Part shown: one piece after another, positions 1-64,000 of the stretch
Layout: every line of letters starts with the position of its first letter
Position numbering within the stretch: position 1 is the stretch's first letter
NCBI GenBank assembly: GCA_964017185.1
Contig: OZ024870.1
Span: 22,281,621 to 22,345,620 of the forward strand
Source: Rugalucina vietnamica
Taxonomy: Eukaryota > Mollusca > Bivalvia > Lucinida > Lucinidae
Length of the DNA stretch: 64,000 nt
Reading direction: 5' to 3'
Made by a program: the position numbers and the translations under genes
Notes under the pieces: generated by a model
Databases searched by the model: none
What the model saw: the letters and a program-made list of their open reading frames with translations, nothing else
Told to the model about the DNA's origin: nothing

Positions 1-2672
1 TTAGCCAAATTTCTTCTAAGGCACGATTTATCACTTTCTTAACATCGTTGCGGTTCAGTATTGACGTCATCGCGCTATTGCATCTATTTAATAAGCCAGT
101 TGAACCAGCCTAAGGAAATTGAAAGGCTCAAATCGTTAAATTGTTTTATTCAGAATATGTCAAAATGACATTTTTGTTCCTTTTTTCAAATTAAACTACA
201 AAGCACTATTTTAGAAGCATAGAGATAATTTAGAATCTTGATTTAATAATATCAAATTGAAGAACGTGTATGTTCAAATAAGGCTCTATTTACAATGTAG
301 CTATTCACTATTAAATAATTTGCTTTACTTTAAGATTCGCGCCGTTAGGCCCCACCTAATACTCATTGGCTGTTATGAATCAAAGCTCGCTTGTACAATA
401 GAGATGTCCGTGCAATGTATACCCCCTTAAACCTAAATCCTTTATAGTGAAACTGTGATGTACAATGGTATAAATTGTTTCTTCATTTGATCCACAAAAT
501 CGAGGCGGTTCAAACGTATACCCATAGTCAATGATATGAAGAAAAAAAATAAAGTATCAAAAGTCTTCAACTGAAATATGTAAGTACTTATTTTGTGATT
601 TTTGCTTTCAAAATTTGCTTTTTAGTTGTGAAAATGTGGCTCTACTTGCGAAGGTTCTTGGTCAAATGTGTTTTCTTTAAAATAAATGTTTCCTTTCGCA
701 CCTGTGCTTTAGAGCAACGGTGATGATCGGGGCCACGTAAAGTCGATTTAAGGGCTTTAGTTCATTTCCTTTTTGACCGTCCTGCTGTTAAGTATCTTTA
801 CGTTGACTGTTGCCCCCCTACGCCTATGTTGTGCACAACATCATTTGCTTTATTTTAAAGCTAACAATATAACCGCTAGGCTGGGGAAAGAGGTAGCCAT
901 TCAGCAAGTAAAGCCCGGTACGTTTAAACCTTTTGCAAGAGATACAACATAATTGACAGTGGCCAGTTCTGATTAGGACAATTATTGCTTGCTAAATGTT
1001 GTGTTACACTATATACACTCTAACGTGTCATTGCATTTAAAATGACATAATGTTTGTTTATTTGAAGAAATAAGAAGTGGCAAACCCCAAAGTCACGAAT
1101 AATACCATCTTTAAACAAACATTGGCAATAAAGCGTCAACTAAGGGATGGCTAATTTAGATTTATAGTTAATCTTGAGGCTGTCTAGGAACTGTATTGTT
1201 TATTAGACGAACTTTATTGCTGAATAATCGATAATTAAAGACAAGATGACTCCTACAACTGAATAAGCTCCCACCAACATGATATTTTTTTCATTATTTT
1301 GCTGACTGAGAAGACAGCAAAATAATGAAACCAACCAACCTGCGCAGCTACAAATAACAAGGGTTATAAAATAAATATTAGTGTACAGAAAGCTTTCCCT
1401 AATAAAAATAAAAAAAAAAAACAGTTGTTCATACGTCAAGTCATTTAAAGACATGCTTATCTGAATTCAATCAGGTTAAAGCCAAGGGCGATTCGTTGTG
1501 AGATAGCAGCTTTAGAAACTGGAAATCGAAATGCCGTATGAACTAAAATCGAAATTATAGTGATACAAAAATATCATTTTAAAAGTGCACAATCGGAATT
1601 TAATCAGCGCAGTTTTAGGAGCCAGCATGTTCTTAAAATCGAACAACCTTGTTTTCTGTGGTTTTGAACATTTTGATCAAAATTTGCAATTTCAGTTTTC
1701 ACGAACATCAGGCAACATTGTTTCACTAAACAAAAGAAACACGCAAACAGAATATAGTTTAATTTTATCTTCATGTTCTTAAGAATTGTGAGTCTTCAAA
1801 TGATAACAGAAGTTTCCATAAGTAAAAGGAAGTAATTAATCAAATGTGGCATGTTTTGAAATACCAATCAGAAACACCCATCTGAAGGTCGAAAAACGAC
1901 AAACAAAAACAAATTATTTTTTTCGCGTACGTATAAGTAGATAATAGCAGTAAGAAATGGCACGCTTAAAGGGACAATATAATTTTGTTTCTATAGCCAA
2001 GGTGGCCTTGCATGATCGCGAAACACTCCATGTAGAATACCCCCACATCAAATGATTTTTTTATCTAGAAGGTGATTATGGGGGTCATACATGTACCTGG
2101 ATGAGGCCATACAAAGAACAATAATCAATATGTACTTGATTTTAGTTACCCCTTAATTCGGCTCCTGAATAAAATGATAGTTATCCTGGCTTTCTTATCT
2201 GTGGTCATTAGGGTGGTATGCAATTCAAAATGTGTCTTTAAGCCAAGTTTGAAGGAGAAAGGACACAACTGTTTACCGAAGCCTTTGATTTATGGTTGAT
2301 ATATTTCGTTGCTCGTGTATGACAGTGTATTCAACTATATGAGCCGCGAGAAAACCGGTCTTCGGGGTTTCCGACCAGGTCTGACACAAACCGGCCTGTA
2401 CAGTCTCAAAAGCAGGATAGAAGCTTGAAATTTCGGATTTAAGAAGAAGAAGAGAAATTGTACTATTCTTGTAGCGAAAAACAAAGGCGCTGATCAGCTA
2501 CGCAGTTACTGCGAAGCTGATCTGCGCCTTTGTTTTGGCATATGCAATAATCCCGTTTTCTCACAACGCGGCTCATATATACTTTAATATTAAAGTTTGA
2601 TAGGGATCAAAAGTTTATTTTCATCTACTGGTCATACTGGTAATCTAACACCCATAATTTTCTGTAGATATA
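1..2672 (+). repeat. Segmental repeat block A, copy 1 (A1)
   Basis: This block is repeated almost base for base at 43043-45651 and, more diverged, at 53616-56270. The first roughly 210 aligned bases of copies 1 and 2 show four substitutions by eye. The window begins inside the block: copies 2 and 3 share about 150 further bases upstream. The match to copy 2 stops sharply near 2672. It holds family-M element M1 and a worn piece of palindromic family K near 405-540. Two small open frames (1203-1454 minus, 1585-1782 plus) lie inside; the first is frameshifted in copy 2, so no gene is called. Confidence 0.9.
2341..2574 (+). mobile_element. Palindromic MITE, family M, copy M1
   Basis: A 234-bp element starting GAGCCGCGAGAAAAC and ending GTTTTCTC...GCGGCTC, so the ends are imperfect inverted repeats. 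It is flanked by ATAT on both sides (2337-2340 and 2575-2578), read as a 4-bp target duplication. Its right half has a palindromic core in which GCTGATCAGC and GCGAAGCTGATC face each other between two AAAGGCG/CGCCTTT arms. There is no coding capacity. The same element sits at the same place in A2, so it inserted before that duplication. Confidence 0.85.
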
Positions 2673-2785
2673 TTATTATTCTTATTCTGTAGTATTTTCT
2701 GAAGTTTAACACAATACCCGGCACATTTTATTTGACATATTGTGTCGATTAAAAAGAAGTGTCTTGTTTTGTCAAGATATTATTT

Positions 2786-3205
2786 TTAATGCAAATATTT
2801 ATTGATCCGAGGAAATATGGAGGGAAGGGTCACATGGAGGGTCTGTCGATAGAGGGCGTGGTCTATCGTGCGAAAATGCCATCGCACATTTGATTGGCTG
2901 GCTGATTTCGTGCGCTGGTCACATGTACCTACGCAGATATTATCGCGGTTCTCATTGGTTGAAAAACCAACGCGAAGATATTGGAAAATTGCGAAGATAA
3001 TGCGCGAGTCGTTCGCAGTTTCTATTGGTTGAAAACCCATCGCGAAGATTTTGACAAAATGCGATGGTAACGCGAGTTCAGACTACTTCCTCATTGGCTG
3101 AAAAGTCCTCGCGCTAATTTCGCGAGGTAGTGCGTGGCCTACGACTGCGTATAGCGTGCGTGGGCAACGCACGGCGCGCGCGAATGCATGGACAACTTGC
3201 TAGCT
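2786..3205. promoter_or_regulatory. CpG-rich patch with phased inverted CCAAT motifs
   Basis: ATTGG (inverted CCAAT) occurs at 2893, 2954, 3024 and 3093, spaced 61, 70 and 69 bp, each followed by GTTGAAAA-like or GCTG-like sequence. The stretch is much richer in CG dinucleotides than its surroundings (GCGAAGAT, CGCGAG, GCGCGCGCG). It may be a promoter-type CpG island with NF-Y sites, or about four worn units of a 70-bp tandem repeat that happens to contain the motif. No downstream gene is recognisable on either strand, which favours the repeat reading. Confidence 0.4.
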
Positions 3206-3239
3206 ATCTCCACTGTACATAACCCCGTAAGGGTGTAAG

Positions 3240-3560
3240 GCTGGCTTAAGCTAGTATCACATTGACATGCGAATTCCTCGCGACTGTTTTGCGAATAAAG
3301 TCGCGAAACTGTCGTACGACATTCGTACGAACGTCACGCGTTTTGTTATATGTGTGGCGAACTATTCGCCAACTATTCACGAAATACATTTTAAGTTATA
3401 ATCATGTTTTACCATTTCATGCGAATTTATTTCCCACGAACATCTAGCTCAACAGTCGTACGACATTCGTGCGAGAGTCGCGAACCTGTCGCCGCGAAAT
3501 TGTGGGAATCTACAACGCGACAAGTTCACGACAATTTACCGATCGTAATCAAAGATGATC
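3240..3560. mobile_element. TCGTACGA/GTCGCG-rich element, probably non-autonomous DNA transposon
   Basis: Two similar clusters face each other across about 190 bp: GTCGTACGACATTCGTACGA near 3312 and GTCGTACGACATTCGTGCGA near 3454. They are accompanied by repeated TCGCGA, CGCGAA and TTCGCG words. Dense short CG-containing palindromes in otherwise AT-rich DNA resemble the subterminal motifs of non-autonomous DNA elements. Clear terminal inverted repeats and a target duplication were not found, so the limits are approximate. Confidence 0.4.
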
Positions 3561-5139
3561 TATTTGCATGTATTGAAACCAGATTTCTAACCTATCCTGG
3601 AAAATTTCAACATCCCACAAGGGTAGGTGAGCAATCTCTATGAGCCCTGACGACGACAGTCTTTGTATAAGCTTTTGTATGTTGTGAGTGCTGAAGTATA
3701 TTGTCCTTTGAAAACGCCTCACTATACATCGGTTATGCACAAAACTGGTTAAAAATTTAACTGATTTATAAAAACACATACAGGTATTATTGTGTATCGT
3801 AACATGAGAAACAATATTTGTTCATAAAGATTTGTTTACTTAATTGTTTGCTAATACTGTTTTCTTGATACGTATTTTTTTTCCCTAAGAAAACCTTAGG
3901 ACGGCTATAAAAAGTTTCTTTTTTTTATTAAACCAAACTATATCCGGTGATAGCGTACAAGAAAAGCAACATAAAAATGGGGACTTTCGTTTAATGCCGT
4001 TTAAGGCCCTAGGGTTTTTTACTGACGTCAAGCGTAAAGTGTTTAAAATACACGGACCTAGGATTACAGCGCCAAAAGTTAGTTGGTAATTTTAACACAA
4101 GTCTGTGCCTCTTTATTGTGTCAGAAAACTTTCGAATTCGTTTCATTTTACACGCAAAAATCAAAATTTTTTTCATAAACGTTAAAATGACGTAATTACC
4201 ACAGTTTTAGTGCAATTCACACTGGATGAAAAGTCCGATTTACGAATGCCTCAAACACAATTCAAACATTTGGAACCGCCAAAGTTTATTAGGGTTTCCA
4301 TACATTTACAATTGATTCGCGAGAATTTGCCTTGCATTTGCACATACGAAAACATAATGGTTTGACCTATTGCGGTCGTATCGCAAAGATCATAACTACC
4401 GCATTTTGCGTAAAATGCAAGAGACTTGGAAATCATATAAAAATTTCATCATTCACAAGGTTTTATCACATATAACAAAATTAACAAAATTTAAAAAAAT
4501 CACTACCTTTTAAACCTGCACATTTACGTATTAGTTTGCAGGCATTGAGTGTACACTGCGCATGCTAGCTCAACTTGGCATCGTAAAAGCTTGTAAAATG
4601 TTATCTTTGTGTATATCAAAAAATATTTCGGAAATACTGTTGTGCTGTAATATTTCAGGTACTTCACATTGTTTTCGCAAAGATGTATTCTTTTATCGCA
4701 TTTGGATGCATTGAAGTTGTGCTGCAAATGCATGCGTTTCTAAATAAAAAAGAGTATAGGAAAGAACGTTAAACGTGGACAAGACATATGTTTTGACGTG
4801 TTGTTTAGAACTAACCAAATGTAACTCTTTTCATTGATTTGAAAGGTACTCAAATGTTGAAAAACACGAGTAATACGGCACATTTTACATATATCCAATT
4901 GTTAATAAACAGTAACATTTGTGCGAGATTTTGTGATCGTAAATCGCAATAAATGCGTCAATTTGACATACAGTGCACTTCGGCAAAAGTTTATAAAATT
5001 CAATCTACGCAATGGATTTTCATTGAAAAAACGTACATAATTGCATATATTTGTATAAGCAGGTAAACACCAGTAAATGAGTAAGTTTGAATGCTTGCAA
5101 TTGGTTGTAGGTTTTGTTGTAATTTGGCCATGGATGTCT
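3561..5139. other. Unassigned AT-rich stretch
   Basis: No gene is visible. From about 4230 to 5100 the words TTTGCA, ATGCAAA and CGCAAAA recur on both strands, as they do at 15340-16080; this could be an old element with subterminal motifs. The 60-77-codon open frames here have no recognisable domains. Confidence 0.35.
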
Positions 5140-5347
5140 TTGGTTTGGTTGTAGTTTTACGTCCCGGTCAACAATTTTTCAGTCAGGCATGCCGGGACGG
5201 AGCCACAGCTTCCTGGGTAGTTAACCAGTACTTTGGGGAGCTTAAAGTGTCTTGCTGAGGGAAACACGAAATGAAGCTCGTGGATTCGAACCGAAGACCT
5301 CTAGATCCGAAGTTCGACGTTGTACCACTGAGCCACCGCGCTCCTCG
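5140..5347 (-). mobile_element. tRNA-derived SINE, minus strand (S1)
   Basis: Read on the minus strand it starts with a tRNA-like head: an A-box-like GCGGTGGCTCAGTGG at its right end and a B-box-like GGTTCGAATCC near 5285. The body shares CCCAGGAAGCTGTGGCTCC and the tail GACCGGGACGTAAAAC with S3. The head suits RNA polymerase III; the protein needed to move it would come from a LINE in trans. The A and B boxes carry a few changes, so this is an old copy. Confidence 0.8.
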
Positions 5348-5534
5348 TATAAAGCGTATAAACGTCTTTGGAAGTCTTTGTCTGAAAAGGAAAATGGAAC
5401 CTCACACGACGACGACTGTGCTTATATCGCAAAATCATTATTTTTGAATATTATAGCAATTTAAACTTATATTCTTATAATTTTTGTTAGTTTCCTTATT
5501 TTGTTATAAATATATCAACATAAATCACTTTGAA

Positions 5535-5541
5535 CTTGATG

Positions 5542-5573
<32 letters not shown>
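5535..5573 (+). repeat. (AAT)n microsatellite
   Basis: A run of AAT/ATA trinucleotides of roughly 13 units. Confidence 0.9.
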
Positions 5574-5669
5574 TATAAAATAAAATGATGCTAATAATAA
5601 CAATAAACAATGATAAGAGTGCTAATAAGTTTTTCCAGAAAAAATACGAAGTTCAACGGTGTTCAGTCT

Positions 5670-5703
<34 letters not shown>
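5670..5703 (+). repeat. Poly-T tract
   Basis: More than 30 consecutive T. It may be the A-tail of a minus-strand retroposon, but no retroposon body is recognisable beside it. The polyphenylalanine reading frame over it is an artefact. Confidence 0.9.
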
Positions 5704-6603
5704 CAAATCGCATCACCTTGATATAAAGTCATGTCATCAAAACGTCAAAAATTCAAATTTAATAATATTCTAACAAGTCGTTATCGTTTCTCCCATTGAA
5801 CCAAATGGGAACGCCAGTGTGCGAAAACAAACGATAATTTACCCTACAGCGTTATTGCGTGCGAAAGAGCGCGCTTATGTGACGTCGAACATTTACGTCC
5901 GAAGAGAATGAGTCCACTTGAAAACGCTGCAAAAATGTGAGTATTACTGTACTATTGGTCGTGTAAGAATCTAAGTAAGTTTTCTTATTCAACTGTTTAT
6001 TATCGTGACTAACGCGTGATGTTGTCGGGCAAATGCGATAATTCACTCCGGCTCCACCGTCGTGAATTAATACATCGAAATCTGCCCTCTAACATCGCCT
6101 GTCAATCGCAATAATTCACAGTAGATAAAATCATTTCTTAAATATTAATCATAATAGATATAGACAATTAAATTAGTTCTTTTTTTGCGAATTATTTGTA
6201 ATAGATTTTCTCTTTTTACGAGCGTTATAAGTACAAGTGATAGCCGCAAAAGATCCAATCGTGTTTGTACGTCTAAAAATCACAAAGTCCATCATCGTGA
6301 ATACAGAAATGTTAAATGGTATGATCCGCTGTGTTAGACGTTTTAAGATCAACTGCGAACAGTTTGATTCTGGGATATAAGCGAATCGTAGTATGTTCAA
6401 TCCGATGTGGGCGGTGCTTGATCATGGTTTTCATTCGTTCCGGTCTGGTATTTGATTAGTTCTCCTATTAGCATGATTAATGTAATTGAATTATGCAAGT
6501 TAATGTGGCTTTATGCAACGCAAAATGTTGCGTAATTAAAGATAAACTTATCAACTGCATATTTGGTCGCAGCATGTAAAAGTATCCCTTCATCTGTGAA
6601 AAG
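5704..6603. other. Unassigned stretch with CGATAATTCA-like words
   Basis: No gene is seen. Words such as GCGATAATTCA, CGCAATAATTCA and CGTGAATTA recur between about 5830 and 6120 on both strands, suggesting a worn DNA element. Limits cannot be fixed by eye. Confidence 0.3.
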
Positions 6604-6785
6604 AAGCCGCCGTGGCCTAGTGGCCCGGGCACTGGACTTGTATTCCAAGGGTCCTGAGGTCGATCCTAGACTTCTCCAATGTTCTGAATGACACTCTAAA
6701 TCGAGGCCCCGGTTCCATGTGACATTAGCTGTTGATTGGGACATGAAACACGAAGTCACTCAATCAATCCTTTACAAAAAAAATG
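6604..6785 (+). mobile_element. tRNA-derived SINE, plus strand (S2)
   Basis: The head contains GCCGTGGCCTAGTGG (A-box-like) and GAGGTCGATCCTAGAC (B-box-like). The body has GGCCCCGGTTCCATGTGACA, followed by TTAGCTGTTGATTGGGACAT, related to the tails of S4 and S8 (CAACAGCTA...GTCCCA). It ends near an A-rich run at 6776-6784. Confidence 0.75.
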
Positions 6786-6934
6786 TAATTTTCTTTGAGG
6801 CTTATTTCAACTGAAACTTACATTATCCCGCAAAAAAACAAACAAACAAAAAAATCAATAGATCTATTGGGAAAAAAAATGGGAAGACAAAATTAAATAA
6901 GATAATTTTTATGCCTCGTTCCACGAACATTCCG

Positions 6935-7345
6935 TGTACGTGACGTCCTTAGTTTCTTCACCAAAGTTCATACGACAAAATCCATGTTCAAATTGTGAAA
7001 CTCACGTGCCGTTTGACAATAGCGTTTTTATTTTGCCTTTTGAGTGCCAGTGTCATTTTCTAGTGTCAGGAAACAAAGTCCGTGTTGGCTATCATTTGTG
7101 TAAACGTGAAACGGTGTTCGAGCTGCACCTTATTTCTGAAATAATGCGTTACTATTTTCATGTCATTAAATATTTATCTAAACTCGTCGAATCGTATGCA
7201 GTATATTATTTTTGCTATTTATGACTTTGTGAAAAAAAAAAACAACAACAAACATTTGGCAACATTTGGTACACTTCGCGACTTCACGATTTCCAAAGTG
7301 TTGTCAGCGACTGAAGCCCTGCGTGGGACATTGTCTCTATACATA
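6935..7345 (+). repeat. Dispersed repeat G, copy 1
   Basis: This resembles 11800-12120 on the same strand: shared words include CCAGTGTCA, GGAAACAAA(G/C)TCCGTGT, GCTATCATTTGTGTAAACGT and the stretch around CACTT...TTTCC...GTTCTCGGCGAC. A further part of the same repeat seems to resume at about 7975-8060 (TCCGAACTGTAAAATTTACC against TCCGAAATGTTACTTTTACG in copy 2), with H1 and low-complexity DNA between. There is no coding signature. Confidence 0.6.
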
Positions 7346-7545
7346 GGCTACAGCATCTACTCTATACCCTCCAAAAATACCGGAACTGATGGATTACCCC
7401 TAAATATATTAGGAATTTTGAGCACATCCAAACCATGTGAAATTGCTAAAAACACTTAAATAGTGGACGACGACGACGGACGGACGCCGGAGTATGGCCA
7501 TCCTTTAAGCTCACCTTGTGAGCCTTCGGCTCGGGTGAGCTAAAA
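7346..7545 (-). mobile_element. Family H element, 5-prime end fragment, minus strand (H1)
   Basis: On the minus strand it opens with AGCTCACCCGAGCCGAAGG and a hairpin whose loop is CTTCGG, then a GTCCGTCC-rich stretch. That is the start seen at 60338 (H5), GAGCCAAAGGCTCAC followed by TCGTCCGTC. Only about 200 bp of the family is present and the remainder is missing or unrecognisable. Confidence 0.65.
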
Positions 7546-8246
7546 TATCCGCAAAAATCTCTTCTCCCATTTTGTTTTCTGAAAACCACAATAAATACCA
7601 AAATTTAAAATTTTGACCCTTAAGGAATAGGCACAGCCTATGTATAAAAAATGTTAGGTTTTTCCCCCCTCCCCCCCCACACACACTGGGAACTGATAGC
7701 GTTTGCAATTAATTATTCATGAATGCATGCCACCACACATGATAGGATGTATTGAAATTCGAAACATTTACATTAAACAGTGCCATATATTTAGGGGATA
7801 ACTGTATTTATTTATTTATTTATTTATTTATTTTTCATTTGGGGCGGTATATTGTTGGAAATTTTGTTTTACGGCGACTCACAGCTGTTCATAGCTCCAT
7901 GAACATCTGAAGAATCAAATAAATTTATTAAATATACTATCGCCAACTACGTTATTACATCAGACGCCGCGTTATTTTCTCTAGTGCATTAGAATTTCCG
8001 AAATTTGCTTATGTCCGAACTGTAAAATTTACCTGTGAGGTAGCCGCAGTTGGTTTGAAACGGCGTAAATATAATGCAGTTCTCATTAGAACAGCTACTT
8101 CACGTGATGCGCGGTCCTTTTTGCTTATGGTTATTGTCGGGACATAAATGTTTTGAAACTGCTTTGTTATACTTGATAGATGTTCGGCCCAGCTTGCATG
8201 AATACGAAGTTTATGGCTTATTAATTGCATCCGGTACATTTGTTGC
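7546..8246. other. Low-complexity and unassigned DNA
   Basis: Contains a C-rich run at 7662-7678, a (TTTA)n microsatellite at about 7806-7834, and at 7975-8060 a stretch resembling part of repeat G. No gene is supported. Confidence 0.5.
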
Positions 8247-8458
8247 TATGGGAAGCGCGGTAGCGCAGTGGCAGAGCGTCGGATTTCAGCGCCAGAGGTC
8301 GTGGGTTCGATCCTCACCGGCGGCACTGTGTTGTGTCCTTGAGCAAGGCACATTTACTTCCCATAGTACTGGTTAAACCCAGGAAGCAGTGGCTCCGTCC
8401 CGACATGACTGAAAAATTGTTGACTGGGACGTAAAGCCTCAACACAAACAAACAAACA
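8247..8458 (+). mobile_element. tRNA-derived SINE, plus strand (S3), best-preserved copy
   Basis: The head has a clear A box (TAGCGCAGTGG near 8261) and B box (GGGTTCGATCC near 8303), 30-35 bp apart as in a tRNA gene. The body follows: TTGAGCAAGGCACATTTACT, CCCAGGAAGCAGTGGCTCC, GTTGACTGGGACGTAAAGCC. It ends in a CAAA-type tail, (ACAA)n near 8440-8457. S1, S6 and S7 are minus-strand relatives. A possible short target duplication GTTGCT lies before the head and after the tail. The intact A and B boxes make it a plausible Pol III transcription unit. Confidence 0.88.
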
Positions 8459-8735
8459 GTAGTTGCTTGCTAACTTGTAAAAGGATGTCCCGATTTGGGT
8501 TAGCCTCGGTGAATAAAGTATACATATTGTAATTTTGCTTTGTTTACACACAGCGTTTCACGATGTATTTATGGAACTATAAACTGCATTTCAACAAGTT
8601 CATTAAGGTTTGGCATCGGATGTTTAGATTAAATAATAAAGTACGATTGCATTTTTTTCAATTAATAGGTATGTAAACTTCGAAATGTTCACTTCATCCA
8701 ATGAGGCTATTCCTAGGTCTTGCGATTCTGGATTT
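8459..8735. other. Unassigned AT-rich spacer
   Basis: Nothing recognisable. Confidence 0.5.
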
Positions 8736-8907
8736 TAGAGGTATTTAGGTATACCATACACAGGCTTGGCGGCCATCTTGGTCATGTTATCTTGACATTT
8801 TTAATAAATTGTTGTTTTCTCTTGGATAATTTGAATGGACAGACGCCGGGTCATGGGTATATACTGTAAGAGCTCACTTTGTGAGCCTTATGGAGCAAGT
8901 AAGCTAA
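8736..8907 (-). mobile_element. Family H element, truncated, minus strand (H2)
   Basis: Contains GGCGGCCATCTTGGTCATG, the reverse complement of the family's CATGACCAAGATGGCCGCC, then a rearranged GACAGACGCCGGGTCATGG and the terminal AGCTCACTTTGTGAGCC near 8870. The internal repeat units are absent, so it is an internally deleted copy. Confidence 0.7.
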
Positions 8908-9545
8908 AGATGACGTCATCGCCTGTTTAGTCTTTTGTTTTTAAATTGGTACTCTTACGGAAATCCGGCACTGCATTTTCGTGGTAGCTCTTAGGTCTCC
9001 CTCCCTGGGTTTTACAGTGCCTGGATTCTAGGTTTCCCCATGAACACAAGTCTCTGAGAGACAAAGGGGCAAACTGTGATAAACAAGATGGTGACCGTGC
9101 AGCTTGTCGTCTACCCCCACTCCCCGTGGGGGGGGGGGGGGTACTTACGAATGAAACTGGTATGTATGTGTCGCCCTGTGTCGAAAATAAGGGGGCTTTC
9201 AGGCTTTCAGCCCTTGCAACAAGACTGGCCGCTTGCTGCTTATAAGTATCAAATAATAGTTCTTGGATTGGTGTTGAGGGCCCGCATAGGCACAGAAATA
9301 AAATGCTTCTTTAAAATCAAGTTGATCTTAGCTTAGGGTCGCAAATTCAGGTCACAAAACATGCATTTAAAACATTAGAGAGTCATGGTTGCCAGTCTTA
9401 TTATGAACATGATATTGAATATTACACACGTGTATAATTTCGGCTAAGTTGTTGTCGATTTCAAGAGTACAATGCGGATATTACACATGTGTATACTTTC
9501 GACAAAGTTTTTTGTGGATTTCAAGAGTTAAATGCGGAGACAAAG
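8908..9545. other. Unassigned stretch with a two-copy 59-bp tandem repeat
   Basis: A homopolymer G run lies at about 9127-9140. At about 9419-9540 a 59-60-bp unit beginning TATTACACA(C/T)GTGTATA occurs twice head to tail (second copy from about 9478), each ending AATGCGGA. No gene is seen. Confidence 0.6.
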
Positions 9546-11137
9546 TGCGTCACCTTAATTAAGGTCGATCTTAACTTTAATGAAGCACATGACCAAGATG
9601 GCCGCCATGCCCATATATGTTAAAAACCACTCAAAAATCTTCTTCTCCAGAACCGGCGGGCCGATTTCCATGAAACTTGGTTTGAAGCATCCGGGACTCC
9701 AGTCCATCGTAGTTTGCGAAAATGATGACCTTGGGATGACCTTGACCTATTTTACGGCAAGGTCAATTTTAAAAACATTGTTTTTTACACTGGAAAAAGT
9801 GAAAACCATGGATTTTTGATAACTATTGCAGCCTGAGACCTGAAAAGTGGTAGATGCAGAGAACTAATGGATTAGATGAATCTCTTGACTTTGGCCAGTC
9901 TGTGGTCTATACACACTTTACAAAGATCTTCTCCACTGAAATCGTTTGGCCGATGAAAGCCAAATTTTATGTGGAGCATCCATGGGTAGGGGGAACGAAA
10001 GTTTGTTCGTGAAATCCGGGTCACATGACCAAGATGGCCGCCACACCCATATATGGTAAAAGCAACTCAAAAATCTTCTCTAGAACCAGTGGGCCGATTT
10101 CCATGAAACGAAAGTTTGATCGCGAAGTCTGGGTCACATGACCAAGATGGCCGTCATGCCTATATATGGTAAAAACCACTCAAAAATCTTTTTCTTCAGA
10201 ACCGATGGGCCGATTTCCATGAAACTTGGTATGTAGCATCGGGGACCCCAGCCCGTCATAGTTTGCGAAAATGATGACCTTGGGATGACCTTGACCTATT
10301 TTACATCAATGTCAATTTTGGAATTATAGGCTTTTACATGGGAAAAAGTGAAAACTAGGGATTTTTTGAAAACTATTGCAGCCTGTGACCTGAAAAGTGG
10401 TAGATGCAGAGAACTAATGAAGTAGATGAAGGTATGTAATTAATTTAGGTCAAGGTCATCTCTTGACCTTGGCCCGTCTGTTGTCTATACACACTTTTCA
10501 AATATATTCTTCTCTGAAACCGCTTGGCAAATGAAAGCCAAATTTTATGTGGAGCCTCCATGGGTAGGGGGAATGAAAGTTTGTTCGTGAAATCCGGGTC
10601 ACATGACCAAGATGGCCGCCACGCCCATATATGGTAAAAGCAACTCAAAAATCTTCTCTAGAACCAGTGGGCCGATTTCCATGAAACTTGGTATGTAGCA
10701 TTGGGGACACCAGCCCGTCATAGTTTGCGAAAATGATGACCCTGGGATGATCTTGGCCTGTTTTACGTCAAGGTCGATTTTGGAAACATAGGCTTTTACA
10801 TAGGAAAAAGTGAAAATAAAGGATGTTTTGAAAACTATTGCAGCCTGAGACCTGAAAAGTGGTAGATGCAGAGAACTAATGATGTAGATGAAGGTATGTA
10901 ATTAATTTAGGTCAAGGTCATCACTTGACCTTGGCCTGTCTGTTGTCCATACACACTTTATAAAGATTTTCACTGAAACCGCCTAGCAAATGAAAGCCAA
11001 ATTTTATGTGGAGCCTCCATGGGTAGGGAGAATGAAAGTTTGTTCGTGAAATACGGGTCACATGACCAAGATGGCCGCTATGCCCATATATGGTAAAACC
11101 TCTCAGGTGAGCTACAGGACCCTTGGTCCTCTTGTTC
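9546..11137 (+). repeat. Family H tandem array (H3)
   Basis: A tandem array of a unit of about 460 bp. The marker CATGACCAAGATGGCCG occurs at 9588, 10024, 10137, 10602 and 11061, spaced 436, 113, 465 and 459 bp, so the second unit is cut to 113 bp. Each full unit contains, in order, ACTCAAAAATCTTC, GGGCCGATTTCCATGAAAC, GGGATGACCTTGACCT, TTTTACATGGGAAAAAGTG-like sequence, GGTAGATGCAGAGAACTAAT, GTCAAGGTCATCTCTTGACC and TTTTATGTGGAGC. The array ends with GGTGAGCTACAGGACCCTTGG and a GGACC/GGTCC palindrome at about 11109-11133. The hairpin start seen in H5 is missing. Confidence 0.9.
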
Positions 11138-11627
11138 TAAAATAGCAACGCTTTTAGGCATTGCTTTTGGGTTGGTATTTTAAGTTCAAATGTAACTGTT
11201 CCTTGCCTTTCATACTTTGTAAATGTCGAACATCAAATGGTCAGAAAAAGACTGTTTTGAATTTTCATCCGAAGACGCCGTTTTATGAACTGCAGTGCCA
11301 GTCGAAAAAATCTTACAAAATGCCACACGCCACAAACGTGAAAAGGATCAATTTCGCACTGACTTTTTAATATACTCAACTACTAAAGAAAATTGGCACT
11401 TTCTGTTTTTGTCCTTCTGGAAAGGTACCAATATTAGATTTTGTAGTATGACTTTCTGTTTTTCCTTTGAAGTTTTTATAACATTAAATCCAATACAAGT
11501 CAATATGAAAAGAGGCGGGCCCACATATTATTACAAAGCAAAGAGGCGGGATGAAAGCCGTACAATAACTTCCTGATATTGGAAGATACAGTATGGATCT
11601 GCCAATTTGTGTTGTGTCATACTACAA
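11138..11627. other. Unassigned spacer
   Basis: Two overlapping 69- and 93-codon open frames lie here but show no domain and no composition shift. Nothing else is recognisable. Confidence 0.45.
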
Positions 11628-11724
11628 GTTAGTTAAAGACCTCGTAGAAAAAATAAGTAAAAACAGCTCGTCTTCGACTCGCTTTATTTTACTTATTTTT
11701 TCTACTCGGTACTTTAACTCTAAC
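11628..11724. mobile_element. 97-bp palindromic element
   Basis: The left arm GTTAGTTAAAGACCTCGTAG and following AAAAATAAGTAAAA are mirrored by TTTTACTTATTTTTTCTAC and GGTACTTTAACTCTAAC, with about 20 bp between the arms (CTCGTCTTCGACTCG). It is a hairpin-forming sequence with roughly 35-bp imperfect arms and no coding capacity, fitting a minimal foldback element. Confidence 0.7.
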
Positions 11725-11799
11725 TTAAAGCAAACGTTCATTGAGTAACAAGAGATCAAAGAGTTGTCTAGGAGAAACATTACTCTTAAATCTTTTAAT

Positions 11800-12315
11800 A
11801 TGACGTTGCGACTTCAAAACTAACGTTTGGGTTATTTTATGTCCGGCAGTGTCAGTCTCGGGAAACAAACTCCGTGTATGCTATCATTTGTGTAAACGTC
11901 ATACGTTAGAGAGCGTGTTCATACTGTACATAATTTCGGAAAGCACGCATTTCTATATTCATTTTAAAAAGAAAATGTTTTTACACATTTCCTATCATAT
12001 GCGCCATAGAATAAGCACTGTTTAGCAATATTTTCTTTCTTTGAAACATTTGTCAATATTTTGAACACTTTGGAACTTTAAAGTTTCCGAAATGTTCTCG
12101 GCGACCAGAAGATGCTATGTGAATATTTTACATTTTATAATCAATTATATGCGCTACATAAGATAGGGTATGTAAAATATTTCACAAATGACTCGTGCAA
12201 GCTCACCATAAATTTTCCGAACTTAGGGTTAGTCCGAAATGTTACTTTTACGTGTGACGTCACAGTTGTTTACGTAAAAGGTAGCATACACGGAGTTTGT
12301 TTCTCGACAGTGAGT
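11800..12315 (+). repeat. Dispersed repeat G, copy 2, with inverted ends
   Basis: Related to 6990-7330. GAAACAAACTCCGTGTATGC near 11866 is matched in inverted orientation by GCATACACGGAGTTTGTTTC near 12284. Flanking TTTACGTAAAC-type and TGACGTCA sequence extends the inverted repeat to about 45 bp. The span between the inverted ends (about 11845-12312) could therefore be a foldback or TIR element within repeat G. Confidence 0.55.
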
Positions 12316-12448
12316 GTATGTCTTCAGTAATTTTTGAAAAAAAGAAACAACATTTTCACGTCTAGAATGCAAAAAACAATGCTGACAAAAGAGCATTTTC
12401 AAATTTTGCACTTTTTCGTTGCAACGTTTGATATCAGATGGCTGGCGT

Positions 12449-12494
12449 ATTGTATTGTATTGTATTGTATTGTATTGTATTGTATTGTATTTTT
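12449..12494 (+). repeat. (TATTG)n pentanucleotide microsatellite
   Basis: About nine units of GTATT in register. Pentamer frame-neutrality keeps both strands open over it, which explains the small open frames there. Confidence 0.95.
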
Positions 12495-13206
12495 GCATTT
12501 TATTGTTTTATATTAATCAACTGAATGAAAATTCAATCTAGCAATATAAAATGTAATGTTTTTATTTGTAATATTCTCTTAATCCCCTCTGGCTTGTCTG
12601 TTGGTCGTATTGTACCAATAAAACGGGTTTTCGGTTATCAGTCAAACTGGACCCCTGCGTTGTTCGATCAAATTCTTGTGTTGTTGTTTTCTTTGGTGGG
12701 TACCATATTCATTTTAATTACCACACCTGCCCTTATAAGCACATACGAAAGTTTTGTGTTGCATTCTTTAGAAAATGGTACTGATAAACAAAAATGAATG
12801 AATGAATCAATCAATCAATCAAAAAGATTAGGCGGGCACTGCTTGAGTGACCATACTGCATATGAGTGTGTAACACTCATCGCATCAACTGACTGTCTTG
12901 GTTCATAGGTTGATACTTCTTCAGCGATGGCTCTAGATTCCATATGTTCAAATCCAAGGCGTAGAAAGTTGACCTAGGCATTGCGCAATACGTATATTCG
13001 CGACGAAACCAAAGACCTAAACCAGCTGCGAAGTTAAGTTGTTATTAATGTGCACATTTTGTTTCCGCGTATACAGCCAGAAAACACAGGGTTCGCTGTA
13101 TTATTTCAAACAACTGGCCGTCTTACCTTCCATATCACTTGTAAGACTGACGCGTGTTGCAAACATATATAATCTTCACTGAATTTTCTGCGATCTTTAA
13201 ACAGTA
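12495..13206. other. Unassigned spacer
   Basis: A short (AATG)/(AATC) tract is at about 12793-12822. The 90-codon frame at 12525-12797 contains a hydrophobic stretch in its second half but no recognised family, and it ends directly against the microsatellite. It is not called as a gene. Confidence 0.4.
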
Positions 13207-13498
13207 TGCACTAGTCATTTGAAACCCCGGCCCCCAACCCCGGGGTAGAGTAGGGGAAATGAGCGGGGTTTTGACCAAAACAGCCCTGTCAGTGCGAAAT
13301 AACTACCAAGAGTTTGCATTATTTGTCAAAGAGGGCATTGAAATAAAAAGATAGCGGACAGCGGGAGAAATTAGCCGTGGTTTAACCAACCAGCTGTCCC
13401 CGCAGGTCGGGGGTTTTAGCAGGGATCCGCTGGACCAGAAGTCGAAGCCCCCGCTATTCCCCGGGGGTGGGAGGCCTGTGTTACAAATGACTTGTGCA
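13207..13498. mobile_element. GC-rich TIR element, about 292 bp
   Basis: The left end TGCACTAGTCATTTGAAACC then CCGG...AACCCCGGGG is matched at the right end, inverted, by CCCCGGGGGTGGGAGGCCTG then TTACAAATGACTTGTGCA. Imperfect terminal inverted repeats are therefore about 45 bp. The interior is also relatively GC-rich, unlike its flanks, and has no open frame of note. It fits a non-autonomous DNA transposon. No target duplication is evident. Confidence 0.75.
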
Positions 13499-15159
13499 TT
13501 ATGTCAGTGATTTGAACTGGGAAAATCTCGCAAACATTCAAACGGTTTTCATTATTTTGCTATGTCATATGAAACTTCTCTTCGGCATTTACGTTATGAC
13601 AAGGTCAGATGCAAACTAGGCTGTACAGACAAAACTGATGGTCCATTAACTCTTATTGTAGCTACGTTTGAATAAAAGCATTTAATATTTTACTTCTGTC
13701 AGCAGCAATTTTACCGAATATTTGCTATTGACATACTTCTGTCGATAGACACTGCGTAATTGATAAAAAATGTCAAACCAGACAACAAAATGAATCTCAG
13801 CCACTTATTTAGAATTCATGGATTTGCCGTATTTTGAAGAATACAATTTTTTGCGAGTGTAAGAGAGGAATCCAAACATGCGAAAGCCCAAATGTGTTTG
13901 TAAAAACATTATAATTACTTTTTTTCTGCATCCTGAATGAACTACAGGTTTGGTCCATTTGTAGTAGACTTGGTCGACTTTGATCGATTTGTGACGCCAA
14001 GAGTCACCGACTTGCTAATTTCAAATGACACTTACATGTACCTCGTAAACGGGACAAGTTTATCGCTAAAAAGACGCGGCAAATTTTAATATGGAGTTTT
14101 GTGTAATAAAGAGGCCTCATCTATTTTTTATAAGCTTATTATCAGACCCTATGACCAAGCAGCGTTCGAGACAGACATAAATGAATTAGAATTTTAGTTT
14201 TCAACCTGGATTTGCCACCATGGGTGGCCCGAGTTTGTTTATTTACGCGTTCCCGGGTTTACTTTAACGCACAACATGATCTCACGTCGGATGCAAAATT
14301 TTGCAATATTTGATATTATGTACAAACAACGTTTTTCCTTCACCATACGCAGACAGATCACGGAACACTTATCCTAATCATAGATAAACTCTTGAAACGA
14401 CGATTTCAGTTTCTCGGGCATTTCTAAAGCGTATTAGATACAAAAACAATATCGGTTTTTTGCATGACACCTCATATTATAGCCTGGGCTACTAATATAA
14501 CAATGGAAAATAAATAATTTTTAATTTCAAAAAAATACAAAAAAAAAGACATTACATCTAAACCCGTCTACGTCACCTAGAAATTTATTACCAACAGACT
14601 CGGCGCTGCGTGAGCGCTATTTAGTCACGCTGGCTGAAACACATGGATTCCTGAGGATCAAACGACGGACCCATGTGGCTGATTAATTAAATTATCTTTA
14701 TCAGTGTGTGCAGCCATTCTGTCTCGCCTTTTTCATGTTTGCAAAAATATCTGCAGCAAAATATATTTATACTTCTTATTGATGACCATACTTTATTCCA
14801 AGATATAAAATAAAACGCATGTTTGATGAATAAATATAAATAATTTTGCTTACTTTTTGTCAGATAGCTATGTCGTTGGGAGCATCAAATGCAATATTTT
14901 CATGAGGAGCGATTTAATAATAAAATGCCAGTTCCTTGGAAAAAGTGCTTATCAAAATGCTTACAATACGTAAAATAAACAGGCGGATAGTTTTTTGCCA
15001 AAACCACAGAGATTTGAAAGCCAATTTTCATAGTTCTGTTAGGCGTTATATACATGTATATAACTTACAAACCTAAATGTACATAACAACTTTCTTTGTC
15101 GCACGTACAAATTACAACACGCTGGCACATGAAGGTCAAGGACTCTTGGTCGCAAAAGT
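13499..15159. other. Unassigned AT-rich stretch
   Basis: No gene, repeat unit or RNA recognised; only short A-runs, for example near 14530-14550. Confidence 0.45.
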
Positions 15160-15335
15160 TATGTTGTTGTTGGTTGATTTTGTGTTTTACGTCCCACTCA
15201 ACAGCTAAGGTCATATGGAGACGGGGCATCGGTATAAAGTCTCACCCGAAAGACTGGAGAAGCCCGGCATCGAACCCACGACCACTCATTTACAAGGCGA
15301 GTGGCTTATTCACTGCGCCACGGAGGCTTCTAAAA
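15160..15335 (-). mobile_element. tRNA-derived SINE, minus strand (S4)
   Basis: On the minus strand: A-box-like CCGTGGCGCAGTGAATAAGC, B-box-like GTGGGTTCGATGCC, then GACTTTATACCGATGCCCCG and a tail with TTAGCTGTTGAGTGGGACG. It belongs to the S2/S8 tail type rather than the S3 body type. Confidence 0.75.
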
Positions 15336-16080
15336 TTAATGTTGTGCAGTCGTCGATTAGAGATCGAGTAGCGGCAAAAAGCGATTTGAAATACTTTATG
15401 AGACGTTGCAAATATAATCAATTGATAAGCTTTGTCAGCATTTGAGCAATTTGCAATTTTTAAATCATCATACACATTTGCAGCGTTTATCAAACTAAAG
15501 GAAAGGTGTTGACTTATGCGAAAGGTTTTGATGCTATTTGTAAATGACTGCAAACACATTCTTACCTTTGCAGGAAAATTATTCACTGGTGTACTATGAG
15601 TGCATATGCTGTTTTAAAATAGATTTGCAAAAGTCACAAACGCAAAGGACATGAACCGATTTGCAACAAAGCAAAACCTAACAAAAATTTGCAAAGATGA
15701 GGGTAACATTTTCAAACATTTGCAGACATGCCAAGGGAATGCAAACTTTCTCTAACATTTACATGCTTTTCCACAGGCAATATTTTATTGTAAACCGCGG
15801 CAGAAATGGGTCTTTGTACATATTAGAAAATAAATGATCAAATAAACAGGTTTCTGAGGAAAAAACATAGAGTCAAACCGATGTCAAATATGTGATATGT
15901 TTGAAAGGACGACTTAATATGATCAAATAAATGCAAATTAATCCCATACATTTACAAATGTTTCAATAATCTGAATAGAAAAGACAAAGATAAGCGGTAT
16001 TTCCATTTATGCGCAGAATTTAACAAATTCGACACAAAGATAACTAGTGGTATTCGACTAACATTTGCATATATTAGTAA
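15336..16080. other. TTTGCA-rich stretch
   Basis: ATTTGCA, TTTGCAAA and TGCAAA recur many times on both strands across about 750 bp, far denser than in the flanks. A similar but weaker density occurs at 4230-5100. This may be the remains of a DNA element with repeated subterminal binding words; ends were not found. Confidence 0.35.
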
Positions 16081-16610
16081 AAAATCTGAAATTGGCCTTT
16101 TCATGCAGTGTCAAAGCAAGCTAACAACATTGGCTTTACTCCAGAAATCATGTTGAACCCGATGAAAATTTTTCATCCTCATAGTTTGTTTTTGTTGAAT
16201 TTTTGGAAAATCAATACTGTATGACGTAAATCACTGGCGTTGACGATTCGGTTTTGGTATGAAATTTAAGCAGACTGGCTGTTTGTACTTTTGTGTTTGA
16301 AAATATTTTGCAGAAATATCATGTATTCTTTAAGAAATAATCATCATCACGGCCAATTTAAAGTTTTCAAAGTCTTTGAGTATATTTGCTCAATAAGGCC
16401 AAACGTACAGTTGACGTAACGCACAATACTGGTGACGCGTTCACATTTTGAGACCCGACGTGTAGATAGTTTAGGCGAGTGATGCAACAGGAATTATAAA
16501 CATGTACCATCTGATTCTTTGAAATACAAATATTTGAAATAATATCATTTTTAAAAAAATGAAACAAAACTTTTTTTTCCACTTTTGTTCCTCTCTATGT
16601 TTGTTCGAAT
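16081..16610. other. Unassigned spacer
   Basis: No supported feature. Confidence 0.4.
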
Positions 16611-16740
16611 TGATGCTTAACGTCCCAGTTAACAAATATGGTCATGACGAGACAAAGCTTCCATTATATGGGAATTCTTTTTAAGATGTCATGACAGACA
16701 AAATATTCTTCGAAAATACAACCAAACAACTAAACAGCAC
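16611..16740 (-). mobile_element. SINE 3-prime fragment, minus strand (S5)
   Basis: GATGCTTAACGTCCCAGTTAAC followed by GGTCATGACGAGACAAAGC is the reverse complement of the S8-type tail (GTTGACTG...ACGTTAAGCATC). The tRNA head is absent or too worn to see. Confidence 0.6.
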
Positions 16741-17696
16741 ACGCTTATATGTATGTGTGGTATGATGAGAACACTTTTCCTAGGCAGGCACCTATGAAGC
16801 TAACTAGTATTGGGTGGCTGGCGAGTACACTATAAGCTTTTCCTGGGGATACAAATCAATTTATTTCTCACAACCTCGATGGGCGGGGCCCTTGATATTT
16901 AGAGACTCTTAGTGTGAATGTATGACGCTAAAGGGTAAAGTATACTGCTTACATGAATCGGCATTGTTTTAACAAACATGTAGAAGTACCACTATATATG
17001 GCGATATCTAACCGTAAACATAATATGACCAGACGTATGACATAGATTTTGATGTAACGTAGAAACTATCTATCAAACAGCTCTAGACTATCATGGCGAA
17101 TTACTTATTTGAAATACATGTATATACTCCTGAAAATAAGGTCATTTTATTATTATTATTATTATTATTATTTTCTCAATAGATAATGAAAATTTATATT
17201 TCATTTTTATCATTCATAAAAATCGAATGACACAAAACTGCCTTTGGCATGTAGTGTGTGTACGTCTTATAAATGGTCAGTAATCAAAGCAAATGCTCCA
17301 TGGGTATTAGGTTGCAAATAGATGGGGGCCAGTCCAGTGAATCTTCCATGCTTTCTTTCTTCCCGACAAAACTGGAGTAGTCATAGGTTCGGTCCAGGGT
17401 TCTCCATCTTTTTGGATGTGGTTTACGACATACCATGTCACCATACGGCACTAGCAATTAGTAAGTTGCAAAACCAGACAAAACAACAACGCATACAGTT
17501 TTAGGTCAGGAATAGAGTAGGGCAAGAAATAATGTCAAGGTAACTAGCTCTTTCCCAGAAAGGTAGCTACCGTGAACTTGATGAAATACCATTTTGTTGT
17601 GTCACTGGGGATGTCATGACATCCAAGTGAAGAACTAAGGTTAATACGTTTGGATAGTTTGACTGAACTAGGCTCAGACTTTAATTATTTGTTTGT
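16741..17696. other. Unassigned stretch with an (ATT)n microsatellite
   Basis: (ATT)n at about 17148-17174. A stretch at 17310-17480 with AGGTTCGGTCCAGG resembles a B box and might be another worn SINE, but an A box is not convincing. Confidence 0.4.
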
Positions 17697-17860
17697 TTTA
17701 AGGTTTCATGTCCCAGTCAAGACTTTTTTCACTGTTTCCTGGGTATAAACCAGTAAACGTACCTTGCTCATGGACACAACACGGTGCCGGTAGAAGGGAT
17801 CGAACCCAGAACCTCTCGATTCGAATTCAGATGCTCTACCACTAGGGCGAGGCGCTCTGG
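17697..17860 (-). mobile_element. tRNA-derived SINE, minus strand (S6)
   Basis: Minus-strand head GCCTCGCCCTAGTGGTAGAG (A box) and GGGTTCGATCCC (B box near 17805), then a body with GTGTTGTGTCCATGAGCAAG, GGTTTATACCCAGGAAACAG and the tail TGACTGGGACATGAAACC. It is a close relative of S3, with a good B box. Confidence 0.85.
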
Positions 17861-18850
17861 ACTTTATTTATTAAGCGGTTTGCAAGGGATGAGATGGTCA
17901 GCCGGTAGGAAGTAAGCTGTGAATGGACACACAAGCAGTCCGTCTTTTTCTCACAGCTCCGATAGACGGGGTTCCGTCACAGTGAAGCTGAAATAGACTT
18001 GCTGACCGCTACTTCTGTAGTGGTTCTGTTTGTCCTGTGTTTTGTTCAGATTTTCGCAGTTTGTTTCAATGTACCTTTTAATACATGCATATTCAGTTTA
18101 GCTAGCGCTATTGAGTGACCACCTTTGGAGAAATGATGCTCACTCAGCTTACGATGTATTCCTATTACTTACTTTTACCTTTTGAAACGGACGCAAAACT
18201 TAATACACAGTATAGCAACCAATTACAACATTTATTTGTAACGCGAAATATACTGTCTGCCAAACACGCATGGCCGTGTTCGAAAATGCGTTTTCTTAGT
18301 TTCCTTTTCACATATATATCTTGATTAGACCGCTTTGAACCACACTGGAATTTTTATACATTTTGAGCGATCAGTTAATATCCTTACCAGTCGTTTCAAT
18401 AACAGGTCTCCCTGATGCAGATTACCATTATGTAGTGCACATTTCTTCCACAGCTGACAGACATATGCTCTATTCAAAAGAAGAAGAAGAGTTTTTTCCA
18501 TGACCACTGTACCGGGTGCGAGTATCTATTTCTTGTCTATCATAATGAACTGGGCACGCTATCGATCCAACTAAAGCACCTGTTCAGTAGAAAGGAATCT
18601 TCTTATAACCATAGGATTACAAGGCAAACATGTTTGCTGCCACTGCATAGAGACCAAATCTAAAACTCGCATGTGCCCGGCATGAATCTGCGTTTTTATA
18701 CTACGAAGACTGTAGGTTTTCGCGTGAATCGTGACTTAAAATGCACACATTTTAGTCTGGGTTTGCTTTAACTTTCAATTGTCTAAACTGATCCCTTTAT
18801 TCGATTTAATACGCAATATAAGTGGCTCACACTGTTTGGTCGGGAGGGAT
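17861..18850. other. Unassigned stretch
   Basis: No supported feature; several 60-70-codon frames without domains. Confidence 0.4.
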
Positions 18851-19041
18851 CGAAAGTCTCTCAACGCAGACTTACACAGACTTGCGTAAAGGGTGTATCT
18901 ATTATTTTTTGTCATTTCTGGTCGAAACGTTTTGTAGATGTTTTATAAAACTACTCTTTTAAGCGAACGGAACTTTTGTCCAGAAATCGCAAAACATGAC
19001 AGAATAGCATTTTTACGTAAGTCTGCATCGAGTGATTTTCG
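18851..19041. mobile_element. Small inverted-repeat element, about 190 bp
   Basis: CGAAAGTCTCTCAACGCAGA then CTTAC at 18851-18876 is matched in inverted orientation at 19016-19041 (GTAAGTCTGCATCGAGTGAT then TTTCG). Inverted ends are about 25 bp with a few mismatches. The interior also contains partly complementary words (TTTCTGG / CCAGAAA). It is a probable MITE. Confidence 0.55.
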
Positions 19042-19595
19042 CTAATATGTGACGAGGCTTTTAGAAACAAACTCACGACGATTTAGATTAATATAACGAT
19101 GAACGCTGTGAATTAATACAAAATGCATTTAGCTCGTTGGCGTTTAATTTTTTAGACATTTATTTGCAATACAGGATTCCTTCACTTGAAACTTGGCGTT
19201 AAGGAGAAATAAATCCAGTGGTTTATGGTTTCCTTTGATCAAAGCAAAAACAAACTTGGTGGTCGTCTGTACGCAGGAAATGAAACGAATTATAATGACC
19301 GAATCTAATTGCTCGTATGTTTCTCTCTATACAATAAAATACTAAAGACTAGGTTTTACATAATGTGATTTTAATGTTATTCTCTTCAGATGTCGATTCA
19401 ACATGTAGTCCATTTTGTTTGTTTTTATTTTTCTTAATTTATTTTTCTATTCATTTATTTTCATCCGTTAAACATCTCTATGTATATAATGTAAACAGAG
19501 CAATGGTATCCCTAAAATGATTAGTTTGTTAAATGCCGAAAGTATTCCCATGGCTCACAGGAGGACAATATCTGCATCAAATTTCTCATAATTAG
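19042..19595. other. Unassigned AT-rich spacer
   Basis: No supported feature. Confidence 0.4.
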
Positions 19596-19700
19596 AACTG
19601 CGAGGTTCAAATCAAATAGATACATGTACAAAATAAGCAGACAGTCGAAATGCCTTCAAATGAGGATCAAAGATTGGGTAGTTATTTTACCCTACCGAAG
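19596..19700 (+). repeat. Dispersed repeat F, copy 1
   Basis: Shares TACATGTACAAAA.AAGC.GA, CAGT.GAAAT, AA.GAGGATCAA.G.TTGGG and CCCTACC.AAG with 23055-23150 (dots mark differences). Family unknown. It lies just outside TIR element Q. Confidence 0.6.
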
Positions 19701-19740
19701 CTGCGTTCATTTGCAGTATTTGATCCCGGGTGCACATTTA

Positions 19741-21655
19741 GGGAGCGACCATTTGATTTTTATGGGGAGGGCTGGAAGATTTATTTCAGCCTGGGTATTT
19801 TGTTTCGACCATCCTTTATCCTGGATTTTTATTTTTTTGTAAAGGAGGATCCTGGATTTGTTTTTTCATATACTTTTCAAAAGTTATATATAAAATGTTA
19901 GCTTAAATTGGTAAAGGAGGAGAAACCCTTTAAAAATAGGTGACAAAGGAATAGCAATGACATACTATATCAGCTCAGTTGGGCTAAAATGCCCTAGCAA
20001 GTATTTATAAAGAGGCATCTATATAATATCAAATTTCTGTTTCAGTGATGATACTTGTTTCAAGTGAATCGTGGTACTAGAAAACCAACATTCTGCTTAT
20101 GCGAAATCAAAGACACTGATCAGCTGTGCAGTGACTTTACAGCTGATCAGCACCTTTGTTTTCACTCTATAGAAAATACATTAATTATTTATATACTCAG
20201 TACAAAAAGAAACGCAAAGTTTTGATTTTTATTTTTTTCGCATAAGTATAATATATTTTCAAAGCCTAAGTGATTCTAGGGATTTGCCATTCATTTGAGA
20301 GTTTCACAACTGAGTTTCGGTGCGATTTGAAAGCGGGTGTAATTTTTAGGTGAAAACTTGTGAAATCAACATTTTTCTCCAAAAAACTCAATTGAGAGAA
20401 TAATTAAATAAATTTTGCTTCGAGTATGATCATTGTGGTCCAGCTAATCATAAATACACAAAATTAATTGAATTTCATTAAAAGAAAAAAAATTGCTTGG
20501 ATTTTTAAAAATGTCTTTTATGAAAAATAACAAGCTCTTTCGAATTTCGGCATTTTGGTCTCCTTTGCGGTAAATGATGTCCCTATTTCGATTAAATAAT
20601 GTTAGTTAACATAAATGTGACTCTCTTAAAGCTTTCCCTCAATTAAAACTTTTTCAGAACTTCCGGTTCATTGAAAACAGTTTCTTTTGGTGATAAAATC
20701 AAGGTTAAGACAAGGATTTCGAATATGATAGCATGAAACTTTAATACAGTATTCAATGTCAATTTAACGTAATTTGCAGTTTACTAGTTTCCCCAAATTA
20801 ATTTTTAGACATTCTTAAAATTTTGTCAATTTGGTCAAAATGTAAGGTGCGTTTCATTTTATGAACAGTATACAGCTGTGTTTTAAGCATTTCATTCTTC
20901 TTAAAGAAGTGTATACTCATATCATTTGCAGCCAAGTCCAATTTTTACGTATGCCACAATTTTTTAAAGTGTGCCAGATTGACCATCGTCATGAGCATTT
21001 TGGCCACTTATTCATGTTGTTGACTAAAGCAGCCAAAGATAGTCATAGTGACTCACAAACTCAAAGGCAATCATAAACTGATGAAGTATCGTTTTAAGGC
21101 AAAAAAGTGAACAGAAGAGGTTTTTAAAGTGTTAAAAAAGAGTATTCATCACCACAAATTCTTGCTACTTTTTGTTTATGGGTACTCTTTATTGACCCCA
21201 AAAAACATAATGTTTCCGTGTTCGAAAAAAATATGAAATTCAGTCAGCGGGTAGGCGACATGTCATTCTTTGTTTTCTGTAAATTTGAAATTGTTATCTT
21301 TAAAATTGTACAAGTTATGACAGAAAGTATACCTTTTGCGTTTCTTTATGTACTGAGTATATTTGTATTGTATTCATTTTGTTGTACCTTTCACCTTGGT
21401 TAATATAAAAATATGCATATCAGCAATTCCAGTTCAAATTCAAAAGGAAAAAAAAAAATGACATTTAAAATCCTTGTTCACAAGTTTCTGCTTATTTGCC
21501 ATTAAAACACTCAATTTCCTTAAACATTGTCCTGGATATTTTTTTTGTTTGTTCGATCATCCTGGATTTTTTTTTTGTTAACATCATTGTTCTGGAAATT
21601 TTTTTTCAAAAAATCTTCCAGCCCCCCCCCCAATAAAAATCAAATGGTCGCTCCC
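19741..21655. mobile_element. TIR element Q, about 1.9 kb, carrying nested element R
   Basis: The left end GGGAGCGACCATTTGATTTT then TATGGGGAGGGCTGGAAGA is matched inverted at the right end (TCTTCCAGCCCCCCCCCCAA then AAAATCAAATGGTCGCTCCC). The terminal inverted repeats are about 45 bp. TTA flanks both ends. Sequence next to the ends, CATCCT..ATCCTGGATTTTT on the left and ATCATCCTGGATTTTTTTTT on the right, repeats in the same orientation. No transposase frame is seen. About 1.17 kb of its length is nested R; a worn family-M core is at about 20100-20165. Confidence 0.8.
20194..21359. mobile_element. TIR element R, about 1.17 kb, nested in Q
   Basis: ACTCAGTACAAAAAGAAACG then CAAA at the left is matched inverted at the right (TTTGCGTTTCTTTATGTACT then GAGT). 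The inverted ends are about 25 bp with one or two mismatches and TA/ATA flank both sides. TA flanks suggest the Tc1/mariner superfamily. No transposase domain is visible in any frame; the longest frames inside are 60-70 codons. It is therefore non-autonomous or heavily decayed. Confidence 0.8.
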
Positions 21656-22309
21656 TTAAATCCCATTGAGTAGCGTTCATTGTCTTGCCATTAAATTTTA
21701 TTTAGACCCATAATAAGCCTTTAGTGTGTATTTGCTTTGGAAATTTGATGCTACGCTTTTCCGTTCGCATTTTATCTGTAAATCTTATGGGGGGTGTCGC
21801 TACTTTTCGAGTGTGCCGCAACTTTTGACGTTACGTCAATGTATTTCTCGCCATTCGTTCTTTTAGAAAGTGAGAATAGAGGGACAATTAAATTTAAACT
21901 CCCAACATAGACACCAGGTGGGAAAGAAAATACATAAAACACAACAAAACATTTTTCCAACAACACACACGAAGAGCAGAATTACTAGCTCTTTCTAAAC
22001 AAGGTAGCCATCCGTCTGAGTTTCAACCGGAACGAAAAGCAACGAGCACGACAGAGAGGTAGGACAATAAACAGTCGTACAATGAAGATAAACCACTGTT
22101 CCTGGACACCGATTATCTTTCTTACTGGGGACAAGTATAATGAAGATAAACCACTTTTCCTGGGACACCGATTATCGTTTTTACTGAGGACAAGTATTCG
22201 CCAGGGCTGTATATCGCTAAAATCATTCACATAACTATTTTTAATTGAAGTCCATTCTTTTAAAAGCACAGTTGCATCTAAATTTCCACCCCATCATCAA
22301 ATCATCGCG
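21656..22309. other. Unassigned stretch with a 58-bp tandem duplication
   Basis: AATGAAGATAAACCACT.TTC followed by ACACCGATTATC.TT.TTACT and GGACAAGTAT occurs twice head to tail, at about 22081 and 22139. No gene is supported. Confidence 0.6.
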
Positions 22310-22462
22310 TTGATTTGGCTTTGTTACAGCATTCCAGTAAACATTTTTTCAGTCATGTCGGGACCGGGAGCCTTCCTGGGTGAGCTCAATGAGACCTAGG
22401 TATCGAACACAAGACCTCTCGCTCCGGAGTCTTGTGTTTTACCCCTAGCCACCGCGCTCTCC
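22310..22462 (-). mobile_element. tRNA-derived SINE, minus strand (S7)
   Basis: Minus strand: GCGCGGTGGCTAGGGGTAAA (A-box-like), GTGTTCGATACC (decayed B box near 22400), then CACCCAGGAAGGCTCCCGGT and CCCGACATGACTGAAAAAAT as in S3. Shorter and more worn than S3. Confidence 0.75.
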
Positions 22463-22899
22463 TAACAATGAAACTGTAAGTTTTAGTAGAAAGTTTTACC
22501 ACTGAAAGGACGCGCTTGGTACTGATTCATATTGCTCGGTGCTATGCGTTGACCAAACTAATCCCAAATCGACTAACTGGGTGTAGCCCCAATATGCATG
22601 GGTTGCATGGTAACCTTAAAGCATATCATTCAGATGGGCGTGATGCGGGATGTGTGAGCGATGACCGATTGGAAATCAATTTCGATGGGAATTTCAATCC
22701 TTTATATCCTTATATGTATCACAAAGTGTCGTTGTTATGATTTTACAAATCAATACTAGACAGTAAACATTTGGTTTATTTTATATATCTTTTATATTTT
22801 TTTTTCTTATTTTATTTATTTACTTTGCATTATTTTTTCCGCAGAGTCACAGAAGAAATGTAAGTCGAAATGTATATCAATAACTGTTTTGTGTCATGT
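22463..22899. other. Unassigned spacer
   Basis: No supported feature; a T-rich run lies near 22795-22835. Confidence 0.4.
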
Positions 22900-23025
22900 G
22901 CACAAAATACACCCGGATGCAAATATACCAGGGTGCAAAAATACACCCGGGTGCAATTTTAATTGGCTCCACCTCGACTGGAGGGGGCAAATTTGCATTC
23001 GGGTGTATTTTTGCACTATTTTCTT
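22900..23025. mobile_element. Palindromic CACCCGG(G/A)TGCAA element
   Basis: TGCAAAAATACACCCGGGTG then CAA near 22937 is matched inverted by TTGCATTCGGGTGTATTTTT then GCA near 22994, about 35 bp apart. An extra partial arm (ACACCCGGATGCAAATATAC) lies to the left. It is a small hairpin element. Both strands stay open across it, which explains the overlapping 128- and 116-codon frames. Confidence 0.6.
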
Positions 23026-23054
23026 AAATGCCGCACATGAACTCGGCTTCACAA

Positions 23055-23150
23055 CAAATTGTACATGTACAAAACAAGCTGACAGTAGAAATAATTTCAA
23101 ACGAGGATCAAGGTTTGGGTATTTGTTTTCCCCTACCAAAGGGGGACTTC
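23055..23150 (+). repeat. Dispersed repeat F, copy 2
   Basis: Second copy of the stretch at 19596-19700, same orientation; see that entry for shared words. Confidence 0.6.
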
Positions 23151-23397
23151 TATTATTTTTGTTCCGTCGGTGCCTCTTTCCGAAATATTTTGCACCAATA
23201 GCGCAATATCTAGCGGATTTAGACCAAACATCACACATTGTCACATACTTGTGGGAGAGGGTAAATGTTGATTAGATTTTGGTTGCCTTGACCTAAATTT
23301 TAGGTCACAAGGACATAAAAACAAAACTGTTCAAAAATGTCCGCATACAGCTTTTTAACGATGCCATTCTTTATTAAATATTCAGATTATTCTTAAC

Positions 23398-24838
23398 CTG
23401 CCCGCTCACACCACAACGTATTAGCCAACGTATGAGCAGCATATAAAAATATCCAGATCGTTGTTGTACGTTGTTATACGCTGTTCATTCTGTGTTAAAA
23501 ATCCGGGAAAGGCTCTCTCTGAACTTATACAAAGCGTATGCTAAGCGTATGTCTTCCGTATGAGTAGCTTATTCATAACGTATCCCTGACGTAGCATGAC
23601 TTTTAACAGCGTTTAACTGCGTACGCCCAGCGTTAGCTACTATGCGTTCGTAACTTATAAGAAGCGTATGTACAACGCACGCCTGACGTATTCCCAACGC
23701 ACACACATCTCGCTTCTATGTAGCCAGAAAAAATGTAAAAAATAATTAATATACAGATAAATAAATAAAAAATGAATAAAAGGAAATAAAAATGACCAAT
23801 GAAATCTACACACGTGTTCATTCGGGTGCATTTTGTGGAGTTCTTATATAATTTCTCAGAAGAATCATTTCCTATAATTAGGTAGAAATTAGCTTATGGG
23901 CCAGTTAACAAAAGTTACAAAATCACCAAATATGACAAGTAATTGACTGGAGCTGTAAACTTGCATATGTATTACATAAACTCAACTATACTGTGCAATA
24001 GATCATCGTTTTCGCTGTTTATTTCAGGGACCTAGCTACAATGCATATCAGAATCGAAACAAACAAATTGCCACTGCTAGTAATTTTGTTTGAGTAGTAG
24101 AAATATCTATTATCTATTATAATGGGTAACTTTTTTTTCTAAGATTCACGTCTGTTTCTGTTTCAATCTTTTAACACTTCTCACAGCTAAGATGGTCTCC
24201 CATAACATTTTCAACTTTTCCGATTGCTACAAAATATAATCATTTGATATACTTAAAATAACCAGCCTATTGTGGAATCGTCCTGCTTAAATTTCTAATT
24301 ACCTTTGATATTCAATTTAGTGATAAGCATATTTTGAAAATGTTGCTTTAATTTACAACAATTGGTTGGCTCTTAATATGTCGTCAATTTTATGAAAGGC
24401 CATTGAATATGAGCTTTGAATGCATCCAGTTCTTACAAAAAATATTCTCTGGACAAGCGATCATATAATAGTGTGCAGATAGTGTTTTGGCCGATGCTTC
24501 CATGCGGTTATTTAATCATGAACTCTGTCCCTATCCCCAGCATTTTATATATATGATCCCGAACGCTGACCTACGCGTAAGTTGCCCATACGCTGAGTTC
24601 GGTCTTTGCACGTTTAACATACGTTGCATACGTTACGAGTGCGCCATGCAAACGTTCAATGCGTCACTCTACGTTTGTTATAATAACACATAAGTCGGTG
24701 GTACGCCGCTCGTATGTTGGTAATGCGTTATGCATACGCTTCTCATACGCTAAACAAACATCCAGGTGGGCTTTTGCGTATAACAACGTATGCGAACGTG
24801 CGAGTTAGTTAGTTACTCACCGGTAACGTTAACCCTTT
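23398..24838. mobile_element. Element U: GCGTATG-motif clusters flanking AT-rich interior
   Basis: Two clusters (about 23405-23720 and 24555-24830) are packed with (A)ACGTATG, GCGTATG, CATACGC and ACGC words in both orientations, roughly one per 15-25 bp. About 830 bp of plain AT-rich DNA separates them. Outer ends CCTGCCCGCTCACACC and ...CCAGGTGGGC are weakly inverted. This layout, with repeated short motifs inside both ends and an empty middle, fits a non-autonomous DNA transposon whose transposase binds the motif. The exact right limit is unclear because RTE sequence begins near 24843. Confidence 0.55.
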
Positions 24839-24842
24839 GTTT

Positions 24843-25170
24843 CTGCCCCTGGCTGGTTAACCGCGATCAGCGGGGATCCCTCTCAGCGGTCGAAGCAATA
24901 AGAAAAAAAAGTCCCTTTGCTGATTGGCACATGGAATGTGCGATCATTGATGGACAGTGCTGGGTCAGATAGACTGCAGCGTAGAACGGCCCTTGTGGGC
25001 AGAGAACTTGGGAGGTATGGAATTCAGATAGTTTTGCACTGAGTGAGACTCGGGTTGCAGATGTTGGGGAGATCAAAACAGTTGGTGCTTGATGCATCTT
25101 CTTCTGGAATTGACGCAAAAGTGAAGATAACCGTGAAGCAGGAGTTGGTTTTGCAATTAAAACAGAACTG
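24843..25170 (+). pseudogene. RTE-type LINE, 5-prime part (APE endonuclease start), interrupted
   Basis: From about 24919 the frame reads LIGTWNVRSLMDSAGSDRLQ, the typical start of an RTE-type (BovB / CFDP2-like) apurinic endonuclease domain. It continues with TALVGRELGRYGIQIV, then after a 2-nt shift near 25031 LSETRVADVGEIKTVGA, and after further changes REAGVGFAIKTEL ending at 25170. The reading resumes exactly at 30381 with VGKLSKLPKG. The 5.2 kb between is a second LINE. The minus-strand copy near 48900-49150 shares the same start and leader. It is inactive: it has frameshifts, a stop and the insertion. Confidence 0.85.
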
Positions 25171-25171
25171 T

Positions 25172-26584
25172 GAAAAACTCTCTCAAACTGAAATTCGAAC
25201 CATAGAGACTAGTAGTCCTGATGCTGAATATAAGTGTAAAATATGTAAATCTGAAAGTCAATCGCCTAACAAAGTTCAGCTTGTCATCCAAGCCGTGAAA
25301 CCCTTGTCCCCGAAACCACAAGACGAGATACTACTGGAAGAGACCAGTGTTCATGAAGCTAGTTTTGATTTTGAAAGGGCTAACTCCTGCATGGTATGTG
25401 ATACAAATATCGAGTCAGGGCAAGACACTGAAATATGTGATAGGTGCGACATGGTCTTTCATCGCGGATGTGTACATCCAGACAGTGACTCAAACATTTG
25501 CATGAACTGCCTAGCATATAAAGAGCAACAACAGGAAGCTGAAAGTTTCGTCGACGGGGAGGATAGTGAAAGTGAAAATGAACAGTCTCAGTCTAGACAA
25601 TTATTAACGACTAACAGCAGGGGCACGGGGAATGAGAGTGATGGACAGAGTAATTGTGATAAGAGACTTATTAAGGTGTCTGATCAAGGAAAGAACATAA
25701 AAAGGCAATCAAAAGTAAACAGCAAGAGATCAATTCTTATACAAACAAACATTAAGGGTAAAGACATTGATGAAAGAGATTGTAAACTTTCAGACCTAAG
25801 GGCAAGAGAACAGAAGGTTAAAAAAGTGGAAGAAGAATTGAAAATTAGAGAATAAGAACTTGAAAGCACAAATAAAGATAGACTGAAATTAGAAACCTAC
25901 ATAAAATCAATTGAGGCAAGAAATAATGAGCTGGAAATGACAGTAAAAACTCTGCAAAAAAGGATTGAATCACTCAGTATGGACAAAAACACACCAAACC
26001 CATTAACCAATCATGGTAATGCGCATGCAGTACATTCAACGGATCCTTTTAGCGGGTATTTGAATGACCAGATAATGCATGTACACAAAAGAGTAACATC
26101 AATAGTCATGAAACAGATTGATACTCAACTGAATAAGTTAGAAGAATCATTAGAAACAAATAATGATACACAGTCAAGAAAATCAGAGAAAGACCTAAAC
26201 AATGGTCAGACAACTCACAAAGAACCGGCTTCGAACACTGTCCAATCTGTTGAAAATAACGAGGATTGTAACCCCAAAACCCCAAATCAGGACTTAAAGG
26301 TTCAGTTAGCGAACGAGGACAATGACTGTATACTCGTACGTTATGACAGATCTAACCAGCCTCATAAAGGTCAGTCACAACCACATAAGAACTCAAATGG
26401 GAATAAACAGTTAAACCAGAGAGTAAATGAACAGAATCTGAGATATCAAAATACTGCATTCATAAATAACCCACATAGAATAATGACCAAAAATTTGGCA
26501 AGATACCAGTATAAAGCCAATCAGCAAAGAAAGGAAGGAATAGAGGAGAGAAAATTACAAAAAAAGCATGCCAGCAGCAACTAA
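25172..26584 (+). pseudogene. LINE ORF1: PHD-finger, coiled-coil, basic C-terminus; one internal stop
   Basis: ORF1 proteins of CR1-like LINEs bind the element's RNA; a PHD-type zinc finger is typical for part of the group. Here a small CKIC motif (about 25235) precedes a PHD finger at 25388-25510 with pattern C-x2-C, C-x2-C, H-x2-C, C-x2-C (CMVC, CDRC, HRGC, CMNC). Acidic and serine-rich sequence follows, then a heptad-like charged helix at about 25790-25985. It ends in a polar, Asn/Gln-rich part with a Lys/Arg-rich tail. A TAA at 25853-25855 cuts the frame in the coiled coil and the same frame continues to 26584. The nominal open frame opens at 25043, but its first 43 codons are RTE sequence read out of frame, so that start is an artefact. 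Confidence 0.88.
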
Positions 26585-26641
26585 TCGAGATGAGCAAATC
26601 ATAGTCATTACAAAACAAACAACTCCTATTGAAATAAGTGA

Positions 26642-29600
26642 GGAACCAGAAAACACACAGTATCATTTTTTAGGCCAGGAAGAGACATTTATAGACCTGA
26701 AATAGCAACAACTGACGCTAGTGTAAATAAACAGTCAATCAACATTGTGTCCTTTAACTGTAAAAATGTAAAAACTAGTGTATATACCATTAATGAACTA
26801 TTCAAAACAAATGATATTATTTTACTGCAAGAACACTGGCTGTTCCAGTGTCAGCTGAGTACTTTAGGAGAAATAAGAGAAAAGACTTGTTATGTTGGTA
26901 AGGAAACAGATATAAATAATCCGATCGAACCAATTCAGATGCCGCGTGGGTACGGTGGTGTAGCTATTCTATGGGATGCATGTCTTGATCAGATTGTGAA
27001 GACGCTCGACGATGGTTCAGAAAGAATTCAATGTGTAGAACTGTTAATACAGCCGAGGAAATTGCTTATCATATCGATATATATGCCAACTCGTGGTAAC
27101 ACAGACTCAACCATAGAATTTCAAGACTGTGTGGATCAAATCCATGAAATATACCAAAAGTACAATCAGACTCACGATATAGTAATAGGAGGCGACCTAA
27201 ACGAAGACCTCTCCAACAAAAACAGTAAAAATCAAAGAAAAGACTATCTTTTAAATTTTGTGGAAGACTGCAATTTTCAATACTCTTGTACAGGAAAAAC
27301 GTTCATAAAGTCAAATGGAATGGAGTGCTCTGAGATAGACTACTTCTTACATAAAGTTAAAAGCTTTGAACTGTTATCCGAGAAAGAAATTATCCAAATA
27401 GACAATAACGTATCTGATCATCTACCAGTGAAAATACAGTTAGGTAGTACAATCACTATTCAAAAGTCAAAAGTAAACTCTGAAAAGAAAGTTCAAAAGT
27501 CACAGAAGACCAATTGGAAGAAAGTTGATAAACATTTATATGAAACGTTAGTTGAACAGAAGCTCAGAAAGACTAAAACCTCACTTGTTCAGTGCTCTAA
27601 TCAAGCAGAAGTAAATATAGACACTTTCACAACAGTAGTGAATGAGGCAGTATCTGAAATTATTCCCAAACGTAAGATTTGGACTTCAAAGCCGAAACTT
27701 AAAGTGTGGACACCTGAAATATCAGCCAACTTGATGTTATTACGTTCATCTATTAAAATATGGAATGAACAAGGCAAACCAAATTACCCAAATAATGACT
27801 TTTTAATGATGAAAAAGGAATGCAAAAGATCTTTTAGACGATCATGTCGGGTAGAACAAGCAAAAAGACAGAGTGAAGAAAAAATGAATATCATTACAAC
27901 AAGAACTCGGGACTCTAAACTTTTCCATAAATTAGTCAATAAGCAACGTGGACAGGGTAGAAATTTTATCGAGGATCTACAGGTGGGTGATGCAACTTTC
28001 AAGGGTGAAACACAGATTTTACATGGGTTTAAAGAACATTTCGAATCATTGGCAAATGGTGCAACAACTGCTGTATATGATGGAAAATTTCATTCACAAG
28101 TGAACAGTGAATTTGACTCGATTAAGGAATTAGTCAGACAAACTGAAATTGAGCAAATAACTCTTGATGAACTTAGAAAAGCCATATCACAAATAAACAC
28201 TGGAAAATCAGCTGATATATATATGGTCTCACCATTGAAAATGTGTTATATGCTGGTGAATCTGCACTGGAGTTTCTACTCTGCGCACTAAATATCATAT
28301 TTAAAACGGGTGAAATACCAGACGGACTGAAAGCAGGACTTTTAACCCCTATTTTTAAGAATAAAGGAGAAAGAAATAACTCCAAGAACTATCGGGGAAT
28401 AACGGTACTTCCAGTTGTTGGAAAGATTATTGAAGCAGTTCTCAGAAATAGGGTCCAACCAACGATGGACGGTAAACAGAACGTGGCACAAAGAGGATTC
28501 ACTGCCAAAACTTCGCCATTAAATGCTGCTCTCATTGTTGAAGAATCAATTAGGGAATGCAAGGACGCATGGGATACAGCCCATTTCATCTTCCTGGATG
28601 CTAAGTCTGCGTTTGATGTGGTTAACCATAACCACATGATGAGACGACTGTATCATACTGGCGTACAAGACAAACACTGGATTCTCATCAATGACATGCA
28701 TCAGAATGCAACCAGTATCATAAAGTGGGCGAGTGAAAAGTCTGAGCCATTCAATATCCGTGTTGGAGTGAGGCAAGGAGGAATATTAAGTTCCGGATTA
28801 TATAAAGTCCATATTAATCCACTGTTAGATAGACTCCAAGATTCAAACCTCGGAATCAAAATAGGGTCAATATATTGTGCATCCTCTGCTTGTGCTGACG
28901 ACTTGACAGTGGGGTGTAGGGAAGTTAGCGAGGGGCAGACTATGGTTTCTGAGACGCAAGACTTTTCTTCAATGGAACGTTATTAACTCCAACCGGTTAA
29001 GAGTGTATGTTTGACAGCCCAACCTGGAAATAGATCTAGAAGTGTACATCAACCGCAATTTGAATTAAATGGGCAGAAACTTGAAAATGTAAATGTTGCT
29101 ACTCATTTGGGGATCAAAAGGGGGATAACAACAGACAAAACTGGTGATGAGAATGTCAGCCACAACATCAGCAGAGCTCGCCGGACAGCTAACAGCCTGT
29201 TTACCTCTGGTCTTCACGGACATAACGGGCTAGATCCACAAACAACGATACACCTTATAAGGATTTATATCCTTCCTGTGCTGTTATATGGGCTTGAAAT
29301 CATCCTGTTGAACAAGTCGCAACTAGATCGCCTAGAACTGTACCAGAAAAAGTTGTTAAAACAAGTGTTATCTGTTCCTGTGAACACTCCTGCTGCTGCA
29401 GTGTATATTCTTACGGGACTTTTACCAATAGAAGCACAAATACACAAGAAAATACTCATATTCTTCAACAACGTATGTAATCAGTCCAGGGACTCAATTG
29501 AAAAACGACTAGCTATTAGACAAACATCAGTTAAAACCCTAAAAAGTAACAGCTGGTTTATTGATGTGAAAAAGCTGCTCTGGAAATATGATCTTGATGA

Positions 29601-30216
29601 TGCAGATGTTTATTTAAATGATCCACCCTCAAAACAAGAATGGAAAAAGTTAATCAGTAAAAACCTGAACTGCTACTGGAGGGAATATCTAGTGCGGCAA
29701 ACAAAGTTATAAAAGACTCTCAGATATATAAATCTAGAACAATATAAACCTGGAGTACTTCACACCCTTCTGCAAATTGAACCAACATCAGTGAGAGACA
29801 CTAACAGAATAGCTGCGAAGCTGAAAATGTTATGTGGTGCCTACACCTTACAGTCAGCAAGATCTTCCTGTAACCAGTCTGCAGTGAATCCGATCTGTCA
29901 ATTATGTAATATAGCTGAAGAAACCTTAGAACATTTTATCCTATACTGTGATACTCTCGATCTTGTGAGGAAGCCAATTATACAGGACATTAGCTCAGAA
30001 CTAAACCAGAACCATGGTGTTAAGTTTCATGAACTATCAGAAGATACTCAACTGCAGATAATATTGGACTGTACAATTTTAATAAAAAAACAGGGGAACT
30101 GGAAAAGAAGTGTTGAAAGACTGTCTACAGTAGAATTCCATAACAGAAGACTGATCCACAGCTTGATAGGGTCAAGATATAAACTTTTAAAAGCAATCCC
30201 GAAAAGGCAACGCTAG
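26642..30216 (+). pseudogene. LINE ORF2: APE endonuclease, reverse transcriptase, CCHC; broken
   Basis: ORF2 nicks target DNA and reverse-transcribes the LINE RNA there. Endonuclease motifs in order: VSFNCKN (26747), LLQEHW (about 26825), RGYGGVAILW (26944), IGGDLNED (about 27184), SEIDYF (about 27331), SDHLP (about 27414). Reverse transcriptase: YRGITVLPVVGKIIEAVL (about 28390), FLDAKSAFD (about 28591), VRQGGILSSGLY (about 28768) and the catalytic CADD (28891-28902). A C-terminal CQLC...H-x4-C motif lies at 29896-29949. Breaks: two extra bases in an AT run at 28214-28224 move the frame from 2 to 1, then TAA at 28984-28986 and 29710-29712. Otherwise the frame is continuous. No ATG is present; the frame is open from 26642. 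Confidence 0.9.
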
Positions 30217-30380
30217 AATTCCTGACATCAAATACACCAGTATAGATTTAAAGACTACTAAACAAACAAAAACACAAGAACTATAACTCATATAAAGACA
30301 TTTGACCTACGTATATGTGAAACTACATGTGCGGTTGTCCTATGAAGGATGGAAAGAAGTTAATACAGATACAGATACAG

Positions 30381-32477
30381 GTTGGCAAGCTTTCAAAATT
30401 GCCAAAAGGCATCACTGACCGCCTAATGACATTGAGACTTCCTCTGTCAGGCAACAAACATGGAACTATTGTCAGTGTCTATGCGCCCACGAAGACCAAT
30501 CCAGATGAGGTGAAGGATAAGTTCTATAATGACTTAGACGACATTATTTCTGTAACACCCCGTACAGACAAGCTTATCGTTCTTGGCGACTTAAATGGCA
30601 GAGTTGGTACAGTCCACCAGACCTGGGAAGGAGTTATAGGTCCAGAAGGTGTTGGAAAGTGTAACAGCAATGCAATGGTCTCTTGCTTCTATGGAAGTGT
30701 GCTGAACATTGTCTTCTAATCACCAACACAGTCTTTCGTCTACCTAACAGAAATAAAACATCCTGGATGCATACCCGTTCCAAACAATGGCATTTTATAG
30801 ACTAAGTCATAGTGCGGAGAGCAGACAGGCAGGATGTCAGAGTGACAAAGACTATGTGTGGTGCAGACAGCTGGAAAGATCATAGACTGGTTGTCAGCAA
30901 ACTCAATTTAAGAATCCAGCCTGCGAGGCGATCTCAAGGCAAGAAAGCTCCTTAAAGACCTGGATGGCACAAAGCTGATCAAGACAGCATGAAACAAGCT
31001 TTCTTAACGGACATTTGCAACCAACTGGATGCAATCAATCTCAGTTCAAGGAACCCCGAAGAAAACTGGACAATTTCCATAAACAGTTCATTCTTCAGCT
31101 GTTACTACTTTAGGGCATCCATCTCGTATACACCAAGACTGGTTTGATGAAAATTATGACGAAATTCAGAGGCTTCTTGAAGAAAAACACCGATTGCACA
31201 AGGCACAATAAGATGATACTTGCATAGTATTCAAGAAAGCAGCCTACAGCAACATTTGTGAAACAGTCCAGACCAAGCTTAGGGACATGTAAGATTCCTG
31301 ACTGAGGAAGAAAACAGAAGAAGTTCAGTCTTTTGCGGACAGAAAGGACATAAAAAATTTCATGATGAACTGAAAACCATTTATGGCCCAAAGAGTTCTG
31401 GAGCCACCACATTGCTCATTACAGATGGAAGCACTCTTCTCACAGATAAATAGGCTTGAAAAGGTGGGCATAACATTTCAATAGAGTGCTGAATCGACCA
31501 TCAAGCATCAATGAGGATGCTACTGACAGACTTCCACAGATAGAGTGCAATGTTCTGTTAGATGCATTTCCAACCGTCATAGAAACAAGAAAAGCAGTTC
31601 AACTGTCATCTGGCAAAGCTCCAGGTGCATACCCGTTCCAAACACTGGTATCTCATAGGCTAAGTCATAGTGCGGAGAGCAGACAGGCAGGATGTCAGAG
31701 TGACAAAGACTATGTGTGGTGCAGACAGCTGGACAGATCATGGACTGGTTGTCAGCAAACTCAATTTAAGAATCCAGCCTGCGAGGCGACCTCAAGGCAA
31801 GAAAGCTCCTAAAAGACTGGATGACTCAAAGCTGATCAAGACGGCATGAAACAAGCTTTCTTAACGGACATTTGCAACCAACTGGATGCAATCAATCTCA
31901 GTTCAAGGAACCCCGAAGAAAACTGGACAATTTTCCCTTAACAGTTCATTCTTCAGCTGTTACTACTTTAGGGCATCCATCTCTATACACCAAGACTGGT
32001 TTGATGAAAATTGTGACGAAATTCAGAGGCTTCTTGAAGAAAAAACACCGATTGCACAAGGCACAATAAGATGATACTTGCATAGTATCCAAGAAAGCAG
32101 CCTACAGCAACATTTGTATTTAACAGTCCAGACCAAGCTTCGGGACATGTAAGATTCCTGACTGAGGAAGAAAACAGAAAAAGTTCAGTCTTTTGCGGAC
32201 AAAAAGGACATGAAAAAAATCATGATGAACTGAAAACCATTTATGGCCCAAAGAGTTCTGGAGCCACCACATTGCTCATTACAGATGGAAGCACTCTTCT
32301 CACAGATAAATAGGCTTGAAAAGGTGGGCATAACATTTCAATAGTGTGCCGAATCGACCATCAAGCATCAACGAGGATGCTACTGACAAACTTCCACAGA
32401 TAGAGTGCAATGTTCTGTTAGATGAATTTCCAACCGTCATGGAAACAAGAAAAGCAGTTCAACTGCCATCTGGCAAA
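30381..32477 (+). pseudogene. RTE-type LINE, continuation (APE end and RT start) with internal tandem duplication
   Basis: This continues the endonuclease interrupted at 25170: VGKLSKLPKGITDRLM, SVYAPTKTNPDEVKD, LIVLGDLNGRVGTVHQTW, ending in frame at 30719. Frameshifted pieces follow, recognisable as [29 protein letters not shown], then RT-side linker (RPSSINEDATD.LPQIECNV, VIETRKAVQLSSGKAPGA). At 31627 the sequence jumps back to the point at 30769 and repeats. The second copy ends abruptly at 32477, where a minus-strand SINE begins. The catalytic RT core is missing. Confidence 0.85.
30769..32477 (+). repeat. 858-bp tandem duplication inside the RTE remnant
   Basis: GCATACCCGTTCCAAACA begins at 30769 and again at 31627. 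The copies run in parallel (GCGGAGAGCAGACAGGCAGG, then TGAAACAAGCTTTCTTAACG, then GATGGAAGCACTCTTCTCAC), with scattered substitutions and short indels. Copy 1 ends at 31626 and copy 2 at 32477. The joint fuses RT-side sequence (SGKAPG) back onto endonuclease-side sequence, so it is a rearrangement of the element, not part of its normal design. Confidence 0.92.
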
Positions 32478-32643
32478 TTATTTCAAGATTATTTCAGCTC
32501 ATGTGAGACGGGTCAATCAGTAGGTTGGGCGAAAACGGGAGAACCCCGAGAAAAACCACCTGACACACCCGCAAGCAGATCTTGGCTTGTCTCACATGTG
32601 GCCAGAGCGGGGCTCGAACCCACACCAGTCACAGCGGTGATAG
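32478..32643 (-). mobile_element. Second-type tRNA SINE, minus strand, truncated (SS1)
   Basis: Minus strand: B-box-bearing GTGTGGGTTCGAGCCCCGC, GGCCACATGTGAGACAAGCC, GGGTGTGTCAGGTGGTTTTT, TCGGGGTTCTCCCGTTTTCG and AGCTGAAATAATCTTGAAAT. This is collinear with 61350-61515 (SS2). The A-box half of the head and the A-tail are missing. The 3-prime truncation abuts the RTE remnant at 32477. Confidence 0.85.
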
Positions 32644-32822
32644 TTTTAGTTAAGTTTAGGTAACTGAGTAGCCACCTATTGGGAAAATAGCTGCTCATTC
32701 GGCTTACGATATGTTTTCATGGTATAAGTACCTGATTGTTAATTTAGTTTTTCCCACCTCGGTTTTTGGAATGGGAATCTTTTTCTGATTGTGCCTTTTC
32801 CTGATCTTTGCCTACTTGTACC
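32644..32822 (+). mobile_element. Dispersed element P, copy 1
   Basis: Shared with 61650-61828 (plus) and 48200-48385 (minus): TTAGTTAAGTTTAGGTAACT, CCACCTATTGGGAAAATAGC, TGCTCATTCGGCTTACGA, TTTTCATGGTATAAGTACCT and TCTTTTTCTGATTGTGCCTT. The minus copy has TAGCGGAGTGGCC, a fair A box, so the family may be a tRNA-related SINE; a B box is not clear. It follows directly on SS1. Confidence 0.8.
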
Positions 32823-33283
32823 TTTTTTATATCAGAGTTCTTGTGGTTGTGCCGTGTGGCGGCCCTAAAAATTCTCCCCGTACATCCTTTTAATGCTCTT
32901 ATTTTTCCAATCCTCAGGGATTGCTTGCAATCAGTTTGCATTTTCCTATCTCTAATTACCAAAACTCTTCGATACTGTATTGAAGGCCATAAGCTGACCG
33001 TCACTCGTATCTCGTTGTATAAGCAATTCTTACGTTTCTAGCCATGGACTTGTATTAGACATGAAACTGAGATGTGGGCTTCTGTTGTACCTTTCTCTTT
33101 CATTCGAAAGATTATGCATTACAATTTAGTGCATTATTTATTCTATAACCGGTATGAGTGTCGCGCTTCTTTTGGCATTATCAACACAGAACTCCCAACT
33201 ATGACTATCACAGAAAGATTAGGAATTACATTAACTCCCCTTAGGTTGCAGGGTTATGGTTCTTGTGTTCTGCAGGTCGTCTC
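32823..33283. other. Unassigned spacer
   Basis: No supported feature. Confidence 0.4.
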
Positions 33284-33420
33284 ATGTTGATTAAGTTTCA
33301 TCAAGATATCTTAAATGGCTTTCAAGTTACAGAGCGGACACGATTTTGTGACAGACAGACAGACGACTCGGGCAAAAAGAATATGTCCCCGGCCCCTGAA
33401 GGGGGAGACATAATAACGAA
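33284..33420 (+). mobile_element. Element J, 3-prime end fragment
   Basis: TTTCATCAAGATATCTTAAA, TGGCTTTCAAGTTACAGAGC and GTGACAGACAGACAGACGAC, followed by a CCCCTGAAGGGGGAGACATA terminus with a CCCC/GGGG hairpin. The layout (body, GACAGAC-rich stretch, terminal hairpin) parallels the reversed ends of families H and I. Only one copy is seen here. Confidence 0.45.
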
Positions 33421-33439
33421 ATAGCTCATCAAATTTTCA

Positions 33440-34030
33440 GTTGTTGAACGAACATATATTATCAAATATTTTATGAATATACATGTACTCTTTTAACGAT
33501 TTGAGTAAAGCTATACATTCAATATAATTGCCAAATATATGTTTATCAAATATTTGAAGAATATATCTACTCTTATTTAATGATTGAAGTGTGATTTCGC
33601 AAATATTTGATGGTCAAATACTTTTTCAAATACTTGTAGTATATATACTTTTGAAATTATTTAATTGCCCAAAGTATGTTTATCAAATATTTGAGGAATA
33701 TGTCTACACTTATTTAATTATTTAAGTGTGCTTTCGCAAATATTTGAGGAATATATACTTTTTCAAATATTTGAGGAATATAAAGTTTTTCAAATATTTG
33801 AGCAAAATATACTTTGTCAAATATTTGAGGAATATATTGAGTATTTGATTCATGGTTATTTTGTGACAGTTTACCTGATTTCGAAAAACATTTGAAGAAT
33901 ATATGTTTTCTCAAATATTTGAAGAATATATTAAGCCTTCTTTAATGGTTTAAGTGAGCCGATTAGGATATTAATTGAAGATATGATTTCTCAAATATTT
34001 GAATAATATATTCAAGTGTAGAAGTATATT
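33440..34030 (+). repeat. AT-rich minisatellite based on TCAAATATTTGA
   Basis: The palindrome TCAAATATTTGA followed by (G/A)(A/G)GAATATA recurs about a dozen times with variable spacing, at roughly 20-30 bp in the densest part (33735-33835). The minus-strand frame at 33714-33914, with repeated YIPQIFEK, is a by-product of the repeat. Confidence 0.8.
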
Positions 34031-34108
34031 TGTTGAATTCTTTTTTATTTAATATTTTGACATGTAATTATGCATTCTTTGATGACAATTTGTATAAAAT
34101 ATATCATA

Positions 34109-35212
34109 TCCGTTTCAGACCCAAAAGTACAAATATTTCGATTATGAAAACAGGTTAACAGTTGAATGAAACAGTGAGAAGGTTTGAAAGAGATGCAGAG
34201 GGTAGGCAGCGTAACAACGTCAGTTTATGGTGGTTCCATTTTTTCTGCAAGTCTGCGAGGAAAACTCGCAAACAACGCAACAAAATGGAAAATTGTACTG
34301 TGATGGTTCTGCTACATGCAAACATCTATAGTAAACATTTGGGTTTTAGATTACTATATAGAAACAAAAACAAACGTTTTGATCCCGATTAAACTTTGAG
34401 TAGTACAGTGCTGAATGCAGAACAATGGGAGCTGTTGTGTATTCCGATTCAAAATTCCTTAATAGCAATCGAGTGACTTGTGTGAAGAATCTGAAATGTA
34501 TGTACATTATGCATTTGTACTGACATGTTTGCTTTACGCATAACAAATACAAAATTCCAATTGCCCACCTCATTTTTACCATATTTCAGACTTTTCCAGT
34601 CCAATTCTACAAAAGCTGCACACACCTATCTTCTGGTAAAAGTAGGGTTTTGCTTTTTAAAATAAAAAAAAACATTAAATAAAAGAAAATATTTCTAAAT
34701 ACATGTACTTACAAACCTGAAATAAACATAAATAAATCACAATACACCAAAAACCTTTTAAAACGCCTTGGCAGGTAAAATGAAAAAAATGAAAATTGAT
34801 TGTTGGAATTTTATGTTGAAGTTTTGGTTCCAGGTAGACTTTGTGTCTGCAAAAAGAAGGACTTTATTAGAAAACGTTCTTGCATAAATCTGCTATCTAG
34901 ATTAAGAAGATGTTAAGCCGACTTTCAAAACCAGAACACATACACCGACCTTTTATGCAAAGAGGGAAACGTTACCTAAAACTCCCTTAGAGATCTCATT
35001 AACTTGGATACTTGATATAATATCGTGTAGTCTCTTTAAATCCGTCAAGAGACAGTGTAATACTACTCTAGTACCATATTAAGCTCCATCTGTTTAAAGC
35101 AAATGTCGACTTCATTCTATTAAAATGGAACATTTAAAGCGTTACGTAAATTCCAATGTTTACTGATATTTTTCTCATTAACTCATTAATCGAAAATCTC
35201 TTTGTGTAAACT
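34109..35212 (+). repeat. Segmental repeat block B, copy 1 (B1)
   Basis: Near-identical to 46046-47144 (B2), from TCCGTTTCAGACCCAAAAGT to GAAAATCTCTTTGTGTAAAC. It is recognisable more diverged at 56395-56510 plus 58960-59190 (B3), for example ACCGACCTTTTATGC, AGAGACAGTGTAATACT and CATATTAAGC(T/C)CCATCTGTTTAA. B2 differs by scattered substitutions and small indels. No conserved open frame or splice structure is evident. Confidence 0.9.
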
Positions 35213-35219
35213 CAGTCTG

Positions 35220-35397
35220 TGAGTCCTGGTTTTTGATTCATCAGAATGTTTATCATGATTTATTTGTTTGTTCATGATGATTCATTGACTAGTTAGAGAT
35301 TCACCACGAGGACCGAATAACTAACTAAATGTTATGAACCACTGCAGAAGCTGAGGGTGAGGTTATGGCCATGTAAAACCGGTTTAAGCCCGCCACT
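35220..35397 (+). repeat. Repeat block C, copy 1
   Basis: Matches 52241-52417 in inverted orientation: GATTCA..., AATGTTTATCATGATTTATTT and GAGGGTGAGGTTATGG.CATGT correspond to ACATGACCATAACCTCACCC and AAATAAATCATGATAAACAC. Confidence 0.8.
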
Positions 35398-35479
35398 AAC
35401 ACAAGTCAGTGTCACAAAGTCAAAAGATTAATGACCAACCAAGTTGTTTCTATTAAGAAATAAAACGAAAAAAAAAAGT

Positions 35480-36245
35480 CAGGGAGATCTAGATTTTGAC
35501 CCCTAGCCCCGCCCCCCTGACTCCGACCCAGAGGTCCGATGTCATGGAACCTAAAATGTATGAAGTATGAATGCTTTATGATAAGTTGTTGTCAATATAT
35601 GGACTCCTTGTAAAAGTTACACAGCAGTACATCTATTTTTCACAGTGTTCTAGTTTTTAACCTCTAGCCCCACCCTCAGGCATGGACCCAGAGATCCGAT
35701 GCCATGAAATGTAACTCAACCCTACAGGGTACCTATGATCCGAGTATGAAAGCCCTCTGATAAGGTTTTCAAGATATAGACTTCTAGAATACTATATCAC
35801 AGAAAAGCCATTATTATTAATGGTGTTCTAGATTTTAACCTCTAGCCCCACCCCCTGGCATGCACCCAGGGATATGATGCCATGAGATGAAAGCCGACCT
35901 AACAGGGTGTCAATGACCCAAGTATGAATGCTTTTTGATGAGTGGTTTTCAAAGTATGGACTTCTAGAAAACTTTATTACAAGAATTGCCATTTTTGAAG
36001 GTGTTCTAGACTTTAACCTCCAGCCCAACCCCCTGGCCTGAACACAGGGGCCCGATGTCATGGAATAAAAGCTAACCCTACAGGGTATCTATGATCCAAG
36101 TATGAATGCTTTCTGATGAGTGGTTGTCAAGATATGGACTTCTAGAAAACATTAACGCAAGTGTGACGCGCACGGGAACGGGAACGGGAACGTGGACGAC
36201 CGGGGTGACTGCAATAGCTCTATGCACTTCGTGCAGTCGAGCTAA
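35480..36245 (-). mobile_element. Family I element: 178-bp tandem units with terminal hairpin
   Basis: Units start with TCTAG(A/T).TTT.ACC at about 35490, 35647, 35824 and 36002 (157, 177 and 178 bp apart). Each carries CCTCTAGCCCCACCCC, GATG.CATGGAAT, ACAGGGTATCTATGA and AAGTATGAATGCTTT. On the right it runs into GGGAACGGGAACGGGAACG and a terminal hairpin, TAGCTCTATGCACTTCGTGC then AGTCGAGCTA (about 36210-36243). Read on the minus strand this is hairpin, GC-rich spacer and tandem units, the same plan as families H and T. Confidence 0.8.
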
Positions 36246-36793
36246 TGATTTCACAAACTAACGAGTGGAAATTTGTACATCAATTTAGTGAACGTCGTCA
36301 CATATATAAGAATTAACGAATTGTCGTTTTTGTTATCCATATAGCGTGCAGGATCCAATATGCGTACACCGAGTTCGTGTTTACATGTTAGTTTGCATAA
36401 AATCATTCTCAATTAGCGCGGACAATTTTTTGCAAGAAAAAAAAAGACATAAGCAACTACAAAACCATCATTTTCAGCACAATGTGCGATACTGCAAGGT
36501 AAATGTGATAGAATTTCGTTCGTTTAGTACATTCTTAGAGATTTACGACGGATCTGACATTTAATTTGGGTAAACGAAGCTTTCACATATGCGCTTATTA
36601 CATATAGAAAGAATAATTGTTTCCTTAACGTTCAGTTTGAACGAATGCGGTCAGTAATAAACAAGGAATCACTGACATTTTAGTCATAGCATTGGTTTAA
36701 AATTTCTTCATTTGTTGGTTGACCTTTATTCCGGAATCGAATAAAACAACTAGAAAAAGTGCCTGGCGAGGTACATGTACTGTTCGCATCTTT
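36246..36793. other. Unassigned spacer
   Basis: No supported feature. Confidence 0.4.
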
Positions 36794-37084
36794 ACGAAAA
36801 CATGCCCATGCAATATACAGAGATTTTTTGAACTGTGAAAATTGAAAATTTCAGTATAAAATGTTTGACGTTTAAAAAATTTGACATTTTTCTTATTTTT
36901 GCTCAAAACATAGATTGTGTGTACGCGTTAGAACCGCCTCATCGAGGCGGTTCTAACGAGTACTCACAATCTATGTTTTGAAGCAAAAATAAGAAGAAAA
37001 AAAAAGGTATACACCTGCATACCCCAGTTTTGCTGAATAAAAGAAGGGTATAAGGGGGTATACATTACACGGACATGTTATCGT
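36794..37084 (+). mobile_element. Palindromic TIR element, family K, copy K1
   Basis: The ends ACGAAAACATGCCCATGCAA and the inverted GTATACATTACACGGACATG are terminal inverted repeats of about 24 bp. The centre (about 36905-36985) is a near-perfect palindrome: ACATAGATTGTG...GTTAGAACCGCC facing GGCGGTTCTAAC...CACAATCTATGT. It is flanked by TTTTTGCTCAAAA and TTGAAGCAAAAATAAG. Other copies are at 53113, 54719, 56511 (core shortened) and partial at 63157. No coding capacity. Confidence 0.85.
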
Positions 37085-37239
37085 GATATATTTCCGGCTG
37101 GTCCCACCCCCTTCCAACAAAGCTCACCGCCTCCATCCTCCATGAATATGCTCACCCCTGACACATTGAACCTCAATTCCCGATTCAAAGAGAACACCCG
37201 CAATATATTTGAAATATACATTTGCAAAAAACACTTTGC
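37085..37239. other. Unassigned spacer
   Basis: No supported feature. Confidence 0.4.
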
Positions 37240-37925
37240 CTACAACCATGGGCGGTGGAGGGTAGTAGAATGACATTCTATTTAAAAGCAGTATACAAGT
37301 CCTCTAGCTCCACACTGGGCATGGACTCTGTTGACATAGGAACAAAGCAAACCTTATATAGTGCATGTAGTCCAAGTATCAATCATTTTAAAATATGGAA
37401 TCAGTCACGAAAAGTGTAGGCAATACAATTTTTAAGAAGTTTTAGACCTCTAGCCACATACCCACACATAGACTCAAGAGACTGAACCTTACAACTTGAG
37501 GTACCTTAGAGGTTGTGAGGATATAGACTTACAGAAAATTTCTGTATCATACTTTAATTTTGTCTCCTAGTCCCAACCATGGGGGTGATATCCAGGATTT
37601 GGCGCATAGATTAAAAGCAAACCATACAGGGCATCTATGATAAGAATAGGAATAACGTTACATTCTTATATGACTGTTTGTTAAGATATAGACTTAGAGA
37701 AGAAATATTAGCACTGTAAACAGCACATTTTAAAGGTGACTTAGATTTTGAACTCTAGCCCCACTCCCGGACATGGACCCTGGGGCCCGAACACAAAGAA
37801 ACGATACAAACCATATATGGTACGTATGATCCAAATATGAATGTTTTCTGATCCTCGGTCCATGAGTTATACACCTCTAATGAAACTTTAACACTTTGAC
37901 ATAAATTCCTAGAGCGTTCCAAAAT
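37240..37925 (-). repeat. Diverged family I units
   Basis: Worn versions of the family I unit at about 37298, 37437, 37553 and 37741, recognised by CCTCTAGC(T/C)CCAC, GGGCATGGAC or GGACATGGAC, CATATAGGG-like and AAGTAT.AAT words. The units are of unequal length and more diverged than those at 35480-36150. No terminal hairpin is visible here. Confidence 0.6.
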
Positions 37926-37939
37926 TACGAACTAACTAA

Positions 37940-38144
37940 AGTGCCGGTCCCACTGAATCGTAAGCAATCGTACGATTGTCAAATCATAAGCTTATTGATA
38001 AGTCTGCGTACGCAAGATTTATCAAATGTTTTTTCAGCGTGTTTCTGCTTCAAGTTCCTAAGTATATCGGGGTTAAGGAAATGATCCGCAAATTAATACT
38101 GAGACAATCCTATTGCGATTTTAAGCGCAGTGGGACCGGGCCTT
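37940..38144. mobile_element. hAT-like MITE V, 205 bp with 10-bp identical flanks
   Basis: The left end AGTGCCGGTCCCACTG and the right end CAGTGGGACCGGGCCTT are inverted repeats. AACTAACTAA occurs directly before (37930-37939) and directly after (38145-38154), compatible with an 8-bp hAT-type duplication within a short ACTA repeat. Internal half-palindromes (GCAATCGTACGATTG) are present. No open frame. Confidence 0.82.
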
Positions 38145-38286
38145 AACTAACTAACGAACGAACGGACAATCGAAAGCCATACACCTGTCAAAAATTCGAG
38201 CACATCAGTTTTGAAAATTGAACAACTTTCGTTAAATTTAAGTAAATTTTGCATACTCTTCTTTGACGAGCATTTCAAACAAATTT

Positions 38287-38508
38287 GAGCCACCGCATGG
38301 GAAAACCGACAATTTTCATATGCGAAAACAAAGGCGCAGATCACTGCGAAGCTGATCAGCGTCTTTGTTTTCGCTTCACGGATAGTACAATTTCTCTACT
38401 TTATAAATCCAAAATTTCCAGCTTCTAACCATCTTCTGCGACTGTACAGTCCGGTTTGTGTCGGACCTGGTCGGAACCTAAATTGTTTGTTTTTTCACGC
38501 ACAGGCTC
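38287..38508 (-). mobile_element. Palindromic MITE, family M, copy M3
   Basis: Minus-strand copy of family M: GAGCC at the left, GGCTC at the right and ATTT duplicated on both sides (38283-38286 and 38509-38512). The core GCGCAGATCACTGCGAAGCT then GATCAGCG is slightly shortened against M1. Confidence 0.85.
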
Positions 38509-38708
38509 ATTTAATTACGTGACCACGTCATAAGACGTTCATGCAAAAACAGGATTTATGCACGTGATGCATGTGGCGATTGACTTTTGGTAATTTTTGA
38601 ATGGAATTTGAAAGCTTGTTTTCCGTCGAATGGAAGTCAAAAAATAATTCGTCTCTCTGTTGAAAAAAAAAACATGTGACTGGACGCAAGTCTAGTAAAT
38701 GTCGAGCG

Positions 38709-38860
38709 TAGAATCATGTGACACACATCCCCATGACACATCCCCAGTCCATCGAACGGCACAGTTTCCTGAATGTTCCATTATTTAGACATATGGTATT
38801 TCTTTTCTGAGTATGACCATCTGCTTTCGTCAGACCAATGCACTTTCCTCCAATGGAACC
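38709..38860 (+). repeat. Repeat block E, copy 1
   Basis: Collinear with 49828-49976: TGACACACATCCCC, CTGAATGTTC, GTATTTCTTT, ACGACCATCTG-like and CTGCTTTCGTCAGACCAATG. Copy 2 carries a 20-bp extra piece before CTGCTTTCGTC. Confidence 0.8.
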
Positions 38861-38879
38861 GCTAATGGTAATCTCCGCC

Positions 38880-39475
38880 AATGGAACCAGAACAAGCGCG
38901 CCGTTTTAGATTGGTGGTAACGTTAAGCCATAAACAAAGTAAACCAAAACACACAGAAGTTGTTGAACAAATGAGCCTGCGCGTGAGAAAACCAACAATT
39001 TGGGTTCCGACCAGATCGGACACAAACAGGGCTGTACAATCACAGAAGCAGGCTAGAAGCTTGAAATTTTGGGTTAAGGTAGAAGAGATATTGTACTATC
39101 TGTGTAGCGAAAACAAAGGCGCTGATCAGCTTCGCAGTCACTGCGAAGCTGATCTGCGCCTTTGTTTTCGCCTGTGCAGATTGTTTGTTTTCCCATGCGG
39201 CGGCTCAAATATGTTGATTGTCAATTATAGCACTTGTGTGTGGCTTTAAAATGGAATGAATATTCAATTAAGAAAGAGTCTTTCCCTTTGTGATCTATTG
39301 TCATAAAAAAAGCTTACATTTCCAGACTTTCCGCAGACAATTCCATTTTATGTCTGCGACATGATAAATTACTTTTGTAAAACAAATTAAGCTTTTCAAA
39401 TCTGAACTGACTGCATTTTCTGCAAATTAATTAAGTTTGCATGATGTAGTGTTGAAAACATAAAGAAGTTTTACA
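38880..39475 (+). repeat. Repeat block D, copy 1, carrying MITE M4
   Basis: Collinear with 51288-52085. Left of M4: ACCAGAACAAGC, GTTAAGCCATAAAC, CACACAGAAGTT. Right of M4: TAATTATAGC..TTG, GACTTTCCGCAGACAATTCC and AAGCTTTTCAAATCTGAACT. Copy 2 has no element at the M4 site but carries M5 at a different point. Confidence 0.85.
38973..39206 (+). mobile_element. Palindromic MITE, family M, copy M4
   Basis: A 234-bp plus-strand copy starting GAGCCTGCGCGTGAGAAAAC and ending TTTTCCCATGCGGCGGCTC. AAAT lies on both sides (38969-38972, 39207-39210). The core palindrome is GCGCTGATCAGCTTCGCAGT facing CTGCGAAGCTGATCTGCGC. The related block D2 has the uninterrupted site TTGAAAATATG, with AAAT once. Confidence 0.9.
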
Positions 39476-40031
39476 GACTGCCGTCAGTAGAATACAGAGC
39501 GAAACTTCTAGCAATAACACATTTTCCACGAAATAAAATATAGTCTTAAAAGTAATTACCGATCTCTCGATAAAGATTTTCTTATATACCGAGTGTCCCA
39601 GAAAACATGATAAATTTTGAAATTTTTAATTGTATTTGACTTGGAAAAGATATGCTGCAAATTGTTTCTGCTGATTTATGTAATATACATGTAGATTATG
39701 TAATGAAATATTTTGACTTGATCCCAGTTTTTTTTTAAAATTAAAAAACGTGGATCTTTTTAAAAGATTGCTTCAATTTTCTAAACGCCGTTTCACTTCT
39801 ATCTGTAGCTTGTTTACAATGCATATCATAGCTTCAGATCTAAAATACGGGATTTATATTCAATTTTCATGTTTGCAGTTGTAATTGTCTATCAAGTGCT
39901 CTATTATTTGAAGATTGGATCCAATCTGCAGCACCACCTTGATCATTTTGACTGTATTTGCATCACTTTATTTTTGGAAAAAAAAATAAATAAATAAAAT
40001 AGAATAAGATAAAAAATAAATAGAAAATAAA

Positions 40032-40063
<32 letters not shown>

Positions 40064-40129
40064 AGAAACATTGTGACCATTGTAAGCATCAGTTTAATAG
40101 TTTAATACTGTTTAAAACATGTAGCCCAA
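39476..40129. other. Unassigned AT-rich stretch with (AAAT)n
   Basis: An A-rich (AAAT)n/(AAT)n microsatellite occupies about 39980-40063. Nothing else is recognised. Confidence 0.5.
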
Positions 40130-40818
40130 GGGCAACGATCGCTCACCTAAGAGTCAACAAGTAGTCAATGGACAACAGAAAAGTAGGTCGTTCTTTACCA
40201 TATAAGCGCATGGCAGCCATTTTGGTCATGTGACCTGGATGTTTTACACATTGGTCCCCTTTCCTATAGATATACCATATAAAATTTGGCTTTGTTTGGC
40301 CAAGTGGTTTCAGAGGAGATATTTGAATAGTATGGAAATATACATGTACTGTATATTGCCCCTGGGGTCCATTCATGCCTTCAGTCCTTATGCCCATGTC
40401 CTGCAAGATTTTTTCATTTAAATGCCATTTTAACAATTTTCCCCATTCAAATGCATAGGCGGCCTAAGTTGACCTTGCCGTAAAATAGGCCAAGGTCATC
40501 ACAGGGTCATGAGCTATATACACATTAGAGCAATTAAGCCATCAATGCTTCATGTATAGTTTCGTTGAAATCAGTCCAAAGGTTTCGGAGAAGATTTTTG
40601 AAGAGTTTTTAACATGTGTGGCCATGCCAGCCATCTTGGTCATATCACCTGAATTATTTATGTACACATCGGTTCTCCCTTCCTATAAATGCTTCATATA
40701 AAATGGTTTTGATTGGCCAAGCAGTTTCTGAAATGAAGATCTTTGGATATTTTTGAAAATGTGGACTCGACTACCATACTATAAGCTCCCTATGAGCCTT
40801 CGGCTGAGGTGAGCCAAA
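40130..40818 (-). mobile_element. Family H element, minus strand (H4)
   Basis: On the minus strand it starts at the right with GGCTCACCTCAGCCGAAGGC (CTTCGG-loop hairpin). It continues through CAAAAATCTTC, GCCAATCAAAACCATTTTAT, GTCACATGACCAAAATGGCT-like words and AGGTCAACTTAGGCCGCC, close to H6. It ends at the left near 40137. About 690 bp, one to two units, more diverged from H3 than H5 is. Confidence 0.8.
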
Positions 40819-40904
40819 ACTTGAGAATAACACATACCATTAAGTCATTTATTTACCATAACGAAACAAACCATGTGTTTACACTATGAGAACCATATTT
40901 TTAC

Positions 40905-41215
40905 AAGGATGGTCGAGTGGGATAATGGGCCCGGCCCATTGGAGCCTACATAAATAGATGGGATGCTTGTGCCTCCAGGCAAAGCTTATTCACTACTGAC
41001 TGACCATCTTAGTACGGTTAACCGTTCAGGTCTGAGCCTGCCCAGGAAAAGTGGTTCCAAGCAAACCATCCACAATATAAGGCATATTTGAAGCACTATT
41101 TCGGTGTCATGATATCCAAATTTTGGGTAAAAGACCCATAAAATGGAGGCAACGTTCCGATATGACCATAGCTGTTGACTGATACGTTAAGCATCAACTC
41201 AAACAAACAAACATT
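40905..41215 (+). mobile_element. SINE, plus strand, longer type (S8)
   Basis: The head GGATGGTCGAGTGGGATAAT is A-box-like; a B-box-like GTTCAGGTCTGAGCC lies near 41026. The body GTCTGAGCCTGCCCAGGAAA, TGAAGCACT.TTT.GGTGTCA and TAAAATGGAGGCAACGTTCC is shared with S9 (54003). It ends GTTGACTGATACGTTAAGCA then (CAAA)n. A long version of the S2/S4 type. Confidence 0.75.
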
Positions 41216-41761
41216 TTAACACCATCCACTTTTTATCATTGAAACTGTTGATGCCTGATGTACTGTTTGATCTGTCATACACAGTTCCATGTAGGTGTAC
41301 ACATAATAAAACGAATCAATGACCTTGGAAGATTTCTTTTGTGAGATTGCCTAAGAATTTTCTAAAATCTCAAGTTCCAGACACCGAAATAAAGTTTATT
41401 GCAATCGAAATATACTGAGTTTCTGTTGTATATAGACATTTATTATATGGCAAGTGATGAAATATAGAGAAATATGTATTAAATATAACCAATATTTGAA
41501 AAACTTATATTTTCACATGTAAAAAGTTATATTTTCACATGTGAAAATATAAGATTTGGAAATACGCAAATTACGATTCCACCGTTTCATTTCTAATTCA
41601 TACATAGCTTAATTTTATAATCTATGCTATTGTTGACCCAATGAACGTTCACACACAATAGCGACGTAATGACGTGACGTTATGACGTCATTTAAGATTT
41701 TGACGTCATATGCTTTAGCGCGCAACGTTACAATGACTACATGCAAAATAATAATAAGAAA
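41216..41761. other. Unassigned stretch with a TATTTTCACATGTGAAAATA palindrome
   Basis: Near 41508-41553 TATATTTTCACATGT occurs twice and then inverted (ACATGTGAAAATATA). It may be an end of the same foldback element as the palindrome to the right (41762-41913), which also uses GTGAAAAAT-type sequence. Confidence 0.45.
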
Positions 41762-41913
41762 ATTCAAGTTTTTGGAGTGAATATGAGTTTTATTTCATCT
41801 CGTGAAGTGAAAAATTATATATTTCATTCGTGCCTTCGGCACTCATGAAATATAAAAATTTTTCACTTCACTCAATGAAATCAAACTCATATTCACTCCA
41901 AAAACTTGAATAT
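41762..41913. mobile_element. 152-bp near-perfect palindrome
   Basis: The left arm ATTCAAGTTTTTGGAGTGAA, TATGAGTTTTATTTCAT and GAAGTGAAAAATT is mirrored through to TTCACTCCAAAAACTTGAAT. The centre is GTGCCTTCGGCAC. The arms are about 70 bp with few mismatches, so either strand could fold into a long hairpin capped by a C-TTCG-G loop. No coding content; probably a foldback MITE. Confidence 0.85.
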
Positions 41914-42893
41914 CCTCTATGTATTTTTTTTGTAATTCAAGCAGAGACTTCTATAAAGAAAAACAACAAACGACAAAGTCTTTGAGTTTAATATAGGATC
42001 ATATAGGATAAAAGAAACTTATAATCAAAATATTTTGAACACAACTTTTTTGAAGATTACATAAAATCTAACGTCACTTCAGTACCACACAACGATTTGT
42101 TTTACCATGTTTGATACATGCAAGATATTGTCAGAAGAACTTCCCTAGTATCTTAAAAACTTATGGAGTCACTGTTCAAAGTAAAAGTTGTTTAACTTAG
42201 TTTCGTAGGTACAGGTATATGCATAAGTGATCTTTATTAATATGATAAAGATGGTGTACCTGTTATTCGTGCATAAATCGCTTCTGTCCAAAAATTTAGG
42301 TTGCAATAAGCATACTGTTGTATTTCATTGATAATCTATGGCAAACTATAATGTTTTCTGACAAAATAATATTTTGAAAAAATCTGACCCTCCCTCGTTG
42401 ACACAGATTATGTAACATCAAGAGGTTTCCACTTCTGGGACACCATGTAGTATAAGAATTTTACATATCAGGGATGGATAGACAAATCTGCCCTGAAGGG
42501 CACTTTGGCATCACGAGGCTGGCCGAACGGAGGCCAATATGCAAACGAAGACTTTCATATACATTGTACATGTAAATATCTACGTTTTAAATTTGTCATA
42601 AAGAAAAAGAGCCGATCTGTAGGTGTACATTTCTGAAACACTTCTTAAAAACGTGTGTTAAAACACGCATGTTGTTATTCTCTGACCTTTGGATATTTTA
42701 AATCGCGGGTGATTTAAAACTTTGAGTGTTTACAAAAATGTGTATACGGAATTGCACATGTAGAACGAGCTTTTTGAAGAATTAAATTTTAACAGTACAT
42801 GATGAATGTGGGGGCTTTATTTCAATCTTATGTATACGCCCGATTAAATGCAAAAATGCTCAGTGAATGACAAAAATGTTGCAATTGCATCGT
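41914..42893. other. Unassigned AT-rich stretch
   Basis: No supported feature. A short palindrome ACGTGTGTTAAAACACGCAT lies near 42651. Confidence 0.4.
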
Positions 42894-45651
42894 CAGGATA
42901 TCGTCTAAAGCCATTGCCTTGACAATCTGCAGGCGAGCAAATAACAATTAATTTAAAAGCTACTGGATGCCGGTGGGAAGTAACAAATTAGGCACTAATC
43001 GTGTTTGCTGTTTTCTTGCCATCTCGTCTGTGTAAATCAAGATTAGCAAAATTTCTTCTAAGGCACGATTTGTCACTTTCTTAACATCGTTGCGGTTCAG
43101 TATTGACGTCATCGCGCTATTGCATCTATTAAATAAGCCAGTTGAACCGGCCTAAGGAAATTGAAAGGCTCAAATCGTTAAATTGTTTTATTCAGAATAT
43201 GTCAAAATGACATTTTTGTTCCTTTTTTCAAATTAGACTACAAAGCACTATTTTAGAAGCATAGAGATAATTTAGAATCTTGATTTAATAATATCAAATT
43301 GAAGAACGTGTATGTTCAAATAAGGCTATATTTACAATGTAGCTATTCACTATCAAATAATTTGCTTTACTTTAAGATTCGCGCCGTTAGGCCCCACCTA
43401 ATACTCCTTGGCTGTTATGAATCAAAGCTCGCTTGTACAATAGAGATGTCCGTGCAATGTATACCCCCTTAAACATAACTCCTTTATAGTGAAACTGTGA
43501 TGTACAATGGTATAAATTGTTTCTTCATTTGATCCACAAAATCGAGGCGGTTCAAACGTATACCCATAGTCAATGATATGAAGAAAAAAATAAAGTATCA
43601 AAAGTCTTCAACTGAAATATGTAAGTACTTATTTTGTGATTTTTGCTTTCAAAATTTGCTTTTTAGTTGTGAAAATGTGGCTCTACTTGCGAAGGTTCTT
43701 GGTCAAATGTGTTTTCTTTAAAATAAATGTTTCCTTTCGCACCTGTGCTTTAGAGCAACGGGGATGATCGGGGCCACGTAAAGTCGATTTAAGAGCTTTA
43801 GTTCATTTCCTTTTTGACCGTCCTCTGTTACTTATCTTTACGTTGACTGTTGCCCCCCTACGCCTATGTTGTGCACAACATCATTTGCTTTATTTTAAAG
43901 CTAACGATATATAGGCTGGGGAAAGAGGTAGCCATTCAGCAAGTAAAGCCCGGTACGTTTAAACCTTTTGCAAGAGATACAACATAATTGACAGTGGCCA
44001 ATTCTGATTATGACAATTATTACTTGCTAAATGTTGTGTTACACTGTATACACTCAAACGTGTCATTGCATTTAAAATGACGTAATGTTTGTTTATTTGA
44101 AGAAATAAGAAGTGGCAAACCCCAAAGTCACGAATAATACCATCTTTAAACAAACATTGGCAATAAAGCGTCAACTAAGGGATGGCTAATTTAGATTTAT
44201 AGTTAATCTTGAGGCTGTCTAGGAACTGTATTGTTTATTAGACGAACTTTATTGCTGAATAATCGATAATTAAAGACAAGATGACTCCTACAACTGAATA
44301 AGCTCCCACCAACATCATATTTTTTCATTATTTTGCTGACTGACAAGACAGCAAAATAATGAAACCAACCAACCTGCGCAGCTACAAATAACAAGGGTTA
44401 TAAAATAAATATTAGTGTAAAGAAAGCTTTCCCTAATAAAAATAAAAAAAAACAGTTGTTCATACGTCAAGTCATTTAAAGACATGCTTATCTGAATTTA
44501 AACAGATACAGCCAAGGGCGATTCGTTGTGAGATAGCAGCTTTAGAAACTGGAAATCGAAATGCCGTATGAACTAAAATCGAAATTATAGTGATACAAAA
44601 ATATCATTTTAAAAGTGCACAATCGGAATTTGATCAGCGCAGTTTTAGGAGCCAGCATGTTCTTAAAATCGAACAACCTTGTTTTCTGTGGTTTTGAACA
44701 TTTTGATCAAAATTTGCAATTTCAGTTTTCACGAACATCAGGCAAACTTGTTTCACTAAACAAAAGAAACACGCAAACAGAATATAGTTTAATTTTAACA
44801 GAAGTTTCCATAATTAATCAAATGTGGCATGTTTTGAAATACCAATCAGAAACACCCATCTGAAGGACGAAAAACGACAAACAAAAACAAATTATTTTTT
44901 TCGCGTACGTATAAGTAGATAATAGCAGTAAGAAATGGCACGCTTAAAGGGACAATATAATTTTGTTTCTATAGCCAAGGTGGCCTTGCATGATCACGAA
45001 ACACTCCATGTAGAATCCCCCCACATCAAATGATTTTTTTATCTAGAAGGTGATTATGGGGGTCATACATGTACCTGGATGAGGCCATACAAAGGACAAT
45101 AATCAATATGTACTTGATTTTAGTTACCCCTTAATTCGGCTCCTGAATAAAATGATAATTATCCTGGCTTTCTTATCTGTGGTCATTAGGGTGGTATGCA
45201 ATTCAAAATGTGTCTTTAAGCCAAGTTTGAAGGAGAAAGGACACAACTGTTTACCGAAGCCTTTGATTTATGGTTGATATATTTCGTTGCTCGTGTATGA
45301 TAATGTATTCAACTATATGAGCCGCGAGAAAACCGGTCTTCGGGGTTTCCGACCAGGTCTGACACAAACCGGCCTGTACAGTCTCAAAAGCAGGATAGAA
45401 GCTTGAAATTTTGGATTTAAGAAGAAGAAGAGAAATTGTACTATTCTTGTAGCGAAAAACAAAGGCGCTGATCAGCTTCGCAGTTACTGCGAAGCTGATC
45501 TGCGCCTTTGTTTTGGCATATGCAATAATCCTGTTTTCTCACAACGCGGCTCATATATACTTTAATATTAAAGTTTGATAGGGATCAAAAGTTTATTTTT
45601 ATCTACTGGTCATACTGGTAATCTAACACCCATAATTTTCTGTAGATATAT
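42894..45651 (+). repeat. Segmental repeat block A, copy 2 (A2)
   Basis: From 43043 it matches 1-2672; from 42894 it matches 53468-53615 of copy 3. Against A1 it has scattered substitutions plus deletions, including about 50 bp near 44799 (A1 1772-1820). A one-base loss in a T run near 44321 breaks the 83-codon frame of A1. The match to A1 ends at TGTAGATATAT. Confidence 0.92.
45319..45552 (+). mobile_element. Palindromic MITE, family M, copy M2
   Basis: The same element as M1, at the homologous position within A2, 234 bp, three substitutions from M1 by eye. Because it is duplicated with the block, it is not an independent insertion. Confidence 0.88.
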
Positions 45652-46045
45652 AGCAGAACCTTAACAGCGGCAACTTTATTCGCTTTGCCTCCGCGCGCTT
45701 CTTGCGACCTTCCAGAAACAATTGACCCCCACCCCCCACTAAAATTTAAGTTGTCACTGCTTCCTACCCAATCGAGTTCTGTCATGCAACCTTTCTGTCT
45801 GGTTCACTCAACCGCAAAAAAAAAAAAAGTTTTGATAATCAAAATGCTGTTGCGTTGATGTCTTGTATAGATTTTTTTGAAACTTCCATAAATTCGTGAT
45901 TTTTGGTAAAAATGATTTTATCCAAACAAAAGAAACGATTTGCTTAAAATGTCCAAAAAGACTCAAAACGGTAATTTTTTCAAACCTTGTAACCACCATC
46001 ACAAAAAAATAACAAAAATCACAGATTTCTGAAATTTTCAAGATG
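45652..46045. other. A2-B2 spacer
   Basis: 394 bp joining blocks A2 and B2. It contains a C-rich stretch (about 45726-45740) and an A run at 45817-45828. The corresponding A1-B1 interval is 31.4 kb. No gene. Confidence 0.6.
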
Positions 46046-47144
46046 TCCGTTTCAGACCCAAAAGTACAAATATTTCGATTATGAAAACAGGTTAACAGTT
46101 GAATGAAACAGTGAGAAAGTTTGAAAGAGATGCAGAGGGTAGGCAGCGTAACAACGTCAGTTTATGGTGGTTCCATTTTTTTCTGCAAGTCTGCGAGAAA
46201 AAATCGCAAACAACGCAACAAAATGGAAAATTGTACTGTGATGGTTCTGCTACATGCAAACATCTATAGTAAACATTTGGGTTTTACTATATAGAAACAA
46301 AAATAAACGTTTTGATCCCGATTAAACTTTGAGTAGTACAGTGCTGAATGCAGAACAATGGGAGCTGTTGTGTATTCCGATTCAAAATTCCTTAATAGCA
46401 ATCGAGTGTCGTGTGTGAAGAATCTGAAATGTATGTACATTATGCATTTGTACTGACATGTTTGCTTTACGCATAACAAATACAAAATTCCTATTGCCCA
46501 CCTCATTTTTACCATATTTCAGACTTTTCCAGTCCAATTCTACAAAAGCTGCACACACTTATCTTCTGGTAAAAGTAGGGTTTTGCTTTTTAAAATAAAA
46601 AAAAAACATTAAATTAAAGAAAAGACTTCTAAATACATGTACTTACAAACCTTAAATAAATATAAATAAATCACAATACACCAAAAACCTTTTAAAACGC
46701 CTTGGCAGGTAAAATGAAAAATGAAAATTGATTGTTGGAATTTTATGTTGAAGTTTTGGTTCCAGGTAGACTTTGTGTCTGCAAAAAGAAGGACTTTATT
46801 AGAAAATATTCTTACATAAATCTGCTATCTAGATTAAGAAGATGTTAAGCCGACTTTTAAAACCAGAACACATACACCGACCTTTTATGCAAAGAGGGAA
46901 ACGTTACCTAAAGCTCCCTTAGAGATCTCATTAACTTGGATACTTGATATAATATCGTGTAGTCTCTTTAAATCCGTCAAGAGACAGTGTAATACTACTC
47001 TAGTACCATATTAAGCTCCATCTGTTTAAAGCAAATGTCAACTTCATTCTATTAAAATGGAACATTTAAAGCGTTACGTAAATTCCAATGTTTACTGATA
47101 TTATTCTCATTAACTCATTAATCGAAAATCTCTTTGTGTAAACT
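46046..47144 (+). repeat. Segmental repeat block B, copy 2 (B2)
   Basis: Near-identical to B1 (34109-35212) over the full length, with small indels, for example loss of GATTA near 46284. A 83-codon minus-strand frame (46264-46515) is shared with a 78-codon frame in B1 but begins and ends at random sequence; it is not called. Confidence 0.92.
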
Positions 47145-47169
47145 TATCTTTAATTGTGAAAATAAAATA

Positions 47170-47245
47170 TTTTGTTTGTTTTATTTATTGCTTTACATCA
47201 CAGTCAACAGCTATGGTCATGTCGAGACATTAGCTGTTGAAATGG
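47170..47245 (-). mobile_element. SINE 3-prime fragment, minus strand (S10)
   Basis: TTTACATCACAGTCAACAGC then TATGGTCATGTCGAGACAT is the reverse complement of the S2/S8-type tail. No head. Confidence 0.55.
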
Positions 47246-47429
47246 TAGTAAAACAATAAATAAAACAATACAAATTCCTTTTTGCGTTCTATGTGCTTTC
47301 TTTCAGCTTCACAGGTGCTCAGTTTGTTTATAGAGGTATGGCTTATCCATCCTAGCTCCGCTAGTTTTAAGACTGCATGCTTTGAATTGTTTTGTCCCAT
47401 TGTACCACTAATTCATTCTTTCTATAGGA

Positions 47430-49330
47430 CCTAAAGTGAAATTTTTTAAGTCTCTTTGCATGATGTTGGTATACTGTCAAAAGCCTCACATGTATACAAG
47501 ACGGTTGGCAGTACCACAGCCTTGTAAACTTTCAGCTTGGTTTCAAGTTTGATTCCATTGCGCTTCCAGGTATTTGCACGGACTGGTTTTTGCAATTCTG
47601 ACGGTGACCTCATCATCAATGTACATTGCTCTGGAGAGAGTGCTTCCAAGGTAGGTGAATTTATCAATAACTTTCAGTTTATGTCCATTCACAGTGATAG
47701 AGGTTTATTGAACGGTTTTCCAGGTGTGCAATCAATTTTTGTGCTGATTGTGAGATCATAGTTAACACATGACTGTGAGACTTGATCCATGACCCTTTGC
47801 ATTTTAATCTCTGAGTTGAAATTCTTATCCATATCGTCTATGTAGAGGCGCTCGTCTAGCACATCTGTCTGCACATTTGTTTTGGCTTGCAAACATCTTA
47901 GGATAAATGTATCGCCATCAACGGTATCTGATTGCTGAAAAAATAAACCAGCCTCACTGACCTGAAAGGCATACATGAACATAGCAGGAAAACATCACGC
48001 TGAACAGTGTTGATGCAACAACACTGTATTGTTTGACCCCTTTCGATACCTCAAAGGGTTCAGAGAACTCTCCAAAATTTTGCACACGTGCCTGCATACT
48101 ATCATGAAAGCCGCACCATTGTTATGAATCTCGGTGGAATGCCAAACTTGGAAATGATTTTCCAGAGTCCATACGACTAACTAAGTCAAAAGCTTTGGTA
48201 AGGTACGAGTAGGCAATGATCAGGAAAAGGCGCAATCAGAAAGAATTTCCCACTCCACCTAGTTCGGTTTGAAAAACTCAACTGGCAATTAGGTACTTTC
48301 ACTTAGAAAACATATCGTAAGCCGAGTGAGCGGCTATTTCTCAATAGGTGGCCACTCCGCTACCCAAACTTAACTAAACTATAAAAACGTATATAAGGTT
48401 CAAAAAGAACAAAAATCAACTCCAAAATGTAAAACAAATAGATGTTCATATATATCTTCATTCTGTTCTTGGCATTTCTCCCTAAGCTGTCCTGCTGTGA
48501 AGATCACGGTATTGTCCCTCTGTCTTGTCGGACTGAATCCCCATTGACTTTCTGGGATAAGTCCCGTCTGATCAAGATAAACATGCAGACCATTCAATGG
48601 ATTTTTCCAGTAACTTCTCAACAATTGATAGGAGAGAGTTGCCTCTTTGGTTGTCACGGACTTGAGGATTTCCTTTCCTCTTGAATATGTTGATTATGGA
48701 TACATCCTGAATTTTTGTGGGATAAGCTTCCTCCACATACAGGAAACAAATGTCAATTTCTCTGCCATGGGTAGCCTTTCTTAGGTTGAGTTTGCTGACA
48801 ACCAGTCTATGATCTGTCCAGTAGTTTATCTCTCTCTTCACTTCAGATATTGCATCCGCTCCTGAAGGTGTATCCAGCAGTAACTTCCTTGATCTCCCCA
48901 ACATCTGCGAACCTAGTCTCACTCAGTGCAGCTGTCTGTATACTATACCATACCATAGGTTCTCGGACAACAAGGGCCTTTCTACGCTGTGGTCTATCTG
49001 ACCAAGCACTGTCCATCAATTATCGCACATTCCATGTGCCAATTCCCAAAAAGATTACCTTAAAGTTTGTCTTTTTCTTTCTGTTTCGACCGCTAAGAGG
49101 GATTCTCGCTGATCGCATTTACCAGTCAGGGGCTTTGAAGCAGGCAATTGCTTAGGGCAACTTTTCTGACCTATTCCCCATGCTATATGGGTGAGCACAA
49201 ATTGGATTATAGTGAAGAAGAGGCGCTCAACGCTAACCTAACCCGCTCGTTCTCACCAACTGCGAGCAGGCAAGGCACAGGTCAAGACATCTGGAGTTTG
49301 GTTTGGATGCAGAGGATGACCGTAACGTGT
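47430..49330 (-). pseudogene. RTE-type LINE remnant, minus strand, internally deleted
   Basis: Read right to left on the minus strand: a leader like 24843-24918, an endonuclease start with GTWNVR (about 49040), SETRFADVGEI-like sequence (about 48915), then a jump to INYWTDHRLVVSKLNLRKAT (about 48810). RT pieces follow: FKRKGNPQVRDNQRGNSLLS, ESQWGFSPTRQRDNT (about 48540), LDERLYIDDMDK-like thumb sequence (about 47850) and ETKLKVYKAVVLPTVLYTCE (about 47500). Most of the endonuclease and part of the RT are gone, and element P3 is inserted at 48200-48385. It moved by target-primed reverse transcription when intact; now dead. Confidence 0.85.
48200..48385 (-). mobile_element. Dispersed element P, copy 3, inserted in the RTE remnant
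   Basis: Reverse complement of P1 and P2 (AGGAAAAGGCGCAATCAGAA, ACATATCGTAAGCCGAGTGA, CTATTTCTCAATAGGTGGCC). At its right end the minus-strand reading TAGCGGAGTGGCC resembles a tRNA A box. Confidence 0.8.
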
Positions 49331-49827
49331 TTAGTTCCTTACCACACTCTGCATGTTCCACAGCAAGTTGCTGTATCGCTTTCCAAGCCGTTCAATTAGA
49401 AGATAATTTATTCCGCTCCGTTAAAAGACACAGTCTTTGCATTCTGGAATATGCGTATCGGGAAATATAGGTTTTATTTTTGAATAACTTTGAAATAACA
49501 TTGCTGGCCACAGCTGTTCAAAGAGCCCCATCTACCGTTTCTAAGGTTTTGTTTAAAGACCTGTAAACTCCTAGAAAGACTATCGACCAAAACTAATAAG
49601 TTCCCCCTGCCCAGGTAGTTTGTTTGTGTAGAGAACTAGCAAATCCTAGATTAGTTGCCGTCCAAGGCTAATGAGCCCCATTCGTACCGCATGACAACAG
49701 GTAGCACTGATTACATGTTACAGGAGCGGTTAATCTGACCTGACTAACATGAAGCGGATGGTAGTCGCAATGCGGAATCACAGCACTTTCCAGTAAGCCA
49801 TTTTGTTTGTCTAGTAAGGGTTGAGCC
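49331..49827. other. Unassigned spacer
   Basis: No supported feature. Confidence 0.4.
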
Positions 49828-49976
49828 TACAATCGTTTGACACACATCCCCAGATCATAACAGACCCTCCATTCAGTTATCTGAATGTTCATTTAGGTAT
49901 ATGTATTTCTTTGTCGCGTACGACCATCTGTCTTATGCAGGAGAAACCTGCTTTCGTCAGACCAATGCACTTTTCT
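49828..49976 (+). repeat. Repeat block E, copy 2
   Basis: See 38709-38860. The stretch TCTTATGCAGGAGAAACCTG is present only here; it contains a CAGG/CCTG micro-palindrome and partly repeats its neighbour. Confidence 0.8.
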
Positions 49977-50390
49977 CAAAAATCTCATATTCCAATCTCG
50001 GCTTATACTTCATACATACAGTGTTACATCTCATCTCAGCTCAACTTACTCAGCTCATCATGCTCAGCACATAGGGACAAAAAGTATGCATATTTTGGCT
50101 GATAGTTCGGGCTTACAGCTTACCGTAATTATTCTGTGGACCGTTATATTCCTTATAAGCCTTTTTATGTATATTGAAGATACTTATACCATACGGGATA
50201 ATCAAAGATGTAAGTTGAGTAGGGTAAGTTGTTAAAGTTGCATTTAATATAACAAATAGAAGCTGATGTGTAGGACGAACTATTCATGGATACTAAACAA
50301 TGTAAGTTGAGTCGGATGAGTTATAATAGTTAGCATATAGGTTGTGGAACATACTTAGGATATCATACTTTATAATATGTCTTAATGTTT

Positions 50391-51090
50391 AAGTTAAGTT
50401 CGAAGAGTTCAGTAAGTTGAGTAACCTAAGTTGAATGTTAAGTTCGATAAGTAGGGAAAGTTGCATGCTGAGTTCGCTGAGTTGGATAAGTTAAGGAATA
50501 AGTTCGATGAGTTGGATAAGTTGAACAGTATGTTCGATGAGTTGGATAAGTTGTAAGCTGAGTTGGGTAAGTTGCATAAGTTGAACAGTAAGTTCGATGA
50601 GTTGGATAAGTTATACGCTGAGTTGCATGAGTTTGATAAGTTGCATGGTAAGTTGGATGAGTTACATAAGTTATACGCTGAGTTCGATGAGTTGGATAAG
50701 TTGCATGCTGAGTTCGATGAGTTGCATAAGTTATACGCTGAGTTGGGTAAGCTACATAAGTTGAACAGTTAAGTTCGATAAGTAGGGTAAGTTGCATGCT
50801 GAGTTCGCTGAGTTGGATAAGTTAAAGAATAAGTTCGATGAGTTGGATAAGTTGAACAGTAAATTCGATGAGATGGATGAGTGTAATAAGTTGCATGCTG
50901 AGTTGGATGAAATGGATAAGTTATACGCTGAGTTCAATGAGTTGGATAAGTTGCATGCTGAGTTCGATGAGTTGCATAAGTTGAACTATAAGTTCTTTAA
51001 GTTCGATAAGTTGAACAGTAAGTTGGATGAGTTGGATAAGTTGTAAGCTGAGTTGGGTAAGTTGCATATGTTGAACAGTAAGTTCGATAG
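50391..51090 (+). repeat. 15-bp-based minisatellite with a 331-bp higher-order repeat
   Basis: Built of near-repeats of GAGTTGGATAAGTTG and variants (GAGTTCGATGAGTTG, TGCATGCTGAGTT, GAACAGTAAGTT). A longer unit starting AGTTCGATAAGTAGGG at 50441 recurs at 50772, a 331-bp period (22 x 15 + 1). Looser copies of the same words extend left to about 50205. Because units are multiples of three, plus and minus strands both stay open, with pentapeptide repeats such as DKLHA-EFDEL on plus and TYPTHRT on minus. No start context, signal or flanking exon supports a protein. Confidence 0.9.
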
Positions 51091-51287
51091 CTATGATTGT
51101 CCCAAAATTTTTGGCCCATACAAAATACATATTTGGCTTCGTACTTCATACTCCGTGTCCCGAAATTAAACGCTCTTATAAACACAGGACAAATAATCAG
51201 ATGTGCATTTCTTCAAAGTAAAACAGTATGGACACATGCCTGGGCACATTTTGGGACCCGGAGTATGAAGTACCTGCCCCAATCACT
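51091..51287. other. Short inverted repeat beside the minisatellite
   Basis: GTACTTCATACTCCGTGTCC (about 51140) faces GGACCCGGAGTATGAAGTAC (about 51253), about 95 bp apart. It could form a hairpin or be the ends of a tiny element. It has no counterpart in block D1. Confidence 0.6.
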
Positions 51288-52085
51288 GGCACCAGAACAA
51301 GCACACCGCTTTATGTTTGTGGGAACGTTAACCCATTCATGACGAATGGAATCACCCACCGTTATCATTTGGGTGAGTCCACTTTCATTCTTGGGGACAT
51401 CAGGTGTGATTTTATATATATATATTTTTTTTCGATAAAATTTCTCTATGTAAACAGAATAGCTCCAGATGGGACGCCGCGTTCTGCGGCGTCACATCTG
51501 GGACTATAGTGTTTGCCTATGTCCCATAAAAAGGACGCCAGGCTTATATGAGTTAAGCCATAAACTAAATAAACCAACGCACACAGAAGTTTTTGAAAAT
51601 ATGCGTTGATTTGTAATTATAGCGATTGTTTTTTGTTTTTTATATAGGATGAATATGCAATTTAGAAAGTGGCTTTCTCTTCCTGATCTATTTTCATTTG
51701 AGCCGCGTCATGAGTAAACCGGATTTTTGCCTACGCAAAATCAAAGGCGCAGATCAGCTGTGCAGTACATGTAGCTGTTTAGATTATCAGCGCCTCTGAT
51801 TTCGCTACTCGGATAGTAGCTCTTCTTTTAAATCCAAAATTTCAAGATTTTAGCTTCTTCTGTGACTGTACAAGCCAGTTTGTGTCACACCAAATACCGG
51901 TTTACTCGCGTCGAGATTTTTAAAAATCTTACACTTTCAGTCTTTCCGCAGACAATTCCATTTCATGTCTGCGACATGACAAATTACTTTTGTGAAACAA
52001 ATTAAGCTTTTCAAATCTGAACTGACTGCATTTTCTGCAAATTAATTAAATTTACATGATGCAGTATCAACAAAAAGAAGTTTAA
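51288..52085 (+). repeat. Repeat block D, copy 2, carrying MITE M5
   Basis: Collinear with 38880-39475 but with about 220 bp of extra sequence at about 51330-51545. That extra part contains GGACGCCGC...GCGGCGTC (about 51471-51494), a hairpin. It lacks M4 and has M5. Confidence 0.8.
51700..51915 (-). mobile_element. Palindromic MITE, family M, copy M5
   Basis: Minus-strand copy: GAGCCGCG at the left, a worn right end (CGCGTCGAG), with ATTT on both sides. The core GCGCAGATCAGCTGTGCAGT and TTATCAGCGCCT is more diverged than in M1-M4. It is absent from block D1 at the matching place (39303). Confidence 0.75.
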
Positions 52086-52240
52086 TAATAAAGGTTGTCT
52101 CTCAGATGTTTGGCGAAACTTCTAACAATAAGCAATGTTCTCAAACTCTTGTCTTTAAAGCACAAAAATTCAACATCAAAACAACAATAAGACCCACCAC
52201 AGAAGCATCGCCTTAGAACTATCGGCAATATAAAATTACT

Positions 52241-52417
52241 GGCGGGCTTGAATCGATTTTACATGACCATAACCTCACCCTCAGCTGCTGCAGTGGTTCA
52301 CTACATTAAGTTAGCTGCTCGGTCCTGGTGGTGAATTTTTAACTAGTTAACGAATCAGCGAGGACAAACAAATAAATCATGATAAACACCATGATGAGTC
52401 AAAAGCGAGGACTCATA
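52241..52417 (-). repeat. Repeat block C, copy 2 (inverted)
   Basis: Reverse complement of 35220-35397. Between the two repeat units this block has changed both orientation and position: it follows B in unit 1 and follows D in unit 2. Confidence 0.8.
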
Positions 52418-52487
52418 CTGATTCAGTAAGCTGTCCGACGATGGAGATCTCTGGACGGCAAATAACTCACTGGAAGTCCGAAGCAAA

Positions 52488-52546
52488 TGAAAAAAAAAAA
52501 ATAAAAATAAAAAAAAAAAAAAATAAAAATAAAAAAATAAAAATAA
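52488..52546 (+). repeat. A-rich low-complexity tract
   Basis: (A)n with regular T interruptions, AAAAATAAAAAT type. Confidence 0.9.
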
Positions 52547-53112
52547 TACCAATACGTCTGTAACGTATAATGATATTTCTGAACTGAAAAGAAGAATCAT
52601 TCATTCCTATAAGTTCCTTAAATTTGTAAACCAAGTCACCATAAAATACTGGAAATATGTGAAGGACAAGTCTTTTGAAAAGTCTGGCTTTAGGTATACA
52701 TGCTAAATGTTTGCTTGAACACACAAGGGTATCATGTGACCTAAAAGAGGAAATCCACGATCACCTATTCGATTAAGGGAAATATATGTTTTGACATTTC
52801 AATTACTACTGATTAGATTGGCATTGATTTTCAATCAAATACCCAAGAAAAACGAGGAAAACATGCTAATCTGATTGTGGATGTTTTGAAACTTGTACTT
52901 TTAAAAAGGTATTGGCAAGTCAGATTAAAAATTAATGCTATACTTTAAACACCGTTTTATATATTTTTTACAGGAAAAACAAATCGAATCTAATGAAATT
53001 ATCATGTTTCTACATATTTTAGGTGTATACGTATATTTTCAATATCAATTAATGTAAAACAAAAATAATTGAAAATCATATCCTTGTCGAAAAGAGGACC
53101 CAGATTCCATCA
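52547..53112. other. Unassigned spacer
   Basis: No supported feature. Confidence 0.4.
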
Positions 53113-53383
53113 GGAAAACATGTTTGTGCAATTAATACCCCTCTTAAACCCCACTTTTATATAGTAAAACTGGGGTATGCAAGGGTAAACCTATTTTTCT
53201 TATTTTTGCTCCAAAACATAGATTGTGGGTACTCGTTAGAACCGCCTCGCACAGGCGGTTCTAACGTGTACCCACAATCTATGTTTTGAGTAAAAATAAG
53301 AAAAATATCAAACATTTTCTGTTGATTTTTTTCAATTTTTACAGGTGAAAAAATCTCTGTATATTGCATGGGCAAGTTTTCGT
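53113..53383 (-). mobile_element. Palindromic TIR element, family K, copy K2
   Basis: GGAAAACATGTTTGTGCAAT at the left and ATTGCATGGGCAAGTTTTCG at the right are the family ends. The central palindrome GTTAGAACCGCCTCGCACAG then GCGGTTCTAAC is almost perfect (about 53238-53264). Opposite orientation to K1. Confidence 0.85.
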
Positions 53384-54002
53384 AATGCTATCCGTTTCAA
53401 GTCATGTACATCCTAAATATTACCTGATTTATTGAATATGAAAAAAAAAACATTGATAGTGAATAGTTAGGATATCGTCAAAGTCGTTGTCTTGACAATC
53501 TGCAGACGGGCAAACAGCGGTTGATTTAAAAGCTACTAGATGCCTGTGGAAAGTAACAAATTAGGCACTAATCGTGTTTGCTGTTTTCTTGCCATCACGT
53601 CTGTATAAACAAGATTAGCCAAATTTCTTCTAAGGTTTTTAACATCGTTGAGGTTCAGTATTGACGCCATCGCGACATTGCATCTTTTAAATAAGCCAGT
53701 TGCACCGGCCTAAGGAAATTGAAAGGCTTAAATCGTTAAACTGTTTTATTCAGAATATGTCAAAATGACATTTTTTCCTATGTTTAAGTTTAACTACAAA
53801 TCACATTTTTCGAACCAAAGACGTGTCTTAAGAATAATATCAAACTGCAGACAGTGTATGCTGAAATAAAGTCATATAAACAGGAGTCCAAGTAATTATT
53901 GTCTTTATGTCAGTATTTCTTTGTAATGCTGTTTGTTTTCATCCTTTGTATTTGTAAGCTTATATGCATCTGACAGATCATCTGACTACTGGTAAATTAC
54001 TT

Positions 54003-54225
54003 AAGTCTGAGCCTGCCCAGGAAAAGTGGTTCGTCAAGCCATCCATACCTGTACCTATAAGCCTCGGTGGCTTACTTGTGTGGTAATTTCTGAAGCACTT
54101 TTTGGATGTTATGACATCCTTATTTTGGGTAAATGTCCAATAAAATGGAGACAACGTCCCGACATGACATTAACTTTAAATTGGGACGTTAAGCTTCAAT
54201 TCAAACAAACAAAAACAAATCAAAC
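54003..54225 (+). mobile_element. SINE, plus strand, headless (S9)
   Basis: Shares GTCTGAGCCTGCCCAGGAAA, CTGAAGCACTTTTTGGATGT and AAATGGAGACAACGTCCCGA with S8, ending TTGGGACGTTAAGCTTCAAT and (CAAA)n. The tRNA head is lost: it begins at the S8 body. Confidence 0.75.
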
Positions 54226-54718
54226 AGGTAGGCTTCTAAAGGAGCTAAAGTGTACCACTGTTTATTCGAATTATGACCCCTACTAATGCCCTACTAATGA
54301 TCCAGAAATAAAAGGGCTGCCATAATGAAGTGACTATCTCATCTCTGCAGGGGGTTATAGCCCTAAAGGATGATATACGTGGTACCGCTCTTTATTGGTT
54401 TTATGATCCCGTGCAGTAAAACTGCCTCCCTCTTAAATCAATATTGAGTTTTCTTTTTTCTTTCGTTTTGGTCTCTACCCATATTCAGAGACATTGTCAG
54501 GCCACCAGTTTGTCTAGCGTCCTGTTCCTAATCAGCGCACAGCTCAATAGATAAGATAGTATTCCAAGCCTTTTAAGAGCAACAGAGGATGAGGGTTCCG
54601 TAATTGTAATAGTTTGAGGGCTGTAGTAACAATCTAATTTGACTGTCAAAGACGGTTCCTGCTTTTACTAATCTTTACATAGTTACATGTAAGTATGCCT
54701 ACGCCTCTGTTGTGCATT

Positions 54719-54988
54719 ACGAAAACTTGCCCATACAATAAACATAGATTTTTTTAGCTTTAAAAATTGAAAATTTTCAGCAGAAAAAAAATTGAAATTT
54801 TCCTTATTTTTGCTCAAAACATAGATTGTGGGTACACGTTAGAACCGTCTCGCCGAGGCGTTCTAACGAGTACCCACAATCTATATTTTGGAGCAAAAAT
54901 AAGAAAAATAGGTGTACCCCTGCATACCCCAGTTTTACTATATAAAAGTGGGGTTTTAGGGGGTATACATTGCACGGACATGTTTTCA
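54719..54988 (+). mobile_element. Palindromic TIR element, family K, copy K3
   Basis: Ends ACGAAAACTTGCCCATACAA and ATTGCACGGACATGTTTTC. Central palindrome GTTAGAACCGTCTCGCCGAG then GCGTTCTAAC, one base lost in the right arm. Inserted in A3 between GTGCATTAC and ATGATGTGCC; A1 and A2 have an unbroken GTGCACAACATCATTTGC there. Confidence 0.88.
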
Positions 54989-56394
54989 TGATGTGCCTTA
55001 TTTTGAAGTTAACCGGATGAACATTTCGATTAGTAAAGAGAATGTCATTTGCTCTTCAGCAGGTAAAATCGGGTACATTATTTGTTTTTTCACGAATTCT
55101 GATTACGGCAATTATTGCTTACTAAATGTAACACAAGTTGTATTAGAATGTATACACACACTATCGTGTCATTGCATAATGACGTAATGTTTGTTTTCCT
55201 TGAAGAAATTAGAAGTGGCAAACCCAAGAGTCACGAATAATACCATCTTTAAACAAACATTGGCAATAAAACGTAATCTAAGGGATGGCTAATTTAGATT
55301 TATAGTTAATCTGGAGGTTTTCTAGGAACTGTATTGTTTACTATTAGGCAAACTTTATTGCTGGATAATCGATAATTAAAGACAAGCTGACTCCTACAAC
55401 TGAATAAGTTGCTCCCGGTCACATGATAGTTGGCTTCATTATTTTTCGAAACGACAATTATACTCGAACACAAGTCAGGGTATGAATAAGCCAGGGTATG
55501 AAATATATGCCATATATTTTAGAGTAAAGAAATTTTTCAATAAAACAACATGTAATCATGTGCACAGTCATTTTAAGACATGTTTATCTGATTTTAAAAT
55601 GTGCACGTTAAGCCACTGACGATTCACTGAGAGATAGCAAATTTAGAATGTCAACAGAAACGGGAAATCGAAATGCCGAATAAACTAACATCTAAATTAT
55701 GCTGCTATTATTAGAATTAACCATTTTGAAAAGTGCATTCTCGCAGCTTGATCAGCATATTTAGGACATTTAGGAGCCATATTTACTTTATAAATACTTA
55801 CACCTCTTTCTTCTAAGGCTTTGAACATTCCGATCATGGTTTGCAATGTCATTCCACAAAAAAAAAAATAATTAAAAACAAATTTGTTTCAATAAACAAA
55901 AGAAACACGCAAACAGAATATAGTTTGATTTTATCTTCATGATCTTAAGAATATGAGTCTTATAGTGGAAGCAGAAGTTTCCATAAGAAAAAAGGAAGTA
56001 ATTAATCAAAATGTGGCATTTTTGAAATACAAATCAGAAACACCCATCTGAAGGACGAAAAACAACTTACAAAAACATAGTGAAGCATTTGTATAAGTAT
56101 TAAATGATTGAAAAAGCAGTTCAATATAAATTTATGACATTTAAGAATTGGCATATTTAGTAATGTCTGGGGAAAAATGGAGGACAAAATTGTTTACAAA
56201 ATACTTTCATTTACGAATAATATAGCGATTGATATTTGCTTGGTTGAGTATGACAGTGTATTCAAGGATAAATTCTATTGTAATTTGCAGAATAAGGGGA
56301 GCTAACGTGTTCCTGTCTTAGAATTCCTTTATAGGAAACGTGTTTCAGGTTGAAAAACTTAAATCTCCGTAAATATGTTTGTAATGATGCTTTT

Positions 56395-56510
56395 ATTTTA
56401 CTTAAAAATGCATAAAATTCCAACAGCCCGCCTTTCATGTTTGTCGTATTTCTGATTTTTCAGGTCGTCCAAACAAGTGTTGTTCTACAAAAGCTGCTCA
56501 AACCTGCATC
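56395..56510 (+). repeat. Segmental repeat block B, copy 3, left piece
   Basis: TTCTACAAAAGCTGC.CA.AC and flanking words match B1 around 34555-34625. The match is broken at 56510 by K4 and other elements and seems to resume at 58960. Confidence 0.7.
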
Positions 56511-56743
56511 GGGAAAACATGTCCGCGTAATGTTTACCCCCTTAAACCCCACTTTTATACAGTAAAACTGGGGTATGCAGGGGTATACCTATTTTTTCTT
56601 ATTTTTGCTCCAAAACATAGATTGTGGGTACCCACAATCTATGTTTTGAGCAAAAATAAGAAAAATATCAAATTTTTTTCCACCGAAAATTTTCATTTTT
56701 TACAACTTTAAAAATCTCTGTATATTACATGGGCATGTTTTCG
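56511..56743 (-). mobile_element. Palindromic TIR element, family K, copy K4 (core-shortened)
   Basis: Family ends GGAAAACATGTCCGCGTAAT and ATTACATGGGCATGTTTTCG. The central part is only ACATAGATTGTGGGTACCCA then CAATCTATGT: the GTTAGAACCGCC arms have dropped out symmetrically, leaving a clean short palindrome. Inserted within block B3. Confidence 0.88.
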
Positions 56744-57021
56744 TAATGGATAAACCTGATTTATATTCTGTTAAAAGTTGATATAAGATTTTAAATACAT
56801 GTATGTAGGACTCACAACTAGGTTGGGTCCCATACGAGGCCAATTCTCCCACAACCGGGCCCATCCCACAAACAGGCCGAAAACTCTGACGTCATCCTAC
56901 AAACGGGGTCAAGTTACACCAAACAAGTCGCCGCATGAGCATTATTGCAACACCAACGGACATCTACGGGAGCTGTATTCCGTGATCATTCAACAGCCTT
57001 CTACCTTATATGGTCCTTTTT

Positions 57022-57832
57022 TATACCCCGCCACTTAACAAAGTGCGGGGTATTATGTTATACCCTCCAACAAAATTTTCGTTCGAGTGTCCGTCCGTCC
57101 GTCCGTCCGTCTGTCCGTCCGTCCGTCCGTCCGTCCGTCCGTCCGTCCGTCAGCGTTTCGTTTCCGGGCTCTATCTTGAGCATTTATTGACCGATTTTCT
57201 TCAAACTTTGTATAGGAGTTCATATCAGGAAGGAGTGGTTTGGGATTGAAGATGGGTAAATTTCGTCAAATAAGTACAGAGTTATGGCCCTTGATTTACG
57301 TGAAAATTTTGTTTCCGGGCTCTATCTTGAGTATTTATTGACCGATTTTCTTCAAATTTTGTATAGGAGTTCATACTATGAAGGAGTGGTCAAGGATTGA
57401 AGATGGGTAAATTTCGTCAAATAAGTACAGAGTTATGGCCCTTGATTGACGTGAAAATTTTGTTTCCAGGCTCTATCTTGAGCATTTATTGACCGATTTT
57501 CTTCAAACTTTGTATAGGAGTTCATATCAGGAAGGAGTGGTTTGGGATTGAAAATGAATAAATTTTGTTAAATAATTACAGAGTTATGGCCCATGATTTA
57601 CATTAAAATTTCGTTTCCTGCCTCTGTTTTGTGCATTTATAAACCAATTTTCTTCAAACTTTGTATAAAAGTTCAAATCAGGAAGTAGTGGTTTGGGATT
57701 GAAGATGGGTAAATTTTATCAAAGTATACAGAGTTATGGTCCTTCATTTATGACAAAATTTTGTTCTGCTCTTTATCCTTAGAATTTATTGACAAACATT
57801 TTTGCTTAATTAAATTTGCGTGGCGGGGTATC
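57022..57832 (+). mobile_element. TIR element T with 152-bp internal tandem repeats
   Basis: Left terminal ATACCCCGCCACTTAACAAA then GTGCGGGGTAT (itself a hairpin) and right terminal GTGGCGGGGTAT. Between them are a (GTCC)n tract (57099-57150) and about four tandem units of some 152 bp. Each unit has CTCTATCTTGAGCATTTATT, GACCGATTTTCTTCAAACTT, AGGAGTTCATATCAGGAAGG and ACAGAGTTATGGCCCTTGAT; the last units are worn. The plan (terminal hairpin, GTCC-rich tract, tandem units, terminus) matches families H and I despite unrelated unit sequence. Confidence 0.85.
57099..57152 (+). repeat. (GTCC)n microsatellite
   Basis: About 13 units of CCGT/GTCC with one interruption. It gives serially repeated SVRP reading frames in more than one frame, which are artefacts. 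Confidence 0.95.
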
Positions 57833-58455
57833 ATGCATGCCTGCAGCGCTTTTATTTTCGTTTATGATGCTTCGCAGTAATAAAATCATCATACATTGAA
57901 TTTTGAGTTGGGGCTTTGTATGTTAAACACCTAAACGTAAATGAGCCGAAACTATTCACATGCTAGATTCAGTGAGTTTTAGTTGAGAAACTCATGTATG
58001 ATTCGTCGTGATTGCTCCACTAGCGACGAGAATCCGCACACTATTTGTCTATTACGGATGTTTAAAATACACATGCTTCTCCGAAATTACACAGACTGAG
58101 TAGATTCTATATTTAAGTCTAAATATTGAGTCAGTTTTATTGTTCGCACATTTGTGGAAATACGTGCTCGTATTCACCCTCGCCCCTCATGCAACATGGA
58201 ATGTGTCGGTATGTGGTAGCGTACCCAGGGTATGGTTGCATTTCGATTTTACCTTCGTCGTATTGACGCGGGGGAACGGAACGCTTAAACATGATTGCAA
58301 TCAGCCCATTTGTGAGAATGACGTTACACAGTCGGTCTAGTTGTGGGGAAAATCGGCCCGTTTGTGGGAATCGGTGATGATATCTGCCTAGTTGTGGGAA
58401 TCGGCCAAGTTGTGGGAATCAGGAATGTTTGGTGGAATCGGCCTAGTTATGAGTC

Positions 58456-58959
58456 TTACAAATATAAAATAAACGATTTCCAAATACTGATGAACCTCAA
58501 ATACACATCTAAAGAAATAAAGCAAAATGCATAAAACAAACATCATGCACTTAGTCCAATGTTTGCATTAGTCGAAGTTTGAGAGTCAGAGACTCCAAAG
58601 AATTGGACTGTGACTTCCTAAATCAGAATGTAGGAAGTCAGTGACATCAAATATCACAACGTGCTACTTTTCAAAATGTATTTTTACATAAATATGGGAC
58701 AAACTGTAAATAGAAATGCCATTTTCACAATCATATAATTTATGGTAAAAATGGCTACTTTTCTTATAAATAATAAATGTCAGGCTCAGTTCGATTCGAT
58801 ACGAAGCTGTCGGGAAATTATGCGACTTCCTGCTTTTCAAGCTTAGTGCAAGCACTGCCTACTGTAGTCAGGAAAAATAAATAAAAGTAGTATGTTAGAA
58901 TATTGGTTCAGTGGGTATTTATTTTTTTGCATATGAATGACCTTTGTTATATAATGTTC
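58456..58959. other. Unassigned spacer
   Basis: No supported feature. Confidence 0.4.
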
Positions 58960-59190
58960 TTACATAAATCTACAATCTAGGTTAACAAGATGTAACACCA
59001 GAGCATTGACACCGACCTTTTATGCAGAGAAGGAGACGTTACCCGAAACTCCCCATAGAATATCATTAACTTAGTATAACATCGTCTCTTTAAATCCGCC
59101 AAGAGACAGTGTAATACTGCTCTAGTATCATATTAAGCCCCATCTGTTTAATGCAAAGCTCGACTTCCCTATATTAAAATGGGACAGTAT
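58960..59190 (+). repeat. Segmental repeat block B, copy 3, right piece
   Basis: GTTCTTACATAAATCTAC.AT, ACACCGACCTTTTATGCA.AG, CCAAGAGACAGTGTAATACT and TATTAAGCCCCATCTGTTTA match 34875-35130. Clearly more diverged than B1 is from B2. Confidence 0.8.
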
Positions 59191-60337
59191 TAGACATTTT
59201 TCACTTTTGAACGTAAATGCTGCTGGTGCGTGCGGTTACGACTTTCTGTGTGATGGGGGACGACTCGTGAGGGCATATGTGAGACTAAGACGAGGGGCAA
59301 TTTGAAGAATTACACAGTCAAAACTACCAACAGCCGAACGGAGACGAATTAAATATAAGACATGCAATAAATATTATAGTGTAGGACGTCTATCTCTGTA
59401 GCTCAGTAGGTAGCAAGCTAGGATACAAAACGAAAGGTTCTGTGTTCCTGGTCGGACGGCTTTTTTTCTTTTCTTTATTTGTCTCCCCTGTGACAATAAA
59501 GCTAAGGAAATAAAAAAAAATGTATTATCAGCTGATTATATTTATTGGCGAATGCAAGAATCAGGAAATGCCCTTGTGCATAAAATACTTAAATCGTAAA
59601 GGAACTGAAGTGCGAGACGGCACCTCACATTAATGTTTCTCTCTTGTTGACTTTTAACCTGTTGAAATCGACAGCTCGATCGTATTTGTTTTGGTAGAAG
59701 AGCTGATCTTCGAGCGATCCTCATGTCAATATTTCTTTCTTGGGGGACATAAAAATGTTCATATTCTGAAGGCTTGTACAGGAATAATGTGGCTAGGATA
59801 AGTTAGCCACCCTGAATGACTTTAAATGTTTTCCGCGGACGTAAGGCACTAACTCAAATATAAAGTATAGTGTACCTGTACAGACATATGTATATATATA
59901 AGGTGTAAAAACTACAGTTTCACGTGCTGTCTCGTGAGCGAACATAATTCATTTGGCATGTTTATACATGTATTTTAAACAGATACTCGAAAGCTTGGTG
60001 GGGTTTGTTTGGTATGTTTCGTTTTGATCCCATACAACACCCATCTGCATGTCATAAGGGCGATATCCTAACTACATTATGCATATAGCCATACTAATAA
60101 TTTGAGGTTTTGTAGGCCTTCAACAGTATTTCAGCCATATCGAGTGCGATAATTACGAATTTTAGATGACTTTTGCAAGCCACAGGCTTTCTGTATGATC
60201 CTCATTTATTCTCTTGTAGTATGCGTGCTGTTTGTCTGGTTCACTTCAAATAAATAAAATTAATCTTCAAACTAACACAATGTTATTTTCAAGTAAATAA
60301 ATGATTATAAAACTAAGAAACATCTAGTCCTTTTTTT
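59191..60337. other. Unassigned stretch with one tRNA-like sequence
   Basis: Apart from the tRNA-like stretch at 59390-59462 nothing is recognised. Confidence 0.4.
59390..59462 (+). pseudogene. tRNA-like pseudogene or SINE head
   Basis: TAGCTCAGTAGGTAGCAAGC is a good A box; AAGGTTCTGTGTTCCTGG resembles a B box but has an inserted base and lacks the usual GGTTCGA core. A stable cloverleaf is not evident and a T-rich run follows. It is more likely a retroposed tRNA remnant than a working tRNA. Confidence 0.5.
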
Positions 60338-61295
60338 TTAGCTCACCTGAGCCAAAGGCTCACAAGGAGAGCTGATAGGATGGCAATGATCCGTCGTCCG
60401 TCTTCGTCTTCGTCCACAATCTTCTTCTCTGAAACCACTTGGCCAATCAAGTTGAAATTTTATGTGGAGCCTCCTTGTGTAGCGGCATTTCAAGTTTGAT
60501 CGCGAAATCCATGTCACATGACCAATATGGCCGCCACGCCCATATATGGTAAAAACCAATCAAAAATCTTCTTCTCCAGAACCGGCGGGCCGATTCCCAC
60601 GAAACTTAGTATTTACCATCAGTGACTCCAGCCCATCAAAGTTTGGCAAAATGATGACCCTGGGATGACCTTGACCTATTTTACGGCAAAGTCAATTTTG
60701 GAAACATAGGCTTTTGCATGGGAAAAAGTGAAAACTATTGATTTTTTTTTAAAACGATTGCAGCCAGAGACCTGAAAAGAGGTAGAAGCAGACAACTAAT
60801 GGAGTAGATAAAAGTATGTGATTAAATTCGGTCAAGGTCATCTCTTGACCTTGGCCAGTCTGTTTTCCATACACACTTTTCATACATCTTCATCTCTGAA
60901 ACCGCTTGACCAATCAAGTTGAAATTTTATGTGGAGCATCCATGGGTAGGGGGAACGAAAGTTTGATCATGAAATCCGAGTCACATGAAAAAGATGGCCG
61001 CCTGATGGCTCCAGCCCATTACTATGATATTTTGATAAAATGATGGCCCTGGGATGACCTTGACCTGTTTTACGGCAAGCTTAATTTTGGAAACAGGCTG
61101 TTACATGGGAAAAAGTGAAAACTATGGATTTTTCGAAAACGATTGCAGCCAGAGACCTGAAAAAAGGCAGATGCAGACAACTAATGGAGTAGATGTAAGT
61201 ATGTTAGTAGATGTAAGTATGTTATTAAGTTAGGTTAAGGTCATCTCTTGACCTTGACCAGTCTGTTGTTCATACACACTTTTAAAACATCTTCA

Positions 61296-61538
61296 TGGCG
61301 GCCCCCGTGGTCGAGCGGTTGAGAGCGCTGTTTCTTAATCACTCGACCATCTCACCGCTGTCTCTGGTGAAGGATCGCGCCCCGCACTGGCCACATGTGA
61401 GACAAGCCAAGTTCTGTTTGCGGGTGTGCCAGGTGGTTTTTCTCGGGGTTCTGCAGTTTTCGCCCCACCTACTGATTGGCCCGTTTCATATGAGCTGAAA
61501 TTATCTTGAAAGAGACGTTAAACTGAATATAAAAAAAA
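61296..61538 (+). mobile_element. Second-type tRNA SINE, full length (SS2), with target duplication
   Basis: The head CCCGTGGTCGAGCGGTTGAG has the A box of a type II (Leu/Ser-like) tRNA. The B box has decayed to GAAGGATCGCGCCCC. The body is collinear with SS1, then GAAAGAGACGTTAAACTGAA and an A tail. ATCTTCA stands immediately before (61289-61295) and after (61539-61545), a 7-bp target duplication inside an H unit whose uninterrupted form reads CATCTTCATCTCTGAAACC (60886). Confidence 0.92.
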
Positions 61539-61572
61539 ATCTTCACCTCTGAAACCGCTTGGCCAATCAAAG

Positions 61573-61828
61573 TGGTGGTTCTTTTTGTTTTATGTCTTGG
61601 TGTTTAAAATATTTTTGTGCTGTTGGCGCCTTATGTATGTTTGCATATGTTTAGTTAAGTTAAAGTAACTGAGTGGCCACCTATTGGGAAAATAGCTGCT
61701 CATTCGGCTTACGAAATGTTTTCATGGTATAAGTACCTGATTGTTAGTTTGGTTTTTTCCCACTTTGGTTTTTGGGGTGGGAGTCTTTTTCTGATTGCGC
61801 CTTTTCCTGAGATTTGCCTACTTGTACT
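61573..61828 (+). mobile_element. Dispersed element P, copy 2, inserted in H5
   Basis: Interrupts the H unit between GGCCAATCAAAG and TTTTATGTGGAGC. From about 61650 it matches P1. The first 75 bp (TTCTTTTTGTTTTATGTCTT...) are not in P1 or P3, so they may be a further small insertion or a longer 5-prime end. Confidence 0.8.
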
Positions 61829-62236
61829 TTTTTATGTGGAGCATCTATGGGTAGGGGGAACGAAAGTTTGTTTGTGAAATCTGGGTTACATGACCAAGAT
61901 GGCCGCCACGCCCATATATGGCTAAAACCACTCAAAAATCTTCTTCACCAGAGCCGGCAGGCCGATTTTCACGAAAATCGGTATGTAGCATCGATGACTC
62001 CAGTCCATCATAATTTGATAAAATGATGACCCTTGGATGACCTTGATTTGCGGATCCAGACATTTTTACGAGAGGGATTCTAACCAAAATGGTAAAATAT
62101 TGTCGCAGACGAGGGGGGGGGGGGGTTCCAACCCCCCAAAAAATCCCAAAATTACCTTTTTTAGGTAAACTTTTCAGATTCCGGGGGGGGGGGTCCAGAC
62201 CCCCGGTGAGCGTTTACAGGACCATTGGTCCTCTGG

Positions 62237-63156
62237 TTTCATTACGTGTTGCTACCATCGGTATTCTGTACACAGAAAAGGAGCGAGGTGACGAAGTGTA
62301 TCGGAGTGCAGGTTAGCCAGCTGATCAAACGTGCTGTGAACCTTGCTTAACCCTAAAACAGGACAACAATATTCTGAATTTTAAGCGCGCATACACACTC
62401 TAACTCACAAACACACACTCACGCAAACACGTTCCGTAGAGGACTTTGTCTCGCAGTGGCTCAGTCAGTCGCCTCTTAAAATCATATGGCAAAAATAAAT
62501 ACGTAGTTGATATAAGACAGGTACAAAATGATTTTAATAAGAACATTTGACTCGTTTCGCAGGTTGAGCGCGAGAACGAAACGCCTACAAATGAAAATTG
62601 TTGTCTTTCCGTTAAACTGTCTAATTCTGATGGAACAAGGAACCAGAAGTGACCTTTGACACGAAATATTTTCTAAAATCGCATCATATATATATCACTT
62701 ATCATGTTTGCCATTAAAGATGCGTTACTCGTTCAATGCGAGTCGGATTTACAAATGCTTGGCGCGAATAAAATGCCTCCATTTTAACAGCTTCCAATGC
62801 AGAATTCGATTATTTTAGACACTCGTGTGTATAACTAGGCGTCGCTCGTTCGATAAACCGAGGTCCCGGCTTCATATGACCATAACTGTTGGTGGGAAAA
62901 AACAATATCAACTATTTGTTATCGCCATGTGACATTTTACATACTGGCTTATGTATATACGTACATTGGTTCTGCTAAGCTACATTTTCACGTGTTTTTC
63001 GTGAACGCACAGAAAACTTATACATGTATACATGGCATGATTTACGATTTGAAACATAAGTTTATCTTTAATTTTATGTGCAGTTTTTTATTCTACGCCT
63101 TACAACGTTTTGACATATTTCAAGTCATCTGGTCGGTTATCCATATCAGGATAACG
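62237..63156. other. Unassigned stretch with a SINE scrap
   Basis: At about 62842-62905 CTCGTTCGATAAACCGAGGT then CCCGGCTTCATATGACCATA and ACTGTTGGTGGG resembles the B-box-to-tail part of S2. The rest shows no feature; ACACACTC-rich DNA lies near 62390-62425. Confidence 0.45.
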
Positions 63157-63216
63157 TGTCCGTGAATACCCCATGAACTATACAGCAAAACTTTGGTATG
63201 CATGGGTATACCTATT
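63157..63216 (-). mobile_element. Family K fragment (K5)
   Basis: GTGTCCGTGAATACCCCATG, then TATACAGCAAAACTTTGGTA and TGCATGGGTATACCTATTT follows the left part of K2 (53115-53195). It stops at 63216 exactly where H6 begins, so H6 probably inserted into or beside it. Confidence 0.65.
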
Positions 63217-64000
63217 TAAAGCTCGGCTCAACAAGCAAGCTGATAGGATGACCATGCCCCCGTCGTCCGTCCGACGTCGTCCGTCAACAATTTCCATGAT
63301 ATTCTCCTCTGAAACCAAATGGCAAACCAAAGTTAAACTGCTTGCGCAGCATTCTTAGGAAGGGGGAACGAAAGTTTGCATAAATGACCCAGGTCACATG
63401 ACTAAGATGGCCGCCATAGCTATAAATAGCAAAAACCTTTAAAACAATATCTTCCCAGAAGCAGAAGTCCTATGATTTTGAAACTAAGTTTAAAGCATCA
63501 GGCAATAGAGTTCTACAAAGTTGGTATACATCATAATGCTGGGATGACCTTGACCTATTTTATGGCAAGGTCAACTTAGGTCGCCTATGCATTTAAATGG
63601 GGAAAATAAGTTAAATGTAATTAAATGGGTTGAAACTCGCGATGAGCATGCAAAGGTACTGAAGATTTATGTCCGTGAAAACATTTAGTCCCCAGGGGTG
63701 TGTCTGCTCCTGCCCGGGGGCTATATACATGCATATGACCAAAATATTCATACATCTCTGCAACCGCATGGCCGATAAAAGCCACATGGAAAGGGAACGA
63801 AAGATTATATAAATGGCCGCCATGGCTATAAACTGCAAAAACCTTTAAAATATTCTTCAGAACCAGTAGGCCTATGATTTTGAAACTTGGCATTAAGCAT
63901 CTACAAAGTTTATACATGGCCTAAATCATGACCCAGGGATGATATTAACCTATTTTACGGCAAGGTCAACTTAGGATGCCCATGCATCTTAAAACACAGA
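63217..64000 (+). mobile_element. Family H element (H6), running off the window
   Basis: Starts AGCTCGGCTCAACAAGCAAG (worn hairpin), then CGTCGTCCGTCCGACGTCGT, then units with GGTCACATGACTAAGATGGC (63391), GGGATGACCTTGACCTATTT (63540) and GGCAAGGTCAACTTAGGTCG. A second unit follows from about 63740. It is closer to H4 than to H3 (both have CATTTAAATGG and GTCAACTTAGG). Confidence 0.8.

Follow-up and report, generated by a model that had tools for sequence, protein, structure and literature searches.

Apparent replacement of a palindrome centre by 31.4 kb in one copy of a repeated block in the Rugalucina vietnamica genome

Within the analysed window, the whole 64,000-nucleotide stretch of contig OZ024870.1 (positions 22,281,621 to 22,345,620) of the lucinid bivalve Rugalucina vietnamica, two blocks termed A and B occur three times, and in copy 1 they are split by 31,432 bp (segment X, Table 1). 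Copy 2 represents the older state, because the 391 bp between its blocks complete an arm of an imperfect palindrome (long inverted repeat, LIR). Copy 1, in turn, was changed by replacement rather than by clean insertion, and the event is of an already known kind of chromosome rearrangement. The 31-kb split thus becomes a polarised event: what stood there before, which bases went and which came in can all be read in a single window, since copy 1 has both its sister and an outgroup beside it.

We give a probability of roughly 55% to the following history as a whole. A unit E-D-A-B would have been duplicated head to tail long ago, resulting in copies 2 and 3, after which the line leading to copies 1 and 2 would have gained, between A and B, a palindromic MITE and the adjoining 784-bp, foldback-like LIR. 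Copies 1 and 2 would then have arisen as true paralogues in a recent duplication (about 1.7% divergence). In copy 1, or in its source chromosome, a double-strand break at the centre of a hairpin or cruciform may have started the loss of 391 bp around the LIR centre, unequal on its two sides, and 31.4 kb, probably mostly one block, would have been joined into the gap, leaving the halves of one small element on either side. Of this history, the sequence itself shows the blocks and how far they have diverged, the intact LIR of copy 2, its missing counterpart in copy 3 and the replacement in copy 1.

Table 1. Features of the window discussed in the text (positions are those of the window).
Feature	Position	Strand	Remarks
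Block A, copy 1 (A1)	1..2673	+	Cut by window edge; 98.39% identical to 43043-45651
Outer left arm of split palindromic element	2581-2673		Last 93 bp of A1; position 2592 maps to 45570
Segment X, 31,432 bp	2674..34105	.	Occupies the site of 391 bp found in copy 2; limits are the ends of A1/A2 and B1/B2 homology
Block B, copy 1 (B1)	34106..35212	+	98.09% identical to 46043-47144
Right arm of split palindromic element	34106-34409		First part of B1
Sharp limit of homology between copies 1 and 2	35212..35213	.	Homology stops here and at 47144
E1-D1	38690..39471	+	Collinear with 49809-52083, divergence far above copies 1/2; read as upstream part of unit copy 2
Block A, copy 2 (A2)	42820..45651	+	Partner of A1; includes left extension (to about 42820) common to copy 3
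Palindromic MITE-like element	45320..45558	+	Adjoins LIR left arm; about 2342-2580 in copy 1; left edge by eye
LIR, intact, 784 bp	45559..46342	.	Copy 2
391 bp lost from copy 1	45652..46042	.	Inner left arm, spacer, inner right arm
Block B, copy 2 (B2)	46043..47144	+	Old unit's end near 47066
E2-D2	49809..52083	+	Read as upstream part of unit copy 3
Block A, copy 3	53395..56270	+	Old paralogue, interrupted by other repeats; matches to A end at 56270
Block B, copy 3	56286..59188	+	Old paralogue, interrupted by MITE and 151-bp tandem repeats; matches to B start at 56286

Copies of the repeat unit and their divergence

Over 2609 aligned sites, A1 and A2 differ by 42 substitutions (K2P 0.016); for B1 and B2 the count is 21 over 1100 sites (K2P 0.019). 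The identities in Table 1 were computed without gaps. With 63 differences over 3709 pooled sites, copies 1 and 2 fall within the segmental-duplication threshold of at least 1 kb at no less than 90% identity. Alignment gaps between A1 or B1 and their copy 2 partners measure only 1–38 bp, and neither copy carries a large insertion. Copy 3 is much more diverged (65–86% identity, K2P 0.16 to 0.48 depending on the segment) and is an old relative of the other two; using it as outgroup, copies 1 and 2 changed at an equal pace, with 13 derived changes each and 3 ambiguous ones. These results confirm an earlier note, made from the letters alone, in that A and B are repeated and that copies 1 and 2 are far closer to each other than either is to copy 3. 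Its distance of 31.4 kb between A1 and B1 likewise stands, as does its view that these are former neighbours, whereas the distance in copy 2 is 391 instead of 394 bp and that in copy 3 is 15 bp, not about 100 bp.

The E/D pairs, which the same note had grouped with copy 1 in the phase A-B-E-D, differ at 53 of 365 pooled sites (about 15%, in contrast to 63/3709 for A and B of copies 1 and 2; p = 2e-26). This pool comprises four of the five E/D segments, of which two share 10 bp, and the fifth, at 38690, shows 28 differences in 152 sites. We therefore abandoned that phase; the unit order is best read as E-D-A-B, with E and D upstream of A. Blocks C1 and C2 are inverted relative to each other and 85% identical, and thus lend no support to a recent shared unit.

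At the right end of the recent duplication, BLAST of 35213-43042 against 47145-64000 returned no match longer than 40 bp above 91% identity, and two 39-bp MITE matches at 92 and 95%. The boundary at 35212/35213 is predicted to be either the head-to-tail junction of this duplication or a join made by the assembler. Under the head-to-tail model, only the right end (35212/47144) is visible, the left flank of A1 lying outside the window.

The palindromic element and segment X

Over its full length, the LIR of copy 2 aligns to its own reverse complement with 61% identity in 835 columns (150 bits), and the predicted DNA fold of 45555-46340 is more stable than expected (z = -6.55; equally stable shuffles, 0/20). 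It thus has the long, back-folding inverted arms of a foldback-like element. The 391 bp reached an alignment score of 97 against the inner right arm in reverse complement, a value attained by none of 2000 dinucleotide shuffles (maximum 70) and by none of 4774 window segments outside both element sites (maximum 52). Together with the position of the palindrome centre inside them, this rules out that the 391 bp are random filler. Shorter comparisons were less clear-cut: the outer arm pair in copy 2 scored 72, exceeded by 2 of 2903 random pairs, and when just the first 50 of these 391 bp were compared, 4.1% of 20,000 window segments equalled them. The centre lies at about 45950, so that the lost bases span it with 299 bp on the left and 92 bp on the right, as in a palindrome-centred breakage. 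In human palindrome cases, the break occurs at the centre and is accompanied by an asymmetric deletion. Since inverted-repeat spans (34 clusters) cover about 12.5% of the window, a break inside one of them is only mildly surprising.

No counterpart of the MITE-like element or of the LIR was found in copy 3, and the stretch of copy 2 lacking such a counterpart (45318-46348) coincides with both elements within about 10 bp, although the flanks are only about 65% alike, each edge is accurate to about 10 bp at best, and copy 3 may have lost the sequence. Positions 56070-56285 of copy 3 match the end of A2 (score 79), whereas their score against the right arm (34) is at chance level; a global MAFFT alignment had set copy 3 against the right arm, and the local matches were preferred. 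Relatives of the MITE-like element lie at 38278-38512, 39002-39212 and 51696-51891. A 21-mer of the outer arm occurs four times in the window, always within copies 1 and 2, and had 0 matches in viral_contigs. By eye, no target-site duplication of the LIR is discernible, its left edge being blurred by the adjoining MITE.

What copy 1 retains of the LIR is the left arm's outer 93 bp, which close A1, and the greater part of the right arm, with which B1 begins. Matching inverted ends of the 31.4-kb interval, which the earlier note had reported as absent, are therefore present inside blocks A and B, illustrating that such ends can hide within flanking homology and be missed if the junctions alone are inspected. 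Neither the first 391 bp of X nor the last 391 continue the palindrome arms: they scored 28 and 29, whereas the 391 bp lost from copy 1 reach 97 in copy 2. At the ends of X itself, no terminal inverted or direct repeat exceeded the null (41 and 45, with null 95% points at 51 and 53). Positions 33408-34093, at the right end of X, form an AT-rich, self-complementary repeat zone, while its left end lies in no such span.

Segment X contains a LINE, satellite-like arrays (9586-11105) and other repeats, and no host gene was recognised in it. An 850-bp tandem duplication inside X differs at 31 of 848 sites, compared with 63/3709 for A and B (p = 0.0007). This is expected if X carried older DNA on arrival, but it is no proof of arrival en bloc, as the duplication was possibly carried in by the surrounding repeat. 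The LINE at 25043-30213 shows few stops and a frameshift and could be younger than the recent duplication; its decay was dropped as a clock for X, a rough, uncomputed estimate fitting an age at or below that of the duplication. Positions 30768-32477 presumably also resemble a LINE. It may be that X grew piecemeal after a first replacement.

Alternative explanations and known systems

The main rival to the recent duplication, to which we concede a considerable but smaller chance, is that copies 1 and 2 are alleles of one locus joined end to end by the assembler, i.e. a heterotype false duplication, so that the earlier note was justified in warning of haplotypes and mis-assembly. Such artefacts are described as pairs of nearly identical stretches that lie on one sequence and diverge about as much as alleles do (PMC9516828), and the 1.6–1.9% divergence equals the mean heterozygosity of one mussel (1.73%; PMC7653742), which serves as a yardstick only. 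Segment X would then be a heterozygous (hemizygous) 31-kb structural variant, and the palindrome centre of one allele would still have been replaced. Hemizygous stretches of up to 30 kb are described in that same mussel (PMC7653742), a size class similar to that of X, which we set against them as holding no recognised host gene. The abrupt stop of homology at 35212 and 47144 also fits alleles. However, the window consists only of A, C, G and T, and no assembly gap separates the copies, unlike in the usual heterotype false duplication, of which gaps are a usual though not constant mark according to PMC9516828. An allelic origin also requires a second large allelic difference directly after B, and copy 3 suggests that tandem duplication does occur at this locus. 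If copies 1 and 2 are alleles, they provide a worked example of a large hemizygous segment starting at a palindromic element.

Regarding the split itself, the earlier note had left a choice between many insertions and a large rearrangement. That X was built by many separate transposon insertions into copy 1 after the duplication is improbable in our view, even though the LINE, the satellite-like arrays and other repeats are present in it: simple insertions would have spared the 391 bp, the remaining parts of A1 and B1 and their copy 2 partners carry no large insertion, and the tandem duplication inside X has diverged further than A and B have between copies 1 and 2. The absence of 391 ancestral bases from copy 1, which simple insertions are unable to remove, favours a rearrangement of the replacement type. 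A swap of the foldback loop, in place, for 31 kb might have created a 31.8-kb composite that still has its outer inverted ends and might be mobilised as a unit; we consider this quite unlikely. If true, large segments of the presence/absence type would land and be captured at short palindromic elements in this genome.

The same outer sequence occurs in the inverted ends that bound both the 31.8-kb stretch 2581-34409 and the 784-bp element, as it would if the former were a giant TIR transposon and the latter its internally deleted derivative. Complete arms are lacking, however, as the left arm in copy 1 is cut at 93 bp, the innermost right arm is missing and X meets truncated arms on both sides. 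In addition, no transposase or integrase family of Pfam was detected in the scanned ORFs or in six-frame pieces (stops given as the letter X) of 2601-24502 and 30301-33302, the intervals 24503-30300 and 33303-34105 being covered by ORFs only; apart from a LINE, the scanned parts of X yielded only weak matches. We regard such a transposon as very unlikely. Hardly credible is an ancestral A-X-B order with separate losses of X from copies 2 and 3: copy 3 likewise has no sequence at the A–B point, but the 391 bp of copy 2 hold a matching palindrome arm rather than filler, and copy 3 would have had to undergo its own deletion, with ends nested relative to the other.

The replacement reading has parallels in known systems. 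Long inverted repeats are described as breakage sites for Galileo of Drosophila (PMC2775673) and in human gross deletions (PMC4319165), and palindromic AT-rich repeats are as well (PMC4255720). As at such palindromic breakage sites, the centre was removed and other DNA joined in copy 1; unlike there, we deal with one event only and with an imperfect palindrome. As described for Galileo (PMC2775673), the LIR combines long inverted arms with a spacer and lies at a rearrangement site, and it is likewise a short copy without recognised coding capacity, no counterpart of which was seen at the paralogous site in copy 3. It differs in that its arms measure about 340 bp and are 61% alike over the whole element, in that the window holds no further copy and in that a target duplication was not identified by eye. 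Moreover, the inversion reported for Galileo resulted when two copies recombined ectopically (PMC2775673), whereas a single LIR copy was split here. The motif GTAGTAC, equal to the Galileo target consensus given in PMC2775673, borders the right arm on its outer side and is present on that side of the element only.

Coding content

A protein-coding reason for the duplication was considered and rejected. By tblastn, 17 of 59 copy 2 ORFs (at least 35 aa) match copy 3, several of these matches being stop-interrupted and in overlapping frames on both strands, so that no coding region is recognised in copy 2. Rfam gave 0 matches. The Pfam scan covered 111 of 150 ORFs of at least 70 aa as a set, plus four LINE ORFs. 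In the set, eight weak families appeared, each in one of the 111 ORFs (E 0.0004 to 0.0085), and two further Pfam scans added four (E 0.025 to 0.05), all of them taken as chance or left unplaced; when nine of the 111 ORFs were re-scanned, seven had no match. The other two gave matches under Pfam's cut-off, namely to Exo_endo_phos_2 at 30321-30716 (E 0.0025) and to zf-RVT at 29713-30213 (E 0.0055).

Inverted arms at the junction of blocks A and B

Based on self-comparison and alignment, we recovered the A1/A2 and B1/B2 repeats described in the earlier note (see table). Their differences are spread evenly over the length, and the window edge cuts A1. On its right, the recent duplication stops at 35212/47144, where copy 1/copy 2 homology ends; a 122-bp palindrome (47162-47283) starts 18 bp past it in copy 2. 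The absence of inverted ends, previously noted for the 31.4-kb interval between A1 and B1 (X), was overturned: the sequences that end A and start B form an inverted-repeat pair, and the pairing in copy 2 spans a 784-bp imperfect palindrome (LIR).

Compared with its own reverse complement, the LIR aligned over 835 columns with 61% identity (150 bits), and none of 20 shuffles folded as stably (z = -6.55). The inner left arm lies in the 391 bp that separate A2 from B2, which score 97 against the inner right arm, a value that 0/2000 shuffles and 0/4774 window segments reached; stretches of 391 bp from the left and right ends of X scored 28 and 29 in the same test. The first 50 bp of the 391 bp alone are marginal (equalled by 4.1% of 20,000 window segments), and the innermost 32-bp pair (45877-45908/46010-46041) is weaker, with 10/5000 simple shuffles reaching its score. 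The whole LIR is stronger evidence for inverted ends than the pair of outer arms in copy 2 (score 72; 2/2903 random pairs higher) or the 21-base core, whose four matches versus 0.03 expected overstate the odds, since the pattern was drawn from the same sites and the copy 1/copy 2 pairs are duplicates. GTAGTAC, on the outer margin of the right arm (46333-46339, also 34400-34406; no clear left partner), equals the target consensus reported for Galileo (PMC2775673).

Features and their coordinates in the window
Feature	Coordinates	Comparison
A1 / A2	1-2673 / 43043-45651	42/2609 sites differ, gaps left out
B1 / B2	34106-35212 / 46043-47144	21/1100 sites differ, gaps left out
Copy 3	53395-53882, 55095-56270, 56286-56517, 58891-59188	K2P 0.16 to 0.48 by segment
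X	2674-34105	
LIR	45559-46342	
21-base core	2592-2612 (+), 34377-34397 (-), 45570-45590 (+), 46310-46330 (-)	
Palindromic MITE-like family, ~280 bp	36792-37087, 53108-53388, 54714-54993, 56507-56748	
Second palindromic MITE-like family	2342-2580, 38278-38512, 39002-39212, 45320-45558, 51696-51891	
Satellite-like arrays	9586-11105, 40194-40745, 60419-62046, 63225-63993	65-90% mutual match

Copy 3 and the phase of the unit

Judged by sequence divergence, copy 3 is an old relative, differing from copy 2 at 398/1821 sites in four of five measured segments (the one left out, 33/119, overlaps another). It carries 15 bp opposite 45318-46348 of copy 2, which is almost exactly the LIR plus the palindromic MITE adjoining its left arm. 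In a global alignment, copy 3 was paired with the right arm; the stretch 56070-56285 scored 79 against the end of A2, a value reached by 18 of 3000 random window segments (those overlapping copy 3 included), versus 34 against the right arm, reached by 1805/3000. From the short 15-bp stretch and the match to the end of A2, MITE and LIR probably arrived once copy 3 had diverged, loss in copy 3 being a further possibility. The flanks in copies 2 and 3 are only ~65% alike, so the MITE/LIR edges are approximate; no target duplication was identified.

The A-B-(E-D) order proposed earlier had to be revised, as E-D lies upstream of A in copies 2 and 3. The E/D segments at 38690-39471 and 49809-52083 are collinear and differ at 53/365 sites (four of five segments pooled; the fifth, at 38690, at 28/152), compared to 63/3709 for A+B of copies 1 and 2 (p = 2e-26). 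This is nearer to the copy 2/copy 3 level than to that of copies 1/2, yet lower than the former (p = 0.001), which argues that E-D is tied to the old duplication. In the simplest reading, the recent duplication would be head-to-tail with its second copy from 35213 on, predicting a copy of 35213-43042 left of the window.

Replacement of the palindrome centre in copy 1

Of the left arm, copy 1 retains the outer 93 bp, and its right arm is almost complete; it lacks 391 bp and carries the 31,432 bp of X. With its complete palindrome, copy 2 is the older state, and X is therefore a replacement rather than a simple insertion. Nor is X what a large transposon once enclosed, since complete arms would then be expected on both sides, and the scanned parts of X yielded no transposase or integrase family. 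X has no terminal repeats of its own above the chance level.

Closely spaced inverted repeats can form hairpins or cruciforms and be cut there. One event would account for the anatomy of copy 1 if its element broke in the middle, the two sides were trimmed by ~299 and 92 bp, and other DNA (X) was joined to the trimmed ends. Hairpin or cruciform formation and cutting was proposed by the Galileo authors for long-TIR elements (PMC2775673), and enrichment of inverted repeats is reported at human deletion breakpoints (PMC4319165). Chance placement of the break is not negligible, because inverted-repeat spans make up 12.5% of the window (34 clusters). A self-complementary AT-rich repeat zone (33408-34093) includes the right end of X, whose left end lies outside any such zone.

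Copies 1 and 2 could also be alleles, to which we give somewhat less than an even chance: their 1.7% divergence resembles the level in one highly heterozygous marine animal, a mussel, for which 1.73% between alleles and hemizygous stretches up to 30 kb are reported (PMC7653742). The palindrome replacement stands for alleles and paralogues alike and, if the assembly is right, the copy 1 split is a real, well-resolved structural event of known kind.

Content of X and other repeats

X includes an 850-bp tandem duplication (30768-31617/31626-32477; 31/848 differences, 96.3% gap-free identity). It is more diverged than A+B (p = 0.0007), suggesting that X contains DNA older than the copy 1/2 duplication, and it may belong to a repeat that brought it into X. 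Its ORFs presumably resemble LINE reverse transcriptases; the three tested against Pfam gave no match. A near full-length LINE (25043-30213) showed endonuclease and reverse transcriptase matches that pass the Pfam cut-off and a RING-like zinc finger that does not; a weak endonuclease match beyond it (30321-30716, E 0.0025) is under the cut-off. Since this only lightly broken LINE could be young and the duplication was possibly carried in, piecemeal growth of X after the first replacement is possible.

The window, with no N among its 64,000 bases and 32-42% GC (2-kb steps), looks eukaryotic in type. Self-comparison revealed many MITE-like repeats. Three of the four copies of the ~280-bp family lie within 3.7 kb around copy 3, and the pair 38278-38512/39002-39212 of the second family is the strongest inverted repeat of the inverted-repeat scan (275 bits). 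The satellite-like arrays are related, dispersed and present in both orientations, and 50427-51088 is a 30-bp tandem repeat whose open frames carry short KL.AEFDELD-like repeats.
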